From: Bacteroidales bacterium
GTDB lineage: Bacteria > Bacteroidota > Bacteroidia > Bacteroidales > P3
Reading direction: 5' to 3'
Assembly (NCBI GenBank): GCA_017449525.1
Contig: JAFTFL010000011.1
Location: forward strand, 47,511-111,510
Length of the DNA: 64,000 nt
Below, one piece after another: positions 1 to 64,000 of this stretch (position 1 is the stretch's first letter; every line of letters begins with the position of its first letter). The notes under the pieces were generated by a model. The model worked only from the letters and a program-made list of their open reading frames with translations. It had not been told where the DNA came from and made no database searches. Position numbers and translations under genes: made by a program.

Positions 1-3000
1 GGTTACGCGCGAACCGCTGCCTTCAGGGAATGACTTTTTGCCCACATTTGCTGCGGTTTCATATACGTTGCCGTTCTTGTTTAGAAGTATACGTGTATCC
101 AGATTGATGAAGTTGTCGTTGGTCTGTCTCGCGAAGCCTTCCGCAAAGATGCTGTGTAGTGTGGTTCGGTCGGATGCATTAGGCATGTTGTTCGTTGTCC
201 ATTTGGGGTTGCCTAACTTGAACTGGTCGTCATCTTGCACAGGGCGGTCTGTTTTGGCATAGGTGTTCTTGATGGCTTTCTCCATGTCTATCAGGTTATT
301 CACATAGGCACAGTACAAATCGAACTCTTTGGGATACTGTTCCGTGGTGTTCCGTGGTGTTCCGGCATTGTTGAAGTTGAGTGCCGCATAGACGATAGGA
401 GGAAGAATGGTTCCTGTCTTGTACTGGGTTGGGTCGGTTGGTTTGTAGGGTGCGAACCAGTAGGCAAACCGCATCACTTCATGACTATTGTAGTCGCTAT
501 GGAGCTCCTGCTTGGTTCGGATTGTTGAGCCAGTCTGTACAGTGTTGATTGTGGTGAATAGGCCAGAAAAACGTGTGTGGTAATTATCCGTCAGTATCTG
601 GCTGTAGGTAGTGCGGGGGCTATAAAGGCGGAAATAAAGTGTGTAGATGGGTGAGCCTGAAGTCATACACAGAGCATAGTCGTTGGCCAGCATCTTGCGT
701 GCATACAGCATGGCAGTATCAGCCATTGTGTCGTAGTTTGTTACGGCTTCCTTCAGCTGAGTCAGCGCTATGTCTTGTGATGCAGCTTGCTCATCGTACA
801 CTGTGCGTATCTTCTTCACTTTGCGTCCCGTTTTTGGGTCGTAAGTGGTGAAAGTCTCGGTCTTGGTGTACTTATCTTTCTGTTGCTGTAACTTACGCTT
901 GAGGTCGTCCACGTCGCGGCTTTGCTTCTCGAACTTCTTTTGCTGAGCCACCGTCTTGCCTTCGGCTTGATCTTGCATCTGCTTGAGGGTGGCGTTGTAG
1001 TCGGACTTCTTCACCATCATGAGTCGAATGGCCATATCGTAGTCCGTATACTTAATACCAAAGTCCTTGGGTAAGACAATCTCTATACAGGGCGTGCTAC
1101 TGCCCAAGTATCCATTCTTGTGGTAAATGTAGTCGCAAGCATGTGCATTGTTGTTGGCACCGATACCCCTCTCTATGAGGAATGCCTTCACCTCGCGGCC
1201 GTCTTCATCTAGTTTGTTCAGAAAGTCTCTGTCTTGGAAGAGATATATCAGGGCACGGTATCGGCCGCCACTTTGGTAGAACTCATCCACGGGGAAGTGC
1301 GGGTCGCCATTGTACGGCCAGGTGAAGACTACACACTCGCGCAGGTTGTCTGGCATCTTCTGAGTGGTAATGTAGAACATCGTGTCCTGATGCCATTCCC
1401 TATGCTTAGTAACTTTGTTGTCGGTATAGACTGGGTCTCGCCAATGTTCTACTGTGGGGTCGGTCTTGTTTACCAGTTTAGCATAGTTGGTGCTGATGTC
1501 ATAGTAGTAGTCTGTTTTTCTTTGTACATCGCTGAGGTCGTTCCCGTCGGTCTTGCGCCATTCAAGGGCACGGCCACGGAACTTCATCAATATATTGGAG
1601 TTCTCTGGCAGACCACCCTTAGTCCACTCGAAGAACTGCGTATTGCTCTCCTGGGTCGATGGCGTAAATTTTAGGTTGAGCACGGGGCTCTTATCTGTTG
1701 GGGTATTGTCGCGTCCCACGTACCAAGCACCGCACTCATTCTTGTCAACCACGAAGCGGAACTTGCGAGTGGTGGTACCCTTGCCGTGCTTTTCATCGGC
1801 ACTCAGCAGCACATCTTCGTTCCACGGCAAGTTCGACACAATAACACCTTGTGAGTATGCCGACACTGTGTTTTTCTTGGCATCAGCCAGTGTGTTCTGT
1901 GCGGGTGTTACATTCTGGAACAGCTTCACATTGGCCAAGGGGTCGCTCGTGCCAGGCAAGCAGACATGGCCAAGCGAGAAGTCTACACTGGTGTTGATAT
2001 TGATGATACCGCCCAGCACGCGGCATTTGAAGGCCAAGATACCGTATGCCCACGTAGGATTGGGGCCGCCAGCTTGCAGCAGGGCACCAGCTCCACCCTC
2101 CACCAGTTTCAGTTTGCCTTTCCAGAAGCCGAGGTTCAGGCTCAGTCCCATTTCACCGTCAATCATAGCATAGGCTTGCCCCATGGCGTAGAAGTTGTTC
2201 TTACCTATTTTGCTATAGCCCGAGCAGCCTTGTCCGTTGGTGTTGAGTAGTGCGGCATCGAAGCCGATGTACACATTTGCTTTAAGGAAGAGCAACATGT
2301 CTATCTCTATGCCGGCATAGAATGAAGCACCAAATGCCACGCCACCTGCTTTGTCAAATGTTGGCATTGTGCGGCCGTTCTTTGCTTTCTCATATTTGCT
2401 GCCGAGGAATTTCTGCACCTCATCAGGTATATCTGGTAGTGCGAAGCCATCGGGGAAGTAGTTGCCCGTCATGAAATACATAGTCCAAACGGTCTTGACC
2501 TTGCACACCACTAAATCAAGGTGTGCATCGAATGTTACGCGGTCTTCATAGGCGGGTCTACCAATGGCGAAGAACCACTCGGTATTTTTACCGCTCTTGG
2601 GGCCAACCTCGCCAGATGCGTACTGATGCACGTACAGGTCAATCGGTATCTGCAACTTTGCGCCAGCACCAACTCCAGGCAACGAGTCGAACGAGGTAGA
2701 ATCAAGTGCCAGAAGTTGTGATTTCTTTGACTCAAGGGAGTCGTAGTTGTAGGTCTGCACCTTCACCTTGTCGATGTATTTCGACAGGGCACCACCCTGT
2801 CCGTCCTTAGCAGCCTCAATAGAGGAGGTCGGATACTTGATGTTTGCGGCCAAGTTCTTCGTAAAGTCACTTCCTTTAATGAAAGATTCCAGGTTGATGT
2901 CTGCAGTTACACAGGCCGAGAAGTTGAGCGTCCATTCACCCTCCGTCTGTCCGCGGCTGTAGTCTATGAACGATGCCACGCTGATGGCCGCACTGCTGGC

Positions 3001-6000
3001 CTCTTTCTTGTCTTTGTCATAAGACGACAGGATGTTGGCGTTTACCTGTAGGCTGATACCAGCAAAGTGTCCATTCGATATACGAAGATTGAGTATGCCG
3101 TCGGCATTGAGCGTGCTTGCATCAGCTGTTAGAATCATCGAAATACCAGCACGGGCAATCCAAGCGTCGTACTGTGGCTTGAATGATGTACCCGTTGACG
3201 ACACCATGCGGTCTGTAAAGCTGCCCTGAGGGCTCTTCAGGTCTTTCGCACTCATGGAGGCCAACTCTTGCGAGGGTTGCATATTGTAGGCAAAGGCACC
3301 TCCAAAGCCGTTGATGGTCAGTGGGCCTAAAACGAAAGGTGAGCTTGTGCCCATGTCTACTACGCCTTCTAAGTACCACCAGTCATACGTGGAGGAGTCC
3401 GTTTTGTCCGTGCGCAGGTTTGTACCAAAGCCTGCACCCATCTTCACCTCAATCACGTCCATTATCTTCACATCAAGCATACCGCGCCAGCTGCTCCCGA
3501 ATAGAGAATCGTTTCTTGTGTGGATGATGCGTCCAGCCACACTCAGTGGGCCAATATTGGTTGACAAGCTGGCCGAGTCGAAATTTCCACTGAAGTTGCC
3601 TACATCAAAGTCCTTCGTATTGACATCACACCATATACCGAAGCCTACTGATGCTCCCACCGATTGCTTGTCGCCGATTCCCAGCTCCATGCTGCCGCCA
3701 AACTTGATGCCAACTTTGTATACACCGCCAGATTTCTTTTCAAATGCAGGATCCAGCGTCATGATGCTGTACTTGAAGCCACCGATGGATCCTGATAGAA
3801 TGGGCTCTGCTGCGGCAGTATCGTTGTCCTCCTCTGGTGCGAGCGCCAATGCATCCACCAACGGTTCCTCAGGTTCGGGGTATACCACACCCACATATTT
3901 CTGTGGTGAGGCCTTGCTCCAGTTCCCTATATTGAAGTCCCAGTTGCCGAACTTGTAGGACTCTACCTTCTTCTTTTTTACTTTGCCATCTTTGTCCTTG
4001 TAGCTAACCTCCACGTCTTTTGAAGTGAAGTTTCGCATGTACATGTTCTCAAATTTGATACCAGGCAACGACACTGGCACGTCGAACCGCTTGAAGTCAA
4101 TGGTAAGTTTGCCATTTAGCGTCAAGTCCACACGGGTGGTGGCATTCTGGTTCTTGTAGGTATAGGATTGGTTGCCATCCATGTCTGTCTTGTAGGTGTT
4201 GCCTCCAAAGTCATGGACAATGCGGAAGTGGGTTGACTTCTCGTCAAGTTCCACGTCGGCCACGAACAGGTCGAGCTTCAGTTTGCCGTTGGGCTTGATG
4301 GCAAAGTCTATGCTGTCTGTGCCGAGGGCGACACTGTACTTCATATCGCCCGAGAAGAGGGGTATCTTGACGCGTCCTTTGATGTAGCTGTTCTTGTAGC
4401 TACTCTTGCGGAAGTACACGCCTACGGTGTCAAGGCTGAATGCCCATCCGCCACCATTCTTGGTCTCCAGTTTGAGCAGGTTATTGGCCGACACGTTGAC
4501 GGTGATGCCATCATTGTCCAGAATGAGGTCTCTGGCACTGCAGCTGATGCGTGTGTTGGGCAGAATGTAGGCTGTCGAGTCAGTCAGCTGGCCATTGGCT
4601 CCATAGGAGTATACCACCATGCTGTCCTTTTGTTCAACGGCTTCTTCACCAGCCAGGTCTACGAAGGTGTTGCAGATGCTCTGTGGTAGCAGAATGGTGA
4701 ATTGGTCGAGGTAGAAGCCCTTCCATTCTTTCTTCTTACTGTCTGCTATGTAGTTCTCCGGGAACTTTATGTCGGGGGTCATGTCTGCCGAGTGGTCAAA
4801 GTAGATGCCCTTGCCCGTCGGCACAAAAGTGAACTCTTCGCAACCCACCACGGTGAAAGGATCCATTGAAATAGTGGCTACCCAGTTGTTCCACTTGCGC
4901 ACGGCGGTGTAAAGATGTGCCTTAACGGGCTTGTCTGGTTGCACACGGCCGTCGTTGCTCATGTCCACTGCCAGCATCTTGTTGTCGGGTAGGTCCTTTG
5001 TGCCGAACTCGAGCTCGGCGTCGATTGCAAACTCTTTGAACCCTTTGTGGTCAAAGGTGAGGTGGGTTCCGTCATTCACTTCCGACATTTTCGTAGGCAT
5101 CTTCAGTCGTAGCGTGTAGCCTTCCGACAGGGTGAAGCTGTAGTTGCGAGCCATGAACAGATGTACATCGCCTATTGAGTCGGGGATGAATGACTTCGGA
5201 TCCATACAGACGTTGGTGGCGATGAGTGGTATGTACATGTTGTCATCGTGCGAGAAGTAGAAAGCCAGCAGATTCATCTGAGCCGTCGTTGTCGAGAAGT
5301 AGGCATCGTTGAGGGCCACAGCCACATTGTCCGACTCTGCTCCGAGCAGTCCGTCGCTGATGCGGATGGGGGTGGTTACTACTCCCAAGGTCCCCGTGCC
5401 GTCTATTGCACCGTGTATGGTTTCGCTCAGTACGTTGGATGTGTTGTTGATGATGTCGTACCACTTCTTGATGTCCTTGCCTGTGCTGCCTAAGTAGCCC
5501 GACACCTCGTTGAGTAGCGAGGCGCTTTCGTTGCTCACCATGTCGAAACCTGCACCGAACTTGCTGTCCTCAAGGCCGAGGTTGAGGTAGTTCTTTTTGT
5601 CAGTCGTTATGGATCGAGCCGTACCCGATATGGCTATGGTGTCTTTGTTTATGCGCAAGTCGGAGAAAGAGACTTTGATGCCGCAGCCCCATGTCAAGGG
5701 GTTCCACATCATGTAGCCCTCGCCCGAATACGTGCTGTCCTTCAGCGTAGCCTTTTGGATGACCAGTTTGAAGCGTCCCATCTTGATGGGGATGCGGTAA
5801 TTGACAAGGTCTTTCACCTTGGGGGCTATCTTCTTCTTGCTCAGTTTCGCAGTGTCGCCAGGGAAGCAGGAGTTGGTCACGGATACAGCATCGCTATAGT
5901 TGACGGTGTCCACAAACTTCATCACAATCGGGTGCGACCAGCCGTCGTTGAGCATTTTGTACTGCGTGTTGAGGTATTCTTTCGAGGCACTGCTCTTGTA

Positions 6001-8115
6001 CTTCACCGAGGTTTGCAGGCGAAAGACGTAGTTTTTGTCTTTGCTTAGCGAGTCGAGTATGCCGTGTGCGTACTTGGTGTCGGTCAGCAAGTCTGTTTTG
6101 TACAGAGGTGTTTCCTTTATGGCTGCTGCTATGTCTTTGCCCGCAGCCAGAGAATAGACATTGAGGGTGTATACTGCCGTGTCGTCCACGTTGATGTTCT
6201 TGGCCTCAGACCACTGCATGTCGAAGGCGTGGTGCATCGGCTGCTCGTAGATAGTGGGTTCGGAGAGGTGCAGGAAAGAGGTGTCGTTCCAGTCGTCGCC
6301 CGTGCGGTCTATTGGGTGTGCAAACTGGGCAGGCACGATGCGGTCCAGCAGGGCACTATCCGTACCCCATTGGAAGGTGATCGTCGACGAGTAGGAGGTG
6401 TCGCCGTAGTGAATAGTGCGTGTCGTGTCGCGCTCCACGTCGGCCTCATTCCCATTGACATAGTGGGTGGTTGATGTGATGACATAGTTCTCATATCGGT
6501 AGCCCACTGTGGCCGATACGGTGAGGATGTACTTCTTGCCCTGCTCGAGCACGGAGTGCCATGTGGTGTCGGCAATGACTATTTTTGTGTCGTTGTCAAT
6601 CCCAAAGTAGCCAATGGTGCTGATGTCGCCGTTCATCGACTTTGACTTAATCGGCTTACGGGAGGTGGATAACTCGGGGCTGCCCATGTATTCGTACAGA
6701 TTTGCAGAGTAGTGCACCGAGTGTACGTTGGCGCTGCGGATGGGCATCCACGACACGTTCTCGGTCGCTTTCTTGGGGTCGAGTACTGGCACGCCATCGT
6801 CCGTATTGTAGAGCAGATTTTTGGATACTTCGCTGAGCTCAGATTCGCCACTGAACTTGGCCTTTACCGAGTCAAATGTGGTCTTGTCACTGAAAGGTGC
6901 CACGATGTAGTGGGGGCGTATGTTGTTCACCACGGTGGGGCGCGAACTGACATTGGCTACGTTGACGCTGGTGTTTGGCACCGCTTTCTTAAGGATAGTG
7001 TCCTTCGGGAGGCGCTGCAACACCTTGTATTCTGCTTGGCCCCAGGTGAAAGCCACTACTTGGCTCTTGCCGTCGTTGCCCAGCTTCATCTGCGACATGA
7101 CGGAGCCGTTACTCACGCGTTGCACGGCCTGCACCTGCACAGCGTAGGTGGCTCCACGTTCCAAATGTACTTTCAGATTGCGCAGGGTGTCGAATTGATA
7201 GAGGGTACTTTTACCGCAGTTCTTGGCCAAGATAACGGCACCTCTATCGATGGCGTCGTTGATGTTCTGGTTGGGGTCTACTTTGACGATTTTGAGGTGG
7301 TAGTCAAAGTTGGCATTCTGTGGGCAGTTCGTGATGACGCTGGTCCAGCGCAGGTTGAGCAGACGCGTGGGCGTGATGACGTTGATGCCTGCCGACGGCA
7401 TGTTGATGCCGACGTTGCTGAACTTCCCTATCTGGCGCTGGGGCTCCGTATTGATAACTTGCCCCATAATCGGGGTGATGAGTTCTGGTGCCGAACCCGT
7501 ATAGCAGATGTTGATGGGCAGACAGCTTTGGTCTATCACGTTGTCGGCTCCTACGTTCACCAGCTCTGCCCAGCGGCAGGCTTTCACGCAGATGTTGTAT
7601 TGTCCTTCCGGTAGGCGTATGAGGTTGGCGAGGTCCGTCTCTTTGACGTTGGTTGTTAAGCGTCCGGAGAAATGCTCCTCGATGGTGGTGCGGTCGCTGA
7701 TGGATCGCGTCTCGTTTGGCCTTAGCTCTATGTACGGACGCGTGTTGCCGTGTTCCTCTGTGTAGAGGCGCATCGGTGCATTTCCATCGGTGGAGAACTG
7801 GCATTCCATTTCGAGCTGTAAGTATACGCGCTGCGTCATAGCCGAGGTATTCGTGATGCGGATGCTCAGATAGCTCTCGGGATTGTCTATGTAGCTGACG
7901 AGGGTAGGCGGAAAGTTGGTTGTCTTGGGCACAATCTGCACTTTCACGTCCTGTGCCCAAGCGGTGCTGAGGGTGGTCAGCAGCATGAGCAGGAGTGATG
8001 CTACACCTATTCTATATACGCGCGCGAAGCGTGGCGCGTGTGTGCGCAGGCTGTTGGGTTGTGGCTGCGGTGCGCAGGTGAGTTCGGTTCTACCAACTTT
8101 TGTATGTGCTCTCAT
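1..8115 (-). CDS. Giant secreted TANFOR-like protein, 3' end outside window
   Basis: One minus-strand frame is open from an ATG at 8115 to the window edge, giving at least 2705 residues with no stop in the stretches I translated. The N-terminus has a long basic leader, then a hydrophobic core and a signal peptidase site ending STAWAQ near residue 55. The next ~150 residues (NFPPTLVSYIDNPESY, then ITNTS and RPNETRSI) resemble the TANFOR domain of large Bacteroidetes surface proteins. Further in are many beta-rich Gly/Asp segments and, near 840-1020, a charged coiled-coil-like stretch (AQQKKFEKQSRDVDDL). The gene follows the outer membrane barrel gene with a 75-bp gap, so the two are probably cotranscribed from the promoter at 10249-10279. 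The function is unknown; the pairing suggests an outer-membrane-associated complex. The C-terminus, and so any sorting signal, is not visible. Confidence 0.8.
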   Translation of the reverse strand, partial: MRAHTKVGRTELTCAPQPQPNSLRTHAPRFARVYRIGVASLLLMLLTTLSTAWAQDVKVQIVPKTTNFPPTLVSYIDNPESYLSIRITNTSAMTQRVYLQLEMECQFSTDGNAPMRLYTEEHGNTRPYIELRPNETRSISDRTTIEEHFSGRLTTNVKETDLANLIRLPEGQYNICVKACRWAELVNVGADNVIDQSCLPINICYTGSAPELITPIMGQVINTEPQRQIGKFSNVGINMPSAGINVITPTRLLNLRWTSVITNCPQNANFDYHLKIVKVDPNQNINDAIDRGAVILAKNCGKSTLYQFDTLRNLKVHLERGATYAVQVQAVQRVSNGSVMSQMKLGNDGKSQVVAFTWGQAEYKVLQRLPKDTILKKAVPNTSVNVANVSSRPTVVNNIRPHYIVAPFSDKTTFDSVKAKFSGESELSEVSKNLLYNTDDGVPVLDPKKATENVSWMPIRSANVHSVHYSANLYEYMGSPELSTSRKPIKSKSMNGDISTIGYFGIDNDTKIVIADTTWHSVLEQGKKYILTVSATVGYRYENYVITSTTHYVNGNEADVERDTTRTIHYGDTSYSSTITFQWGTDSALLDRIVPAQFAHPIDRTGDDWNDTSFLHLSEPTIYEQPMHHAFDMQWSEAKNINVDDTAVYTLNVYSLAAGKDIAAAIKETPLYKTDLLTDTKYAHGILDSLSKDKNYVFRLQTSVKYKSSASKEYLNTQYKMLNDGWSHPIVMKFVDTVNYSDAVSVTNSCFPGDTAKLSKKKIAPKVKDLVNYRIPIKMGRFKLVIQKATLKDSTYSGEGYMMWNPLTWGCGIKVSFSDLRINKDTIAISGTARSITTDKKNYLNLGLEDSKFGAGFDMVSNESASLLNEVSGYLGSTGKDIKKWYDIINNTSNVLSETIHGAIDGTGTLGVVTTPIRISDGLLGAESDNVAVALNDAYFSTTTAQMNLLAFYFSHDDNMYIPLIATNVCMDPKSFIPDSIGDVHLFMARNYSFTLSEGYTLRLKMPTKMSEVNDGTHLTFDHKGFKEFAIDAELEFGTKDLPDNKMLAVDMSNDGRVQPDKPVKAHLYTAVRKWNNWVATISMDPFTVVGCEEFTFVPTGKGIYFDHSADMTPDIKFPENYIADSKKKEWKGFYLDQFTILLPQSICNTFVDLAGEEAVEQKDSMVVYSYGANGQLTDSTAYILPNTRISCSARDLILDNDGITVNVSANNLLKLETKNGGGWAFSLDTVGVYFRKSSYKNSYIKGRVKIPLFSGDMKYSVALGTDSIDFAIKPNGKLKLDLFVADVELDEKSTHFRIVHDFGGNTYKTDMDGNQSYTYKNQNATTRVDLTLNGKLTIDFKRFDVPVSLPGIKFENMYMRNFTSKDVEVSYKDKDGKVKKKKVESYKFGNWDFNIGNWSKASPQKYVGVVYPEPEEPLVDALALAPEEDNDTAAAEPILSGSIGGFKYSIMTLDPAFEKKSGGVYKVGIKFGGSMELGIGDKQSVGASVGFGIWCDVNTKDFDVGNFSGNFDSASLSTNIGPLSVAGRIIHTRNDSLFGSSWRGMLDVKIMDVIEVKMGAGFGTNLRTDKTDSSTYDWWYLEGVVDMGTSSPFVLGPLTINGFGGAFAYNMQPSQELASMSAKDLKSPQGSFTDRMVSSTGTSFKPQYDAWIARAGISMILTADASTLNADGILNLRISNGHFAGISLQVNANILSSYDKDKKEASSAAISVASFIDYSRGQTEGEWTLNFSACVTADINLESFIKGSDFTKNLAANIKYPTSSIEAAKDGQGGALSKYIDKVKVQTYNYDSLESKKSQLLALDSTSFDSLPGVGAGAKLQIPIDLYVHQYASGEVGPKSGKNTEWFFAIGRPAYEDRVTFDAHLDLVVCKVKTVWTMYFMTGNYFPDGFALPDIPDEVQKFLGSKYEKAKNGRTMPTFDKAGGVAFGASFYAGIEIDMLLFLKANVYIGFDAALLNTNGQGCSGYSKIGKNNFYAMGQAYAMIDGEMGLSLNLGFWKGKLKLVEGGAGALLQAGGPNPTWAYGILAFKCRVLGGIININTSVDFSLGHVCLPGTSDPLANVKLFQNVTPAQNTLADAKKNTVSAYSQGVIVSNLPWNEDVLLSADEKHGKGTTTRKFRFVVDKNECGAWYVGRDNTPTDKSPVLNLKFTPSTQESNTQFFEWTKGGLPENSNILMKFRGRALEWRKTDGNDLSDVQRKTDYYYDISTNYAKLVNKTDPTVEHWRDPVYTDNKVTKHREWHQDTMFYITTQKMPDNLRECVVFTWPYNGDPHFPVDEFYQSGGRYRALIYLFQDRDFLNKLDEDGREVKAFLIERGIGANNNAHACDYIYHKNGYLGSSTPCIEIVLPKDFGIKYTDYDMAIRLMMVKKSDYNATLKQMQDQAEGKTVAQQKKFEKQSRDVDDLKRKLQQQKDKYTKTETFTTYDPKTGRKVKKIRTVYDEQAASQDIALTQLKEAVTNYDTMADTAMLYARKMLANDYALCMTSGSPIYTLYFRLYSPRTTYSQILTDNYHTRFSGLFTTINTVQTGSTIRTKQELHSDYNSHEVMRFAYWFAPYKPTDPTQYKTGTILPPIVYAALNFNNAGTPRNTTEQYPKEFDLYCAYVNNLIDMEKAIKNTYAKTDRPVQDDDQFKLGNPKWTTNNMPNASDRTTLHSIFAEGFARQTNDNFINLDTRILLNKNGNVYETAANVGKKSFPEGSGSRVT

Positions 8116-8190
8116 GGCGTTGATTGTTGTATGTTGTGTATTGGTGTGTCTCATATCGGAGGTGCTGTTGTATTGGGGCGTGGCCGAGGC

Positions 8191-10164
8191 TTAGCTGTTC
8201 AGTATGGGTTCGTCTTCGACCTTGCTCTTCTTGCTCTTGATGATTCGTTTTGCGAAGGAATAATTGTAGGCTATGTTGAAGCGCAAGTCGAAACTTGTGG
8301 CAATCTTCTGTCCAATGACTATGTTCTCGCTGTAGTTACTCATAGAGAGGTAGCACTGTGCCGAGTGGTGCTTGTTGTAGCTGAATGTGGCACCCAGTCG
8401 GTTGCTGAACGAGATGTTGTTGGTCTTGTTGCTGGTGGGCTCCTCGTCGGGGTCAACGATTCCGCCGCCGCTTTCCTCGGTGGCGTCCACATTGTTGTTA
8501 AAGCTGATGGACATGCTGTAGTTGGCTCGCAGGTTCATCTTGTCGGTCTTGGTGATGGTGTAGCTGAACGAGCCGCCGAGCGAATGCGAGGTGTAGCTGT
8601 TGCCTACTGCCGAGGAGGAGGAGAAGTCGTAGTTGGCTCCCACGTTCATACGCTTGGCGGTGAGTGCCACGTCGTAGCCCAGTCCAGCGGTGTAGGTGCT
8701 CACATCGGTGCTACTCTTCATGAGGGGGTTCTTGTTATTGTTCTGCACCGTGTTGAAGTTAAGAGAGAAGGTGTGCGTGTTCTCGCCCTGTATTGAGTAG
8801 GAGGGTGAGAGGGTAACGGTGTGGGTCAGTTGGTCGAGGCGTATGCTGTCCACCACCGTCATAGTGCCGTCCATCTGGTCTTGTTTGATGCCGTTGTAGG
8901 AGAGGGCTATGTTGAACGATTGTCCAAGGTTGCTGCTGATAGAGCCCGCAAAGGTTCCCACCTGGTTCGTATATATCTGTTTGCCGTCAAGGTTGTCTTT
9001 CTGCAGATATCCCGAGAGGCTGAGGAACGTACGCCCTTTGAAAAGATTGATATTGGTGTTGCCTCCGAATCCTTGGGCGTTTTGGTTGAACTTGTTTGCC
9101 CCAAGTGAAGTGTAGTCGGCTTGCGCCAATCGGTAGGTGAACATTGCAGATACGTGCTTAAAGGTCAGGTTCATGGCCGCATCGCCAGCGAAGCGCACCG
9201 ACGACGAGAGCCGTGGCACATAGAGCCACTGCACCTTGTCGAGGATGTCCATCACCTTCTGCACCTGCTTGTCGGCCGAGTCGGCCACGCCGAGGTCATT
9301 CAGCGTCTTCGAGTTGATGGCCGTACTGGTGAGGTCGTCGCTGTAAATACTCATACCCATGTTGGCGTTGAACGTCAGCCATCGGCCTATTGAAATTCGC
9401 CCTGCCAACCCCACGTCGAGGTTCTCTTTGGCCTTGACCACGCTGTCGCGGTAGACTGCTATGTCGGTGCCCTCGTACATCCAGTTGTAGGGCAATGACC
9501 CAGTGTCGTCTATGGCTTTGAAGAAGCTGAGGTCAAGATAGTTTCTGGTGGAGCCGACACCCAGCTTCGCGCCGATGGCAGTGCGTTTGTACTGCGGGTT
9601 GGCCGCATCCTGTACGTTGAGGCCGAGCAGCGAGTCGGCATAATATTGTATGGCCGAACGGTTATCCAACTCCTTGAAGCGGGTGGCAGGCTGCATGATG
9701 CCGTAGAAAGTGGCGGCCCGCAGTGCTTTGCCTTGATATTCGACGCCCAGACCAGTGAAGGAAAGCCCACTGTAGGTGTAGTTAGAGAAGTGCATACTGC
9801 TTGTTCCAAAGTGGAACCGCCAGTTCTTATATGTTGGGGTGGTGTTTATCGACAGTTGGGGACGAGGGAAGGTGAACTGCGTTGAACTGACGTTAAGCAA
9901 GTTGATGTTGACCGGTATCGAAAAGCCATAGACACCGATGACGAAGTTTGCGTAGGCGGTTGCTGCAAAGGGCGACGAGCTGGAGTATACGTCGCGGTTG
10001 TTGTAGGTCATCTGCAGCGAGCCTCCTACCTGACCAGAGATGGTCAGCGGGTCTGCTTCGATGTGGCTCTTCACCTTCTGAACGACTTTGTTCTGTGCGC
10101 TGGTTGCAAAGCTCAAGCCTACCAATAATATTAGGCACAATGTGTAATTCACACGCTGTTTCAT
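8191..10164 (-). CDS. Outer membrane beta-barrel protein, partner of the giant TANFOR-like gene
   Basis: This encodes 657 residues. I chose the ATG at 10164 rather than the upstream one at 10200 because it begins a clean signal peptide (MKQRVNYTLCLILLVGLSFA, cut after TSAQ) and is preceded by the purine-rich stretch GAAAGGGGAAAG. The mature protein alternates polar and hydrophobic residues throughout (for example AYNYSFAK near the end), as in amphipathic barrel strands. It has no TonB plug or carboxypeptidase-like N-terminal domain. A short Gly/Asp/Glu loop (ESGGGIVDPDEEP) near residue 580 would be extracellular or periplasmic. It is the first gene of a two-gene minus-strand unit with the giant gene downstream. 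The exact family is not recognised; barrel assignment is inferred from composition. Confidence 0.75.
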   Translation of the reverse strand: MKQRVNYTLCLILLVGLSFATSAQNKVVQKVKSHIEADPLTISGQVGGSLQMTYNNRDVYSSSSPFAATAYANFVIGVYGFSIPVNINLLNVSSTQFTFPRPQLSINTTPTYKNWRFHFGTSSMHFSNYTYSGLSFTGLGVEYQGKALRAATFYGIMQPATRFKELDNRSAIQYYADSLLGLNVQDAANPQYKRTAIGAKLGVGSTRNYLDLSFFKAIDDTGSLPYNWMYEGTDIAVYRDSVVKAKENLDVGLAGRISIGRWLTFNANMGMSIYSDDLTSTAINSKTLNDLGVADSADKQVQKVMDILDKVQWLYVPRLSSSVRFAGDAAMNLTFKHVSAMFTYRLAQADYTSLGANKFNQNAQGFGGNTNINLFKGRTFLSLSGYLQKDNLDGKQIYTNQVGTFAGSISSNLGQSFNIALSYNGIKQDQMDGTMTVVDSIRLDQLTHTVTLSPSYSIQGENTHTFSLNFNTVQNNNKNPLMKSSTDVSTYTAGLGYDVALTAKRMNVGANYDFSSSSAVGNSYTSHSLGGSFSYTITKTDKMNLRANYSMSISFNNNVDATEESGGGIVDPDEEPTSNKTNNISFSNRLGATFSYNKHHSAQCYLSMSNYSENIVIGQKIATSFDLRFNIAYNYSFAKRIIKSKKSKVEDEPILNS

Positions 10165-10248
10165 TGTCTTTCCCCTTTCGTTTACAACAATGTATAGCAA
10201 TTCCTTGCGCTGTCGTAAGACTTATTCTCAAGGCATAGGAATTCTCTG

Positions 10249-10279
10249 CAAAGGTACACCTTTATTTTTTTTGTGCAAA
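10249..10279 (-). promoter_or_regulatory. Bacteroidetes-type promoter for the barrel/TANFOR unit
   Basis: On the minus strand TTTG (10279-10276) is followed by 19 bp and TACCTTTG (10256-10249). This matches the Bacteroidetes -33/-7 pattern TTG-N19-TAnnTTTG exactly. The leader to the ATG at 10164 would be about 75-80 nt. Confidence 0.75.
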
Positions 10280-10335
10280 TTTTAGTTACTTTTTGTGCAA
10301 AATTCATGTATAAACGGTGCAATAACGGGGTGCGA

Positions 10336-10599
10336 AGCGTGCGGTGCAGAGGCCAGTTTCGCACGGCTGCAGCTTTTGTTTCGCACGATTTCTGTTTCTG
10401 TGTCGTGCGACTTCTGCTTTTATGTCGTACGACACCGGCTTCCGTGCCGTACGACTTTTGTTTCTGTGCTGTACGGCTAATTGCCGTTGTGGTGTGGTGA
10501 AAATGAACGGGTAGACTACGACGGGATGCTTATGCCGTACGCCATGGAGCCCAATGCCCAACGACATTGGCTGCTGTGCTGTGAAGTATGGAATGGTGA
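10336..10599. repeat. 22-bp-period tandem array A (core GTCGTACGAC)
   Basis: Ten-base cores start at 10336, 10358, 10380, 10402, 10424, 10446 and 10468, each exactly 22 bp apart, then in the same register at 10534, 10556 and 10578. The positions at 10490 and 10512 are degenerate. Cores include GTCGTGCGAC, GTCGTACGAC, GCCGTACGAC, GCTGTACGGC and GCCGTACGCC. Most are perfect or near-perfect palindromes separated by 12-bp T-rich spacers. The array fills the space between two minus-strand promoter-like sequences and overlaps no credible gene. Confidence 0.85.
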
Positions 10600-10665
10600 A
10601 ACAGTGGTGGAGGGAATGGGCTAAGCAGGGGCAAAACGTCTTGCCATCAGAGGCGAATGCGATTG

Positions 10666-10690
10666 CAAAGGTACGCTTTTTTCGGCAATC
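10666..10690 (-). promoter_or_regulatory. Promoter-like element facing array A
   Basis: On the minus strand TACCTTTG (10673-10666) matches the -7 box and would start transcription leftwards through array A. The flanking sequence ATTGCCGAAAAA is almost identical to that next to the promoter-like element of array C at 42320. No good TTG at the standard distance is seen, so activity is uncertain. Confidence 0.45.
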
Positions 10691-10850
10691 GGCGCACAGA
10701 AAAAAGATGCAGAATGGCGCAAGAGCGGTGCCGACCTTGCGCGTGTAACAGTTTGGAGTTCTTGCACTGAGCAGTGGAAAGGGTTGCACTCGCGGCGCGT
10801 CGGTTGCGCTTGGCCGTGGAGGGGTGCTGTGCTAAAAAGAGATAAATGTG

Positions 10851-10881
10851 TTGCAGTGATGGGGAGGAATGTGTATATTTG
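10851..10881 (+). promoter_or_regulatory. Promoter of the metal-uptake gene set
   Basis: TTG (10851-10853), 20 bp, then TATATTTG (10874-10881), a good TAnnTTTG match. It ends 25 bp before the ATG at 10907. Confidence 0.6.
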
Positions 10882-10906
10882 CACCGTGGCAAGGATTGCG
10901 ACCATA

Positions 10907-11266
10907 ATGCAAAAAGTGCTGACAATCTGTGTGGCTGTACTGCTGCTTGGTGTCAGCGGTGGCATCGGGACGATGCGTTGCGCCTGCTCGGGACGGGTGA
11001 GCCTGCTGCTGCCCTCCGACTTGGCAGGCGACGACTGCTGCCGGCGCGATGCGCCCTGCATGGCGGTTGAGGTGCAGCAGCTCGACGACTTCTGCGCTTC
11101 GCCTACGGTGGCAATCGACGGGGCTGTAGACCTGCCTACGGCATGGTTGCAACCGATGCAACCTGCTGATAACATGGTTCTCATGTGCCATTGCCCCATG
11201 GCATCCCTTGCCAGTCTGTCTCCGCCTGGAGGGCGGTTGAGTTGGATTTCGGTGTGGAGGGTATGA
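10907..11266 (+). CDS. Small exported Cys-rich protein upstream of TonB receptor (HYC_CC_PP-like)
   Basis: This encodes 119 residues. The ATG at 10907 was chosen over the in-frame one at 10784 because it starts a signal-peptide-like segment (MQKVLTICVAVLLLGVSGG) and lies just downstream of the promoter at 10851-10881. The mature part has Cys at about 25, 27, 44, 45, 51, 63, 94 and 96, including a CC pair and CHC, and a PP near 106. The layout resembles the small Bacteroidetes HYC_CC_PP family, often found before a TonB receptor and an HMA protein, which is what follows here, although HYC itself is replaced by RCAC. I infer a periplasmic metal-binding role. The family assignment is tentative. 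Confidence 0.55.
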   Translation: MQKVLTICVAVLLLGVSGGIGTMRCACSGRVSLLLPSDLAGDDCCRRDAPCMAVEVQQLDDFCASPTVAIDGAVDLPTAWLQPMQPADNMVLMCHCPMASLASLSPPGGRLSWISVWRV

Positions 11267-11404
11267 ATGTGGCGTAGCCTACCCATTCATGATGCGCAAG
11301 TGTCATGGAATGAGGTGTTGTGCGCAGAAAGTGGGCGCTTCGTGCAGCCGCTGTAGTGCGCACCGTGCAATCGTCATATCAAACCACTACACAATTTATA
11401 TTTT

Positions 11405-13420
11405 ATGCGAAAAACACATGTTATCATACTCTTACTGCTACTAACGTGGCAGGCTGCGGCGCAACAGCCCGACAGCATCGGCCGACACACGCTGGGCGAG
11501 GTGTCGGTCAGTTCGCAACGACGCGAAGGTATGTCCAAACTCAAAGGGCCTGAAAATGGGATTACTATGGGGCGTGCCGAGCTCTTCAAGGCCGCCTGCT
11601 GCAACCTCGGTGAGAGTTTCGTCAACAACCCCTCGGTCGATGTCAACTACTCCGACGCCGCCACTGGTGCACGTCAGATTAAACTGCTGGGTCTCAGTGG
11701 CACATACGTGCAGATGCTCACCGAAGGCATGCCCAATTTCCGTGGCGTGGCTGCCCCCTACGCGTTGAACTATGTGCCTGGTGCCTGGATGAAGAGCATC
11801 AGCGTCTCCAAGGGGGCTGCCTCGGTCAAGAACGGCTACGAGTCCATCACCGGTCAGATTGACATCGAGTACCTCAAGCCGCAAGACGACGCAGGCATCA
11901 GCGTCAACCTCTACGGCAACACGATGGCGCGCTTTGAGGCCAATGCCGATGCCAATCTGCACCTCGGCAAGGGGCTCAGCACCGAGCTGCTACTGCATGC
12001 CGACCACGACTTCATGCACTCCGATGCCAATGGCGATGGCTTTATGGACCTGCCCGCCACCACGCAGTACAACCTGCAGAACCGCTGGCACTACGCTTCT
12101 GACCGCTACATCATGCACGCCGGCATTACCGCGCTGCGCGAGGAGCGTATGGGTGGCGAACTGACGAGTCATGCCATGACGGCCAACCCGTTTGCCATCC
12201 ATATTGAGGCGGAACGCTACGAGGCCTACACGAAGCATGCCTTCATCCTCGACCCTGCCCATGGCACCAATGTGGCACTGATGGCATCGGTCGCAAAGGA
12301 CATGTTCCATGGTGGTTATGGCTACAGGCACTACCGTGCTGACGAGCTCGACTTCTTCGCCCAACTGATGGTAGAACATCAGCCGAGCGAGGTGCACGGC
12401 CTTTCGGCAGGGGTAAGCATCACCTCCGACGGGCTGTCGGAGCAGGTGGCCATGGGGCGCGCGGCGGCCAACCCCGAGTTGCCCCGTCCCGACTGGAGAG
12501 AACGCGTGGCTGGAGCCTACGCTCAGTACACCTTCAAACCAAGCTATCACCTCACTGCCATGGCGGGCATCCGCGCCGACTACAGCTCTGTCTTCGGCAC
12601 CTTCGCCACGCCCCGGGCGCATCTGAAGTGGGTCGTGAATGACCTTCTCACACTGCGTGCCTCGTCGGGGCTCGGTCGTCGCACCGTCCACCCCTACGCC
12701 GAGTACAACTACCTCTTCTCGACCGGACGGCAGGTGCAGGTCGACTCCATAGGCCAGGAACGGGCGTGGAACAGCGGTCTCGCTGCGTCGCTCTACATTC
12801 CGCTGTTCAACAAGACGCTGAAAGTAAATGCAGAATACTACTACACGCACTTCTTCACCCAGACCGTTGTCGACTACAACAGCGACTCCTCGCTGCTGCG
12901 TATCGTGCCTCTCGACGGACGCTCCTACTCCCACACGGTGCAGGTCGACGCATCGTATCAACTGACGCGTAGCATAGAGCTCACAGCGGCCTATCGGTTG
13001 AACGATGTGCGCGTTACGATTGGCGGCGAGCTGCTGCGCAAACCCCTCACTGCGCGTAGTAAGACGCTCTTCACGCTGAGCTACCACGATGCACTGGATC
13101 TTTGGCAGGTGGATGCTACGCTGCAAATCAATGGGGGCGGCGATATGCCGCGTCCCTACACACTGGCCGACGGCACCCCCTCGTGGGAGGCTACCTTTCC
13201 GACCTACGCTCAAATGAACATGCAACTTACGCGTCGCTTCCGACACTGCACGCTCTATGTCGGTGCAGAGAACATCACCTCCTATCGGCAGCCTACTCCC
13301 ATCCTCGGGGCGGACAACCCCTGGGCTTCCGATTTCGAACCCACGCTCACCTGGGGCCCTATGCAGGGCATCATGGTCTACGGCGGGCTGCGGCTCAACC
13401 TCGGCCAGCACATGCAATAA
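11405..13420 (+). CDS. TonB-dependent receptor, metal-type
   Basis: This encodes 671 residues with a signal peptide (IILLLLLTWQAAAQ). A TonB plug domain spans about residues 28-150, with the segments LLGLSGTYVQMLTEG and SISVSKGAASVKNGYESITG. The rest is a beta-barrel ending in GGLRLNLGQ. A CC pair at residues 65-66 (KAACCNLGESF) is typical of Bacteroidetes receptors that sit beside HMA proteins. Such receptors import a substrate across the outer membrane using TonB energy. The flanking Cys-rich protein and HMA protein suggest copper or another soft metal, but the substrate is inferred only from context. It has no carboxypeptidase-like N-terminal domain, unlike SusC proteins. Confidence 0.88.
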   Translation: MRKTHVIILLLLLTWQAAAQQPDSIGRHTLGEVSVSSQRREGMSKLKGPENGITMGRAELFKAACCNLGESFVNNPSVDVNYSDAATGARQIKLLGLSGTYVQMLTEGMPNFRGVAAPYALNYVPGAWMKSISVSKGAASVKNGYESITGQIDIEYLKPQDDAGISVNLYGNTMARFEANADANLHLGKGLSTELLLHADHDFMHSDANGDGFMDLPATTQYNLQNRWHYASDRYIMHAGITALREERMGGELTSHAMTANPFAIHIEAERYEAYTKHAFILDPAHGTNVALMASVAKDMFHGGYGYRHYRADELDFFAQLMVEHQPSEVHGLSAGVSITSDGLSEQVAMGRAAANPELPRPDWRERVAGAYAQYTFKPSYHLTAMAGIRADYSSVFGTFATPRAHLKWVVNDLLTLRASSGLGRRTVHPYAEYNYLFSTGRQVQVDSIGQERAWNSGLAASLYIPLFNKTLKVNAEYYYTHFFTQTVVDYNSDSSLLRIVPLDGRSYSHTVQVDASYQLTRSIELTAAYRLNDVRVTIGGELLRKPLTARSKTLFTLSYHDALDLWQVDATLQINGGGDMPRPYTLADGTPSWEATFPTYAQMNMQLTRRFRHCTLYVGAENITSYRQPTPILGADNPWASDFEPTLTWGPMQGIMVYGGLRLNLGQHMQ

Positions 13421-13475
13421 TTTGTTTAACAACCCATCCATTGATCATCAACCACCATTAAACATCACATCAATC

Positions 13476-13844
13476 ATGAATCTGAAACATGCACTTCTGG
13501 TAGTCCTCGCACTGACCACCACCTTGACCCTCGCGGCCAAAGACATCAAGACCTTAGTCGTTACCACTACGCCCCAGATGCACTGTGGCGGATGCGAGAC
13601 CAAGATAAAGAGTAACCTGCGCTTTGAGAAGGGCGTAAAGGACATAGCCACAGACTTGGAGAGGCAAACTGTAACGATAACCTACGATGCCGACAAGACC
13701 ACGGCCGCTGCCCTTGTGCAGAGCTTCGGCAAGTTTGGCTACGAGGCACGCCCAGTGGCTGCTGAGGCCGACAAGGCTGTAGCCCCCAAGAAAGAGGCCA
13801 AGCCCGCCGAGGGGCGCAAGGCAGCCTCAGCCAAACGGCAGTAG
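13476..13844 (+). CDS. Exported heavy-metal-associated (HMA) domain protein
   Basis: This encodes 122 residues from the ATG at 13476, chosen because it opens a signal peptide (LLVVLALTTTLTLA). Residues 25-90 form an HMA fold with the metal-binding loop MHCGGC (Cys 37 and 40) and the final strand FGKFGYEARP. The C-terminal 30 residues are Lys/Ala-rich and low-complexity. HMA domains bind Cu(I) or similar ions through the two Cys. It starts 55 bp after the TonB receptor, so the three genes probably act together in uptake or periplasmic handling of a metal. Confidence 0.85.
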   Translation: MNLKHALLVVLALTTTLTLAAKDIKTLVVTTTPQMHCGGCETKIKSNLRFEKGVKDIATDLERQTVTITYDADKTTAAALVQSFGKFGYEARPVAAEADKAVAPKKEAKPAEGRKAASAKRQ

Positions 13845-13891
13845 GTAGACTTCAATGATGGCAACGGGGTCGCTGCCTTGTGGTGGCGACC

Positions 13892-14401
13892 TTAGTGCAG
13901 CGGCTTGCAGTAGAGCAGGCGGTCAAAACCGTATTTGCTGACCGCCCCGCAGGCGTGGTAGCCCTGTCCTTCGAGGGCGCGGCGGCTGGGCTCGTTGTGG
14001 GGCGATGCAGTGGCGCATAGCAGGCCGATGCCCTGTCGAAGGGCTTCGGCTTCAAGTCGTGTGCCTAATTGCGCCGCGAGGTGCTGACCGCGGTGGTGGG
14101 GATGGACGATGCAGAGTTTGCTGTTGGCTGTGCGCACCGCTGGGGCCTTGGACAGTAGGGTGGCCAGCCGCTCGGGGTCGTCGGCAGAGGTGGGCACGTA
14201 GAGTAGGGCGAAAGCCACCAAGGTGCCCTCCTCCGTACGTGCGCCAACGGCGGTGTGGGGCGGCAGAGTGCACTGGCGAAAGGTCTCGGCGCTGTTGCGT
14301 CGCAGCCAAGTGGATGAAGGCAGGTGGGCAAAAGCCTCCTCTTGCAAAGCCAGCATGGCCGGCACGTCGTCGGGACTGAGGTGTACGAAGTGATAGCTCA
14401 C
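13892..14401 (-). CDS. GNAT family N-acetyltransferase
   Basis: This encodes about 169 residues. No ATG fits; a GTG at 14401 overlaps the stop of the upstream gene (GTGA), which points to translational coupling. The sequence has the GNAT order: an N-terminal region (VPAMLALQEEAF), a central strand (LVAFALLYVP), the acetyl-CoA loop region (LCIVHPHHRGQHLAAQLG, like Q/RxxGxG/A) and the C-terminal (NEPSRRALEGQGYHACG). GNAT enzymes transfer an acetyl group from acetyl-CoA to an amine. The substrate cannot be told from sequence. It is last in the ribD-yigZ-like unit. Confidence 0.75.
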   Translation of the reverse strand: MSYHFVHLSPDDVPAMLALQEEAFAHLPSSTWLRRNSAETFRQCTLPPHTAVGARTEEGTLVAFALLYVPTSADDPERLATLLSKAPAVRTANSKLCIVHPHHRGQHLAAQLGTRLEAEALRQGIGLLCATASPHNEPSRRALEGQGYHACGAVSKYGFDRLLYCKPLH

Positions 14402-15000
14402 AGCATGTCGACATGAACCCCCTGCAACTTGCAGAGCGCGTCGTAGAGCGGCACGCTTTGCGACTGGCGCACGCTCACCTCGAGGCTGCAGGCCGTGTCG
14501 TAGAGGGGGTTGGTGGGCTTCAGGTTGTAGTCTTTGAGCAAACGCATGACATCGTTCATCGCCTCGTAGGGGAAGCGGATGCGGTAGCACAGGTCGATGG
14601 TGCGCTCGGCGATGGAGGCATTGGAGAGCGCGTCGCGAGCCGCCGTCTTGTAGGCGTTGGCCAGCCCCGAAGCGCCGAGCAGTACGCCGCCGAAGTAGCG
14701 CACAACGACGATGAGCGTATTGGTGAGGTCGGCCGAGAGCAACTGTCCATAGATGGGTCTTCCTCCAGTGCCGGAAGGTTCCCCATCATCGTTAGCGCGG
14801 TAGGCGTCCTTGTGAGGCCCGAGAATGTAAGCGTAGCAGTGGTGGCGCGCATCGAAGTAGGTCTTGCGCAACAGGTCGAGATGGGTGCGCACCTCCTCGA
14901 CCGAGGCCACGGGGTAGGCGAAGGCGAGGAATTTACTCCCTTTCTCTTTGTAGATGCCCTCGGCGGGAGCGGCAAGGGTGCGGTAGGTGTCGTCAAACAT
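14398..15000 (-). CDS. YigZ/IMPACT family protein
   Basis: This encodes 200 residues from the ATG at 15000, which overlaps the end of ribD by 8 bp. Family signatures are KEKGSKFLAFAYPV near the start, FDARHHCYAYILG, NDDGEPSGTGGRPI and VVVRYFGGVLLGASGL. The C-terminal ~70 residues match the usual DUF1949-like domain. The bacterial family has no firm biochemical role; the eukaryotic homologue IMPACT regulates the kinase GCN2. The length is normal for the family. Its place between ribD and a GNAT gene gives no clear functional hint. Confidence 0.88.
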   Translation of the reverse strand: MFDDTYRTLAAPAEGIYKEKGSKFLAFAYPVASVEEVRTHLDLLRKTYFDARHHCYAYILGPHKDAYRANDDGEPSGTGGRPIYGQLLSADLTNTLIVVVRYFGGVLLGASGLANAYKTAARDALSNASIAERTIDLCYRIRFPYEAMNDVMRLLKDYNLKPTNPLYDTACSLEVSVRQSQSVPLYDALCKLQGVHVDML

Positions 15001-15988
15001 GGGTGTGGAGTGGGGTAGGGGGTTCGGTGGCAGGATGTGCAGCGAGGGGCTGCAGCTGCCAGTCGTAGACAGTGAGCCGACGGGGGTCGATGCTGCGGCG
15101 GTCGGGGGCGGATAGGCCGCTACCGAGCGGTCGGGGACTGCGCAGTAGGCGCACCTCGTCATAAAGGTCGGCCTGTAGAAAGGCATCGAGTAGGAGGCGG
15201 CCACCCTCGATGATGACCGACTGGAGTCCACGCTGGAAGAGCTCCTGCAAGGTGGCTTCAGGCGTGGCGGTGTGCAGATGGAGCCAATGGGAGGGTACGT
15301 CGGTGAGTCGGCTGCGGCGGTCTATTACCACGGGTTGTGGGGCGGGCCCGCAGACGTGGCGTGGCGTCAGCTGCGGATGGTCGCGCAGGTAGGTCTCCGA
15401 CCCCACCACAATGGCAGCCTCCTCGGTGCGCCACCGGTGGTTGAGACGGTCTTGCCAGGGAAGGGTGAGCCAGTAGGGGCGGTTGTCGGCAGGTGCTATG
15501 AATCCGTCGCTGCTCTCTGCCCATTTCAGTATGACGTAGGGGCGCCGCTGCTCCATCATCGTGAAGAAGCGGCGGTTGAGCCGTCGGCCGTCGGCCTCCA
15601 GCACGTGGCGCTCCACCTCGATACCAGCACGCTCCAACAGGCTGAAGCCTCGGCCGGAGACGAGCGGGTTGGGGTCGTCGCATGCGCACACCACACGCCT
15701 GATGCCGCGCTCCACAATGAGGTTGGCGCAGGGTGGCGTATGGCCGTAGTGCGAACAGGGTTCGAGATTGACGTAGAGGGTGGCGTCGAGGCAGTCGGCT
15801 GCAGAAGCCAACAGGAGTGCGTTGCGTTCGGCGTGGTACTGGCCATAGCAGCGGTGGTAGCCTTCGCTCACTATGCGGCCAGCCTTCACCACTACGCTTC
15901 CCACCAAGGGGTTGGGGCGCGTGTGGCCTCGGCCACAGGCGGCTAACCGAAGGCAGCGACGCATGTAGAACTCGTCGGTTGGTGTCAT
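14993..15988 (-). CDS. ribD: Bifunctional riboflavin biosynthesis deaminase/reductase
   Basis: This encodes 331 residues. The N-terminal deaminase domain (about 1-145) has the zinc site HAE (52-54) and PCSHYGHTPPC (Cys 78 and 87). The C-terminal reductase domain (about 150-320) includes VILKWAESSDGFIA and VIIEGGRLLLDAFL. RibD deaminates the pyrimidinone intermediate made from GTP and then reduces its ribosyl side chain with NADPH in the cytoplasm. The length is close to normal. A TATCTTTG -7 box lies about 10 bp upstream of the ATG. The following yigZ-like gene overlaps it, so they form an operon. Confidence 0.93.
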   Translation of the reverse strand: MTPTDEFYMRRCLRLAACGRGHTRPNPLVGSVVVKAGRIVSEGYHRCYGQYHAERNALLLASAADCLDATLYVNLEPCSHYGHTPPCANLIVERGIRRVVCACDDPNPLVSGRGFSLLERAGIEVERHVLEADGRRLNRRFFTMMEQRRPYVILKWAESSDGFIAPADNRPYWLTLPWQDRLNHRWRTEEAAIVVGSETYLRDHPQLTPRHVCGPAPQPVVIDRRSRLTDVPSHWLHLHTATPEATLQELFQRGLQSVIIEGGRLLLDAFLQADLYDEVRLLRSPRPLGSGLSAPDRRSIDPRRLTVYDWQLQPLAAHPATEPPTPLHTHV

Positions 15989-15998
15989 AATCGGCTTG

Positions 15999-16006
15999 CA
16001 AAGATA
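15999..16006 (-). promoter_or_regulatory. ribD: -7 box upstream of ribD
   Basis: TATCTTTG on the minus strand matches TAnnTTTG and ends 10 bp before the ribD start, implying a very short leader. A TTG lies 22 bp upstream, slightly more than the usual spacing. Confidence 0.5.
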
Positions 16007-16070
16007 CGACTATTATGCCACACGAGGACAATTCCCGCCATGCAACCGCTGATATATCACTTTTTTATCG

Positions 16071-16078
16071 TACTTTTG
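16071..16078 (+). promoter_or_regulatory. -7 box upstream of the 2461-residue surface protein
   Basis: TACTTTTG matches TAnnTTTG and ends 22 bp before the ATG at 16101. I see no clear TTG at the -33 position. Confidence 0.45.
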
Positions 16079-16100
16079 CGCCCCTTATTTCGCATGACGA

Positions 16101-19100
16101 ATGATGTGTAAGAGAACTTCTTTCAATATGAAACATCACATTATCCCCTCTCGAAAATATACTAACAGACGATATGCAGTGAACACTCACGATACGGCGT
16201 GCGGCACAGGAAGTTGCCAGCAGCGTCGCAGTTTGAACGCAGTCAGTGCGTTGGTGGGCATGCTGGTGTTGCTCGCTCAGTTTGCGCTGCCTGCTGACGG
16301 TATGGCTCAACGCGTCTTGACTGGACGCCACATTCTGGTCGGCGCAGGTGAGCAGGTCGTGGTACTTCCCTTTCAGAACGAAACACTGCCCTGCAACAAT
16401 CCGCAGTTCCTCATAGTTACCGCACCCCGACATGGCACAGCCCTCGCTTGTGAGGCAGGACATAATGAGGGCATAGATGTTGATCTTGGTGGAGAGTTGG
16501 ATGACCCTGGTACGTTCAACCCGCGCCTGCATACGGATGAGGACAGAGACAATTCCACTCCGACACTATCTTCCTTCTGCTTCTCCTATACGGCAGGGAC
16601 GACAGGTGGAGGTCTTGGTGGAGAGTTGGACGATGAGTTTGGCGGCTCTCCGCAGCCTTACATAGGCTGTGACAGCCTGTGCGTGGCCATCGTCTGCGGG
16701 GTAGTAGACACCCTCTTCCGCTGGGTGCGCATCACTGTGGCGCAGCTTCCCGACAATGTGCTGGACGTGAACTGCGGCATTCAACCTACGGCTACACGAT
16801 GGGCAACCACCATTGGGTGGCAGTCAGCACCAGTAGTGAGTGCCCAGAACATACCACTGGTGGGCGACTTGGACGGCGACGGAGTGCCCGAAATCGTGTG
16901 CTGGTATGTGGATGCAGAACAGTCCGGGCCCTACTACGTCAACAGGCTGATAGTGTTCGACGGACGCACGAAGGTTCAGAAGGCCGACATCACGCTGCCT
17001 TCCAACGTGTCGGCATGGGATGCCGCCGCTTACGGATTGGTGAAGCTGCCCAACGGCAAGGGACTGATTGTGGCAGCCTGTGTGGACTTCAAGCTACGGG
17101 CATACGACATTACCTCCAGCACCCCAGCCACTCCTTATTGGACATCAGACATCAACTACGGTTCGACCTACGGCGATTGGGCGGTGAACATTGGCTTTGC
17201 AGACTTCGACCAGGACGGCCATCCCGAACTGTATGTGCGCAACAAGGTGTACAGTGCCGAAACGGGCAAACTGCTTGTGGAGATAACCCCAGTGGGCAAC
17301 CTGGGGGCGGCCTATGCACACTGGACCCATCCCACCAATGTGATGTGGAAGTTGTCGTCGCCCATCGTGGCCGACGTGGTCGGGGACTCGCGCCCCGAGT
17401 TGATATTGGGTAACCAGGCCTACGCTGTGAATCTCACCAATACAAACGGTACGGCTGGTAATGGTGCCACGTTGGCAGCCTCTGTCGTTCCGCCAGTGGG
17501 AGTGCCTCAAGATGGTCATGCCCAGGTGGCCGACTTCAACGGCGACGGCTATCTGGATGTATTCATCAGCAACCGTAGCACCCACGCCCTCACTGGAACG
17601 GTGTATGGATATGTGTGGGATGTGCACAACAATACGTTGAGTGAGCCCCTTGTGATAAGCACTGATTTCTCGGGCAAGAGCATCCCCCTTATTGCAGACA
17701 TCGACAATGACGGGAAGTTGGAGGTGCTGATACAATGCGGTGTGGCGGGCATGGCGGAGAAGTTCCGCGCCTACAGGTACAACCCCACGACGCGTACGTT
17801 CACTTACCTGTGGGGTATAGCCGTTGACGAGGACTCCTACTCCAACAGCATTACGGCTTTCGACTTCAATCAAGACGGTCTGCTGGAACTTGTCGTGAGC
17901 GACCAGAGCACGGTGCGTGTGATGAACGGCAGTGGGAAGAGCCACCTGACGGGTCGCGACACAGTGGCTATCTACTCCCTCAGTACACTGCCGCTACCGC
18001 AAACCACAGACATGCACTACCCCTTGGTGGTCGACGTGGATGCCGATGGCCATGCCGAGATTGTGTCGGTGTCGAACCACAAGTTGACCCTGCTCAGGTC
18101 GGCCGAATGGGAATGGGCACCTGCACGCAAGGTGTGGAACCAGTACATGTACAACGTTACCAACGTAAATGAGAACCTCACCATACCGCAGTATCTGTTT
18201 GGGAACGCTGCGGTATTTACCGACTTTGAGGGTACGGAGAGTCGGCCGTTCAACAACTTCCTGCAGCAGGCTACCACGCTGGATCGTTATGGTCGCCCCT
18301 TCACCTTGGCGGCCGACGTGGCGGTTGACACGGTGGTTTACACCGTGGATAACGGGGTTCACTCCTTCAGCATAGGTTATTCTAACCACGGCGATGCTGC
18401 TATGGCTGCCCCGTGGTACATCGCCACCATTGCCCACGGCATACAAGCAGATACCCTGCTACGTATGGACACCATCACGACCGCACTTGCTGTAGGTTCT
18501 GTGGGTCAGACCACCATCACGCTCCCCATAGCAGCACTCTGCGCCGCCGATAGCATTACGTTCATCCTCAACGGAACCGGTGCGACTATTGCCCAAAACG
18601 CAGGGCTGCAAGCCGAGTGCGACACGACGAACAACACCTACACCATCTCATTGCGTGAAGTTGCCCCTACCACTGGCGACACTACAGCCACCGCTTGCAA
18701 TGCCTTCACCTGGTACGGTACAGAGTACGCGATAACGGATGACTACACGCGCACCCTTACCAATGCAGCGGGCTGCGACAGCACCGCCACCCTACACCTT
18801 ACTATTAATAGGAGTACGGAGAGCGACACAGTAGCTACTGTTTGCAATGCCTTCACCTGGTACGGCAATGAGTATGTCCAGAGTGGGGACTATACGAGGT
18901 CTCTCACCAACGCCGTGGGCTGCGACAGTACGGTAATCCTTCGTCTCACCATCAACAGAAGTACAGTGGGTGACACTACGGCCGTCGCATGCGACAACTT
19001 CAACTGGTATGGCACCGAATATGCGCAGAGTGGCGACTACATGCGCACTTTAGCCAATGCAGTGGGCTGCGATAGTACGGTAACGTTGCACTTGACGGTT

Positions 19101-22100
19101 AGCGAGTGTCAAGTAGATACATGTGACAACTTGCTACTTGCCGCTGGTAATGTTACAAGCCAATACCTACCGTTCTCGGGTGGTAACGCAAGTCAAGCTC
19201 AATACTCACAATCAATCTACCCCGAGCCAATGCTTGTGGAACTTGTAGGGCATACGATTGATTCGTTGCACTACTTTGTATCCACCCAGGGAGGCCTTAC
19301 TCCTGTTAGTGGTGGAGAATGGATAATAAGCTTGGGCATTACGTTGCGGTCGAGTCTTATGATCGAGTTCGACAATACTACACCCCTCACAGAAGTGTAC
19401 AGGGGTTCAATCGTTCCTGATGCTAATGGCAACATTGTACTCCCACTCACCCAGCCCTTTGATTATGCTCATGGCAACCTGCTTGTCCAGATTCGACATA
19501 GTGCATCGTCCAGTGGAACAACATATAGTTTCTATGGTAAAGATGGAGAGAGTGGAAGTAGTCGATACATGCTTGGCAACGCCAACACGGTCTCAGGATT
19601 TCTGCCGAAACTAAGGATACATGGCTGTGCCAACCCCGATATTGATACAATCCGTCGTATTACAGGAGTAGCATTACCCTACTGCGAGAACTTTGATAGT
19701 TACCCATCAGGTGAGGGAAATATGCCCAGATTATGGACGGGACATAACACGCTTCGCATTGACGAAGGGCGGTATCCATTGGTATCGAGAGATTACAATG
19801 CTTCTGCCCCGAACTCATTTTGCCTACATGTGATGGATAATAACATCTGTTATGCCATCATGCCTGACTTCGCTATTCAATCGCTGCAAGAACTCAATAT
19901 ATCATTTCTGCTGAGAGCGCATCGCACTGAGCCAGGGGTATTGATTATTGGTGCGTTGCCCGATACAAATGATATGTCTTCCTTTGAACCGCTTGACACA
20001 ATCTACACTCCCAATGATTGGACAGCAGTGAATTATTCTTTTGCTCACTACCGAGGTACAGCACGTCGTGCCGCCTTTGTAGACGTGCGCCGACCAGGCT
20101 ATACCTTCGGCAATGTGTATATTGACAATTTTGTTGCTGACACATGGTTGCGTCCAACGCTGCAACTCATGGGTGACAGTGCTGTAGTGGCCACCCTCGA
20201 TTCGCCGTCGCCCGATTACTATGTCGAATATGGTAGTCATGGATTCACTCCAGGTGTAGGGCCCTCGACTCTGCTACATATCACCGAAAGTCCACACACC
20301 ATACGACTGCCACGAGAGGTTGAATTATACGACTTCTACGCCTACCCTGCAATAGAAGATAATACAGAAGTGCGAGGCACGTGCAACAATCCGTTGACAG
20401 TAGTAGTAGCTACGGTTACTCGACATCGTGATACGACGGTGTGTTCGAACAACTTTCCTTTTGTGTGGCATGGGCACATGCTAATGCATGACACAACGTT
20501 CAGTGATACTATTCGTGTTACGAATGCAGCAGACACTATAGTGCATTACAGTCTGCAGTCTGTGCCGACCTCACTTGGCGACACCACAGTTGCAGCATGC
20601 AATAGTTTCAACTGGTACGGTACCGAATATGCACGGAGTGGTGATTATACGCGCACGCTGGCTAATGCTTTGGGCTGCGACAGTACGGTAATGCTGCATC
20701 TCACGGTCAATCGTAGCAGTACGGTCGACACTTCGGCGGTCGCATGTAACAGTTTCAGCTGGTACGGCAGCGAGTATGTGCAGAGCGGCGACTACGTGCG
20801 TACCATCACCAACACCTCGGGGTGCGATAGCACAATAACACTGCACCTCACCGTGAACCGCGGTGGGTCGGACGACACTACAGCCACCGTCTGCAACAGC
20901 TTCACCTGGTATGGCTCTGAGTATGCGCAGAGCGGCGATTACACGAGAACCTTGACTAATGCAGTGGGCTGCGACAGCACCACCACCCTACACCTTACTG
21001 TAAATAGCAGCACTGCTGGCGATACAACGGCCGTGGCATGCGACGCTTTCAGTTGGTACGGCAACGAGTATGCGCAGAGCGGCGACTACACGCGCACCCT
21101 TGCCAATGCTGTCGGTTGCGATAGTACGGTAACCCTTCGCCTCACCATCAATCGCACCACTGCTGCTGATACAACAGCCGCGGTGTGTAGTACCTTCTCC
21201 TGGTATGGTGTAGAGTATACCCAAGGCGGCGACTACATGCGTACCCTTACCAATGCAGTGGGCTGCGACAGCACCGCCACACTGCACCTTGTTATTAATA
21301 GCAGCACTGGCGATACAACGGCTGTGGTATGCGACCCCTTCAGTTGGTACGGCAATGAGTATGCGCAGAGCGGCGACTATGTGCGTATACAGGTAAACAC
21401 CTTGGGTTGCGACAGCACGGTAACGCTGCACCTCACTGTCAACCAACCCACTTCGGCCACTGTCTGCGACACCATAGTTGAGAATGCCCTGCCGTGGACC
21501 TACCATGGATACCGCATCTACGGCGACACCTCGCGTGCCACCCTACGCATTACTAATGTGGCAGGCTGCGACAGTGTGGTAACCTACAGTTTGCATGTGC
21601 TGCGCAACGTGTCGCGCAGCATAGACAGTGTTGTTTGCGACAATATGCTGCCCCTCACGTGGAACGATAGCGTGTTCACCTCGGCGGGGAGTAAGAGGGT
21701 TACACTGCATGCACAGTCGGGTGCTGACAGTCTCTTGACGATGCGACTGGTCGTTCATCCTACTTACACAACGCGCGACACTGCTGCCCTGTGCCGAAGC
21801 GCACTGCCCTATGCATGGCGCGACACCACGCTGAGTACTACTATACAGTCGGGCGACTACATGCGCCGCTACAAGTCTCTGCAGCATTGCGACAGTGTGC
21901 TCCACTTGAATCTCACGGTTCACGAACCTGCCCTGCAGCGCGATACCGCTACTATTTGTACTGGGGCGTTGCCCTATACATGGCGTGACACAGTGCTACA
22001 GGTCGGAACGACCAGCGGCGACTATGTGCTGCACCGCCGTAGCCTTGCGGGTTGCGACAGCACTGGCACGCTTCACTTGACGGTTCGTGCCACCTACGAT

Positions 22101-23486
22101 GTGGAGGACAATACTATTGCGATCTGCGAGGATGGTTTTCCACGCCAGTGGCGTGACACCACGTTCCTGCCCGGCACAGTCAGTGGACAGTACACGCTGC
22201 ATCGCCGTTCTGCCAACGGCTGCGACAGTGTGATACGGGTGCAGTTGCAGGTGAATCCCGTGCATCAAACCGTGGATAGTCAAAACCATTGCGATGCCTA
22301 CACCTGGATAGACGGTGTAACCTACACCGCTTCTACCGCCATCCCCGTACGCACCTATCGCAGCGCCCTCGGTTGCGACAGCACAGTGCGCCTCGACTTG
22401 ACGGTGCGCCATTCCACTGATGCAGTCGACACGCAGGTGAGTTGCGCCCCCATTCGCTGGATTGATGGCAATATCTACTCGAACTCTACCACCCTGCCTC
22501 GCTCCACGCTCACCAACGTCGCAGGCTGCGACAGCACGGTGGCACTCCATCTCACCATGTATGCTCCAGTCTATACAGCCCTGACAGATAGTCTGTGTGA
22601 GGGTGGCCAGTACCTTTTCAATGGCAGGACGTTGACGCAGGGAGGACAGTATGTCGACACCTTGTCGACCACCCACCAGTGTGACAGTGTGGTACGGCTT
22701 ACGCTCACGCAGTTGGAGAAGCCTACGCTGCGTGTAGAGGCTCTGCGCATCTGCGAAGAGGCACTGTTCCACGTGCACCTTGAAACCAATGTGAACTACG
22801 TGGACTGGAGCATCGAAGGACGCGATTGGAACCGCGACTGGGGTTCGCAGCATGGCCGCGACTTCTACTTCAACCCCAAGGAGACTACAACCCTCAACGT
22901 GATGGTGGACTACTCGGATGTGCCGACCTGTCCAGCAACGGGCTCGGTAACGCTCCATCACATGTACTTGCCCGAAGCATCAATGACCGTTACGCCTGAG
23001 TTCCTAACGCTCGACGACCTCACGCTGACGGCCTTCGACCACAGTCGACACAGCACTTGGCGCGACTGGTATGTCAATGGCGAACTTGTGGAAGGTGGAC
23101 AACGATTGGTCTACACTGCGTCGCGCGATGCAGACTCGGTGGAGGTGATGATGGTCGCCTTCAATGACTACTGCACTGATACAGCCTACCGCATCATCCC
23201 CATCCGCAAGGCCACTCTTTTTGCGCCCAATGCCTTCACCCCAGGAGAGAACACCAACCGTGAGTTCCTCATCAAGATGGATGGCATCACGAGCTATGAG
23301 CTCTACATCTACAATCGCAAGGGCTTACTCGTTTACCACACCACCGACCCCAATACGGGATGGGACGGCACCTACCAGGGAAGAGACTGTCCGCAAGAAA
23401 GCTATGTATGGCTTGTGGTGTACAGCACCGAGGTGATGCCCAATGTGCCGCAGAAGCAGAAGGGTACAGTTATCCTGCTGCGGTAG
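16101..23486 (+). CDS. Giant T9SS-secreted adhesin-like protein, type B sorting signal
   Basis: This encodes 2461 residues. An unusually long basic leader of about 45 residues precedes a signal peptide ending in GMAQ; the ATG at 16128 is a possible alternative start. Six FG-GAP/VCBS-like calcium loops lie between about 250 and 660 (GDLDGDGVPE, ADFDQDGHPE, ADFNGDGYLD, ADIDNDGKLE, FDFNQDGLLE, VDVDADGHAE). Three ~46-residue repeats follow (about 855-1003), each with CNAFTWYGTEY-like and GCDSTVTLHLTVN-like ends. A cleaved-adhesin or choice-of-anchor region (about 1190-1350) comes next. The repeat then resumes: six close copies and several diverged ones to about 2150. The last ~90 residues (LFAPNAFTPGENTNREFLIK, ending KGTVILLR) are the gliding-motility-type T9SS type B C-terminal domain. 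I infer a surface adhesin or structural fibre. Confidence 0.88.
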   Translation: MMCKRTSFNMKHHIIPSRKYTNRRYAVNTHDTACGTGSCQQRRSLNAVSALVGMLVLLAQFALPADGMAQRVLTGRHILVGAGEQVVVLPFQNETLPCNNPQFLIVTAPRHGTALACEAGHNEGIDVDLGGELDDPGTFNPRLHTDEDRDNSTPTLSSFCFSYTAGTTGGGLGGELDDEFGGSPQPYIGCDSLCVAIVCGVVDTLFRWVRITVAQLPDNVLDVNCGIQPTATRWATTIGWQSAPVVSAQNIPLVGDLDGDGVPEIVCWYVDAEQSGPYYVNRLIVFDGRTKVQKADITLPSNVSAWDAAAYGLVKLPNGKGLIVAACVDFKLRAYDITSSTPATPYWTSDINYGSTYGDWAVNIGFADFDQDGHPELYVRNKVYSAETGKLLVEITPVGNLGAAYAHWTHPTNVMWKLSSPIVADVVGDSRPELILGNQAYAVNLTNTNGTAGNGATLAASVVPPVGVPQDGHAQVADFNGDGYLDVFISNRSTHALTGTVYGYVWDVHNNTLSEPLVISTDFSGKSIPLIADIDNDGKLEVLIQCGVAGMAEKFRAYRYNPTTRTFTYLWGIAVDEDSYSNSITAFDFNQDGLLELVVSDQSTVRVMNGSGKSHLTGRDTVAIYSLSTLPLPQTTDMHYPLVVDVDADGHAEIVSVSNHKLTLLRSAEWEWAPARKVWNQYMYNVTNVNENLTIPQYLFGNAAVFTDFEGTESRPFNNFLQQATTLDRYGRPFTLAADVAVDTVVYTVDNGVHSFSIGYSNHGDAAMAAPWYIATIAHGIQADTLLRMDTITTALAVGSVGQTTITLPIAALCAADSITFILNGTGATIAQNAGLQAECDTTNNTYTISLREVAPTTGDTTATACNAFTWYGTEYAITDDYTRTLTNAAGCDSTATLHLTINRSTESDTVATVCNAFTWYGNEYVQSGDYTRSLTNAVGCDSTVILRLTINRSTVGDTTAVACDNFNWYGTEYAQSGDYMRTLANAVGCDSTVTLHLTVSECQVDTCDNLLLAAGNVTSQYLPFSGGNASQAQYSQSIYPEPMLVELVGHTIDSLHYFVSTQGGLTPVSGGEWIISLGITLRSSLMIEFDNTTPLTEVYRGSIVPDANGNIVLPLTQPFDYAHGNLLVQIRHSASSSGTTYSFYGKDGESGSSRYMLGNANTVSGFLPKLRIHGCANPDIDTIRRITGVALPYCENFDSYPSGEGNMPRLWTGHNTLRIDEGRYPLVSRDYNASAPNSFCLHVMDNNICYAIMPDFAIQSLQELNISFLLRAHRTEPGVLIIGALPDTNDMSSFEPLDTIYTPNDWTAVNYSFAHYRGTARRAAFVDVRRPGYTFGNVYIDNFVADTWLRPTLQLMGDSAVVATLDSPSPDYYVEYGSHGFTPGVGPSTLLHITESPHTIRLPREVELYDFYAYPAIEDNTEVRGTCNNPLTVVVATVTRHRDTTVCSNNFPFVWHGHMLMHDTTFSDTIRVTNAADTIVHYSLQSVPTSLGDTTVAACNSFNWYGTEYARSGDYTRTLANALGCDSTVMLHLTVNRSSTVDTSAVACNSFSWYGSEYVQSGDYVRTITNTSGCDSTITLHLTVNRGGSDDTTATVCNSFTWYGSEYAQSGDYTRTLTNAVGCDSTTTLHLTVNSSTAGDTTAVACDAFSWYGNEYAQSGDYTRTLANAVGCDSTVTLRLTINRTTAADTTAAVCSTFSWYGVEYTQGGDYMRTLTNAVGCDSTATLHLVINSSTGDTTAVVCDPFSWYGNEYAQSGDYVRIQVNTLGCDSTVTLHLTVNQPTSATVCDTIVENALPWTYHGYRIYGDTSRATLRITNVAGCDSVVTYSLHVLRNVSRSIDSVVCDNMLPLTWNDSVFTSAGSKRVTLHAQSGADSLLTMRLVVHPTYTTRDTAALCRSALPYAWRDTTLSTTIQSGDYMRRYKSLQHCDSVLHLNLTVHEPALQRDTATICTGALPYTWRDTVLQVGTTSGDYVLHRRSLAGCDSTGTLHLTVRATYDVEDNTIAICEDGFPRQWRDTTFLPGTVSGQYTLHRRSANGCDSVIRVQLQVNPVHQTVDSQNHCDAYTWIDGVTYTASTAIPVRTYRSALGCDSTVRLDLTVRHSTDAVDTQVSCAPIRWIDGNIYSNSTTLPRSTLTNVAGCDSTVALHLTMYAPVYTALTDSLCEGGQYLFNGRTLTQGGQYVDTLSTTHQCDSVVRLTLTQLEKPTLRVEALRICEEALFHVHLETNVNYVDWSIEGRDWNRDWGSQHGRDFYFNPKETTTLNVMVDYSDVPTCPATGSVTLHHMYLPEASMTVTPEFLTLDDLTLTAFDHSRHSTWRDWYVNGELVEGGQRLVYTASRDADSVEVMMVAFNDYCTDTAYRIIPIRKATLFAPNAFTPGENTNREFLIKMDGITSYELYIYNRKGLLVYHTTDPNTGWDGTYQGRDCPQESYVWLVVYSTEVMPNVPQKQKGTVILLR

Positions 23487-23597
23487 GAGAAAAGAGGGTG
23501 AGCAATGGAGGTGTTGAGCCAGCTGCCTTCTGCAAGATGTCGATGCGCAGACTGTGGTGATAACATGATGATTGTCGCAGCGTCGGGCGATATATTC

Positions 23598-23653
23598 AAG
23601 GGCGGTGAACTGATTGACGATGGCGCGTGCCATCCAAGCAGTCCACCGCCCTT
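23598..23653. terminator. Strong nested hairpin between convergent genes
   Basis: AAGGGCGGTG (23598-23607) pairs perfectly with CACCGCCCTT (23644-23653). Inside it GATGGC (23619-23624) pairs with GCCATC (23629-23634) around a GCGT loop. It lies between the ends of two convergent genes, so a bidirectional terminator is likely, although no long T tract follows. In the rest of 23487-23795 I see no supportable gene. Confidence 0.55.
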
Positions 23654-23795
23654 CTCTTTGCATAGGGGTGTAGAGTAGTGGGTTGATGAGTGGAGGTTGA
23701 CAGGCCGAACGACAGGAGTCCAACCAGCCTAAAAATAGGAGAGCGGCAGGTCGAGAGGTGGTGGGGAGTGGCTGCAGGGCGAGGTGTGGCGAGAC

Positions 23796-24821
23796 TCAAC
23801 GTTGAGGGAACGCTTGACCCTCGGCCATGAGGTTGCACCCGCGCAGGTCGCTGTGGTCAATCCTGCCGAGTAGTTCAAAGGGTGTGTCGAGTGGCTGCTC
23901 TGTGGGGAGGCGTCGGCCGAGGTCTTGCGTAGCAATGAAGGCGCAACTGTCCAAGTTGGCCAAGTCGATGATGTTGATGCCGCCAGTGCGTCCGAGAGGA
24001 ACTGGGCACTGAGGAGCGTTGAGGTCGCGTACGAGCACCCGCATCCAACTGGGGGTATGGAACTGTCCGTCGGCGCGGGAATAGGCTTGCGAAAAGAGTT
24101 CGCACATGCCGTATTCCGAGGCTATTGCCGTGGCGTGCAGCTCGGCTTTCAGCACGCTGTGTAGTTCGGCCTTGACCATCTCTTTGCGTCGCCCCTTCAT
24201 GCCACCCGTCTCGAAGACGATGGCTCCCTGCAGGTCGGGTGCATAGTCGGAGGCCAAATCCAGCAGGGCGTAGGTTACACCGAAGAGCATCAGCCGCCGG
24301 TCGGAACGGGTGGTGCTCACCATTAGGTCAACAAGCGATTGCGTTATGTGCTCGTGCAGGCCAGAGAGGGTATCTCGGGTTTGGCCGATGAGTACTTCCA
24401 TCATGTGGATAAGGGAGGAGTGCTGTTGCTGTATGTAGTTCGGGAGAAGTGCTACGATGCGGTACTGTGCTGGGTCGCCCCAAAAGGAGCGGAAGCCCTG
24501 GGTGAGGCTGCGGTCGTAGAGCGCCAGGGTGCGGTAATAGTGATGGCTGTGCTCCATGCTGGTGGTGCCGCTGCTCTGGAAGTAGCCTGTGGGTTGCTCG
24601 GCAAACGACACGATGTGCCGCCGTTTGAACATTTCGATGGGCAGAGCCGGTATGTCGTTGCTGTGGCGAACAGAGTCTGGGTGGATGTGCAGCAGGTCTA
24701 CCCACCTGCGGTAGGGGGCGCAATGGCCATATTGATAACGGAACGTGGCGAGGGCTACCTGCTCAAACTCCTCGTCGGAGCTTATCTGGAATATCTTCTC
24801 TTGGAGTTCGGAATGAGTCAT
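23796..24821 (-). CDS. LuxE-like acyl-protein synthetase family protein
   Basis: This encodes 341 residues. The adenylate-forming fold of the LuxE family is indicated by the phosphate loop FQSSGTTSMEHSHHY (about residue 80) and by later segments FETGGMKGRRKEM, SEYGMCELFSQAY, GGINIIDLANLDSCAFI and LGRIDHSDLRGCNLM. LuxE enzymes activate a fatty acid as acyl-AMP and transfer it to a protein. Bacteroidales homologues are usually annotated acyl-transferase or acyl-protein synthetase and have no luciferase genes nearby, as here. The length is usual. It follows the family 3 glycosidase gene by 10 bp, so it is the last gene of a four-gene unit. The real acyl acceptor is unknown. Confidence 0.82.
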   Translation of the reverse strand: MTHSELQEKIFQISSDEEFEQVALATFRYQYGHCAPYRRWVDLLHIHPDSVRHSNDIPALPIEMFKRRHIVSFAEQPTGYFQSSGTTSMEHSHHYYRTLALYDRSLTQGFRSFWGDPAQYRIVALLPNYIQQQHSSLIHMMEVLIGQTRDTLSGLHEHITQSLVDLMVSTTRSDRRLMLFGVTYALLDLASDYAPDLQGAIVFETGGMKGRRKEMVKAELHSVLKAELHATAIASEYGMCELFSQAYSRADGQFHTPSWMRVLVRDLNAPQCPVPLGRTGGINIIDLANLDSCAFIATQDLGRRLPTEQPLDTPFELLGRIDHSDLRGCNLMAEGQAFPQR

Positions 24822-24831
24822 GCGGAGGAGG

Positions 24832-26025
24832 TTAACGACTGGGGTGGAGTTGCGTTTCTTTTAGGGTGCGAATGCGTTGAGCCGACTGAGCGATGCGCTG
24901 TGGCGCGAGTCGACCTTCGTCCACCAGTGCGACGATGAGGTCGATGGTGTGGGGCACGATGTCGGGGTCGTACTGGTCGCCGTTGTTCGACAGGCAGAGC
25001 ATGTCGGCTCCAGCCTCAATGGCACCAAGCAGCATGTCGCGCAGGGTGTAGTGCTGGGTCATGGCACCCATTGCCATGTCGTCGGTGATGACCACCCCGT
25101 CGAATCCGAGGCTGTCGCGTAGCAGGTCGGTCAGGGTGCGGCGGGAGAGTGTGGCGGGCTGTAGGCTGTCCAATAGGGCGTTGTACACGTGGGTGGTCAT
25201 CACCATGTCGGCTTTCCCTGCGGCAATCAGCCGTCGGTAGGGGATGAGTTCGTGCTCCTGCCATGTGTCACTCACGTCGGCCAAGCCCAAGTGGGTGTCG
25301 GCCAGCGAACTGCCATGTCCTGGGAAATGCTTGAGGCAGCACACTACCCCCTCCTCATGGTGCGCCTCAATCCACCAGGCGGCGCATTGTGCCACCCGCT
25401 CGGCATCGGCCGAGAAGCTGCGCTCGATGCGCCCGATAATGGGGCAGTCGGGGTTGACATCCACATCCACGCAGGGGGCAAAGTTGAGGTTGATGCCCAG
25501 TGTGTGCAGTGTGTGTGCGGTGAGCCGCGCGTAGTGCTTCACGCTGTCGGCTCCGCCGCGCGCCATCGCCTTGGCCGAGGCAAAGGGGGGGAAACCGTAC
25601 TGGCTCTTCAGTCGGTTCACACGGCCTCCCTCTTGGTCGATAGCAATGAATAGGGGTGTGGAGTCGGCTGTTTGCAACTGGCGGCAGAGGTGTTGTAACT
25701 GGGTGGGCGAACTGATGTTGCGCGGACGGCTGTGTGAGGGCGCGTCGTATTCGAACAGCAGCACGCCCCCAATGTGATGTTGGCGTATGTCGCGGATGAT
25801 GTGCGATGTGTCGTCGGCTGTGAGGCCTCGAAATCCCACCAGTAGCATCTCGCCTATGTCGCGGCGCAGCTGCTCGTGGTCGCAGGCCGCAGCGGAGGGG
25901 AGCTGGGTGGACGATTGGCTGCTGCAGTGTAGCATGGGAAGCGACAGCAGGCAGCACAGCAGGAGGCTTGTCAAGGTGCGAGTGGCCGAGGTTGGAGCGT
26001 GGAAAATTGAATGCTTTGTTGTCAT
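24832..26025 (-). CDS. Glycoside hydrolase family 3 beta-N-acetylhexosaminidase-like protein
   Basis: This encodes 397 residues with an N-terminal hydrophobic export signal (LTSLLLCCLLSLPMLHCSS). Cys 34 could be lipidated, but the lipobox MLHC is atypical. The catalytic TIM barrel carries the NagZ-type signatures FIAIDQEGGRVNRL, KHFPGHGSSLADTH and the nucleophile region VVITDDMAMGAM. NagZ-like enzymes remove N-acetylglucosamine from muropeptides or other glycans. The export signal suggests action in the periplasm or at the outer membrane rather than in cytoplasmic recycling. Its ATG overlaps the recR stop by 4 bp (ATGA), and the LuxE-like gene follows. Confidence 0.88.
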   Translation of the reverse strand: MTTKHSIFHAPTSATRTLTSLLLCCLLSLPMLHCSSQSSTQLPSAAACDHEQLRRDIGEMLLVGFRGLTADDTSHIIRDIRQHHIGGVLLFEYDAPSHSRPRNISSPTQLQHLCRQLQTADSTPLFIAIDQEGGRVNRLKSQYGFPPFASAKAMARGGADSVKHYARLTAHTLHTLGINLNFAPCVDVDVNPDCPIIGRIERSFSADAERVAQCAAWWIEAHHEEGVVCCLKHFPGHGSSLADTHLGLADVSDTWQEHELIPYRRLIAAGKADMVMTTHVYNALLDSLQPATLSRRTLTDLLRDSLGFDGVVITDDMAMGAMTQHYTLRDMLLGAIEAGADMLCLSNNGDQYDPDIVPHTIDLIVALVDEGRLAPQRIAQSAQRIRTLKETQLHPSR

Positions 26026-26636
26026 GACAACTGGTCGAACGGTATACGATGGGTGAGGGAACGGCCGAGGGTTACCTCGTCGGCATACTCCAGATTGTCG
26101 CCGATGGCGATGCCGCGCGCAATGGTGGTTATCAGTAGATTGTCGAACGCTTTGAGCTGCTTGTGCAGGTAGAAGTTCGTTGTGTCGCCTTCCATGGTGG
26201 TAGGCAGCGCCAGGATGACTTCGCGTGGCTGCTCGCTGCGCACTCGCTCTATCAGCGAGGCTATGTTGAGGTCGGCAATGCCAATGCCGTCAATGGGCGA
26301 AATGACACCTCCCAGCACGTGGTAAGTGCCTTTGTACTGCTGGGTGTTTTCGATGGCCATGACTTCCTGTATGTTCTCCACGACGCAGATGGTGGTGCCG
26401 TCGCGTTTTGGATTGCTGCAGATAGGGCAGAGCTCCTGATCGCTAATATTGTGGCATCGAGAGCAGAAGTGCACATCCTCTTTGAGATGTTGCAGCGCAT
26501 GGCTGAAGGAGCGGAATTCGTCGTCGGTCGAGTGTAGGAGGTGCAGCGCATAGCGCAAGGCGGTGCGCTTGCCCACTCCAGGCAGGGTGGCCAGTGCGTC
26601 GACGGCTTGTTCTAACAGGATAGAGCTGAGTTCCAT
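26022..26636 (-). CDS. recR: Recombination mediator protein RecR
   Basis: This encodes 204 residues of standard length. It has an N-terminal helix-hairpin-helix (LPGVGKRTALRYALHLL), a four-Cys zinc finger (Cys 58, 61, 70, 73) and a Toprim domain (ICVVENIQEVMAIENT, then ILALPTTMEGDTT). RecR works with RecF/RecO to load RecA onto gapped DNA in the cytoplasm. It lies 19 bp downstream of the TrmH-like gene and overlaps the glycosidase start by 4 bp. Confidence 0.95.
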   Translation of the reverse strand: MELSSILLEQAVDALATLPGVGKRTALRYALHLLHSTDDEFRSFSHALQHLKEDVHFCSRCHNISDQELCPICSNPKRDGTTICVVENIQEVMAIENTQQYKGTYHVLGGVISPIDGIGIADLNIASLIERVRSEQPREVILALPTTMEGDTTNFYLHKQLKAFDNLLITTIARGIAIGDNLEYADEVTLGRSLTHRIPFDQLS

Positions 26637-26655
26637 GAGTGGAGTGTAGAGGGGG

Positions 26656-27435
26656 TTAATGGGATGGTGAGGTGTGGTGTAGGCGGCGCGCCAGGTCGGC
26701 CAGGATGATGGCGGTGGCTATCGAGGCGTTGAGCGACTCGCAGGTGCCACCCACATTGGGGATGGTGATGCGGTGGGTGAGTTGGCCGTCAACGGCTGCG
26801 GAGAGGCCGTGCCCCTCGTTGCCTACCACGATGATGGCTCGCGTGGGGGGCGGCGCGTCGTAGATGGATGTGCCGCCCAGCGTGGCACCGCATACGGCAT
26901 ATCCCTGCTGACGCATGGTGCTGAGCCATTCGGGTAGTGCGGTGTAGCACACCTCGGTGCGGAACAGGGAACCCATCGAGGCTTGGACAGCCTTGGCATT
27001 GTAGCAGCTCACCGTGTTGTGATTGCATACGATTTGGCGCATGCCAAACCAGTCGGCGGTGCGCACAATGGTACCCATGTTGCCTGGGTCTTGCAGGCCG
27101 TCAAGGGCCAGCAGAGGGGTGTTGCTGTCGGTTGGTGGTAGTGTGTGGGTGGGGCGACGCACCAGCATCCAGGCTTTGCCCGTGGAGCGCAGACTGCTCA
27201 GCCGTTCTAAATCAGCTTCAGACACTTCGAGTATCTCAATGTCGCTCCTCGACGCGAGGAGGCCGACGCGTGGCTGCAGCCATTCGGCCTGTGCGCAGAG
27301 GCACACGATTTCGAGGTCGCTCCGCAGGGCTTCCTCACACATCTTGGATCCTTCCACAACGAAGAGATTGTCTGCTTCGCACTGTTTCTGTGTTTTATAC
27401 AGAGATAAGGCTTTGAGTTTCGCTTTGGAAATCAT
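26656..27435 (-). CDS. TrmH/SpoU family RNA 2'-O-methyltransferase
   Basis: This encodes 259 residues. It shows the SpoU knot motifs LDGLQDPGNMGTIVRTADWF, IIVVGNEGHGLS and ESLNASIATAIILADLAR. The N-terminal ~85 residues match the substrate-binding L30e-like domain (FVVEGSKMCEEAL). Enzymes of this family methylate ribose 2'-OH in rRNA or tRNA using S-adenosylmethionine. The RlmB versus other subfamily cannot be decided here. It is the first gene of the trmH-like, recR, glycosidase, LuxE unit. Its -7 promoter box ends only 4 bp before the ATG, so the transcript may be leaderless. Confidence 0.9.
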   Translation of the reverse strand: MISKAKLKALSLYKTQKQCEADNLFVVEGSKMCEEALRSDLEIVCLCAQAEWLQPRVGLLASRSDIEILEVSEADLERLSSLRSTGKAWMLVRRPTHTLPPTDSNTPLLALDGLQDPGNMGTIVRTADWFGMRQIVCNHNTVSCYNAKAVQASMGSLFRTEVCYTALPEWLSTMRQQGYAVCGATLGGTSIYDAPPPTRAIIVVGNEGHGLSAAVDGQLTHRITIPNVGGTCESLNASIATAIILADLARRLHHTSPSH

Positions 27436-27439
27436 GTGT

Positions 27440-27470
27440 CAAAAGTACAAAAAAGGGCTCGCTTGACCAA
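27440..27470 (-). promoter_or_regulatory. Promoter of the TrmH/RecR unit, apparently leaderless
   Basis: Minus strand TTG (27470-27468), 20 bp, then TACTTTTG (27447-27440), followed by ACAC and the ATG at 27435. With normal spacing the transcript would start at or within a few bases of the start codon. Confidence 0.65.
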
Positions 27471-27554
27471 ATGAAGTGCCCTACGGGGCGTGGTGAATGA
27501 GTTTTTTAAGTGTTTTAGTAGCAATGGGTTTTCGTTTGAAAAGTGAAATAAATT

Positions 27555-27584
27555 TTGTAGTGTGTAGAATAAGTAGTACTTTTG
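27555..27584 (+). promoter_or_regulatory. Promoter of tRNA-His
   Basis: TTG (27555-27557), 19 bp, TACTTTTG (27577-27584). This is an exact match to the Bacteroidetes pattern, about 40 bp upstream of the tRNA. Confidence 0.75.
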
Positions 27585-27622
27585 CACTCGATTTTCCGCC
27601 GTACAGATAAGGTGGAAGCCAC

Positions 27623-27697
27623 GGTGGGCGTAGTTCAGCTGGTTAGAGCGCCAGATTGTGGATCTGGAGGTCGTGGGTTCGAGCCCCACCTCCCACC
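27623..27697 (+). tRNA. tRNA-His (GTG)
   Basis: A complete cloverleaf can be drawn: acceptor from G27624, D arm GTTCAGCTGGTTAGAGC, anticodon loop with GTG in ATTGTGGAT, and T arm GTGGGTTCGAGCCCCAC. The extra G at position -1 (27623) faces C73 (27697), the identity element of tRNA-His. CCA is not encoded. Confidence 0.93.
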
Positions 27698-27700
27698 CGA

Positions 27701-27732
27701 AGCCTCGCAACAGAACGGTTGCGAGGCTTTTT
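27701..27732 (+). terminator. Rho-independent terminator after tRNA-His
   Basis: AGCCTCGCAAC (27701-27711) pairs perfectly with GTTGCGAGGCT (27718-27728) around a 6-nt loop and is followed by TTTT. Confidence 0.9.
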
Positions 27733-27936
27733 CGTGTTCGTTCGGAAGGCAAGTGCTGCTGTGCTTTGGGGTGAGGTGGTCCGCTATTGGTGGGTGTGGC
27801 AATGTGCAAAAAGGGGAACCCTGGGGCGGAGGAGAGTGGGCAAGATTACACGATGACAAGGGGAGCGTTGAGGATTGAGAATGAACTCTATGAGGTGGTG
27901 TAGAGCCAACCTACTTGTCGAGTTTTCTTTGAGTTG

Positions 27937-27967
27937 TTGTGTCTTTGACCTGTTTTGCGTACTTTTG
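27937..27967 (+). promoter_or_regulatory. Promoter-like sequence upstream of array B
   Basis: TTG (27937-27939), 20 bp, TACTTTTG (27960-27967). No gene starts downstream until 28600, so any transcript would first run through repeat array B. Between 27733 and 27936 I see nothing else supportable. Confidence 0.6.
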
Positions 27968-28067
27968 CATCCGTTTTGGCAGCGCGCCGCTTGGGGGTGT
28001 GGTGCTTGCGGAATCGAATTTTTTTCCATCAATTTTTCGTTCGCTGTCTTGGACTGTAGTGGCTACT

Positions 28068-28265
28068 GCTGTACGGCATGGCTGCTATTGTCGTACGACT
28101 TTGTGTAGATAAGTGTGCGATAGTGCAGTGCTTCACGTTGTTGTGCGGACTATGTGCCGTACGGCGGAGATGGGAGGGCCGAACGCCATGGGCGATTCTG
28201 TCGTACGGCATCGGGGCATCGGTCCAACAGGAGGTGTCGCGCGTCGCAACGGGGTGTGTGCAAAC
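28068..28265. repeat. 22-bp-period tandem array B (core GYCGTACGGC)
   Basis: Ten-base cores start at 28068 (GCTGTACGGC), 28090 (GTCGTACGAC), 28112 (AGTGTGCGAT), 28156 (GCCGTACGGC), 28178 (GCCGAACGCC) and 28200 (GTCGTACGGC), all multiples of 22 bp apart. Degenerate units lie in register at 28134, 28222 and 28244. The cores match those of arrays A and C. A small hairpin GCGGTC/GACCGC (28289-28306) lies downstream; the remainder up to 28500 holds no recognisable gene. Confidence 0.85.
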
Positions 28266-28503
28266 TCCTTTGTGCTATGCCTACCCGGGCGGTCGGAGGA
28301 GACCGCGAAGATGTGGGCATTTGCGTTTTTTTAACGGACGGTTTAGAACATCGAGTCGTTGTTTTGCGTCTTAGCCCAAAGCAGAGGAATCACTGTTCGG
28401 TAGTGGTAGTAGGAGGGTTATGGAGAGGGGAGAGAACCACTACGTAGCGCAGCTTCGAGAGAGGAATTTAGGGGCACTGGCACGCATAATGAAAGAAAAA
28501 GAG

Positions 28504-28511
28504 TATATTTG
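28504..28511 (+). promoter_or_regulatory. -7 box upstream of the 3916-residue surface protein
   Basis: TATATTTG matches TAnnTTTG and lies 89 bp before the ATG at 28600. No convincing -33 TTG is seen. Confidence 0.45.
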
Positions 28512-28599
28512 TAAACTGAATTTGTGCCGAATCAGCAGAGATATTTCTCTGTTGCTTCGCGATATATAGTAGTAAATCAGACAGAAAAAAACAGATAAG

Positions 28600-31500
28600 A
28601 TGAAGAAAAGATTGTTACTACAGGTTCTGTTTTTTGTGTTTTGCAGCTTCGGATTGCAGGCGCAGATTGTAACAGCTTACCAGCAGGGCTTTGAAGCAAC
28701 AGGAGAGACATCTTCCTATCAATTCCAGCAAGGAGCGGGCACCTTGGACCAGACGTATGCCTCATCGGGCAGCCGGTCCATCAAGCTCCCCCACACCAAC
28801 AACAAAGTGGTGATGATGCTGGACACCATCGACCTAACTCAGAATCCTGACTGGTCGTACGCTGTGTTGGAGTTCAGCCACATGTGCTATGTGGATGCTC
28901 TTGCAACGTCGCGTCCTGCAGAGGTTGGCTTGGTCGAGATACGTCGTGTGGATGAGAACGACAACGCCTGGGTGAAAATGGCTGGTGCGCCCATCTACGA
29001 CACCACAACAGGTTCATTCAGTATAGACTATAATCAGAACACCTCGTTCTCGAGCCGCTCCTATGATGTGTGGCAAAGTGGCACGCGCAACAACTCCTAC
29101 TGGAGGGCAGAGCGCTTCCAGTTGCAACGCCACATGGCAGGTGTAGAGCGTGAGCGTAGGAAGTATCTGATCCGCTTTACGCTGAATCCAATGGTTCGTA
29201 CCTCCGACATTACGGATCCTGCCTGGTATATTGACAACATCAGGGTGCGAGTCAGTTCGGGTATGATGTACAGCCCGAACATGATTACGCTTTCCATACC
29301 CGAGTTGGAACTCTATCCCAATAGTCAACCTACTCGTTTGGAGGTGAAAGCGTCGATGCCTTCTGTGGCAGCTGGCCAGAGCATCGACCCGGATTCGGCC
29401 TACATCCTGTACAAGGTGGGATACAGCAACACTGTGTTCAGATCGCCGATGAGCCTTGTGGGCGGTACCACTGATCGCTACCGTGGCTACATCCCCTTCT
29501 TTGGATACGACACCAACGTGTACTACCGCATTGTGGTCAAGGATCGTTCAGTCAACCACAACACGAGCACCTATCCTTCGGATGAGTCGGCTTGGGGTAG
29601 ATACCACAACATCAGGGGCTACGCCAATACCACCACTTATGATTACACTGCCAGCATGTCCACCGACATGCCCTTCTGCGCTAATGGAGACTCGAAGTTT
29701 CAGTTCCTCTATCCGCAGTCGGCCATGCAGGGCATGGGCTTCCAGCCTGGTGCCATCACCCAGCTGAAGTTCCTCACAGCATCGGCCGTTGCAGCGTCCA
29801 CACGTGAGCGAGTGCAGATTCGCATGGTCAATGTGCCGGCAGGCTACGAGGTAAACACTGAGACTTTCTACTCGGGATTCTCCAAGATAGTGTACGACAG
29901 TGTACTCACCCTGACTCAGAACAACCTCACCGTAGGAACGATCGACCTACAGGACACCTTCTTCTATGCAGGTCAGGATGTGCTGGTTATCTTCTCCAGC
30001 ACCAACAACTTTACACGCAACAATGTGGCACTGCGCGTGCGCTCGGTGTCGACTACCGTATCGGGGCAGTCGCTCTCGACATCATATTCGTCGTCGGACC
30101 GCAGCAGTCCCTTCACCTCGGGCAATACGATGTTCTCCTCGGGTAACTTCGTTGCGTCGCGTCCTGACTTTGGCTTTACAGCCTTTGCCAATCTGCCATT
30201 GAGGTTCGACGCGGGCGTGCTCAGCATTCTTGCCCCGAATGATTCAACCCCAGGTACAGCGCTTTCGGCCAATAATATTCGGGTTACCATCAAGAACTTT
30301 GGTTCGACCCCCCTGTCGTCGTTCAAGGTGTGGTATCAGATTGACGATTCGGCAGCCCACTCCTACAACTGGACAGGCAACCTGGCCGCCAATGCAACCC
30401 AAGACATCACCATCAGCACTACCCAATGGTTAACCTCGGGTACGCATACTATTAGGGCGTGGGTGGACGACACGCTGACTGGTGGCGGCATTACCTATCG
30501 TGATCACGAACCCTTGAACGACACTGCATACAGCAGCTTTGTATCCTGCAACGGTGCCATGAATGGCATCCGTCAGATTGGAGGTACAGGTGCTGATTTT
30601 GCCACACTCGACGACTTCTTCTTTATGCTGAAACAGTGTGGAGTCAACGGTGTGCTGACAGTGAAAGTGGCTCCGGGTACGTACAATAATACCATCAATG
30701 TGCCGCATGTGCCAGGTGCATCGCCTACGAACTACATCCAGTTTGAGCCACTTGGTGCAGCTGGTTCCGTAGTGGTTCGGGGTATGCTCAACTTGCAGCA
30801 GGCATCGCATGTCCGTGTGAAGGACTTCGTGTTCGAAGCAACCAATACTACGACGTGCGTCTCCATGGGCACACGCAGCAGCGACTGCCACTTCTTGAAC
30901 TGTAGGTTCTCGGCTCCTACTTCTGGTGTGGCCTACACCTTAATATATAGTGGTGGTGCCGACTCGCTGCATGTGAAGGACTGCGAATTCCTCAGAGGAG
31001 GTTTGGCAATAAGCCTTATCGGTTCGGCAGCGGACAACAAGGCTCGCGGTAGCCGCATCGAGGGCTCCACCTTCACCGACCAACTGAACAATGCCATCGT
31101 GGTGCGCAACCAGATAGCATCGGTTGTTGACAGCAACACCATCCGCAACATCATCTCCAACTCCAGTTATGCAGTGCTGCTGCAGGACTGCGACGGGGCA
31201 ATGCGCGTTACGCGCAACGTGATGTATGTTACCTCTGGTGCATCCTGTATAGGTGTAACGGGTTTGAACGGCACGTCGTCGGCCTACGCTGTGGTGGCCA
31301 ACAATATGCTGGTCAGCAACGATGAGGGTACATCCAATATGCTGACTACGGCACTGAACGTCATCAACGCCTCGTACACCAAAGTGGTCTACAACTCAGT
31401 GAAGTTGGTGGCACCGACGCGCGGCGGCATAGCTGCTGCCACTTTGGGAGGTAGCGGTGTGAACCAGTGCTACTTCTACAATAATATAGTCTCCAGCTTC

Positions 31501-34500
31501 GATACGGTGAACTACGCGTTCAATTACATACCGCAGGCTGGTAGCACCAACTTCATCGGCAACAACATCTATTATTCGCAGAGCCGCATTCTGAACCGTC
31601 ATGACGGAGTGAACTGCCTCAACCTTTCCACATGGCAGACACGACTGGGTGATGCACAGTCTCAAGCGATCAACCCCTCATTCATTGGGGCTTCGGCCAC
31701 AGACCTGCGCTCCTATAGTGCCAATGTCAAGGGCCATGCACAGCCCGTGGCTGAGGTTACGAACGACATGTTCGGCACCACCCGCGACGCTTCAGCACCG
31801 TGTGTGGGTGCCTTCGAGTTCCTCCCGCTTGCTAACGACTTCGCCATTGAGGCTTTGGCCGAACCGTATGACGAGTACTGCGCTGTTCCTGCTTCGGCTC
31901 CGCTGCGCGTAGTCATCAAAAACAGCGGTGTGAACCCGTTCGTGCCTTCGGCAACCAACACACTGCGCCTCTACTACTCGCGTGGTAACCGCATGGGGGT
32001 ACTTACCCCTGGCCAATCTGGCTCGGTACTGGTGGACCGTACTATACCAGGTGGCGACACCATCATCTTTACCACAGGAAGCAATGTGTCGTTCCCTGTC
32101 AATGGTATGAACGATACCACCTACACCTTCTCGCTGTGGCTGTCGTCGACCACTGACCCCAATATAAGCAATGACTCGTCTCAATTCACGGTTACAGCAC
32201 GCTATCAGTATCCAGCCCTAACGCCCATCACGCGTACCATCGACTATGGCACACGTACCACCTTTAATATTACGGCAGGCCTGCAGTCGTGGGATTACGC
32301 TTTGTTCAACTCGGGTCGCATCCACAAGTCGCTCACCTATTGGTATAGCGACAGTCTGTCGAATCAACCTATCTTCATCGGCAATGACTACACGACCGCG
32401 CCGCTCTATCAAGACACCACTTTCTATATTCGCCAGTACCGCAACATGCCGATAGTGGTTATATCGGAGGTGCAGGTGATACGCACTGGAGCCGGCGTTA
32501 CTTCGCCGCAGCCGCTCTGGATGAGTTCCTCCACGGGATTGGCTGTAAAACTGTCCAACTTCGGCGACGTGCCAGCTCACATCAAGGGCGACCGACTGCT
32601 CTTCGTGAGTAATGATGACAATCTGAACAACCGCACGTATGAGTTCCCCAATGTGGTGATACAACCAGGTGAGTCGATGGTGCTGCAATGCAGAACCAAT
32701 ATAGGTGTTGTGGACTCGGCACACACGCTCGGCTTCAGGGATATGAGTGCGACCACCAGTACCAAGCTGGGTATAGCCTACTACGATGATACGCTTGGAC
32801 TGATGGATGTGCTGCCATTGAATGGTATAACATCGGAGACTCGCTGGAACAACCTTGTGGGGAGCGTACCGCTCACCATCTGGAACGGCCCGGCCATCAG
32901 CCTTGCATCCACTTCGGCAGGTGTGTCGCGTCTGCGCTGGCCGACCTCGGCTTCTACGCAGTCAGCTACGTGCTGGCAAGTAGCTGACGAATCGCACCCG
33001 ATGTCGATGGGAACCACCAACGCATCGATGCAGCGCTTTACTTACAACGGATGTGAGAGTGCCATGAGTACGGTACGGATTAACATCCGCGCCTTGCCTC
33101 AGGTCGATATGGCTGTGGACAGTGTGGAAGTGCCCGAGGGCTGTGGACTTGGTATGGAACCGATAGTGGTGCGTATGTCCAACTATGGTAGTGCCTCCAG
33201 TGATACGACGATATGGCACTATTCGGTAAACGGTGTGGTGCGCTGCACTGACACGTTACCCCCATTGGCAGCCGGCTCGTCGCGTGTTCACACCTTCAGT
33301 CGTCAGGCCGACCTCTCCTCGACAGCTCTTGAGACGCAATACAGCGTGCGCGTGTGGCTTGACCACAACAGCAGTGATGCATCTACGCTCAACGACTCGT
33401 CGCTGTCGGTCATTACTTCGCGCTACACTCCAGGTTTGGCCAATGTGAAGACCTACGACACGGTGCAGTATGCCTCGAAGGATACCCTACAGGCCATCGG
33501 ACTGTTGACCGATTCTCTGATATGGTATGACCGGCAGATGCGCTTGCTCGATACGACCAATGTGTATTTGACCGACTTCCTTTATGCGCAGGACACCTTC
33601 TACGTGTCGCAGGTGGCCGCTTATGATGACATAGCACAAGTAGGATCGCTCTCTACGGTGATGGCTGCTAACCGCTACCCCTCACCCTACAATACCATTA
33701 ATAATTATGGTAAGGAGCAGTACATCTACTTGGGCAGCGAGATTGCAGCATCGGGCTATTCGGCTGGCTATATAGGTGCCGTATCCTTCTATCTGGAATC
33801 CCTCACGGAGAGCTCGGTAACATACGACTCAATTGTGATTTCGATGGCACCCACTTCGTTGGCGAACTTCAACTCGAGCACAGCTTGGGTGCGCGACCTT
33901 AGCCGCGTGTACAGCCGCTCGAACTACACAATCTCTCAAAGCAGTCGGGGGGGATGGATTCGCCATGGTCTTGACCGTCCGTTCTACTGGGATGGTATTG
34001 CCAACGTGGTGGTACAGGTTACCCGCTACATTTCGAGTGCACGCAATTCGGGCTTGTCCATCCGAAGCACAACTACTGGAGCAAGCCGCGTTATCTATTC
34101 GGATAACAACAGCAACGCCAACATCGCTTCGTATGTGGGTTCTGCATCGCGTGACCAAAACGTGCCAGACATCCGCTTTGCGTTCACGCAATATGGATGT
34201 GAAGGTCCCAAGAGACCTATATATGTGAATGTACAAGGTGCCCCCGACGTTGATGCATCGTTGGAGTGGGTGTGGGGCAGTGCCTCGGCATCGTCCTGTG
34301 GCCCGACTCAGCTGACTATTGATGTGCGTAACGGTGGCCGCACCCCAATTAGTAACTATACGGTCGACTACTGGATTGACACAGCCCATGCACGTTACAC
34401 TGGAACTACCACTATTGCACCAGGTGCTACTGGACGTGTGGTTGTGGGAACACCCACATTTACGCCAGGTCTTCACAACCTAAAAGCTGTTGTGAATGCA

Positions 34501-37500
34501 GCTGGCGACACCATTAAGGTCAACGATACCATCGTTACTGACCTGGCGGTGAGCTTCTGTGCTGGTATATATACCATCGGTCCAGCCGACAGCAACGACT
34601 ACCATTCATTTACAGAGGCAGTCAATACGCTGAATGCCGTCGGTGTGGACGGTGCAGTTGAGTTTCACGTACAGCGTGGCGTATACAACGAGCAACTCAC
34701 ATTCTCCAACATACCCGGCAGTTCGTACTCTTCACCCGTAACGTTCAGAGCATCGGAGAACGACAGTTCGGCAGTTGTTATCCGCCACAGCCCCACTGAG
34801 TCGGCTAACTATGTGGTCAACATAGAGAATGCGGACAACCTCAACTTCAAATATCTTACCTTTTATGCCAAAGGAACGGGCAACTACTCGACGGTTGTCT
34901 CACTGAAGAATGCTAATAACATCCACTTTACCAACTCTCAGATACGGGTAAGGGGAGGTCTGAACACCGTCAGTGCCGTAGGTTTCTTAGTGAATGACTA
35001 CGTCAACTACCTCTACATCGACAGCTGTGTTATCGACAGTGGTTTCAATGCTATTCGCAGCCCGATGACCTACGGACGTGGTGTGATGGGCCTAAATGTG
35101 CGCCACAGCAAACTGCTGAACTTCACAAGTAGAGGTCTCTTCCTGACCAATGCCAGCGACGCTGTCATCACTTGGAATAAGATATACTCAGGTGTAAACA
35201 TCAACAACCGTTCGCTGTGGGGCATGTATATTGCCGATCATACAGGTGGTGTAGATGTGGAGTACAACGACATCAATCTATTTGATGAGCGCAACGGTAG
35301 CAAGCGAGGCATCGTATTGTCGCGTTGCGCTGCCAACAACAGTGTGCGCAACAAGATCTACAGCAATCTCATCTCACTGCATGGTACTGGTAACTACGAC
35401 GGCGACCCATCGGGTATCTGGATAGATTCCTCCACTTCGCACGTGAACGTCTACTTCAACACCGTGCGCCTTTACGCTGGAACTACCTCTACCGCGTCGA
35501 AGTCTTTCTTAGTGCGCAATGCCAGTTCCAACTTGTATATTTTGAACAATCTCTTTGACAATCTCAGCCAGGGCTACTGCTACTATGTGGAGTCGCCCGC
35601 TGCAATATCGTTGTCCGACTTCAACGTGTACCATACTGCAATGGATACGGTGTTGCGTCACTTTGTGTACTGGGGCAGGGATTATGACAACCTCGACTCT
35701 ATGCGAGTCGCAAGTGGTCAAGATGCTAACTCGTACAACGACGACCCGTACTATGTGTCAGACCGCGACGCACACATGGCCTTCGGTACCTATTGCGAGC
35801 TTGCGCAGTATAATACGGAGGTGCCCTACGATATAGATGGTGAAATACGCCCGCAGATTCCTATGCCAAGTATCGGAGCCGATGAGGTGAACCGTCGCCT
35901 GCACGATATCTCAATCATGGAAATCTTCGAGCCAAATGCAGACATGGATTATATCGAGGACGATGTGCACCGTGTCGTGGTGAAACTCTACAACAACGGT
36001 TCGTCTACCGAGAGCAATCTGAGCTGGACAGCCGAAATAGCTGGCTCGTCGCCACTCACCATCACTACGCCAAGACAGATTGCTTCCCTTGCACCGGGTC
36101 GCTCCATCATTGATACTGCGTACTTGACGCTGCCCATTGGCATCATCGATACACAAAAGGTTGTGGTCAAATTCATGCCGATGGACAATGATTTGTTCGT
36201 TGACGACAATGTTGACACTGTGGAGTACTTCATCGACCCGTCGTATAATATGAGAGCAGACGCTGTGTCGGCTGTGTTGGGCGACGGTTGCCGTCTATAT
36301 GAGACGCCCCTTACCATCCGCCTCACCAACGTTGGACGCAAGGACATCCCGACGAGTGTTCCGTTCACTATTGGCTTTGAGGCCACATCGGCTTCTCCCG
36401 ACGTGATAGTATCTCAGTTCCCACTCATCCGTACTGAGCAGATAACGCTGCCAGTTCCTTTGGCCGTGAACGCCTCCATCGATATTCCGTTCACTACGAT
36501 GGCCAACCTCTACCCCACAGGTAACGACCGCGACGTGGCTGTGCGATTGAGAGCTTGGCAAACGCACCCCTATGACCAGAAGCCAATAACCGACACCACA
36601 CCTTATATTAATGTTACGAGCAAGTACACGCCTCATGCCCCCATTGGACAAGATCTGCGCTTGCCCTATGCTTCATGGGATACGTTGTGGGCAACCCAGA
36701 CTGATTTGCCTACGCCTACGACGGTGGTGAATCGCCCGATTCGTTGGCATAGAGACTCGACAGAGGCTCCTTATTTCGAGTCGGCCAACTACTTGCGCTC
36801 CACGTGGTGGGAAACACCGCAGTACTTCCATGACTCGGTATACTATCTGAGTTGCATCAGCACCTCTGGTTGTACCAGTTACTATAATCCAGTCCACGTA
36901 ACGGTCGTTCCTTCAGCGGGTGTCGACTTGGCCATACAGCGTGTAGTAACACCCTTCGACAAGGTTTACATGGACAATGACACAGTCCGGGTGAATATCA
37001 TCAACTACGGACGTCAGGCTGCTTCAAACTTTGCAGTGGTCTACCAGCTGCGCGATGTGGGTGGTCAGACTGATTTGCAGCTGGTCAGAGAGACCTACAC
37101 AGGCACTATTGGACCAGGTGAAGACCGCTATTTCTCGTTCGACTCGCTGATTAATGTTGTGGAAGGCCATTCGTACGAGCTGCGGGTTTGGACCGACTAT
37201 TCGAACGATGATGTACGCCGCAACGACACGATTCGCAATACTAAAGTCTTCACCTCGCTATTGTCGAGTGTTTATGGCAATAATGTAGACAAGCGCACTT
37301 TCGATGTGCTTCACCCAGAGGGTATGGACATCACGCGTGTCAGCGTATCGGGCGTAGACTATCAACTTGCCCCCATTGGCCGTGATTACACCAGCATCGG
37401 AGCGCCCAACGACACAATCGACCCCGTTATCCACATGATAAAAGGTGCCGCCGATACGATTATCGTGGAGGTGTCCAACAGCGACAAGGCCGAAGACTAT

Positions 37501-40350
37501 GAGACCAAGGCTGCCCTCTACGTATATATAGACTACAACAGGAATGGCCAGTTTGAGGAGTTCGAGCGCATCTTTAAGGACACGGTGTTGTCCAATGGTG
37601 TTGTTAAGTTTGTGTACTCTTATCCGTACGACTATCAAGAACTAACAGATACGACGGAGTGGGGCACTCCATTATCAATGGAGGCTCCTGCTGGTGAGTA
37701 TCCTAACTTGGGATATACCAGAATGCGTTTCTATCTTGTACAGGATGCAAACGATACGATGGACCTCCAATATGAGATCCCCTTTGGTACGGTGCAGGAC
37801 TACCTGTTGAAGATAGAGGATCAACCTGTACCGGTCGACCTGTCGGCCACCCGTGTGGTATCGCCGCGCAACATCTTCATAGAGGAGGATAGCACCACTA
37901 TTGTCTTCTCCATTACCAACAATGGTGGCAATACGGTTACCTCTACACGTATTGACTACGCCTTCATTGACGGCGACCCAACCGACCCGACTGGACGAGG
38001 GTCGTTCAACTGGACTGGCAACTTATTGCCTGGCCATAGCGAAACCGTATCGTTGCCCACTCGCCACCTCGCTGAGGGCACTACTCTTGTGAAGATTTGT
38101 GTAACCACCGTGGGCGACACCATTACACGCAACGACACCCTGTGGTACGAGTATCACCGCTTCAAGACCGTTACCCTTTTCCTCAAAGAGAACTTCGAGG
38201 GTGAGGACATCTGGTATGCGCCTCGTGGCTTTACGAATCATAATATCAACTATTGGCAACGTGGTGTTACGCGCAAGCCCAACCTACGTAGCAGCTATAG
38301 TGATTCTACCGTATGGGCAACCAGCTTGACTTCGAAGGCGAACACTCATGGCAGGGGTTCCCTGAGCTACCTATACTCACCCTACATCGACATCTCGCAG
38401 ATACGCCCAGACACCATCTCCTTCTGGATGGCATCCGACCTGGCTGCAAACTCCTCTGTGTGGCTCGAAGTCTATGACTATCGTGGCCGATGGATTAGGG
38501 TCGGTTCGCAGTTAGACACCATGTGGTACGATGCTTCCGAGGGCTTCACGGGCTCCTCCATTGGATACTCATTCAAGTACTACAGGTACAGCACCAATGC
38601 CATCAGTGGCGAATTCCAGCAACGGCTGCAGTTCCGTTTTGTATTCCGCGCACTGACCACATCTGGTGTGGGCGACGGCGTTGTGCTGGACAATGTGTTC
38701 ATTGACCGTCGTCAGCGTGCAGTCGATGTCGGTGTAACGGAGATTGTCTACCCCGTCAACCCACGCTTCGGAGAGACCATTTACCCGCGTGTCATCGTGA
38801 AGAACTACGGTTTTGACACCATCTACTCTATTGACATGGCCTACCACATGTACGGCATGAATATGCCTCGCCTGAGCAACCTCTCCGTACCCGAGGGCTT
38901 GAAGCCTGGTCAGACCATGCTGTACACCTATCCTGACCCGTTCGTGGTTCGCGCCGACTTCCCAGACACGTTCGAGATATGCGCTTACACAGTTGTCAAC
39001 AGCGACATCTACTGGGAGAACGATTCCTGTTGCCATGACTTCGCCCTCGCCCCACTGAACAACGACATGTCGATGTCAAGCATCCTTTACCCGCTTGAGC
39101 GTGCTATCGCCGGCGATTCGCTCGACATTACGGTGCGCATGCGTAACTACGGCTCGTCTCCTGTGAGCAATGTGCGGATGATGTACACCTTCAACAACAC
39201 CACCGTTGAGGAAGACCTCAACTTCAATACGGTGTTGGGTCGCCCGCTCCAGTCCATGGAGTACTACAACTATACGTTCCGCAAGCGTTGTCGTGCTACG
39301 ATGGGTCGAATGAACCTCACCACCGTTGTTAAGTACGACAACGACGACTATATCTACAACGACACCTTGAAGATGTCGGTACAAGGCATCACCTCTATAG
39401 CCGACTTGGCTGCAGTGCATGTCAGTTTTGACTCTCTGTCGTGGCGTAGTAGACACTACCTTGAGTTGGAGATACAGAATGTGGGTTCGCAGGGTGTAAC
39501 GGAGTTCGACGTAGGCTACATCCTCAATAACGACTCCTCCACGCTCACCATCGAGCACTGGAGGGGCGAGACACCGTTTGCTTCGCTGTCGTCGATGTAC
39601 TATCGTTTCGAACCCATCCTTTCGCCCGCCCAGGGAGGCTTCCCTGTCGTGAAGGCCTTCGTAACGGCTCCTACGGACAATGACCACAGCAACGACACTA
39701 CCTCCATCATTGTGCCGCACTCGTTCGACCTGCAGGCCAACAAGATTATGATTGAGGAGAACCGTGAAGACACCTGCAAGGTGCGCGTGGAAGTAGTCAA
39801 TGTTGGCTCGGTGGTCTACTGGAAGCGTATGTACCTCACCGTAACGGTCAACGGCCAAACGCTGACACGCGATATCAATCGTGAGGGCACCGCTGATACA
39901 ATGTTCATGTATCCCAACCAGCCCGTGGTCTTCACCATGCCAGGCCACATCGCAAAGAGTTCGACCCGCGACTATCAGGGCACGTTGACGCTGTCTCGTC
40001 TCCAACTGGATTTGAACAGCACCAATGACCAAACCAACCGCATAGAGGTGGTCAACTACTTCGAGGGCGTACCGTTGGTCGACGATGCCTCTGCAATGTC
40101 GCTGCGGCAGAACTACCCCAACCCCTACACGGATGAAACGCATATTGACTTCTTCATCCCAGCAGCAGGCAAGGTACGGTTCTTTGTGATGGATCAGATT
40201 GGCCGCAAGGTCTACGAGAAGACTGCAGAGTACCCGATGGGTGAGAACACCATCCTGCTCGGAAGCGAGCTCAATGTGTCTGGCACCTATTATTATGGCA
40301 TCGAGTACAACGGCAAGCGTCTGATGCGCAAACTGGTCTTCAAGCGCTGA
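28600..40350 (+). CDS. Giant T9SS-secreted multidomain surface protein, type A sorting signal
   Basis: This encodes 3916 residues with a signal peptide (LLLQVLFFVFCSFGLQAQ). Many CARDB/Ig-like modules (VRVTIKNFGSTPLSSF-type motifs: nonpolar-IxNxG) recur along the chain. Two parallel beta-helix regions, rich in Asn turns, cover about 665-1040 and 2000-2370. A lamin-tail-like segment lies near 1285-1415 (VVISEVQV, VKLSNFGDVPAHIKGDRLLF). A GEVED domain spans about 2975-3070 (YIDYNRNGQFEEFE, TRMRFYL, VQDYLLKI). A jelly-roll or MAM-like region lies near 3195-3370. The last ~85 residues (LRQNYPNPYTDETHIDFFIP, ending MRKLVFKR) are a T9SS type A sorting domain. I infer a large cell-surface protein, perhaps binding glycan. 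Its TGA overlaps the tilS ATG by one base. Confidence 0.88.
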   Translation: MKKRLLLQVLFFVFCSFGLQAQIVTAYQQGFEATGETSSYQFQQGAGTLDQTYASSGSRSIKLPHTNNKVVMMLDTIDLTQNPDWSYAVLEFSHMCYVDALATSRPAEVGLVEIRRVDENDNAWVKMAGAPIYDTTTGSFSIDYNQNTSFSSRSYDVWQSGTRNNSYWRAERFQLQRHMAGVERERRKYLIRFTLNPMVRTSDITDPAWYIDNIRVRVSSGMMYSPNMITLSIPELELYPNSQPTRLEVKASMPSVAAGQSIDPDSAYILYKVGYSNTVFRSPMSLVGGTTDRYRGYIPFFGYDTNVYYRIVVKDRSVNHNTSTYPSDESAWGRYHNIRGYANTTTYDYTASMSTDMPFCANGDSKFQFLYPQSAMQGMGFQPGAITQLKFLTASAVAASTRERVQIRMVNVPAGYEVNTETFYSGFSKIVYDSVLTLTQNNLTVGTIDLQDTFFYAGQDVLVIFSSTNNFTRNNVALRVRSVSTTVSGQSLSTSYSSSDRSSPFTSGNTMFSSGNFVASRPDFGFTAFANLPLRFDAGVLSILAPNDSTPGTALSANNIRVTIKNFGSTPLSSFKVWYQIDDSAAHSYNWTGNLAANATQDITISTTQWLTSGTHTIRAWVDDTLTGGGITYRDHEPLNDTAYSSFVSCNGAMNGIRQIGGTGADFATLDDFFFMLKQCGVNGVLTVKVAPGTYNNTINVPHVPGASPTNYIQFEPLGAAGSVVVRGMLNLQQASHVRVKDFVFEATNTTTCVSMGTRSSDCHFLNCRFSAPTSGVAYTLIYSGGADSLHVKDCEFLRGGLAISLIGSAADNKARGSRIEGSTFTDQLNNAIVVRNQIASVVDSNTIRNIISNSSYAVLLQDCDGAMRVTRNVMYVTSGASCIGVTGLNGTSSAYAVVANNMLVSNDEGTSNMLTTALNVINASYTKVVYNSVKLVAPTRGGIAAATLGGSGVNQCYFYNNIVSSFDTVNYAFNYIPQAGSTNFIGNNIYYSQSRILNRHDGVNCLNLSTWQTRLGDAQSQAINPSFIGASATDLRSYSANVKGHAQPVAEVTNDMFGTTRDASAPCVGAFEFLPLANDFAIEALAEPYDEYCAVPASAPLRVVIKNSGVNPFVPSATNTLRLYYSRGNRMGVLTPGQSGSVLVDRTIPGGDTIIFTTGSNVSFPVNGMNDTTYTFSLWLSSTTDPNISNDSSQFTVTARYQYPALTPITRTIDYGTRTTFNITAGLQSWDYALFNSGRIHKSLTYWYSDSLSNQPIFIGNDYTTAPLYQDTTFYIRQYRNMPIVVISEVQVIRTGAGVTSPQPLWMSSSTGLAVKLSNFGDVPAHIKGDRLLFVSNDDNLNNRTYEFPNVVIQPGESMVLQCRTNIGVVDSAHTLGFRDMSATTSTKLGIAYYDDTLGLMDVLPLNGITSETRWNNLVGSVPLTIWNGPAISLASTSAGVSRLRWPTSASTQSATCWQVADESHPMSMGTTNASMQRFTYNGCESAMSTVRINIRALPQVDMAVDSVEVPEGCGLGMEPIVVRMSNYGSASSDTTIWHYSVNGVVRCTDTLPPLAAGSSRVHTFSRQADLSSTALETQYSVRVWLDHNSSDASTLNDSSLSVITSRYTPGLANVKTYDTVQYASKDTLQAIGLLTDSLIWYDRQMRLLDTTNVYLTDFLYAQDTFYVSQVAAYDDIAQVGSLSTVMAANRYPSPYNTINNYGKEQYIYLGSEIAASGYSAGYIGAVSFYLESLTESSVTYDSIVISMAPTSLANFNSSTAWVRDLSRVYSRSNYTISQSSRGGWIRHGLDRPFYWDGIANVVVQVTRYISSARNSGLSIRSTTTGASRVIYSDNNSNANIASYVGSASRDQNVPDIRFAFTQYGCEGPKRPIYVNVQGAPDVDASLEWVWGSASASSCGPTQLTIDVRNGGRTPISNYTVDYWIDTAHARYTGTTTIAPGATGRVVVGTPTFTPGLHNLKAVVNAAGDTIKVNDTIVTDLAVSFCAGIYTIGPADSNDYHSFTEAVNTLNAVGVDGAVEFHVQRGVYNEQLTFSNIPGSSYSSPVTFRASENDSSAVVIRHSPTESANYVVNIENADNLNFKYLTFYAKGTGNYSTVVSLKNANNIHFTNSQIRVRGGLNTVSAVGFLVNDYVNYLYIDSCVIDSGFNAIRSPMTYGRGVMGLNVRHSKLLNFTSRGLFLTNASDAVITWNKIYSGVNINNRSLWGMYIADHTGGVDVEYNDINLFDERNGSKRGIVLSRCAANNSVRNKIYSNLISLHGTGNYDGDPSGIWIDSSTSHVNVYFNTVRLYAGTTSTASKSFLVRNASSNLYILNNLFDNLSQGYCYYVESPAAISLSDFNVYHTAMDTVLRHFVYWGRDYDNLDSMRVASGQDANSYNDDPYYVSDRDAHMAFGTYCELAQYNTEVPYDIDGEIRPQIPMPSIGADEVNRRLHDISIMEIFEPNADMDYIEDDVHRVVVKLYNNGSSTESNLSWTAEIAGSSPLTITTPRQIASLAPGRSIIDTAYLTLPIGIIDTQKVVVKFMPMDNDLFVDDNVDTVEYFIDPSYNMRADAVSAVLGDGCRLYETPLTIRLTNVGRKDIPTSVPFTIGFEATSASPDVIVSQFPLIRTEQITLPVPLAVNASIDIPFTTMANLYPTGNDRDVAVRLRAWQTHPYDQKPITDTTPYINVTSKYTPHAPIGQDLRLPYASWDTLWATQTDLPTPTTVVNRPIRWHRDSTEAPYFESANYLRSTWWETPQYFHDSVYYLSCISTSGCTSYYNPVHVTVVPSAGVDLAIQRVVTPFDKVYMDNDTVRVNIINYGRQAASNFAVVYQLRDVGGQTDLQLVRETYTGTIGPGEDRYFSFDSLINVVEGHSYELRVWTDYSNDDVRRNDTIRNTKVFTSLLSSVYGNNVDKRTFDVLHPEGMDITRVSVSGVDYQLAPIGRDYTSIGAPNDTIDPVIHMIKGAADTIIVEVSNSDKAEDYETKAALYVYIDYNRNGQFEEFERIFKDTVLSNGVVKFVYSYPYDYQELTDTTEWGTPLSMEAPAGEYPNLGYTRMRFYLVQDANDTMDLQYEIPFGTVQDYLLKIEDQPVPVDLSATRVVSPRNIFIEEDSTTIVFSITNNGGNTVTSTRIDYAFIDGDPTDPTGRGSFNWTGNLLPGHSETVSLPTRHLAEGTTLVKICVTTVGDTITRNDTLWYEYHRFKTVTLFLKENFEGEDIWYAPRGFTNHNINYWQRGVTRKPNLRSSYSDSTVWATSLTSKANTHGRGSLSYLYSPYIDISQIRPDTISFWMASDLAANSSVWLEVYDYRGRWIRVGSQLDTMWYDASEGFTGSSIGYSFKYYRYSTNAISGEFQQRLQFRFVFRALTTSGVGDGVVLDNVFIDRRQRAVDVGVTEIVYPVNPRFGETIYPRVIVKNYGFDTIYSIDMAYHMYGMNMPRLSNLSVPEGLKPGQTMLYTYPDPFVVRADFPDTFEICAYTVVNSDIYWENDSCCHDFALAPLNNDMSMSSILYPLERAIAGDSLDITVRMRNYGSSPVSNVRMMYTFNNTTVEEDLNFNTVLGRPLQSMEYYNYTFRKRCRATMGRMNLTTVVKYDNDDYIYNDTLKMSVQGITSIADLAAVHVSFDSLSWRSRHYLELEIQNVGSQGVTEFDVGYILNNDSSTLTIEHWRGETPFASLSSMYYRFEPILSPAQGGFPVVKAFVTAPTDNDHSNDTTSIIVPHSFDLQANKIMIEENREDTCKVRVEVVNVGSVVYWKRMYLTVTVNGQTLTRDINREGTADTMFMYPNQPVVFTMPGHIAKSSTRDYQGTLTLSRLQLDLNSTNDQTNRIEVVNYFEGVPLVDDASAMSLRQNYPNPYTDETHIDFFIPAAGKVRFFVMDQIGRKVYEKTAEYPMGENTILLGSELNVSGTYYYGIEYNGKRLMRKLVFKR

Positions 40351-41921
40351 TGCTCCGCCGCTTCGTAGAATTTATTCAGCAGCAACACCTCTTCGACCCT
40401 TCGCAAGAGGTGTTGCTTGCCATTAGTGGGGGGCGTGATTCGGTGGTGATGGGCGAGCTGATGCGCCGGGCCGGTTATCGCTTTGCGGTGGCTCATTGCA
40501 ATTTTCATCTGCGCCCTGGGGCATGCGACCGTGATGAGCAGTTTGTCCGGCTGTGGGCCGAGGAGGCAGGTGTCGTGTGCCACGTGCTGCAGGTCGACAC
40601 GCAGCGGTTGGCTGCGCAGCACCACCGCGGCATCGAGGAAGAGGCGCGCGCGCAGCGCTACTCCTTTTTCTTCAGCCTGATGGCGCAGTATGGCTACGCC
40701 TGTGTCGCTACGGCGCACCACCGCGACGACTCGGTGGAGACCTTTTTCCTCAACCTTTTCCGAGGCACTGGCCTTGCGGGTCTGCACGGCATCCGTCCGC
40801 GGACTGCGCAGGGAGTGGTTCGTCCCATGCTCTGCTTTTCGCGCGCCGAAATCGATGATTTCGTTGCCCGCGAGGGGTTGCGCTTCGTGGAGGATGCTAC
40901 GAATAGCGAAGCTATCTATCGCCGCAATCGCATACGGCTGCAGTTGATGCCGCTGTTGCGCGATATGTATCCCGAGGTGGACAGTGTGATGGCGGCCAAC
41001 ATTGAGCGGCTGGCTGAGGTGGAGCAGGTGTATCGCGGCGCAGTGGCCGATTGCCGCCGGCGGTTGCTTACCCCCATGCAGGCCGAATGGCCCTTTGCTG
41101 ATGTGCAGCTCGATGAGACCGTTTGGGAGGCAGGACAGGACGGTGCGCTGCCTGCGGAGGTGGAGTCCGATGCCTGGGTGTGGCGCCTACAGCTCGATGA
41201 GTTGGCTCGGTTGCAGCCAGCACGCACGCTGCTCTACGAGTTGCTTTCCCCCTTTGGTTTTGCCCTGTCGGTGGTCGACGACCTGCTGGCTGCTCCGCGC
41301 CGCGAGCCAGGGCGCCGCTTCTTCAGCCCGACGCATTGTTTGGAGATGGGCAGGGATTTTCTTTACGTGGTGCCACGAAGCCGGTTGCGGCCTTCCACTG
41401 GGCAGGAGGCTACGGTCGCTGACCGCGACGGCAAGCATGCCGCAGCGGTTCCGTCGCAGGTGTGGTGGGGCGAGGCCTCGGTGCGCGACGTGGCTGCGTT
41501 GCAGCGTGCGCTGCGCCAAGCCCCGTCGTGGCTGCTGTGTGTCGATGCTGAAACGTTGGCGTTGCCACTGGACTTCCGCACATGGCGCGACGGCGACAGT
41601 TTTGTGCCCTTTGGCATGAAGGGGCGGAAGCTCCTGAGCGACCTTTTTGTGGACCGCAAGCTCTGCCGCTGGCAGAAGGATGCTGTAAGGCTGCTGTGTG
41701 ATGCGCGCGAACGCATCGTGTGGGTGGTGGGCTTGCGTGGCGACAACCGTTTCCGAGTGAGCGATGCCACACGCCGTGTGCGGCTCGTTTCGCTTCGCCA
41801 CCCGAGGGCGATACCTGCCGCAGTGCATGCGGCTCTTTCCGACCGCAGTGTGGCCTTCTCTGAACTGCACGACGGGGTGGAAGTGCTGTCCGCCACGGTG
41901 ATTTCTACACCAGAGGTGTGA
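40350..41921 (+). CDS. tilS: tRNA(Ile)-lysidine synthase
   Basis: This encodes 523 residues. The PP-loop ATP site LLAISGGRDS (SGGRDS at 26-31) is followed by AHCNFHLRPGACDRDE, AHHRDDSVETFFLNLFRGTG and RRNRIRLQLMPLL, all TilS signatures. The C-terminal domain ends with RDGDSFVPFGMKGRKLLSDL and the basic RLCRW-like helix region. TilS attaches lysine to C34 of tRNA-Ile(CAU), so it reads AUA; the gene is essential in most bacteria. Its start overlaps the stop of the giant surface protein (TGATG), which is an odd coupling of a housekeeping gene to an adhesin-like gene. Confidence 0.93.
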   Translation: MLRRFVEFIQQQHLFDPSQEVLLAISGGRDSVVMGELMRRAGYRFAVAHCNFHLRPGACDRDEQFVRLWAEEAGVVCHVLQVDTQRLAAQHHRGIEEEARAQRYSFFFSLMAQYGYACVATAHHRDDSVETFFLNLFRGTGLAGLHGIRPRTAQGVVRPMLCFSRAEIDDFVAREGLRFVEDATNSEAIYRRNRIRLQLMPLLRDMYPEVDSVMAANIERLAEVEQVYRGAVADCRRRLLTPMQAEWPFADVQLDETVWEAGQDGALPAEVESDAWVWRLQLDELARLQPARTLLYELLSPFGFALSVVDDLLAAPRREPGRRFFSPTHCLEMGRDFLYVVPRSRLRPSTGQEATVADRDGKHAAAVPSQVWWGEASVRDVAALQRALRQAPSWLLCVDAETLALPLDFRTWRDGDSFVPFGMKGRKLLSDLFVDRKLCRWQKDAVRLLCDARERIVWVVGLRGDNRFRVSDATRRVRLVSLRHPRAIPAAVHAALSDRSVAFSELHDGVEVLSATVISTPEV

Positions 41922-41978
41922 GACCTTTGCTCTGAGTCCGTCCATCGTGGTGGCACTCAGTTTTTCTGACTTTGTGGT

Positions 41979-42019
41979 GGCAGCCGTCGGTGTGCTGCCG
42001 TTCTCCTTTTTCTTTTGGT
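41979..42019 (+). terminator. Probable terminator after tilS
   Basis: GGCAGC (41979-41984) and GCTGCC (41994-41999) form a 6-bp stem with a 9-nt loop, followed by the T-rich run TTCTCCTTTTTCTTTT. Confidence 0.6.
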
Positions 42020-42020
42020 T

Positions 42021-42218
42021 CCCTACGGTTGGTGGGGTGTGTGCCGTACGGGGCAGGCTGCTTTGCTGTAGGGCAGAGCGGTCGGTGCCGTACGGCTTGG
42101 GGGCTGTACAAGTAGGTGTGCTATATGCAGATGCTGCTGTGCATGGGCGGGTGCCGTACAGGGCAAGAACCTATGCCGTGCGGCACGTGCCTCCCTGTCC
42201 TGTGGGGCGGGGCTTATG
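42021..42218. repeat. 22-bp-period tandem array C (core GCCGTACGG)
   Basis: Cores start at 42021 (CCCTACGGTT), 42043 (GCCGTACGGG), 42065 (GCTGTAGGGC), 42087 (GCCGTACGGC), 42153 (GCCGTACAGG) and 42175 (GCCGTGCGGC), all multiples of 22 bp apart. Units at 42109 and 42131 are degenerate but keep the register; an extra GCTGTAC lies off-register at 42103. The array sits between the tilS terminator and a leftward promoter-like element at 42320. Confidence 0.82.
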
Positions 42219-42319
42219 GGGGTGAGGAAGAGGAGCAACGGGATTCGTCGGCTGTGGGGCGAGCCATCTGCGGTGCAGACACTCTCGGCGAAGCTTCGAT
42301 AGCCCCACGGCGCGGTTTG

Positions 42320-42350
42320 CAAAGGTACAACTTTTTCGGCAATGGAGCAA
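42320..42350 (-). promoter_or_regulatory. Promoter-like element facing array C
   Basis: Minus strand TTG (42350-42348), 20 bp, TACCTTTG (42327-42320). No minus-strand gene lies downstream; transcription would run through array C towards the 3' end of tilS. The sequence ATTGCCGAAAAA upstream of the -7 box is shared with the element at 10666. Confidence 0.6.
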
Positions 42351-42448
42351 TGCCTGAAGGTGGGGAATGTGAGGCACAGATGCTTGTGCGCATCGATGCC
42401 CGTGCTGCAACCCGAGCCCGTGCTCAGCGCCGCGCCCGCCGAGGGGGC

Positions 42449-43738
42449 TCAGCGTCGGGCGGTGCCGATAAGGCGGTCGTAGCGGTCGTTGGGCAGCTGC
42501 AGGTAGACGTAGGCAGTGTAGTTGTTCGGGCTCTCAGTGTGGTCGCCCTCCAGTTCGGCAGTCGACCCCTCGCTCTCTCCCACGCGCTTCACCACCAGCT
42601 GGTAGGCATAGTATCCCTGCTTCAGCAGTAGGCGCAGGGTGTAGCAGTGGTAGGAGGGTTGCCACTCCATGCGGCTTGCATCGCTCAGCTGCCACTGCGT
42701 GAGCTCGCCCACCACGTGGATGCTGCCGTCCAGCAGTGGTTGTGCCATAGGGAGGGAGAAGTTGACCCACACATACTCCGCCTCGGTCTGTACCTGCGTG
42801 CGGTTCCACACGTTGGTCTTCATTCCCCCAGCCAGTACGGCATCGGCCGTATAGGGTTTGCGCGCACGCACCTCTTCAGGCCGTAGGATGGCCATGATGT
42901 CCGAGCCCAAACGTTCGATGCGTTGCACGTTGCCCATTGGGGTGCTGGCATTGCTGATGTCGAAATAGCGGAACGTGTTGCCTCCGGGGAAGACGTTTTC
43001 GCGGTGGTTGTTGTAGCACATTTTCGTGCCGTTGTAGCCGCTGAAGTGCAGGGTGCGTTGCAAGTCGTCGCGGCCGTTTTGGCGCACCACCACCGCGGCG
43101 TAGTTGGCTGCCGAGGGGATGTACTCCCCCTGGCGCAGTTCCCAGCAGAGGCTCACCTCCTGGTCTCGCTGAAAGTTGCCGTAAGCACTTGTGGCTCGGT
43201 TCACCTCGATGTCGACGGTGGCAATCTCCTCGCTCACGGCAAACCGACGGGTGAGGACAATGCTGTCTGGTTGGTCTTCTGCGTAGATCTCCACCACGTA
43301 GTTGCCCGATAGCCTGAAGGAGCTGGTCTGGTCTGGTATGCGTGTGCTGTAGTGCGTGTAGTCGGTGCGAGTGGTGAACGAGGGGGCAAAGTGTTCCACA
43401 TCGTGGTCGTCAAAGCCGTTCATGAACTCGTAGGCCTCCAGATCGTCCACTTCCCACAGGCGAGAGCAGTGGCGTATGCGGTAGCGGAAATTGCGGGGTT
43501 CGGTATAGAGCTCATCGAAGCGCAGCCACAGGTAGTCGGCCGAGCCCAGCCTGAGCAGTGGTAGCTCCAGCTCGATGCCGTTGCGGTTGAGATACACACT
43601 CTTGATGAGGGGCGACCATGCCGTGTCGGCCACAGGTCGTGCTGCCGCGGTGTTGGTCATGAGCATCATCAGCAGCACTCCTGCTGCCATCTGCAGGGCG
43701 TGTCTACCCCAAGAAAAGAGAGAAAACCTGTGGTTCAT
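42449..43738 (-). CDS. T9SS plug protein (DUF5103 family)
   Basis: This encodes about 429 residues from the ATG at 43738; an ATG at 43756, overlapping the upstream stop as TGATG, is equally possible. It has a signal peptide (MAAGVLLMMLMTNTAAARP). The segments ELPLLRLGSADYLWLRFDEL, FRYRIRHCSRLWEVDDLEAYEFMNGF, RLSGNYVVEIYAED, YVWVNFSLPMAQPLLDGSIHVVGELTQW and YHCYTLRLLLKQGYYAYQLVV follow the family order. In Flavobacterium, the family's Plug protein closes the periplasmic side of the SprA T9SS channel. This fits with the two T9SS cargo proteins in the window. It is the last gene after the M16 peptidase and the potassium channel. Each quoted segment is shown in shortened form by its key residues. 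Confidence 0.85.
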   Translation of the reverse strand: MNHRFSLFSWGRHALQMAAGVLLMMLMTNTAAARPVADTAWSPLIKSVYLNRNGIELELPLLRLGSADYLWLRFDELYTEPRNFRYRIRHCSRLWEVDDLEAYEFMNGFDDHDVEHFAPSFTTRTDYTHYSTRIPDQTSSFRLSGNYVVEIYAEDQPDSIVLTRRFAVSEEIATVDIEVNRATSAYGNFQRDQEVSLCWELRQGEYIPSAANYAAVVVRQNGRDDLQRTLHFSGYNGTKMCYNNHRENVFPGGNTFRYFDISNASTPMGNVQRIERLGSDIMAILRPEEVRARKPYTADAVLAGGMKTNVWNRTQVQTEAEYVWVNFSLPMAQPLLDGSIHVVGELTQWQLSDASRMEWQPSYHCYTLRLLLKQGYYAYQLVVKRVGESEGSTAELEGDHTESPNNYTAYVYLQLPNDRYDRLIGTARR

Positions 43739-43755
43739 AGGGAAAGAGGCATGCA

Positions 43756-44982
43756 TCAGGTGGAGAAAAAGTCGCCCAGCCAAGAGTGCGACCCGATGTT
43801 CGACAGGCGTGTGCCGCAATGTTTGCAGAAGGTGGCGGTGGGGTCTGTCTCCTCGTGCCCGCAGTGCTGGCAGTACTTCTCGGCGCGTGGCGTGGCGACA
43901 TCGGTCTGCATCGGTTCGGCCGAGCGGCCAGGCAAGCTGAGCGGTTCGGAGGGTGTCGTTGTCTCGTTGGTATCAGTCTCCTCGTCGTCGTCCGACCCGT
44001 CGTTGAAGAACTCGTCGGTGCGCGTGCGATGATTGTGCTGATGGAATGCGTTGACCGTCTCGCCAGCCACGATGCCTGTGGGTACGGCTATCACGGAGTA
44101 ACCCAGTATCATCACCACCACCGATATGAATCTGCCCATGGTTGTAACCGGCGTGATGTCGCCATAGCCCACGGTGGTCAACGTTACCACGGCCCAATAT
44201 ATGCCTTCCGGAATACTACTTATCTGCGGGTTGCGCCCTTGCTCAAAAGTGTAGACCAGTGCCCCCAGCACCACTGCAATGAGGAACACGAAGAGCATGA
44301 ATATCAGTATGCGATACATGCTGCGCCGCAACGCGTTGAGGATGACGCTGCCCTCATCAATGAAGCGTTTGAGGTGCAGCACGCGAAACACGCGTAGGGT
44401 GCGCAGCACGCGAAACACGGTCAAAGTCTGTGTGGCCGGCAGCAGCAGGCTCAAATAGGCTGGAAAGATGGACAGCAGGTCGATTAGCCCGTAGAAGGAG
44501 AAGATATACTTTGAGGGTTGCTTGTGGCAGTAGATGCGAAGGTAGTATTCGAATGTAAAGATGAGGGTGAAAAGCCATTCGACAACCTTCAACAGCCACT
44601 TGAGGTTGTCGTGAACAGCATCAATACTGTCGAGGATCAGCACCAGGATGTTGAACCCGATGAGGATGAGCAGGATTATGTCGAACTGTTTGCCTGCAGG
44701 GGTGTCGCTCTTGAAGATGATGGAGTACATCTCTTCGCGTGAGAGATTGCGGTACTTCTTTGGTAGCAAAAACTTGAAGAGCAGGTTGTGGATGGTCGTT
44801 ACGACGAGGTGCGCCACCCGTTGCATGATGCGCCCAAAGGGGATGCGAGCCACGAGACTGACCGCACTGTTGAAGAGCATACTCAGTCCGGTGTAGAGGT
44901 CGGAGAGGAAGGAATAGAGTGCGGGCCATGCTTTGCTTCGCAGTTGACGACCCACGCCGTTGAGTTTATCTTTCAGTCCCAT
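43756..44982 (-). CDS. Voltage-gated-type potassium channel with C-terminal zinc ribbon
   Basis: This encodes 408 residues. Transmembrane segments lie at about 101-120, 131-150, 160-180, an S4-like helix with regularly spaced Arg (RVLRTLRVFRVLHLKR, 191-206), 222-246 and 284-304. The selectivity filter TVGYGD is at 270-275. The channel passes K+ across the inner membrane. After an acidic linker (about 323-345) there is a double CxxC zinc ribbon (Cys 371, 374, 386, 389), an uncommon C-terminal addition that may be regulatory. It is 5 bp downstream of the M16 peptidase gene, and the T9SS plug gene follows directly. Confidence 0.9.
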   Translation of the reverse strand: MGLKDKLNGVGRQLRSKAWPALYSFLSDLYTGLSMLFNSAVSLVARIPFGRIMQRVAHLVVTTIHNLLFKFLLPKKYRNLSREEMYSIIFKSDTPAGKQFDIILLILIGFNILVLILDSIDAVHDNLKWLLKVVEWLFTLIFTFEYYLRIYCHKQPSKYIFSFYGLIDLLSIFPAYLSLLLPATQTLTVFRVLRTLRVFRVLHLKRFIDEGSVILNALRRSMYRILIFMLFVFLIAVVLGALVYTFEQGRNPQISSIPEGIYWAVVTLTTVGYGDITPVTTMGRFISVVVMILGYSVIAVPTGIVAGETVNAFHQHNHRTRTDEFFNDGSDDDEETDTNETTTPSEPLSLPGRSAEPMQTDVATPRAEKYCQHCGHEETDPTATFCKHCGTRLSNIGSHSWLGDFFST

Positions 44983-44987
44983 GAGGC

Positions 44988-46226
44988 TTAGTGTGCTTGG
45001 AGATAGAGAAGGGTGGAGCAGTTGTCGGGGCGCAGACAGCTGCAGGCGGTGCGCTGCACGTCGGCGGCTGTGATGCGGGTGTAGCGGTCCAGCTCGTTGT
45101 TAATCCACTCGAGGTGGCCTATGCGGTGTAGGTAGCAGAGGGTGGCAGCGCGGTCAGCCACTTTGTATTGCGACTGGACGAAGCTGCTCTCGGCCTTGCC
45201 AATCACCTTCTGTAGCTCGTCGGCTGGCACCGCTTCATCGCGCAGGCGGTTCAACTCATCCCACAGGGCGCGGCAGGCTGTGTCCACGTCGGTACCGTCG
45301 GTCAGTTTGCCACCCACGATGAGCAGGCCTGGGTCGACATCGCCTGTGATGTAGGCATCGGCATCGATGAAGAGACCGCTCTGCTTCACCAAGCGGTTGT
45401 ACATGCGCGACGACTTGCCATTGGAGAGCAGGTCGGTCAGCAGGTCGTAGGTGTGGAAGTCGGGGTGGGTGCGCTCGCAGATATGAAACGCCATGTAGAT
45501 GGCGTTGCTCGGCACGTTGCGGTGCAGCGTTAGAGAGCGCGGCTCGTTCTGCGGGGGCTCGACAGGCAGGTTGCGCTGAGGCGGGTTGCCAGGAGCAATG
45601 TCGCCAAACCACTTCTCGGCCAGTTGCAGGGCGCGGTCGTGGTCAATGTTGCCCGCAATGGATAGGGTGGCATTGGTGGGCACGTAGAAGGTATGGAAGA
45701 AGGCCCACACCTCGTCGAGCGTGGCCTGTTGCACATGAGCTATGTCGCTCCCAATGGTGCACCATCGGTACGGATGAACCTGGTAGCACAGGGGGCGCAG
45801 GTGCAGCCACACATCACCGTAGGGCTGGTTGATGTAGCGTTGGTGATACTCTTCGGTAACCACCTGCTTCTGCACGCGCAGCACTTCGGGGGTGAAGGCT
45901 GGCGAGCGCATGCGGTCGGACTCTAACCAAAGAGCCGTCTCTAAATACTGAGCAGGAACGGTGATGTAGTAGTTGGTGAAATCGTTGTTGGTCGAAGCGT
46001 TGCTCTCTCCCCCCGCATTGTTAACGTGCTGGTCGAAGTTGGACACATGCTCCGATCCTCCAAACATGAGGTGCTCAAACAGATGAGCAAAGCCTGTGTG
46101 GCTCGGCTGCTCGTCGCGTGCACCCACTCCGTAGAGCAGGTTGACCGTAACCATGGGGGTGGATTTGTCCTGGTGGGTAATAAGAGAAAGCCCGTTCGAT
46201 AGGGTGTGGAGTTGATAGTTAATCAT
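44988..46226 (-). CDS. M16 family zinc peptidase
   Basis: This encodes 412 residues from the ATG at 46226, chosen because homology begins there (MINYQLHTLSNGLSLI); the open frame extends upstream without family similarity. The inverted zinc motif HLFEH is at 48-52, with the third ligand Glu likely at 125 or 126 (VVTEEYHQRY). A second, inactive M16-type half follows with the usual R/Y region (SRMYNRLVKQSGL). There is no signal peptide, so it is probably cytoplasmic, or exported by an unseen route. The length is that of single-unit M16B peptidases that pair to form a chamber. It is first in the unit with the channel and T9SS plug genes, behind a leader of about 135 nt. Confidence 0.9.
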   Translation of the reverse strand: MINYQLHTLSNGLSLITHQDKSTPMVTVNLLYGVGARDEQPSHTGFAHLFEHLMFGGSEHVSNFDQHVNNAGGESNASTNNDFTNYYITVPAQYLETALWLESDRMRSPAFTPEVLRVQKQVVTEEYHQRYINQPYGDVWLHLRPLCYQVHPYRWCTIGSDIAHVQQATLDEVWAFFHTFYVPTNATLSIAGNIDHDRALQLAEKWFGDIAPGNPPQRNLPVEPPQNEPRSLTLHRNVPSNAIYMAFHICERTHPDFHTYDLLTDLLSNGKSSRMYNRLVKQSGLFIDADAYITGDVDPGLLIVGGKLTDGTDVDTACRALWDELNRLRDEAVPADELQKVIGKAESSFVQSQYKVADRAATLCYLHRIGHLEWINNELDRYTRITAADVQRTACSCLRPDNCSTLLYLQAH

Positions 46227-46364
46227 TGTGCGGGTGTAGAGGATGTGAAGCACTTCAAGGCAGGCAAGCCAATGGAAGAGGAGGCTATGGGTGGAATGTG
46301 CAGATGTGCTCTCACTATTATATACTACTATCGATGCGTGTGCGCACTCGCGCACAACGGGATG

Positions 46365-46372
46365 CAAAGGTA
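46365..46372 (-). promoter_or_regulatory. -7 box upstream of the M16/channel/plug unit
   Basis: TACCTTTG on the minus strand matches TAnnTTTG about 139 bp before the ATG. A run of A (minus strand) lies upstream instead of a clear TTG. The leader 46227-46364 shows no gene. Confidence 0.5.
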
Positions 46373-46395
46373 CGTCTTTTTTTTTACATGACTGC

Positions 46396-46426
46396 GCTGT
46401 AGGACTTGGGTGGTGTGCCGTACGGG
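46396..46426. repeat. Possible two-unit remnant of the 22-bp array family
   Basis: GCTGTAGGAC (46396) and GCCGTACGGG (46417) match array A/B/C cores but are 21 bp apart. With only two units this is weak; it lies just upstream of the M16-unit promoter. Confidence 0.4.
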
Positions 46427-46603
46427 TGCGAAGGCCGAGGAGCAGAGGGGACGATTTGGGGGACGATAAGCCGTGGCGAAGAACGGATAAAAGCATGTTG
46501 ATGTGCAATTTTTGAGAGGCGTAGTGTACTAAAAGACACTCCGTGCCGTTTTCGGTGAGCATGTGGATAGTGGAGTGGAGAACCCTCTCTGCCAGAATGA
46601 TGA

Positions 46604-49309
46604 ATGAAGATTACACGAAATAAAGAACGCAAAAAGATGAGAAAAGGAGCGAAAAGACTTGGATGGTACCGTGTGCTGATAGCGCTTGTGGCCATGATGG
46701 TGCCAGTGATTTTGATGGGACAGCCAGGAGGAGGTCCCGGAGGTCGTCCTTCGGGAGGTGGCGGATTTGGTGGGCCAGGAGGTCCAGGAGGCCCTGGTGG
46801 GCGTCCGCCTTTTGACCGCGATGGCAACCGCAGCGAACAACGGGGCCAGACGGTGCGGCAGAAAACCATCAAGACCAAGCTCACTACATATAAGGTGGTG
46901 GGTACGCTTGTTGACAGTACCAGGAATGAGTCCATGATGTACGTTACCGTCATGGTGCTGAAGCCTGAGGACAGCAGTCTGGTGAAAGGGTCGATTACCG
47001 ATGCCGACGGTTACTTTGAGGTGGGCGGACTGTCAGAAGGCAAGTACTTGATGAAGGTCTCTGCACTGGGTTACCAGACGTTGATGTTCCCCTTCTCGGT
47101 AGAGAACAATACGGCATTGGGCACGTTGCGCATGCACCCTGGAGCAACCACCATGAAGGAGGTGAAGATTACAGCCGCACGACCACTATATGCTATGGAC
47201 GGCGAGAAGCTGGTGTACAACGTTACGGAAGACCCTTCGGTGCAGGACGGTACGACGAGCGACGCGCTGCAAAATGCACCCGGGGTGGAGGTGGACATAG
47301 AGGGCAACATCACACTGCGCGGCGTGAGCAGCGTAGAGATATGGATTAATGACCGACCCTCGAAATTGAATGCGGAGAACTTGAAGACCTACCTCGAGAC
47401 TCTGCCAGCCAATGCGCTGGACCGTATAGAGACTATTACGAATCCCAGTGCAAAATATGCCACAGAAGCCGAGGCGGTCATCAATATCATCACCACGGCA
47501 CACATCAAAAAGAACCACTTCATATCGTTTGGTGCCAATGGGTCGTCGCAGCCACAGGTAAGTCCATGGATGTCCTACATGTGGGCTAACGAGAAGTTGA
47601 GCATTAACCTGTTTGCCAGTGGCCGTTACAGCAAAAGCAGTGGTAGTTCAAGCGATACGTCGGCCTACAGTCCGTTCAATGCCGATTCGTCGGCCTACAT
47701 ATTGACCGAACGCGACACATCGTCATCGCGGCGCGAGAGCGACAATTGGGGTATGACCTTTTCGGCCAACTTTGACTACTACATCGATAGTATGCGTAAC
47801 CTCTCGGGGTGGAGTTCGTTCAACTTCAACGGTACCTCGTCGGACAATACGGTGGACATGATACGCGACCGTAGGTTTGTGCCTACGCAGCACCTGTACC
47901 ATTATTTTGACACCACTTCGGGGTCGAATCGCTCCTCGTTTGGGATGGCAGGCTTGTTCTACACGCGCAAGTTTGATGAGAACGGGCACAACCTGCGCCT
48001 CAGCGCAAGAGGAAATTACAGCACCTCGAACTCCGATCAAGACTATGTGCGAGACTATGATGTGGAATACACCCCGTTCCTGGATGAGCGCAAGTACTAT
48101 TACACAAGCTCGAGTTCTTATAGTTTGGGTGTGGATGGGCGCTACAACCGTCCGCTGAGCGAGCAGTCGGAGTTGACCTTTGGGGCAGGAGTGGACTATG
48201 ATGCCTCGCACGGCCAGTTTGAACGCACCTACCTCGACGCGGCTGGTGCCGACCTGTCGAAGGACACGCTGCGTTCGTATCGAACCGCTTTCTCCAACGC
48301 CAAGGCTAATGCTGACGCAGGATGGACACGCCGCTTTGGTTTGCTCACCATGCAATTGGGGTTGGGTGTTGGATATCAGCACTATGACTTGCGCTACTAC
48401 GATAGCCCGATGCCCTTTGTGGACGACACGGCGTTCAACTTCTTCACCGTGCGCCCCTCGGTTCACCTCTCTTATCGTACACAGTCAATGCACAACTTCA
48501 AGTTGAACTACTCAATGCGAATGAGTAACCCGTCGAGCCAACAGCTCACCACCTTTAGGACCTATGGCGAGGACAGCTACTCCACGGGTAACCGCGACCT
48601 AAAGGCGTCGCGCACCCATTCGGCCGAAGCAGGCTGGACCAAGTTCTTTACCAACTTCGGCTCGGTGGGAGTGGAAGCCTATGCGCGCTATTCTGCAGCT
48701 GAAATCAGTTCGCTCACCGACGCCGAAGATGTGATAGATGAGTACTTGATGCGCACCGTATCGTTCAGCATGCCCTACAACATGGGCTCTTCCTACAGGG
48801 TGGGAACGAGTCTCAATATGACCTATCGCCCCACAGGCCTGTTTAATGTGCGCCTCTACGCCAACCTGTATGACTATGGATACTCAATGGACCGTGGTGC
48901 ACAGGGGGTGCTGAAAGACAGCAGATGGAGCTATAGTTTGCGTCTTAATTCGTGGGCGAAAATCTACCAGAACTACCAAATCTACGCCTCGGCCAACTAC
49001 TCTTCGCCCACGATTGGCCTTGCTTCGGAACGTAAGGCTCGCTACAACCTTAACTTTGGGGTACGAGCCGACTTTTTCAAGCGCAAGGTGTCGGCATTTG
49101 TACACGTGCAGGACATCTTCAACTGGGGGGCTCGCTATGGGTCGGGTAGTCGCAACACCAACCCAGCGTACACCTCCAACAGCACCGACCTGAACCTGAC
49201 GAGCCGATTCATAAGTGCTGGTATCACGTTCCGCTTTGGTAAGATGGAACTTGAGAATAAGGCCAAGGATGGCAATTCGCTCGACGATTCGTCGTCATCT
49301 GTAGAATAG
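46604..49309 (+). CDS. Outer membrane beta-barrel receptor with carboxypeptidase-like regulatory domain
   Basis: This encodes 901 residues; an ATG at 46637 could be the true start. After a signal peptide (IALVAMMVPVILMGQ) comes a Gly/Pro-rich stretch (about residues 41-70). A carboxypeptidase-D regulatory-like domain follows (about 95-185: VVGTLVDSTRNESMMYVTV, GYFEVGGLSEGKYLMKV). A TonB plug-like domain is at about 190-300 (ALQNAPGVEVDIEGNITLRG, EAVINIIT). The remaining ~600 residues form a beta-barrel ending in FRFGKMELEN, with Ser/Asp after it. This is the Bacteroidetes outer-membrane beta-barrel family related to TonB receptors; the substrate is unknown. No SusD-like partner is present. 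A terminator-like hairpin follows. Confidence 0.85.
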   Translation: MKITRNKERKKMRKGAKRLGWYRVLIALVAMMVPVILMGQPGGGPGGRPSGGGGFGGPGGPGGPGGRPPFDRDGNRSEQRGQTVRQKTIKTKLTTYKVVGTLVDSTRNESMMYVTVMVLKPEDSSLVKGSITDADGYFEVGGLSEGKYLMKVSALGYQTLMFPFSVENNTALGTLRMHPGATTMKEVKITAARPLYAMDGEKLVYNVTEDPSVQDGTTSDALQNAPGVEVDIEGNITLRGVSSVEIWINDRPSKLNAENLKTYLETLPANALDRIETITNPSAKYATEAEAVINIITTAHIKKNHFISFGANGSSQPQVSPWMSYMWANEKLSINLFASGRYSKSSGSSSDTSAYSPFNADSSAYILTERDTSSSRRESDNWGMTFSANFDYYIDSMRNLSGWSSFNFNGTSSDNTVDMIRDRRFVPTQHLYHYFDTTSGSNRSSFGMAGLFYTRKFDENGHNLRLSARGNYSTSNSDQDYVRDYDVEYTPFLDERKYYYTSSSSYSLGVDGRYNRPLSEQSELTFGAGVDYDASHGQFERTYLDAAGADLSKDTLRSYRTAFSNAKANADAGWTRRFGLLTMQLGLGVGYQHYDLRYYDSPMPFVDDTAFNFFTVRPSVHLSYRTQSMHNFKLNYSMRMSNPSSQQLTTFRTYGEDSYSTGNRDLKASRTHSAEAGWTKFFTNFGSVGVEAYARYSAAEISSLTDAEDVIDEYLMRTVSFSMPYNMGSSYRVGTSLNMTYRPTGLFNVRLYANLYDYGYSMDRGAQGVLKDSRWSYSLRLNSWAKIYQNYQIYASANYSSPTIGLASERKARYNLNFGVRADFFKRKVSAFVHVQDIFNWGARYGSGSRNTNPAYTSNSTDLNLTSRFISAGITFRFGKMELENKAKDGNSLDDSSSSVE

Positions 49310-49342
49310 CCAGTACGAGGCTGCGAAGTGCACATAACAAGC

Positions 49343-49390
49343 GTGGCACGGTATCTTTTTTTCGACAGAAGAGAGACCGTGCCACTTATT
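49343..49390 (+). terminator. Terminator-like hairpin after the barrel gene
   Basis: GTGGCACGGT (49343-49352) pairs perfectly with ACCGTGCCAC (49376-49385) with a 23-nt loop, then TTATTTTG. Confidence 0.6.
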
Positions 49391-49481
49391 TTGTGGAGTA
49401 GAGTTGCTCTACAAGGGAAGAAAAGTTTGTACTGTAAATATCTGTCATAGAGTGTTGATGTGAAATGACATGAAAAAAGAT

Positions 49482-49512
49482 TTGGTGGAAAATATGAAAA
49501 GTTGTACTTTTG
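49482..49512 (+). promoter_or_regulatory. Promoter of tRNA-Gln
   Basis: TTG (49482-49484), 20 bp, TACTTTTG (49505-49512), 26 bp before the tRNA. Confidence 0.7.
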
Positions 49513-49538
49513 CATCCGATTTCCACGAGAGGAAATAT

Positions 49539-49609
49539 TGTCCAATGGTGTAATGGTAGCACATCTGACTCTGGATCAGCCAGTCTAGGTTCGAGTCCTG
49601 GTTGGACAA
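49539..49609 (+). tRNA. tRNA-Gln (CTG)
   Basis: The acceptor TGTCCAA pairs with TTGGACA, with A as discriminator. The D arm is GTGTAATGGTAGCAC, the anticodon loop CTCTGGA carries CTG, and the T arm includes GGTTCGAGTCC. The U1-A72 start is typical for tRNA-Gln. CCA is not encoded. Confidence 0.9.
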
Positions 49610-49611
49610 CA

Positions 49612-49646
49612 AAAGAAGAGGAACTGCAAAGCAGTTCCTCTTCTTT
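49612..49646 (+). terminator. Rho-independent terminator after tRNA-Gln
   Basis: GAAGAGGAACTGC (49615-49627) pairs perfectly with GCAGTTCCTCTTC (49631-49643) around AAA, then TTTG. Confidence 0.88.
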
Positions 49647-49654
49647 GTGATTGC

Positions 49655-49786
49655 ACCTGAGCAGGAGTTGTGATTTACTTGCGCAGAGTCTATTTTTTGC
49701 ATGTGCAGTGATTAAGCTTTGCATGTGCAAAGATAGTGATTTGTTTGTGCATTGTTTTCGTTTCTCCTGCACAGAGGTGCGGTTGG
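49655..49786. repeat. 22-bp-period tandem array E (core GCATGTGCA)
   Basis: Six units start at 49655, 49677, 49699, 49721, 49743 and 49765, each exactly 22 bp apart. Cores are ACCTGAGCA, ACTTGCGCA, GCATGTGCA (twice), GTTTGTGCA and TCCTGCACA. With flanks, TTGCATGTGCAA is an interrupted palindrome. The array fills all the space between the tRNA-Gln terminator and the stop codon of the FN3 gene at 49787. Confidence 0.85.
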
Positions 49787-50863
49787 CTAATACCATGTGC
49801 CAGTGCTGCGGTTGTAGATTTTGGAGGTGGAACCGCTGCCTTGGGCATTTTCGCCAATGATGCCTACGTAGAGGTAGCCTTGAGATGTGAAGTAGTTAGA
49901 ACAAGTGAAACTATAGCTGGTGGCGGTGCCAGAGAGGGTGGCTACATCGGTCCAATTACCATCGGACACTTTGGCTCGAACGCGGACGGAAGTGGGACGT
50001 CCGCAGCCAGATGACGACGGGAAAGTCCACGAAAGTCGACAGGTGGAGCCGCTGATGCTGGCCGTGACGGTGGGATTACACGGTGAATAGGCCACTGTGT
50101 AATTGTAGGACACGTAGGAGGAGAAACCACTTTCGCCAGCACTATTGACTGCTTTCACTTTGTAGTAGTTGTTGCCGTTGGCAGGCATAGGCACTCCGGC
50201 AGAGGTGGTGGTTACGGTGTTGACTTTGCTGTAACCGCTTGAAGAGGAGGTGGAATGGTAGATGTCGTACGAGGTGGCTCCAGTGGAGGCGTTCCATGAA
50301 AGGCGCAGGTCGGGCAGATTATTGTTGCCATAGTTCTGGATTTGTAGACCTGTGGGTGCTGATGGTTTCTGTACGGAAGAGGCGATGTTGACAGAGGTGT
50401 AGCTACTCTGTGAGCCTTCGCCGTTGCTGTTGTATGCGCTCACGCGGTAGTAGTTGGTGCCTGTCATGGGGCTTTCGTCGTAGGCAAAGGTGTTTGATGT
50501 GGAGGTCAGCCGCTGGTAACCACTCGATGAGGAGCTACTGCGGTAGACGTAGTAGCCAGTGGCATTGGTGGAACTGTTCCAGCGAATTTGTACGCGCGGA
50601 GCGCTTGATGTACCGACATTACTGCAGTTCAGTCCCGTTGGGGCAGAAGGGGTGCTATAGTCGGGCGTGGTGCCACCACCGCCACCTGTACCGCTGCCAG
50701 ATCCTCCACCGCTTCCGCCCTGTGTGTAAGGATCGTAGAAGTGTTCGTCTTCATCGTCGTTACAGCCCCACAGGAGAGCGAGGCTGCCGACGCTTATCAA
50801 GGCAAAGGTGAGTACTGCGAATCGCATGTGGTGGTGCTTGTTGTGATGTGTTTTTGTTCTCAT
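49787..50863 (-). CDS. Fibronectin type III repeat lipoprotein
   Basis: This encodes 358 residues. An N-terminal hydrophobic segment ends in LALLWGC, with Cys 34 a probable lipidation site; an ATG 12 codons in could also be the start. An acidic then Gly/Ser/Thr-rich linker (about 36-65) leads to two clear fibronectin type III domains (starting SAPTGLNCSN and SAPTGLQIQN, each with a GTNYYRV or GNNYYKV strand). A third, less regular domain (CRLSWTFPSS, VRVRAKVSDG) follows. It is probably anchored in the outer membrane and binds a protein or glycan. Ser runs (SSSSSSGY) recur in the same loop of both domains. No TAnnTTTG promoter is obvious upstream. Confidence 0.8.
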   Translation of the reverse strand: MRTKTHHNKHHHMRFAVLTFALISVGSLALLWGCNDDEDEHFYDPYTQGGSGGGSGSGTGGGGGTTPDYSTPSAPTGLNCSNVGTSSAPRVQIRWNSSTNATGYYVYRSSSSSSGYQRLTSTSNTFAYDESPMTGTNYYRVSAYNSNGEGSQSSYTSVNIASSVQKPSAPTGLQIQNYGNNNLPDLRLSWNASTGATSYDIYHSTSSSSGYSKVNTVTTTSAGVPMPANGNNYYKVKAVNSAGESGFSSYVSYNYTVAYSPCNPTVTASISGSTCRLSWTFPSSSGCGRPTSVRVRAKVSDGNWTDVATLSGTATSYSFTCSNYFTSQGYLYVGIIGENAQGSGSTSKIYNRSTGTWY

Positions 50864-51056
50864 GGTTGATTGTCTTTATTGTAATGAATTTTCCCCATGC
50901 CTGCTGCTGGGCGGTCCAAAGAGCGTTGAATACGTGCTCATTTGCTGTATTCAATGTGCTTCAGGACAGCCTCCTTTGCAGCAGGTTTCCACTTGCAGGG
51001 TGCAGAAGTATTTGGCACGGCGGGCATGGGGAAATACAGGATGATTGTTGAATTGA

Positions 51057-51287
51057 TTATACTTCTGAACAACGGTAGATGAAGTCGCCCTGCGTTGCAG
51101 TTCGAAGGTTTACCTCAATGCCTGAGCAGGTTGTGGCGTTGTAGTCTTCGGGTTTTACAGTTTGGGCTCCGACGAGGGCTCCTGAGTCTGCATCAAATTC
51201 TTGGCATGAGCAGGTGGTTTTGGAGCATCCTATGGTGCACGTTGTTGCTATCAGCAGGCAGGCTGATAGTATTGTTCTCTTATTCAT
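51057..51287 (-). CDS. Small Cys-containing lipoprotein
   Basis: This encodes 76 residues. The signal peptide ends in TTCTIGC, with lipid-attachment Cys 21. The mature ~55 residues hold Cys at about 26, 28, 54 and 73, the motif TTCSCQEFD and a C-terminal YRCSEV. I do not recognise the family. It lies 193 bp upstream of the FN3 lipoprotein gene on the same strand and may be expressed with it; the gap 50864-51056 shows no gene. Confidence 0.65.
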   Translation of the reverse strand: MNKRTILSACLLIATTCTIGCSKTTCSCQEFDADSGALVGAQTVKPEDYNATTCSGIEVNLRTATQGDFIYRCSEV

Positions 51288-51416
51288 ATTGGTTTGTGTA
51301 CTGTTGTCGCATTGTACTCATCGGTCAATTGTTTTGGTTGTTTTTGTTGTGTGCCGATATTGGTTGTAGTGCGGTATACACATAAAAAGAGCGTGGCACT
51401 TGCGTATGTCTTCATC

Positions 51417-51541
51417 GGAATCTTTGAGGTCTTCGACTACCTTTCCACCCAATTACAACGTACAAAGCCCACGCCTTGTGGCGGGTGCTCCGCGGCTCTG
51501 CTCCGGGTGGAATTTGAAGTTGTCGAAGTTTCAAAGATTCC
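51417..51541. repeat. Long imperfect inverted repeat
   Basis: The left arm (51417-51450) begins GGAATCTTTGA and ends TTCCACCC. The right arm (51505-51541) begins GGGTGGAA and ends TCAAAGATTCC, so about 34 nt can pair with few mismatches around a 54-nt GC-rich loop containing a second weaker hairpin. It lies between two minus-strand genes. It could be a MITE-like remnant or a structured RNA. The rest of 51288-51746 shows no gene. Confidence 0.6.
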
Positions 51542-51746
51542 AGAGTTTGGCTACTTTGCTTTTTCCTATTCTGTGATGTGTATACTAATTGTTGTTTATT
51601 GCTTCATTGGCAGTTGTTTTGGTGAGTATGGAGGTGGGCTTATATGCTACCTTTGAGGCGGTGTGGAGGGGACATCGCTGGTGCCCCCTCGGGTTACGCC
51701 TGCTGTGATTTAATGCAATTTGCGGTTAGGGGTGTACTCCTCTCGG

Positions 51747-54020
51747 TTACGAGTTGAGGTATTGGTCGATGGCCTGCGCGGCTTGGCGGCCTGCACCCAT
51801 GGCAAGGATGACGGTGGCTGCTCCAGTTACGGCGTCGCCTCCGGCAAAGACTCCACGGCGTGAGGTTTGGCGTGTTGTTTCGTCGATGGCTATGCCGCCG
51901 CGCGATGTGGTGTCCAATCCTGGGGTGGTGTCCTTGATTTGTGGGTTGGGGCTGGTTCCAAGGGCCATGATGATGGTTTCAAATGGAAGGGTGTATTCGC
52001 TGCCTTCTACGGGTATAGGGCTGCGGCGTCCGCGCTCATCGGGTTCGCCCAATTCCATGCGTTGGAGTCTCATGCCGCCGACGTTGCCTTGCCCATCGTT
52101 GAGGATTTCAATGGGGTTGGTGAGGTAGGCGAATTCGATGCCTTCTTGTTGGGCGTGGTGTAGCTCTTCTCGACGTGCGGGCATTTCGGCTTCGCTGCGG
52201 CGGTAGACTACGGTTACTTTGCTGCCCAGTCGCAGGGCGGTTCTGGCTGCGTCCATGGCTACGTTGCCTCCTCCGATGACGGCGACACGTTCTCCTAAGT
52301 ATATAGGTGTGGCGTATTCGGTGTCGTAGCCGTGCATGAGGTTGGTGCGGGTTAGGAGTTCATTGGCGCTGTATACGCCTACGAGTTCTTCGCCAGGGAT
52401 GCCCATGAAGCGAGGGAGGCCTGCTCCAGAGGCTACGTATACGGCTGCATAGCCTTGGTTGTCGAGGAGTTCGTCGATGGTGATGCTTTTACCGATGATG
52501 ACGTTGGTTTGTATGTCAACACCGAGCTGACGGAGTCCGTCGATTTCGGGTTCTACTACGCGGGTTTTGGGGAGGCGAAATTCGGGTATGCCGTATACGA
52601 GGACGCCACCTGCGTGGTGTAGTGCTTCGAAGATGGTTACGGCGTAGCCTTTCTTTGCGAGGTCGTTGGCGCAGGCCAGGCCACTGGGTCCGCTGCCTAT
52701 GATGGCTATTTTTTTGCCGTTGGGGGTGGGAGTTGGGGTGGGGGCGGTGCGCAGTTGGGGGTTGTTGCGCATGGTGTCAGCCACATAGCGTTCAAGGTTT
52801 CCGATGGCAATGGGTTCACCTTTTTTGCCCATGATGCAGCTGCCTTCGCATTGGTTTTCTTGAGGACATACGCGTCCGCAGATGGCTGGCAGCGAGGAGT
52901 CCATTTTGATGATGCGCTCGGCTTCAGCTATTTGGCCTTGCTTGATGGCGCTGATGAATTGGGGTATTTGGATTCCTACTGGGCAGTGCTGTACGCACAT
53001 GGGTTTTTTGCACTGTAGGCAGCGGCTGGCTTCGATGGCGGCTTGGGCGGGGGTGAATCCATGGCTTACTTCGTCGAAGTTGTGGGCTCGCCGGGTGGGG
53101 TCTTGCTCTTGGGGGTGTTGGCGGGATGCTTTGGGACCGCTGAGGGCAGCTTGTTCAAGGGCTTGGTCTACGGCGGAGGCAAGGTTGCAGTGGTGGTCGG
53201 GGGTATTGGTGGCTATGCGGTATTTTTGTTCGTCGGGACGGGCGAGGTGGCGTCGTGCTTCGTCATAGTCGACGTGGTGTCCGTCAAAGAAGGGACCGTC
53301 CATGCAGGTGAAGCGGACTTTGCCGTCCACTGTTACGCGGCAGGCACCGCACATGCCAGTGCCGTCGACCATCATGCAGTCGAGTGATACTTGGGTCGGC
53401 AGGTTGAGCTCTCGGGTTAGTTGGGCTACGAATTTCATCATGACCATGGGACCTATGGCTATGCAGAGGTCGTAGTGCTGACCGCTTTCGACGAGTTCTC
53501 TTACTTTGTCGGTTACGAGGCCTTTGTGTCCGTTGCTGCCGTCGTCAGTCATGAGGTAGAGGTTGTCGCAAACTGCGGCCATTTCGTCGGTGAAGAAGAA
53601 GATGTCTTTATTACGTGCTCCCATGACGACGTCGCACTGCAGGCCATGGCTGTGGAGCCATTTGGCTATGGGGTAGACGGGGGCTGTGCCCACGCCACCG
53701 GCCACAAGGAGTGTACGGCCGCTGTAGCCTTCGAGGATGCTGACGGGGCGTCCCAGCGGGCCGGCTATAGTGTAGAGGCTTTCGCCAGTGCGCATGGCAC
53801 TCAGCTGACGGGTGCTGTCGCCAACTACTTGGAAGATGATGGTTACGCTTTGGCGCTCCTTGTTGATGTCGGCTATGGTGAGGGGAACGCGTTCGCCTTT
53901 TTCGGTTGGTATGACGATAACGAACTGGCCAGGGAGGCCGTGCAGTGCTATCCAAGGGGATTCAACCTCCATGAGATGGACGACTGCGGTGAGTTGTTTT
54001 TTGTTTAGAATTTTATACAT
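51747..54020 (-). CDS. NfnA-NfnB-type fusion: ferredoxin-NADP reductase/glutamate synthase-like oxidoreductase
   Basis: This encodes 757 residues in two halves. Residues 1-~280 match the NfnA / DHODH electron-transfer subunit: a FAD domain (GQFVIVIPTEKGERVPLT), an NAD site (VAGGVGTAPVYPIA) and a [2Fe-2S] site (DCMMVDGTGMCGACRV, then FTC). Residues ~310-757 match NfnB / glutamate synthase small subunit: [4Fe-4S] motifs CLQCKKPMCVQHCP and CGRVCPQENQCEGSC, a FAD site (IIGSGPSGLACANDLAKKGY) and an NADPH site (VIGGGNVAMDAARTALRLG). Nfn enzymes couple NADH and reduced ferredoxin to NADP+ reduction by electron bifurcation, or the reverse. The fusion is known in Bacteroidales. It may balance the NADPH made by the neighbouring icd product. 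Confidence 0.88.
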   Translation of the reverse strand: MYKILNKKQLTAVVHLMEVESPWIALHGLPGQFVIVIPTEKGERVPLTIADINKERQSVTIIFQVVGDSTRQLSAMRTGESLYTIAGPLGRPVSILEGYSGRTLLVAGGVGTAPVYPIAKWLHSHGLQCDVVMGARNKDIFFFTDEMAAVCDNLYLMTDDGSNGHKGLVTDKVRELVESGQHYDLCIAIGPMVMMKFVAQLTRELNLPTQVSLDCMMVDGTGMCGACRVTVDGKVRFTCMDGPFFDGHHVDYDEARRHLARPDEQKYRIATNTPDHHCNLASAVDQALEQAALSGPKASRQHPQEQDPTRRAHNFDEVSHGFTPAQAAIEASRCLQCKKPMCVQHCPVGIQIPQFISAIKQGQIAEAERIIKMDSSLPAICGRVCPQENQCEGSCIMGKKGEPIAIGNLERYVADTMRNNPQLRTAPTPTPTPNGKKIAIIGSGPSGLACANDLAKKGYAVTIFEALHHAGGVLVYGIPEFRLPKTRVVEPEIDGLRQLGVDIQTNVIIGKSITIDELLDNQGYAAVYVASGAGLPRFMGIPGEELVGVYSANELLTRTNLMHGYDTEYATPIYLGERVAVIGGGNVAMDAARTALRLGSKVTVVYRRSEAEMPARREELHHAQQEGIEFAYLTNPIEILNDGQGNVGGMRLQRMELGEPDERGRRSPIPVEGSEYTLPFETIIMALGTSPNPQIKDTTPGLDTTSRGGIAIDETTRQTSRRGVFAGGDAVTGAATVILAMGAGRQAAQAIDQYLNS

Positions 54021-54084
54021 GGTATTTCTGCATACGGTTAGTTTATAGGATGTTTACTCTTTTAGCGCCTGTGCGCTGTGCATG

Positions 54085-54092
54085 CAAATGTA
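54085..54092 (-). promoter_or_regulatory. -7 box upstream of the Nfn fusion gene
   Basis: TACATTTG on the minus strand matches TAnnTTTG about 65 bp before the start at 54020. No -33 TTG is evident. Confidence 0.45.
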
Positions 54093-54290
54093 CGTTTTTA
54101 ATTCTATGTACGGGTACTGTGGGTGGATTCTTTTTCGGGGTCGAGCGGTGTGGGCGCGTGTGGGGTATGCTTTGGGGTGGAGAGAGGGGTGGTTTACTAT
54201 GGGGGTGGGAGCGCCCGTGGGGCTTTGTGTGGGTGCTTGGGGCATGTGAGGGGTCTCCCTTACCGATGGTGAGGAGGGGTTGCTTCAAGG

Positions 54291-54467
54291 CTGATGTGTG
54301 CTTTCATTAGTTCTGATGTGCTTTTGCATCAGTTGTTCAATATGTGTATCAAGATAATGAGTATGCGTAGTGAGAATATTGAGAACGTGCTGTCAACATG
54401 CAGAGTATGTGTTCTCAAAATACTGAGAATGCCTTCTCAATTTCTGATGTACGTTTACATCAGGATT
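54291..54467. repeat. 22-bp-period tandem array F (hairpin-like units)
   Basis: Eight units begin at about 54292, 54314, 54336, 54358, 54380, 54402, 54424 and 54445. Most can fold on themselves: CTGATG..CATCAG, TTGA..TCAA, TGAGAA..TTCTCA and CTGATGTA..TACATCAG. The two arms change together between units (GAGAA with TTCTC, GATGT with ACATC). The array lies between the icd terminator and the Nfn promoter. Confidence 0.85.
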
Positions 54468-54575
54468 GAGGGATGCTTTCCTTAGGGGTGGGCTTTCCTC
54501 TGGGCTTGAAAATAAATTTCGCGGGTCGGAGATGCGGATCGGGCGAGGACGTGGAGGGTGGTAAGGAAAACGAAT

Positions 54576-54605
54576 GAAGGCATCTGCCGAGGGGTAGATG
54601 CCTTC
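54576..54605 (-). terminator. Terminator-like hairpin after icd
   Basis: GAAGGCATCT (54576-54585) pairs perfectly with AGATGCCTTC (54596-54605) with a 10-nt loop. On the minus strand it is followed by ATTCGTTTTCC. Confidence 0.65.
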
Positions 54606-54642
54606 TGTTTGGTGTCCAGAAACTGCTGTGCCAAAGGAATTC

Positions 54643-55851
54643 TTAGGCGAGACGTTTCTCGAGGCGTTGGCGGATAGCGGCTATGAAGTCGGCGCTGTTA
54701 ACGGCCTTGGGGGTAATGCCTTCCATGAGGTTCACGAGGTCCTTGGTGGCGATGCCCTCACCGAGGGTGTCGAAGCAGGCGCCTTCGAGCTGGTCGGCAA
54801 AGTTCATGAGTTCTTTGATGCCGTCTTTTTCGCCACGCTTGCGCAGGGCTCCACTCCATGCAAAGATGGTTGCCATGGGGTTGGTGGAGGTCTCCTCGCC
54901 AGCGAGGTGCTTGTAGTAGTGGCGGGTTACGGTGCCGTGGGCGGCCTCGTACTCATAGTTGCCGTCGGGGCTGACGAGTACGCTCGTCATCATGGCCAGT
55001 GACCCAAAGGCGGTCGATATCATGTCGCTCATCACGTCGCCGTCGTAGTTTTTGCAGGCCCAAATGAAGCCTCCCTTGCTTCTGATGACACGGGCTACGG
55101 CGTCGTCGATCAGCGTGTAGAAGTAGGTGATACCGAGGCGCTCAAATTCGGCCTTATAGTCCTGGAACACTTCTTCGAAGATGGCCTTGAACTGACCGTC
55201 GTATTTCTTTGAGATGGTGTCCTTGGTGGAGAACCAGAGGTCTTGCTTCGAGTCGATGGCAAATTTGAAACAGCTATGGGCGAACGAACGGATGGACTTG
55301 TCGAGGTTATGCATGCCCTGCAGCACGCCAGCACCTTTGAAGTTGTGGATCACCACCTCGTCATGCTTGCCGCTTTCACCATCGAAGACCAAGCGTGCTG
55401 TGCCAGCCTCTTCGACGCGCAGTTCCACACCCTTGTACACGTCGCCATAAGCGTGGCGCGCAATGGTGATGGGCTGTTCCCAGTTCTTAACCACCGGCTT
55501 GATGGTAGGGATAACGATGGGGGTGCGGAACACGGTGCCGTCCAGTATCGAACGTATCGTGCCGTTGGGGCTCTTCCACATTTCGTGCAGCTTGTATTCG
55601 CTCATACGCTGCACGTTAGGCGTAATAGTGGCGCACTTTACGCCCACGCCGTACTTCTTGCATGCTTCGGCAGCCTCGACAGTAATCTTATCGCCCGTCT
55701 CGTCGCGCTTCACCAGCCCCAGGTCGTAATACTCCGTCTTGAGGTCTACGAACGGAAGCAGTAGCTCGTCCTTAATCATCTTCCACAGGATGCGAGTCAT
55801 CTCGTCGCCGTCCATTTCCACCAATGGGGTGGTCATCTTTATCTTTTCCAT
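54643..55851 (-). CDS. icd: NADP-type isocitrate dehydrogenase
   Basis: This encodes 402 residues from the ATG at 55851, where homology begins (MEKIKMTTPLVEMDGDEMTR). It is the dimeric, eukaryote-like type II form: VEMDGDEMTRILW, CATITPNVQRM, WKSPNGTIRSILDGTVFR, the metal-binding region WACKNYDGDVMSDM and EAAHGTVTRHYYKH. It oxidises isocitrate to 2-oxoglutarate and CO2; NADP+ preference is inferred from the subfamily. It lies 227 bp downstream of the aconitase-family gene on the same strand, but the gap contains repeat array G and a strong hairpin, so expression may be partly separated. Confidence 0.93.
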   Translation of the reverse strand: MEKIKMTTPLVEMDGDEMTRILWKMIKDELLLPFVDLKTEYYDLGLVKRDETGDKITVEAAEACKKYGVGVKCATITPNVQRMSEYKLHEMWKSPNGTIRSILDGTVFRTPIVIPTIKPVVKNWEQPITIARHAYGDVYKGVELRVEEAGTARLVFDGESGKHDEVVIHNFKGAGVLQGMHNLDKSIRSFAHSCFKFAIDSKQDLWFSTKDTISKKYDGQFKAIFEEVFQDYKAEFERLGITYFYTLIDDAVARVIRSKGGFIWACKNYDGDVMSDMISTAFGSLAMMTSVLVSPDGNYEYEAAHGTVTRHYYKHLAGEETSTNPMATIFAWSGALRKRGEKDGIKELMNFADQLEGACFDTLGEGIATKDLVNLMEGITPKAVNSADFIAAIRQRLEKRLA

Positions 55852-55852
55852 G

Positions 55853-56028
55853 TTGTATGATGTGTTGTGTTGAAATGTGTGATATATTCTTTTCAAACGT
55901 GTTATGTGCTCTAATTAGACGTGTGATGTATCGATTCCCGACTGGTGACGTACCGTTTCCCAACACGTAACGTGTGGTTTACCAGTGTGTGAACTTCTGT
56001 TTTCCAACGTCTTTTCTGCACTTTTTAT
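55853..56028. repeat. 22-bp-period tandem array G in the icd leader
   Basis: Eight units start at 55853, 55875, 55897, 55919, 55941, 55963, 55985 and 56007, each exactly 22 bp apart. The consensus is near ACGTGTGATGT followed by a TTTCCCA-like end. The array starts 1 bp upstream of the icd ATG and ends at the hairpin at 56029, so it fills the 5' leader. The cores differ from arrays A-C. Confidence 0.85.
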
Positions 56029-56062
56029 ACGGCGGGCAGTGCTCATAGGTACCGCCCGCCGT
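56029..56062. other. Strong GC-rich hairpin between acn-like gene and icd
   Basis: ACGGCGGGC (56029-56037) pairs perfectly with GCCCGCCGT (56054-56062), loop 16 nt. Neither strand has a following T tract, so it may be an RNA-processing or stability element rather than a simple terminator. Confidence 0.6.
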
Positions 56063-56078
56063 AAGCATTGGGCGCGCT

Positions 56079-58313
56079 TTACTTTTGGTTAGCGTAGTAG
56101 TTCATAAGGCATCCATCGGTGAGGATGGTGCGCTCATCCTTGGTCAGATTTTGGAAGAAGAGGTGGATGTCCTTCACACCCGTAGCGGTGATGATTTTGG
56201 CATCTATCTCCTCATCGCCGCGCAGAATAGCCTCGCGGATACCAGGGATGAATACCATGTCGCCTGCTTGGTAGTCGAACGGAGTGCCCTCGCTGATGGT
56301 GAAAGGCACAATGCCCCAGTTGATGCAGTTGCTGCGGTAGCGCTTGGTAGCGTACTCGTAGCAGATATTGGCATCACCGCCCAGCACCTTTTGGCAACTT
56401 GCTGCCTGCTCGCGAGCCGACCCATCGCCTGGCTTGTTGGCAAAGATGCACGATCCGAAAGAGGTATTCTCGGCCGTGGTACCCACTTTCTTCAGCGCGT
56501 CAAGAACGTGCTGTGGGCACTTGCCGTCGCGGCGCTGCAGGTCTTCCTGCTGTATACGCTTGCTCAGACCAACGTATTCTGGCACGCGGCGCGAAAGGGC
56601 GAACTCGGACAGTTTCAGCGGATTGCTGCGGTAGCTTGAAGTCTCACCCGACGGGATGAGTTCGTCCGTCGTCGTTACGGGGTCGTGAATAACAGCTGCC
56701 AGCTCTACCAACATGTTCTCCTGCATGGGGTATATCTTCGGCCAGTCCTTGATATTGGGACCGTAGCGCAAAGGCAACTCCTGCTGAGCCTTATTGTATC
56801 CATCGTACACGCGGCGCTCGTAGATAACGGGGTCGTACTCATAAGGCTTGTGGTTGTCGGTGTAGTCCACATCCGTAGCAGCAGTTAACACGCCGCCGTT
56901 GGCAGCCGTGGCTGCAATGGAACGTGCATCCATCAGAGCTACCAGCGAAATCTGACCTGCGCCTGGCTTCGAACCTTCGCGGTTGGGGAAGTTACGCGTT
57001 GTGTGGCGGATACTGAAGCCATTATTAGCTGGCACATCGCCTGCTCCGAAGCACGGGCCGCAGAATGCTGGCTTGATGACAACGCCTGCCTCAAGCAGTT
57101 CCTCGGCTATGCCCGCACGCGTGGTAGCCATATATACGGGCGACGATTGCGGATAGGCCGATATGGTGAAATAGTCGTTGCCCACGCTCTGATTCTTCAA
57201 AATGCTGGCAGCAGCACTCAAGTTGTCGTATGTACCACCGGCACATCCGGCGATAATACCCTGATCGGCATGCACCTTGCCGTCGATAATCTTGTCCATC
57301 ATGTGCACCTCCACCTTGTCGCCGAAGCGCTTCTTGGCATCCTCCTCCACTTTCGACAGGATTTCTTCGGGGTGAGCTTGCAGCTCGTGAATGCTCACAG
57401 CATTTGAGGGGTGGAAAGGCAACGCAATCATGCACTCCTCTGTTGAGAGGTCAATACGAATCATGCTGTCGTAGTAGGCCACTTTCCCTGGACGCAGTTC
57501 GCGGTAAGCCTCAGGACGACGATGCATTTCATAATAGTGCTTCACCTCATCATCCGTTTCCCAGATAGAGGTAAGGCAGGTCGTCTCGGTAGTCATCACC
57601 TCGATGCCGTTGCGGTAGTCAATCGGCAGATTTTTCACACCAGGGCCAGCAAATTCGAGCACCTTATTCTTTACGAATCCATTGTCGAACGTAGCCTTTA
57701 CTAGTGAAATGGCAATGTCGTGCGGCCCCACACCTTTGCGCGGAGTGCCTTCCAGCCATACGAGAACCACCTCGGGGGCGTTGATATCCCATGTGTTGCG
57801 CAGCAACTGCTTAACCAGCTCGCCGCCACCTTCGCCCACGCCCATGTTGCCGAGCGAACCGTAGCGGGTGTGTGAGTCGGAACCCAAAATCATGTTGCCG
57901 CACTGAGCCATTGCTTCGCGTGCATACTGGTGAATCACTGCTTGGTTGGCAGGGACGTAGATACCGCCATACTTTTTAGCTGCCGAAAGGCCGAACACGT
58001 GGTCATCCTCGTTGATAGTACCGCCCACAGCGCACAGTGAGTTGTGGCAATTGGTCATAGCGTAGGGGAGTGGGAACTTCTCCAGTCCGCTGGCGCGTGC
58101 AGTTTGAATGATGCCCACATAGGTGATGTCGTGCGACACCATGGCATCAAAGCGAATGCGCATCTTCTTGCCCTTGCCGTTGTCTACATCGTGTGCACGC
58201 AGAATGCCATAGGCAATCGTGTTTTCGCGTGCTTCATCTGCCGACAGGTCTGCCTTGTCAGCAATTTTCTCGCCGTTTAGGAGGTACACTCCGTGGTTGA
58301 TCAGCTCTATCAT
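56079..58313 (-). CDS. Aconitase-family hydratase (probable aconitate hydratase)
   Basis: This encodes 744 residues. Iron-sulfur ligand regions are GCAGGTYDNLSAAA and FCGPCFGAG. Other family marks are DSHTRYGSLGNMGVGEGG, the substrate loop GDGSAREQAAS (aconitase GxxSRE) and a swivel domain with INWGIVPFTI. It resembles the YbhJ-like aconitase subfamily more than the classic AcnA or AcnB. In context, between citrate lyase genes and icd, interconversion of citrate and isocitrate is the natural role, but another hydroxy-acid hydratase activity is possible. It starts 11 bp after the citC-citG fusion, so it is part of the cit operon. Confidence 0.82.
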   Translation of the reverse strand: MIELINHGVYLLNGEKIADKADLSADEARENTIAYGILRAHDVDNGKGKKMRIRFDAMVSHDITYVGIIQTARASGLEKFPLPYAMTNCHNSLCAVGGTINEDDHVFGLSAAKKYGGIYVPANQAVIHQYAREAMAQCGNMILGSDSHTRYGSLGNMGVGEGGGELVKQLLRNTWDINAPEVVLVWLEGTPRKGVGPHDIAISLVKATFDNGFVKNKVLEFAGPGVKNLPIDYRNGIEVMTTETTCLTSIWETDDEVKHYYEMHRRPEAYRELRPGKVAYYDSMIRIDLSTEECMIALPFHPSNAVSIHELQAHPEEILSKVEEDAKKRFGDKVEVHMMDKIIDGKVHADQGIIAGCAGGTYDNLSAAASILKNQSVGNDYFTISAYPQSSPVYMATTRAGIAEELLEAGVVIKPAFCGPCFGAGDVPANNGFSIRHTTRNFPNREGSKPGAGQISLVALMDARSIAATAANGGVLTAATDVDYTDNHKPYEYDPVIYERRVYDGYNKAQQELPLRYGPNIKDWPKIYPMQENMLVELAAVIHDPVTTTDELIPSGETSSYRSNPLKLSEFALSRRVPEYVGLSKRIQQEDLQRRDGKCPQHVLDALKKVGTTAENTSFGSCIFANKPGDGSAREQAASCQKVLGGDANICYEYATKRYRSNCINWGIVPFTISEGTPFDYQAGDMVFIPGIREAILRGDEEIDAKIITATGVKDIHLFFQNLTKDERTILTDGCLMNYYANQK

Positions 58314-58324
58314 AACATTGTTAA

Positions 58325-60289
58325 TTAAGTGTTGTTTAAAACATATTGTGGATTCTTCTCAGGGGAATCGCAACTTATAGTTGTTCTCTCATGCGCGGTT
58401 GGTTTTTCAATGCTGTGTTTTGATGCTGCGGCATCTATTGTATTGTTTTTCAACAAGTCTTCATTGCAAACGGCTGAAGTGGGCTGCTCCGTTGCCTTAT
58501 CTCTCGACTGCTGAGCGGTTTCTTCTTCGCTGCAGACGGCTGCTACGAACAGTGTCAAGGCCAACATGTCGGCGGCTCCTCCTGGTGAGACGTGGGCGTG
58601 GATAAGTGCTTCGTTCCACTTCGACAATGCTTCGTGCCGGAAGTTGTCAAGGTAGTGCTGTGCCTCTTGTTTTATCTGCCCCACCATTGCGGCACCACAC
58701 CTATAATATATATTGCTATCTTCGAGGGTGGTCATGATGTGAAGGAGCAGGCGCAGCGAGGCGTCGTTATCGCTACAGTCATGCTGATGCAGTGCGCGGT
58801 AATAGGGCAGCCAGTCCGTGAACAGTTGAGCATAGCCACCTTGTGCATTCTCCAAGGCGGTGGCTATATGATGTGATTGGCGCACAGCCTGCCCATGGGT
58901 GTTGCTGGCGGGTTGGAAAGGTGCAGCGAGGTGTTGAATGGTCTGCTGCAGTGCCAATGGGGTTAGTGGCTGCTGGCTGCTGTTCAATGTGGCAGCGGAT
59001 GCCAGCGTCAGCCCCATGGAGAAGAGGGCTCCCTTGTGGGTGTTCACACCGTGGGTGCGGTCGAACATGTGCGCTTCGGCCTCCAGGCCTATCTGCTTCA
59101 GTTGCCCGACGTCAATGCTGCCAAGGTCAAAACAGTGGGTGGCAATGGTGGTAAAATAGGGATGCAGGGCTTCGATGCTGACTTTCATCAACTCGTAGTC
59201 CATGTCATTGTGCGAGCCACTATCGTGCTTGTCCACCAGGCCAGGCTTGGGCGTCGTGTTGAGTTCATCCAGTAATGACTGCGAAGCCAGTCGTGCTAAC
59301 AGGTAAGGTTTTGTGCTGTAGGGCACAAGGCGTGCGGCTGCTTCGTAGTGGCGTGTGCGTAGGTGTTCGCGGACGCGCGATGCGCTGATGGCGCACGCCT
59401 CGTCTTGTCGACGTTCTATCTCTACCACCTCCATGTCGTATTGGGGTAGAATGGTGTGCATGAACAGGTTATACCGATGGGTCAGTGCATCGGTTGGCTC
59501 GCTCCCGACAAAGCGTTTGCTCACGCTCAGGGCAGGAGCTATGTGGCGACAGAAGAGGTTGAGGTCGAGTTCTATCTGAGTGTCGGTGGCATCTTCCACG
59601 CGCTTTAGGAAGTAGGAGGGAAAGGTTGTGGCCGATATGGCGTAGGTGCTTCCCGCAATAACTTGAACGTTGGTATACGCGGCACATCCGCGTCTCACCA
59701 TCTCCATGCGCTCGGTGAATGAGAACAGGGAGCAGTCTTCCCTCACCACCATTACGAACAGGGTGTCTACTTGCTTTGCAGCCTGTGCCACAAGGTACTG
59801 GTGGCCTAAAGAGAAGGGATTGGCGTTCATTACAATGATGCCTGTTGTGCCCTGCCGTTGGAGTGTGCGCAACTGCTGGCAGTAGTGCTTCAGTCCGCTG
59901 CCGTTCTCCATGAGGATGGCCTTGTGGGCCTCTGCAAGGGTGGTGAACCCCAAGTGCTCAAATGTGCTTTTGTTGGTGGGCTTTGTAAACAATCGAACCT
60001 CTTCATTGCCCCGTTCTCGCTCGGTACTGAGCAAGTGCGAAATCAATGAGAGGCTCATGTTGGTGTTGCGCAGGCGCTGGTCGACGGCTATGCACTTGAT
60101 GATGGCTCCGTGCAGCCCCCCACCTGCAAGCATCTCGTCCTCACCCTCGGCAAATACGCCGGCATAGTAGTCCAAGCCCTCTTCCATACGGAGGTCGTTG
60201 TGTGCCAAAAATTGCTCAACCCTGTGCCTCACCGAGGCAATGGACAGTGGCATTTGGCGTATTTCGAACGACTGGTCAGTGAACTCCAT
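58325..60289 (-). CDS. CitC-CitG fusion: citrate lyase ligase and prosthetic-group precursor synthase
   Basis: This encodes 654 residues. Residues 1-~330 are [citrate (pro-3S)-lyase] ligase: an N-terminal acetyltransferase-like part, then the nucleotidyltransferase motif NPFSLGHQYL (157-166) and ISASRVREHL. It acetylates the CitD prosthetic group and so activates the lyase. Residues ~333-590 are triphosphoribosyl-dephospho-CoA synthase: TPKPGLVDKHDSGSHNDM (346-363), GVNTHKGALFSMGL (414-427) and VSPGGAADMLALT. This half makes the CitD cofactor precursor. The last ~65 residues are low-complexity and unlike either family. CitC and CitG are usually separate proteins. The gene overlaps citX by 14 bp. 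Confidence 0.88.
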   Translation of the reverse strand: MEFTDQSFEIRQMPLSIASVRHRVEQFLAHNDLRMEEGLDYYAGVFAEGEDEMLAGGGLHGAIIKCIAVDQRLRNTNMSLSLISHLLSTERERGNEEVRLFTKPTNKSTFEHLGFTTLAEAHKAILMENGSGLKHYCQQLRTLQRQGTTGIIVMNANPFSLGHQYLVAQAAKQVDTLFVMVVREDCSLFSFTERMEMVRRGCAAYTNVQVIAGSTYAISATTFPSYFLKRVEDATDTQIELDLNLFCRHIAPALSVSKRFVGSEPTDALTHRYNLFMHTILPQYDMEVVEIERRQDEACAISASRVREHLRTRHYEAAARLVPYSTKPYLLARLASQSLLDELNTTPKPGLVDKHDSGSHNDMDYELMKVSIEALHPYFTTIATHCFDLGSIDVGQLKQIGLEAEAHMFDRTHGVNTHKGALFSMGLTLASAATLNSSQQPLTPLALQQTIQHLAAPFQPASNTHGQAVRQSHHIATALENAQGGYAQLFTDWLPYYRALHQHDCSDNDASLRLLLHIMTTLEDSNIYYRCGAAMVGQIKQEAQHYLDNFRHEALSKWNEALIHAHVSPGGAADMLALTLFVAAVCSEEETAQQSRDKATEQPTSAVCNEDLLKNNTIDAAASKHSIEKPTAHERTTISCDSPEKNPQYVLNNT

Positions 60290-60785
60290 ACGTGGATACT
60301 AAGTGAGCAATGTGTTCTAATAGATCCTCAGGACTGTGGGTGTGGTTGCGCATACAATAGCGCACCTCGTTGTCGCACAGCAGGCATCGACGTGCTGGAC
60401 GCCCGATGCTCTGTCGAGAGAGCGGGGTGCCGTCGGGCAGAATGACATCCATGTCAAACAGCCGACCCAACGGGTGGCTACTTTCTATTTCGCACAGGAC
60501 ATGCTTGGCCTCTCGCGCATCGCACTTCACGCAGGCGTATATCTCGTAGCCTGTCGGTAGGTCTCGCTCGCGGAGGTACGCAATAAGTGGTGTGAATGTC
60601 TGCTGCAGGGCTTCCACAGCCGCTTGGGCTATGATGGAGGTGTGCGGAGTGCGCTTGGCTTTGCCGGGCATTACGATGGTGATACACACTAATGTGTGCG
60701 AAGGATAGTCGCGTAAAAGTTGTCGCTGCAGTTGTTGCCGGTTGTCGCGGCTTTGCAGCAGTTGCTCAAGCGTTACCTCTTCCAT
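60276..60785 (-). CDS. citX: Citrate lyase holo-[acyl-carrier protein] synthase
   Basis: This encodes 169 residues, normal for CitX. Signatures are VCITIVMPGKAKRTP, SSHPLGRLFDMDVI and the Cys/Arg cluster RRCLLCDNEVRYCMRNHTH. CitX transfers the phosphoribosyl-dephospho-CoA group to the Ser of CitD in the cytoplasm. It is separated from citF by 112 bp that hold a long hairpin and overlaps the citC-citG fusion by 14 bp. Confidence 0.92.
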   Translation of the reverse strand: MEEVTLEQLLQSRDNRQQLQRQLLRDYPSHTLVCITIVMPGKAKRTPHTSIIAQAAVEALQQTFTPLIAYLRERDLPTGYEIYACVKCDAREAKHVLCEIESSHPLGRLFDMDVILPDGTPLSRQSIGRPARRCLLCDNEVRYCMRNHTHSPEDLLEHIAHLVSTYGVH

Positions 60786-60803
60786 CGGTCAGCAAACGCA
60801 GAG

Positions 60804-60887
60804 AAACTTCGGCCACCACTTGCTGCGCTCCGCGGGGATGTGTTGCATCTGCCTACAGGGAGCTGCAGCAAGTGGTATACGAAGTTT
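60804..60887 (-). other. Long intra-operon hairpin between citF and citX
   Basis: AAACTTCG (60804-60811) and CCACTTGCTGC (60816-60826) pair perfectly with CGAAGTTT (60880-60887) and GCAGCAAGTGG (60865-60875), leaving a symmetric 4x4 internal loop and a 38-nt apical region that can pair further (CTCC/GGAG). It fills most of the 112-bp gap. Confidence 0.75.
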
Positions 60888-60897
60888 GTGAAGTGTT

Positions 60898-62448
60898 TTA
60901 ATTGGTCGGTTCTACAATGTTCTTGATGACATCAAGCACCGAGCCGTCTCGGTTCAGTACTACGCCGACCACTTTGTCTCCAAAGGGCAGTGGGGCGGCA
61001 TCGCCGATAATCTTCTGTGCACGTGCGGCCAAGTCGTGGATATCCACTACGTTCAGACCAGCCTTAGTGAGGCGCTCTGCTATCTCGGGGCGGCGCGGGT
61101 TGACGGCTATGCCGTACTCGGTAACGACCACGTCCACGCCTGAGCCAGGAGTAATCAGCGTGGTAACTTCGTTCACGACGCAGGGTATTCTGCCACGCAG
61201 CAAGGGGCACACGATGATGGACAGTGCCGAGTCGGCGGCTGTGTCGGGGTGGCCTCCGATGGCTCCGCGTATGATGCCGTCGCTTCCCACCAGCACGTTG
61301 ACGTTGAAGTTGACGTCCACCTCCAAGGCCGACAGAATCACGATGTCTAACATGCGCGTAGCTGCGCTGGGCTCATTGTAGGCTGCATATTCTATGGAGG
61401 AGGCCTCCTTGTGCTTGCGGTCGTTCATTAGGGATTCGGCAGCCACCTTGTCGAACGACTGCACGTCTATCAGACGTTCTATCAATCCCTCTTCGTGCAT
61501 CTTGACCATGTGGGCTGTGATGCCGCCCAATGCGAAGCTGGCCTTGATGTTGCGGTCAATCATGCTCTGGCGGATGAATTTCACAACGGCCAACGAGGCT
61601 CCTCCTGAACCAGTCTGGATGGAGAAGCCGTCTTCAAAGTAGCCGCTGTTCTCCACCACCTTGGCAGCAGTCTGCGCCAAGAGGATGTCGCGGGGGTTCT
61701 TGGTGTCGCGGATGGCTCCACTGCTGATTTTCGAAGCGTCGCCGACAGATTCCACCTCAACGACGGCCTCCACGTTCAGTTCCGAAATGGACTTGGGGTT
61801 GTTGGGGTAGGGCACCAAATCGTCCGTCAGTATCACCACATGGTCGGCATGCTGTGCGTCGGGCAGTGCGTAGCCCAGTGATCCGCAAATTGATTTTGCA
61901 GTCGGGTAGCGCGAGTAGCCACAGGCGTTGCCCATGGGGTCGCTCGAGGAAGCTCCGATGAAAGCCACGTCAATGTGCAGTTCGCCGCTGGCTATGGCTG
62001 CTCCACGGTTACCGTGGCTGCGGAAGATGACGGGCTCTTTCATTAGTCCTAAAGAGACTTGTCTGCCCAGTTCGCCGCGCAATCCAGAGGTAGATATCTT
62101 GCTGATGACACCGTTCTTGATGTGCTCAATCAGGGGTTCGTGCACGTCGATGAGGCTGGAGGCAGCCAGGTGCAGGTTTTTGTAGCCCATCTGAGCTAAC
62201 TTGTCAACCACGAGGTTCACCACCTTGTCGCCTCCGCGGAAATGGTGGTGGAAAGAGATGGTCATGCCATCCTTTAGGCCAGTGTGGCGAATGGCATCTT
62301 CCAAGCTCATCACTTTGCTGCTCTTGGTGAGCGACGTGGTGCGTGGAGTCAGATCCTTGTTGGGTACCTCTTTTTCTTTATATACAGTCGTATTGCAGGC
62401 TTTGGCTGCTTGCTCAATAAGCCCAGCACGTTCTTTGTATGTATTCAT
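60898..62448 (-). CDS. citF: Citrate lyase alpha subunit
   Basis: This encodes 516 residues, full length for CitF. Family segments include KVMSLEDAIRHTGLKDGMTI, FHHHFRGGDKVVN, GASSSDPMGNACGYSRYP, GSGGASLAVVKFI and VVVTEYGIAVNPRRPEIAERL. CitF is the citrate:acetyl-ACP transferase; it swaps acetate for citrate on the CitD cofactor. The gene begins 3 bp after citE ends, and citX follows. Confidence 0.95.
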   Translation of the reverse strand: MNTYKERAGLIEQAAKACNTTVYKEKEVPNKDLTPRTTSLTKSSKVMSLEDAIRHTGLKDGMTISFHHHFRGGDKVVNLVVDKLAQMGYKNLHLAASSLIDVHEPLIEHIKNGVISKISTSGLRGELGRQVSLGLMKEPVIFRSHGNRGAAIASGELHIDVAFIGASSSDPMGNACGYSRYPTAKSICGSLGYALPDAQHADHVVILTDDLVPYPNNPKSISELNVEAVVEVESVGDASKISSGAIRDTKNPRDILLAQTAAKVVENSGYFEDGFSIQTGSGGASLAVVKFIRQSMIDRNIKASFALGGITAHMVKMHEEGLIERLIDVQSFDKVAAESLMNDRKHKEASSIEYAAYNEPSAATRMLDIVILSALEVDVNFNVNVLVGSDGIIRGAIGGHPDTAADSALSIIVCPLLRGRIPCVVNEVTTLITPGSGVDVVVTEYGIAVNPRRPEIAERLTKAGLNVVDIHDLAARAQKIIGDAAPLPFGDKVVGVVLNRDGSVLDVIKNIVEPTN

Positions 62449-62451
62449 AAT

Positions 62452-63339
62452 TTATATGTCTTCTTCTTTTAATATCCCGGAGGCTATAGCCAAGTCAATC
62501 GTGCGCTGTGCACGCAATACCACAGGCCTGTCTACCATTTTTCCGTTGACTGCGATTACGCCGCTGCCTCGTTTTTCAGCATCTTTGATGGCGGCTATGA
62601 TGGTTTGAGCCTTCTCGATGTCTTTCTGCTTGGGTGCGAACACTTCGTTGACCACCTCAATCTGACGAGGATTGATGATGGACTTGCCGTCGAATCCAAG
62701 GGTCTTAATGAGTTCAACCTCCTTGCGGAAGGTTTCCATGTCGTTCAAGTTGGAGTATACCGTGTCAAGGGCGTCAATACCGGCAGCGCGAGCGGCCACG
62801 ACGATGGTTTCGCGAGCCAGCAGCAGTTCGGCTCCGTCGGGAGTGCGTTGCGTCTTCAGGTTGGCGCAGTAGTCTTCAGCACCGAGGGCAATACCCATCA
62901 TGCGTTTTGAAGCTATGGCAATGTCGTAGGCATTGACTATGCCCAGTGCGCTCTCAATGGCTGCCATGATCTTCGTGCGGCCCAAACATCCAATCTCGCG
63001 CTCCACGCGCTCTATCTCGGCCTCCACCTCGCGCACCTCATCGGCGGTCTCGGTCTTGGGCATGCGGATGACGTGCACCCCAGCCTTTACTACAGCCTCC
63101 ACATCTTTCTTGCCGTAAGGAGTGTTCAGCGGGTTGATGCGAACCACCATCTCGGTCTGGCCGTAGTCTATAGTCTTCAGTGCATTGTGCACCAACAAGC
63201 GAGCTGCATCCTTCTCTGCCATGGTTACCGAATCCTCGAGGTCCAGCATGATAGAATCAGCACCGTATATGAAAGCATCTTGCATCATCGCCGGGTTGTT
63301 GCCCGGGACGAACATCATTGTTCTTCTTAGTCTTTGCAT
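62452..63339 (-). CDS. citE: Citrate lyase beta subunit
   Basis: This encodes 295 residues from the ATG at 63339, where homology starts (MQRLRRTMMFVPGNNPAMMQ). It has the HpcH/HpaI aldolase-type barrel with SIMLDLEDSV, IRMPKTETADEV, MAAIESALGIVNAYDIA and GKSIINPRQIEVVNEVFAP. CitE is the citryl-ACP lyase and splits citryl-CitD to oxaloacetate and acetyl-CitD, using Mg2+. It starts 22 bp after citD. Confidence 0.95.
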   Translation of the reverse strand: MQRLRRTMMFVPGNNPAMMQDAFIYGADSIMLDLEDSVTMAEKDAARLLVHNALKTIDYGQTEMVVRINPLNTPYGKKDVEAVVKAGVHVIRMPKTETADEVREVEAEIERVEREIGCLGRTKIMAAIESALGIVNAYDIAIASKRMMGIALGAEDYCANLKTQRTPDGAELLLARETIVVAARAAGIDALDTVYSNLNDMETFRKEVELIKTLGFDGKSIINPRQIEVVNEVFAPKQKDIEKAQTIIAAIKDAEKRGSGVIAVNGKMVDRPVVLRAQRTIDLAIASGILKEEDI

Positions 63340-63361
63340 AGTGATTTTGGAATTTTGATGG

Positions 63362-63646
63362 TTAGTCCTTCCACACATCCTTGCCTGTGGCACGTACGGC
63401 AGCAGCCGTAACTCGTGCACGAATTGTGCAGTCGAGAGCGCCCTTGTCAATCACCTTGACATCAGCCGTTGTTACACCCATCTCCGTTAAGGTCTCGGAT
63501 ACAACCTTCTTGATTTGTTCACCGAACTGGTAGGCCACCGTGCTGTTGAGGTCAATGTGCAGCCCAGCCTCAGTCGAAGGACTAATCTGCACCATGATGT
63601 CGCCCGACTCGAGCGTGCCTGCCGATGATGTTGTTAGTTGGTTCAT
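63362..63646 (-). CDS. citD: Citrate lyase acyl carrier protein (gamma subunit)
   Basis: This encodes 94 residues of standard length. The cofactor-bearing Ser lies in the N-terminal motif SSAGTLESGD, and DCTIRARVTAAAVRA is near the end. CitD carries the phosphoribosyl-dephospho-CoA arm between CitF and CitE. It is the first gene of the operon citD-citE-citF-citX-citCG-acn. I see no TAnnTTTG promoter in the 170 bp upstream. Confidence 0.93.
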   Translation of the reverse strand: MNQLTTSSAGTLESGDIMVQISPSTEAGLHIDLNSTVAYQFGEQIKKVVSETLTEMGVTTADVKVIDKGALDCTIRARVTAAAVRATGKDVWKD

Positions 63647-63819
63647 TGTTTATATATGTTTTTATTCTTCGCCTGCGCCCTACATGTCGGACTGACAGAC
63701 CTTATACCTTGTACAAAACGCCCTCAAAACGGCTTCGCCCTTTTTATATTATGTGTACTTGCAAATAATTTTTTGCGTGCTCCTCAAGAGTAACTTCTCC
63801 AGCGGAAAACGGGTACATT

Positions 63820-63974
63820 CCGTAGGCCGTCCATCCAACCCCCGTGGGCTGCACACCTAACATTTTGTAGGTTGTTTTTCCAACACCCGAAGGCTGTATG
63901 TTCATATTCAGTTGGGCATGCTGTGCAGTGCAGTAGGGCAGAAAGTACTTTCCTGTACGGCGAGTAAAGGAGAG
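63820..63974. repeat. 22-bp-period tandem array H upstream of the cit operon
   Basis: Cores start at 63820 (CCGTAGGCC), 63842 (CCGTGGGCT), 63865 (TTGTAGGTT, one-base shift), 63887 (CCGAAGGCT), 63909 (CAGTTGGGC), 63931 (CAGTAGGGC) and 63953 (CTGTACGGC). The last core matches those of arrays A-C. The array lies 174 bp upstream of citD. The sequence between it and citD holds no gene I can support. Confidence 0.78.
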
Positions 63975-64000
63975 CAGAGGCGAGGAAGATAGAGAGATAG

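What the first reader, a model, noticed from the sequence alone, without database searches (positions are those of the whole stretch)
10336..63974. A family of intergenic arrays sharing an exact 22-bp period but not a sequence
Seven intergenic regions (10336, 28068, 42021, 49655, 54291, 55853, 63820) each hold 6-12 degenerate units. The unit start is kept at multiples of 22 bp even where the core is nearly lost, with only one-base slips in arrays F and H. Consensus sequences differ between arrays, so the conserved property is the period and usually dyad symmetry, not the sequence. 22 bp is about two helical turns, which would place sites on one DNA face for a phased protein; alternatively each unit could form a small RNA hairpin. 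They are not CRISPR: there are no ~30-nt identical repeats or unique spacers. I do not recognise this as a described family, though I cannot rule it out.
Basis: partly seen in the sequence, partly recalled or inferred. Interest (0 to 1): 0.9.

Follow-up and report, generated by a model that had tools for sequence, protein, structure and literature searches.

The report
Phase-locked palindrome arrays between bacterial genes
This gut-type bacterium carries dozens of copies of a DNA element that looks like a gene-control site and was not found described, a short mirror-image sequence repeated every 22 letters behind its own start signal, often between genes that point away from each other, and related species sampled lack it although some carry similar arrays of a different sequence.

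Summary
All seven arrays exceed shuffled versions of their own regions (0-2 of 600 shuffles reach them). In 864 kb of this genome, lag-22 self-similarity hits 2271 windows in 40 of 215 long intergenic regions; 40 shuffles average 2.5 windows. It has an inward Bacteroidetes-type promoter (CG-TACCTTTG-CA), commonly 128 bp before slot 0, then the palindrome ATGCCGTACGGCAT on a rigid 22-bp lattice: typically two sites, a 66-bp central module, four sites. Steps are 22 or 23, never 21. Spacers are nearly unrelated and half-sites vary independently, so selection appears to act on DNA dyads, not RNA hairpins. About half of the long divergent regions hold one (24 of 45). The paired core occurs 80 times here, at most 3 times in each of 119 other genus genomes; some carry 11/22-bp arrays of other sequence. 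Best reading: binding lattices for an unidentified dimeric, oligomerising DNA-binding protein, geometrically like BvgA, acting as operator or insulator beside divergent promoters. Protein and function are inferred. The other four arrays are a heterogeneous second class.

The parts
10356..10673 (-). class I element W1 (promoter to last palindrome), oriented leftward
10666..10673 (-). W1 -7 promoter box TACCTTTG pointing into the array
10554..10567 (-). W1 slot -1 palindrome ATGTCGTTGGGCAT
10532..10545 (-). W1 slot 0 palindrome ATGGCGTACGGCAT
10480..10531 (-). W1 central module (66 bp start to start between slots 0 and 3; slot 2 at 10488-10501 is TTCACCACACCACA)
10466..10479 (-). W1 slot 3 palindrome TAGCCGTACAGCAC
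10444..10457 (-). W1 slot 4 palindrome
10422..10435 (-). W1 slot 5 palindrome GTGTCGTACGACAT
10356..10413 (-). W1 slot 6 and two further sites (10400-10413, 10378-10391, 10356-10369)
27960..28211 (+). class I element W2 (promoter to last palindrome)
27960..27967 (+). W2 -7 promoter box TACTTTTG
28066..28101 (+). W2 slots -1 and 0 (28066-28079 CTGCTGTACGGCAT, 28088-28101 TTGTCGTACGACTT)
28132..28145 (+). W2 slot 2 of the central module, TTCACGTTGTTGTG
28154..28211 (+). W2 slots 3, 4, 5 (28154-28167, 28176-28189, 28198-28211)
41995..42327 (-). class I element W3 (promoter to last palindrome), oriented leftward, in a convergent region; promoter box further out than usual (-163)
42320..42327 (-). 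W3 -7 promoter box TACCTTTG
42151..42186 (-). W3 slots -1 (42173-42186) and 0 (42151-42164)
42107..42120 (-). W3 slot 2, CACACCTACTTGTA
42018..42098 (-). W3 slots 3-6 (42085-42098, 42063-42076, 42041-42054, 42018-42031)
49619..49809 (.). class II array, 22-bp period, core TTTGCATGTGCAAA in one unit, convergent region beside a tRNA
54225..54510 (.). class II array, 22-bp period; units include TGATGTACGTTTACATCA, a core also seen in two other loci of the genome
55814..56077 (.). class II array, 22-bp period, upstream of the isocitrate dehydrogenase gene
63814..63980 (.). class II array, alternating 22/23-bp steps (lag 45)

Best explanation
The GTAC-type arrays are copies of one regulatory DNA element: a lattice of 14-bp palindromic sites (inverted heptamers ATGCCGT/ACGGCAT), each bound by one dimer of a sequence-specific DNA-binding protein, with neighbouring dimers touching on the same face of the helix every 22 bp (a +1 step is tolerated, a -1 step is not). 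Typically two dimers, a special central stretch and four dimers form one nucleoprotein complex downstream of a near-consensus promoter. Most likely it acts as operator and roadblock/insulator beside divergent promoters: it stops or controls transcription that starts at the inward promoter and separates the two neighbouring genes. Shown: architecture, spacing rule, DNA-level rather than RNA-level constraint, promoter motif, divergent-region preference, restriction to this species within the genus genomes held. Inferred: the protein, its oligomerisation, use of the promoter, and the insulating or operator function. Some sister species may meet a similar need with arrays of other sequence on an 11/22-bp lattice.
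For: All 48 pairwise distances up to 400 bp between the 79 exact GYCGTACGRC sites in 864 kb are 22n, 22n+1 or 22n+2. Pairs of strong sites: 84 at 22 bp, 19 at 23, 0 at 21, 0-4 at the other spacings from 15 to 30. Typical order two sites, gap, four sites; 37 of 40 arrays with at least four sites contain the gap, and of 40 gaps 37 are exactly 66 bp and 3 are 67. Central positions conserved in 37 aligned copies (A 84%, T 81%, TCANCTTGTTGTG). Spacers almost unrelated inside an array (identity 0.372 vs 0.302 between arrays), so spacing is kept by selection rather than recent duplication. No compensatory pairing and little wobble preference. Inward TAnnTTTG in 31 of 36 copies, 19 of them at -131..-127. 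Divergent regions longer than 200 bp: 25 array calls, 24 distinct regions, of 45; others 19 of 114; Fisher p = 2.6e-6 on the uncorrected counts. Genes facing arrays are mixed housekeeping genes, not one pathway. BvgA~P binds as head-to-head dimers with centres 22 bp apart on one helix face, best site an inverted heptad (PMC7250471, abstract and passages).
Against: No binding protein was identified; Lrp/AsnC, my first candidate, is absent. Nine of 35 copies (7 'anti', 2 'convergent') have no gene called for the inward promoter to drive, so a pure gene-operator role is incomplete. Three of 40 arrays lack the central gap and 5 of 36 copies lack an exact promoter box. G-U exceeds A-C slightly on the transcribed strand (63 vs 48 summed over three pairs). 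Core conservation is partly built in, since arrays were found with the core. In G062/G110 the mirrored 11-bp elements are not clearly divergent (7 of 20) and 23 of 24 promoter boxes near them point outward, so function may differ. No expression or binding data exist here.
Confidence: 0.5

Rival explanations
1. Family of small non-coding RNA genes: the inward promoter makes an RNA of about 270 nt or more whose palindromes form hairpins bound by a protein.
For: 31 of 36 copies have a near-consensus promoter box pointing in, 19 at a nearly fixed distance; 9 of 35 have no called gene to drive; the sequences fold better than dinucleotide shuffles (mean z -2.7 over 36); G-U slightly above A-C.
Against: No compensatory changes, equal folding on both strands, a terminator-like hairpin plus T-run within 400 bp in only 2 of 36, leader not conserved, no Rfam match at the arrays of the window (other copies not searched). 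Exact 22-bp register has no obvious role in RNA.
Confidence: 0.15
2. Dispersed non-autonomous mobile element (MITE or Correia-like, with internal promoter) that spread in this lineage.
For: About 90 copies here; the paired core is all but absent in the rest of the genus and the profile finds nothing convincing in 58 congeners; at glmM the region is 624 bp with the element against 203-438 bp without it in the 7 congeners with the same divergent neighbour; promoter travels with the array.
Against: Only lattice sites, centre and promoter are conserved; spacers and flanks are not, no terminal inverted repeats stand out, and insertion would not be expected to favour divergent regions with the neighbour pointing away in 29 of 35.
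Confidence: 0.2
3. Topological device: palindromes absorb or mark the negative supercoiling that collects between divergent genes; sequence matters little, dyad symmetry and helical phase matter.
For: Divergent preference; dyads and 21-22-bp periods recur with other sequences in other Bacteroidales.
Against: Within this genome one core sequence recurs at dozens of loci, which a structure-only role does not need.
Confidence: 0.1
4. Decayed minisatellites: 22-bp tandem duplications that are drifting, no function.
For: Several class II arrays are ordinary tandem repeats (e.g. L216 16637-16891); tandem repeats of 7, 8, 9 and 11 bp are common in the genus.
Against: For class I: typical length and order, shared cores with unrelated spacers, promoter at a near-fixed distance, no -1 slips.
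Confidence: 0.05

Closest known systems
BvgA~P binding arrays (Bordetella; NarL/LuxR-type response regulator by recall), PMC7250471 (abstract and passages read)
   Same: inverted-heptad best site, head-to-head dimers, centres 22 bp apart, same helix face, weak sites tolerated
   Different: a few promoters of one regulon, array ending at the -35; here about 90 loci beside mixed housekeeping genes, downstream of an inward promoter, with a central module; no such regulator shown here
BrickBuilt MITE of Porphyromonas gingivalis, PMC4596501 (abstract and passages read)
   Same: Bacteroidales, always intergenic, tandem short units, promoter activity; the paper notes 41-, 23- and 22-nt tandem repeats reported in strain W83 without locations
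   Different: 23-nt repeat with flanking leader and tail that include small inverted ends, 19 copies; here 22-bp lattice, divergent spacers, no conserved ends
REP elements, GTAG/CGTC families, PMC3733652 (start of abstract and passages read)
   Same: many intergenic palindromes per genome, families differ between species
   Different: REPs are 20-40-bp palindromes described as favouring unidirectional and convergent regions, with G-T pairing in stems; here phased arrays favouring divergent regions with little wobble preference
Correia elements of Neisseria (recalled; only the search listing seen)
   Same: dispersed intergenic units carrying promoters
   Different: conserved over their whole length with terminal inverted repeats (recalled)
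Lrp/AsnC octamer arrays (recalled; search listing only)
   Same: dimers on phased palindromes, DNA wrapping
   Different: family absent from this genome and 40 congeners

Membership tests
BrickBuilt MITE | 23-nt tandem unit | tested here: not met
   period 22 with some +1 steps: 84 pairs at 22, 19 at 23
BrickBuilt MITE | conserved leader and tail with inverted-repeat ends | tested here: not met
   outside the slots no column passes 0.45 bits in an ungapped alignment of 36 copies anchored on slot 0, apart from three columns of slot -2; the promoter appears when anchored on itself
REP (GTAG/CGTC) | stem-loop maintained by pairing, including G-T pairs | tested here: not met
   independent half-sites, slight G-U excess only
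REP (GTAG/CGTC) | preference for unidirectional/convergent regions | tested here: not met
   24 distinct of 45 long divergent regions against 19 calls in 114 others
REP (GTAG/CGTC) | GTAG or CGTC tag at one end of the palindrome | not tested
   no search for the tags was made
CRISPR | near-identical direct repeats of 24-48 bp with regular spacers | tested here: not met
   14-bp degenerate palindromes with 8-9-bp gaps
CRISPR | adjacent cas genes | not tested
   not searched for; flanking genes seen are housekeeping
BvgA-like dimer array | dimer centres 22 bp apart | tested here: met
   site spacing only; dimers themselves not shown
BvgA-like dimer array | 14-bp inverted heptad | tested here: met
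   consensus ATGCCGT/ACGGCAT
BvgA-like dimer array | array abuts the -35 of the promoter it activates | tested here: not met
   array lies downstream of the inward promoter, -7 box commonly at about -128
BvgA-like dimer array | bound by a NarL/LuxR-type response regulator | not tested
   no regulator searched for in this genome
Lrp/AsnC operator arrays | an Lrp/AsnC protein in the genome | tested here: not met
   PF01037 in 0 of 41 genomes; 11 of 14 control genomes ring
Known Rfam RNA | match over the gathering score | tested here: not met
   window only: two tRNAs, nothing at the arrays

The most novel reading that the evidence does not exclude
Bacteroidales intergenic regions, above all between divergent genes, carry a general class of phase-locked dyad lattices (11, 21 or 22 bp) whose geometry is conserved while the sequence is rewritten lineage by lineage together with a fast-evolving oligomeric DNA-binding protein: a chromosome-wide insulating or nucleoid-organising system of a kind not described before.
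Probability: 0.3. Interest if true: 0.93.

Novelty: new variant of a known kind. Interest (0 to 1): 0.82.

Why it matters
A stereotyped, promoter-linked element in about 90 copies per genome, beside housekeeping genes, in one species of a genus whose other held members lack its paired core but in part carry arrays of other sequence, points to a global DNA-binding system that changes its sequence code quickly while keeping its geometry. That would give a directly testable case of co-evolution of a global DNA-binding protein with its sites, and a possible answer to how compact bacterial chromosomes insulate divergent promoters.

Tried and rejected
Lrp/AsnC octamer as binder: rejected, family absent. 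RNA hairpins: disfavoured by pair counts on 100-101 unoriented and 182 oriented sites; the oriented count kept only sites with >=9 of 14 matches, which may hide some compensated pairs. Coding role: longest ATG frames average 59 aa forward, 63 aa reverse, 44 in shuffles. Intrinsic terminators: 2 of 36. Rho-type C-rich leader: C exceeds G in 25 of 36 leaders, not pursued. Profile matches in congeners: 2 weak ones in 58 genomes, both inside open reading frames, taken as chance; with more than 40 genomes that search uses stricter filters. One regulon: array-facing genes are mixed; 53 of the 60 facing genes were scanned, very long or truncated ones left out, and a comparison set without arrays was listed but not scanned. 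Second sub-family TGATGTAANNTTACATCA: three arrays. A first look at glmM neighbourhoods read the wrong side for loci on the minus strand and is replaced. A wider lag or dyad scan of the rest of the genome was not made. Counting limits: gene calls are from my own codon-usage script, not a standard gene finder, 6 of 56 arrays had no usable flank and were dropped, and the L097 and L199 arrays were each counted twice, so the Fisher test uses slightly inflated counts and was not recomputed; one of 37 aligned copies (L093 19517) was dropped as the second reading of an array already used; copy number is from 179 profile matches, 95 with E below 1e-7, two of which overlap on opposite strands.
Full report
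WHAT WAS CHECKED. The window is part of a 2.53 Mb genome of 26 contigs, taken as a Bacteroidetes from its type IX secretion and TonB proteins and its promoter motif; it is not named. All seven arrays are periodic at 22 bp (63820 at 22/23) beyond local shuffles. Lag 22 stands out over other lags in the window and in 864 kb of the genome: 2271 windows in 40 of 215 long intergenic regions against a shuffle mean of 2.5 windows.

ONE FAMILY, NOT SEVEN. Sixteen of the first 26 lag-22 arrays, judged by eye, share a core TGYCGTACGRCA. Exact GYCGTACGRC occurs 79 times in 864 kb, 8 of them in predicted genes; the 48 distances up to 400 bp are all 22n, 22n+1 or 22n+2. Of the 64 six-base palindromes, CGTACG has 69 intergenic pairs within 250 bp at exact multiples of 22 (43 at other distances, many of them 22n+1); the next palindrome has 6. 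A position matrix gives 84 strong-site pairs at 22 bp, 19 at 23 and none at 21.

ARCHITECTURE. Forty arrays with at least four sites have stereotyped spans: 19 are 154-156 bp and 10 are 132-134 bp. The typical order is two palindromes, a gap, four palindromes, with single slots often too degenerate to score. Thirty-seven of 40 arrays contain the gap, three do not (L203 19908, L090 2490, L094 12993); of 40 gaps 37 are exactly 66 bp and 3 are 67 bp. The gap is not empty: in 37 aligned copies position +32 is A in 84%, +39 is T in 81%, and the third lattice slot reads TCANCTTGTTGTG in register. Spacers are nearly unrelated even within an array (identity 0.372 vs 0.302 between arrays, p = 0.01). 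Shared sites plus near-saturated spacers plus fixed spacing is what selection on binding sites in register would leave, not fresh tandem duplication. The strength of the core is partly built in, because arrays were found by it.

DNA, NOT RNA. Complementarity of half-sites equals the independent expectation (59 vs 55.4 of 101; 75 vs 72.2 of 100; 41 vs 42.9 of 100; the next position outward is even lower, 23 vs 35.2). On oriented copies, Watson-Crick pairs are 117 vs 124.9, 125 vs 122.7 and 133 vs 133.4 expected of 182; G-U exceeds A-C only slightly (36/25, 20/18, 7/5). The same holds for the mirrored elements of G062/G110: arms pair no better within an element than between elements (23.7 vs 24.4 of 35 positions, 20 elements).

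PROMOTER. In 31 of 36 oriented copies an exact TAnnTTTG box points into the array between -170 and -90; 19 lie at -131..-127 from slot 0, 7 at -145..-154, about one lattice step upstream, and 5 elsewhere. The consensus is TTG...CG-TACCTTTG-CA, the Bacteroidetes -7/-33 type (recalled; TAnnTTTG occurs in papers listed, which I did not read). Around genes of this genome TAnnTTTG toward the gene peaks in the last 150 bp. Of 60 genes facing arrays, 39 have such a box between array and gene. There is no conserved reading frame and rarely an intrinsic terminator. Use of the inward promoter is not shown.

PLACE. Of 50 classified arrays (6 of 56 dropped), 25 lie in divergent, 15 in tandem, 4 in convergent regions and 6 weak ones (2-4 sites) in genes; one divergent and one tandem region are counted twice. 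Divergent regions longer than 200 bp number 45, others 114; p = 2.6e-6 on these counts. Relative to element orientation the upstream gene points away in 29 of 35. Genes facing arrays include dnaX, hisS, a glmM-type mutase, riboflavin synthase, an rseP-type protease and acetate kinase. Matches with E below 1e-7 lie on 21 of 26 contigs.

SPECIES-SPECIFIC. The paired core CGTACG-N15..17-CGTACG occurs 80 times here; of the other 119 genus genomes held, 8 have any, at most 3 (reversed control up to 4). In 197 other genomes of the order 25 have any; only G185 (67, at 21 bp, in another dispersed repeat) and G137 (9, at 21 bp) exceed 2. A sequence profile of slots 0-4 finds 179 matches here (E <= 0.01) and 2 chance matches in 58 congeners. 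At glmM the region is 624 bp here; in the 7 of 29 congener loci with the same divergent neighbour it is 203-438 bp and shows no such element. In 7 of the other 22 the best lag upstream of glmM is 11 (40-54 of 66), i.e. an array of other sequence.

SAME GEOMETRY ELSEWHERE, OTHER SEQUENCE. Of 25 congeners sampled, 13 have an intergenic lag-11 hit and 6 a lag-22 hit; lag 9 occurs in 11 and lags 8 and 14 in 7 each. Twelve of 25 lag-11 arrays are divergent (44 of 159 long regions are), whereas arrays of 7, 8 and 9 bp are mostly tandem (72 of 86). A mirrored element, about four 11-bp half-sites per side around CTCCTACC-NN-GGTAGGAG, is multi-copy in G009 (67), G062 (55), G022 (39), G110 (35), G301 (10), G002 and G052 (9 each), in 15 of 119 genomes, control 0. 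In 14 genomes across the order lags 21 and 22 each occur in 5, the most frequent together with lag 8. Named loci with lag-22 arrays: RUG11493, Candidatus Equimonas enterica, RUG176, Prevotella sp. AGR2160; lag 21 includes RGIG4461. Against a universal rule: three of the 14 order genomes show no lag at this depth, G002 and G021 in the genus are dominated by other lags, and the G062/G110 elements are not clearly divergent (7 of 20).

CLASS II. Twenty-three further lag-22 arrays in 864 kb, including the window's 49655, 54291 and 55853, are heterogeneous and lie in tandem (15) or convergent (5) regions, 1 divergent, 2 unplaced. Some are plain tandem repeats. I do not claim one function for them.

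MECHANISM. The best-fitting precedent is BvgA~P: head-to-head dimers, best on an inverted heptad, centres 22 bp apart on one face (PMC7250471, abstract and passages). The lattice here fits that geometry. Which protein binds, and whether the complex represses, insulates or organises the chromosome, is inference; I rate operator/roadblock beside divergent promoters most likely.

LITERATURE. Searches listed no paper that, from titles, abstract starts and the passages read, describes such elements. The nearest are BrickBuilt (PMC4596501, abstract and passages), which also notes that 22-nt tandem repeats were reported in P. gingivalis W83 without locations, and REP families (PMC3733652, passages). 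The library lacks most subscription papers, so 'undescribed' means not found in these searches.

Noticed in passing
window 54643-55896: Isocitrate dehydrogenase gene, up to 89% identical to proteins of rumen Bacteroidales assemblies, but no match in 24 congeners; of 40 relatives searched three distant ones have 49-55% matches and four more only weak ones. It looks acquired, yet is flanked by two class II arrays.
   Followed up: partly
window 23685-23795: A further intergenic array with period 23 in the convergent region between 23486 and 23796; lag 23 scores 43/88, lag 22 is not above shuffles (192 of 600).
   Followed up: no
window 18695-21436: 147-bp and 294-bp repeats inside the 2461-aa reading frame 16101-23486.
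   Followed up: no
window 27624-27697 and 49539-49609: Two tRNA genes, each in a region that also holds an array (28066 and 49655).
   Followed up: no
   Followed up: no
L219, L220, L225, L231 and other congener stretches: Abundant intergenic tandem repeats of 7, 8 or 9 bp, mostly in tandem-oriented regions, differing in sequence between species.
   Followed up: partly
L204 17886-18236: Array that looks like a 66-bp higher-order unit, i.e. three 22-bp subunits repeated.
   Followed up: no
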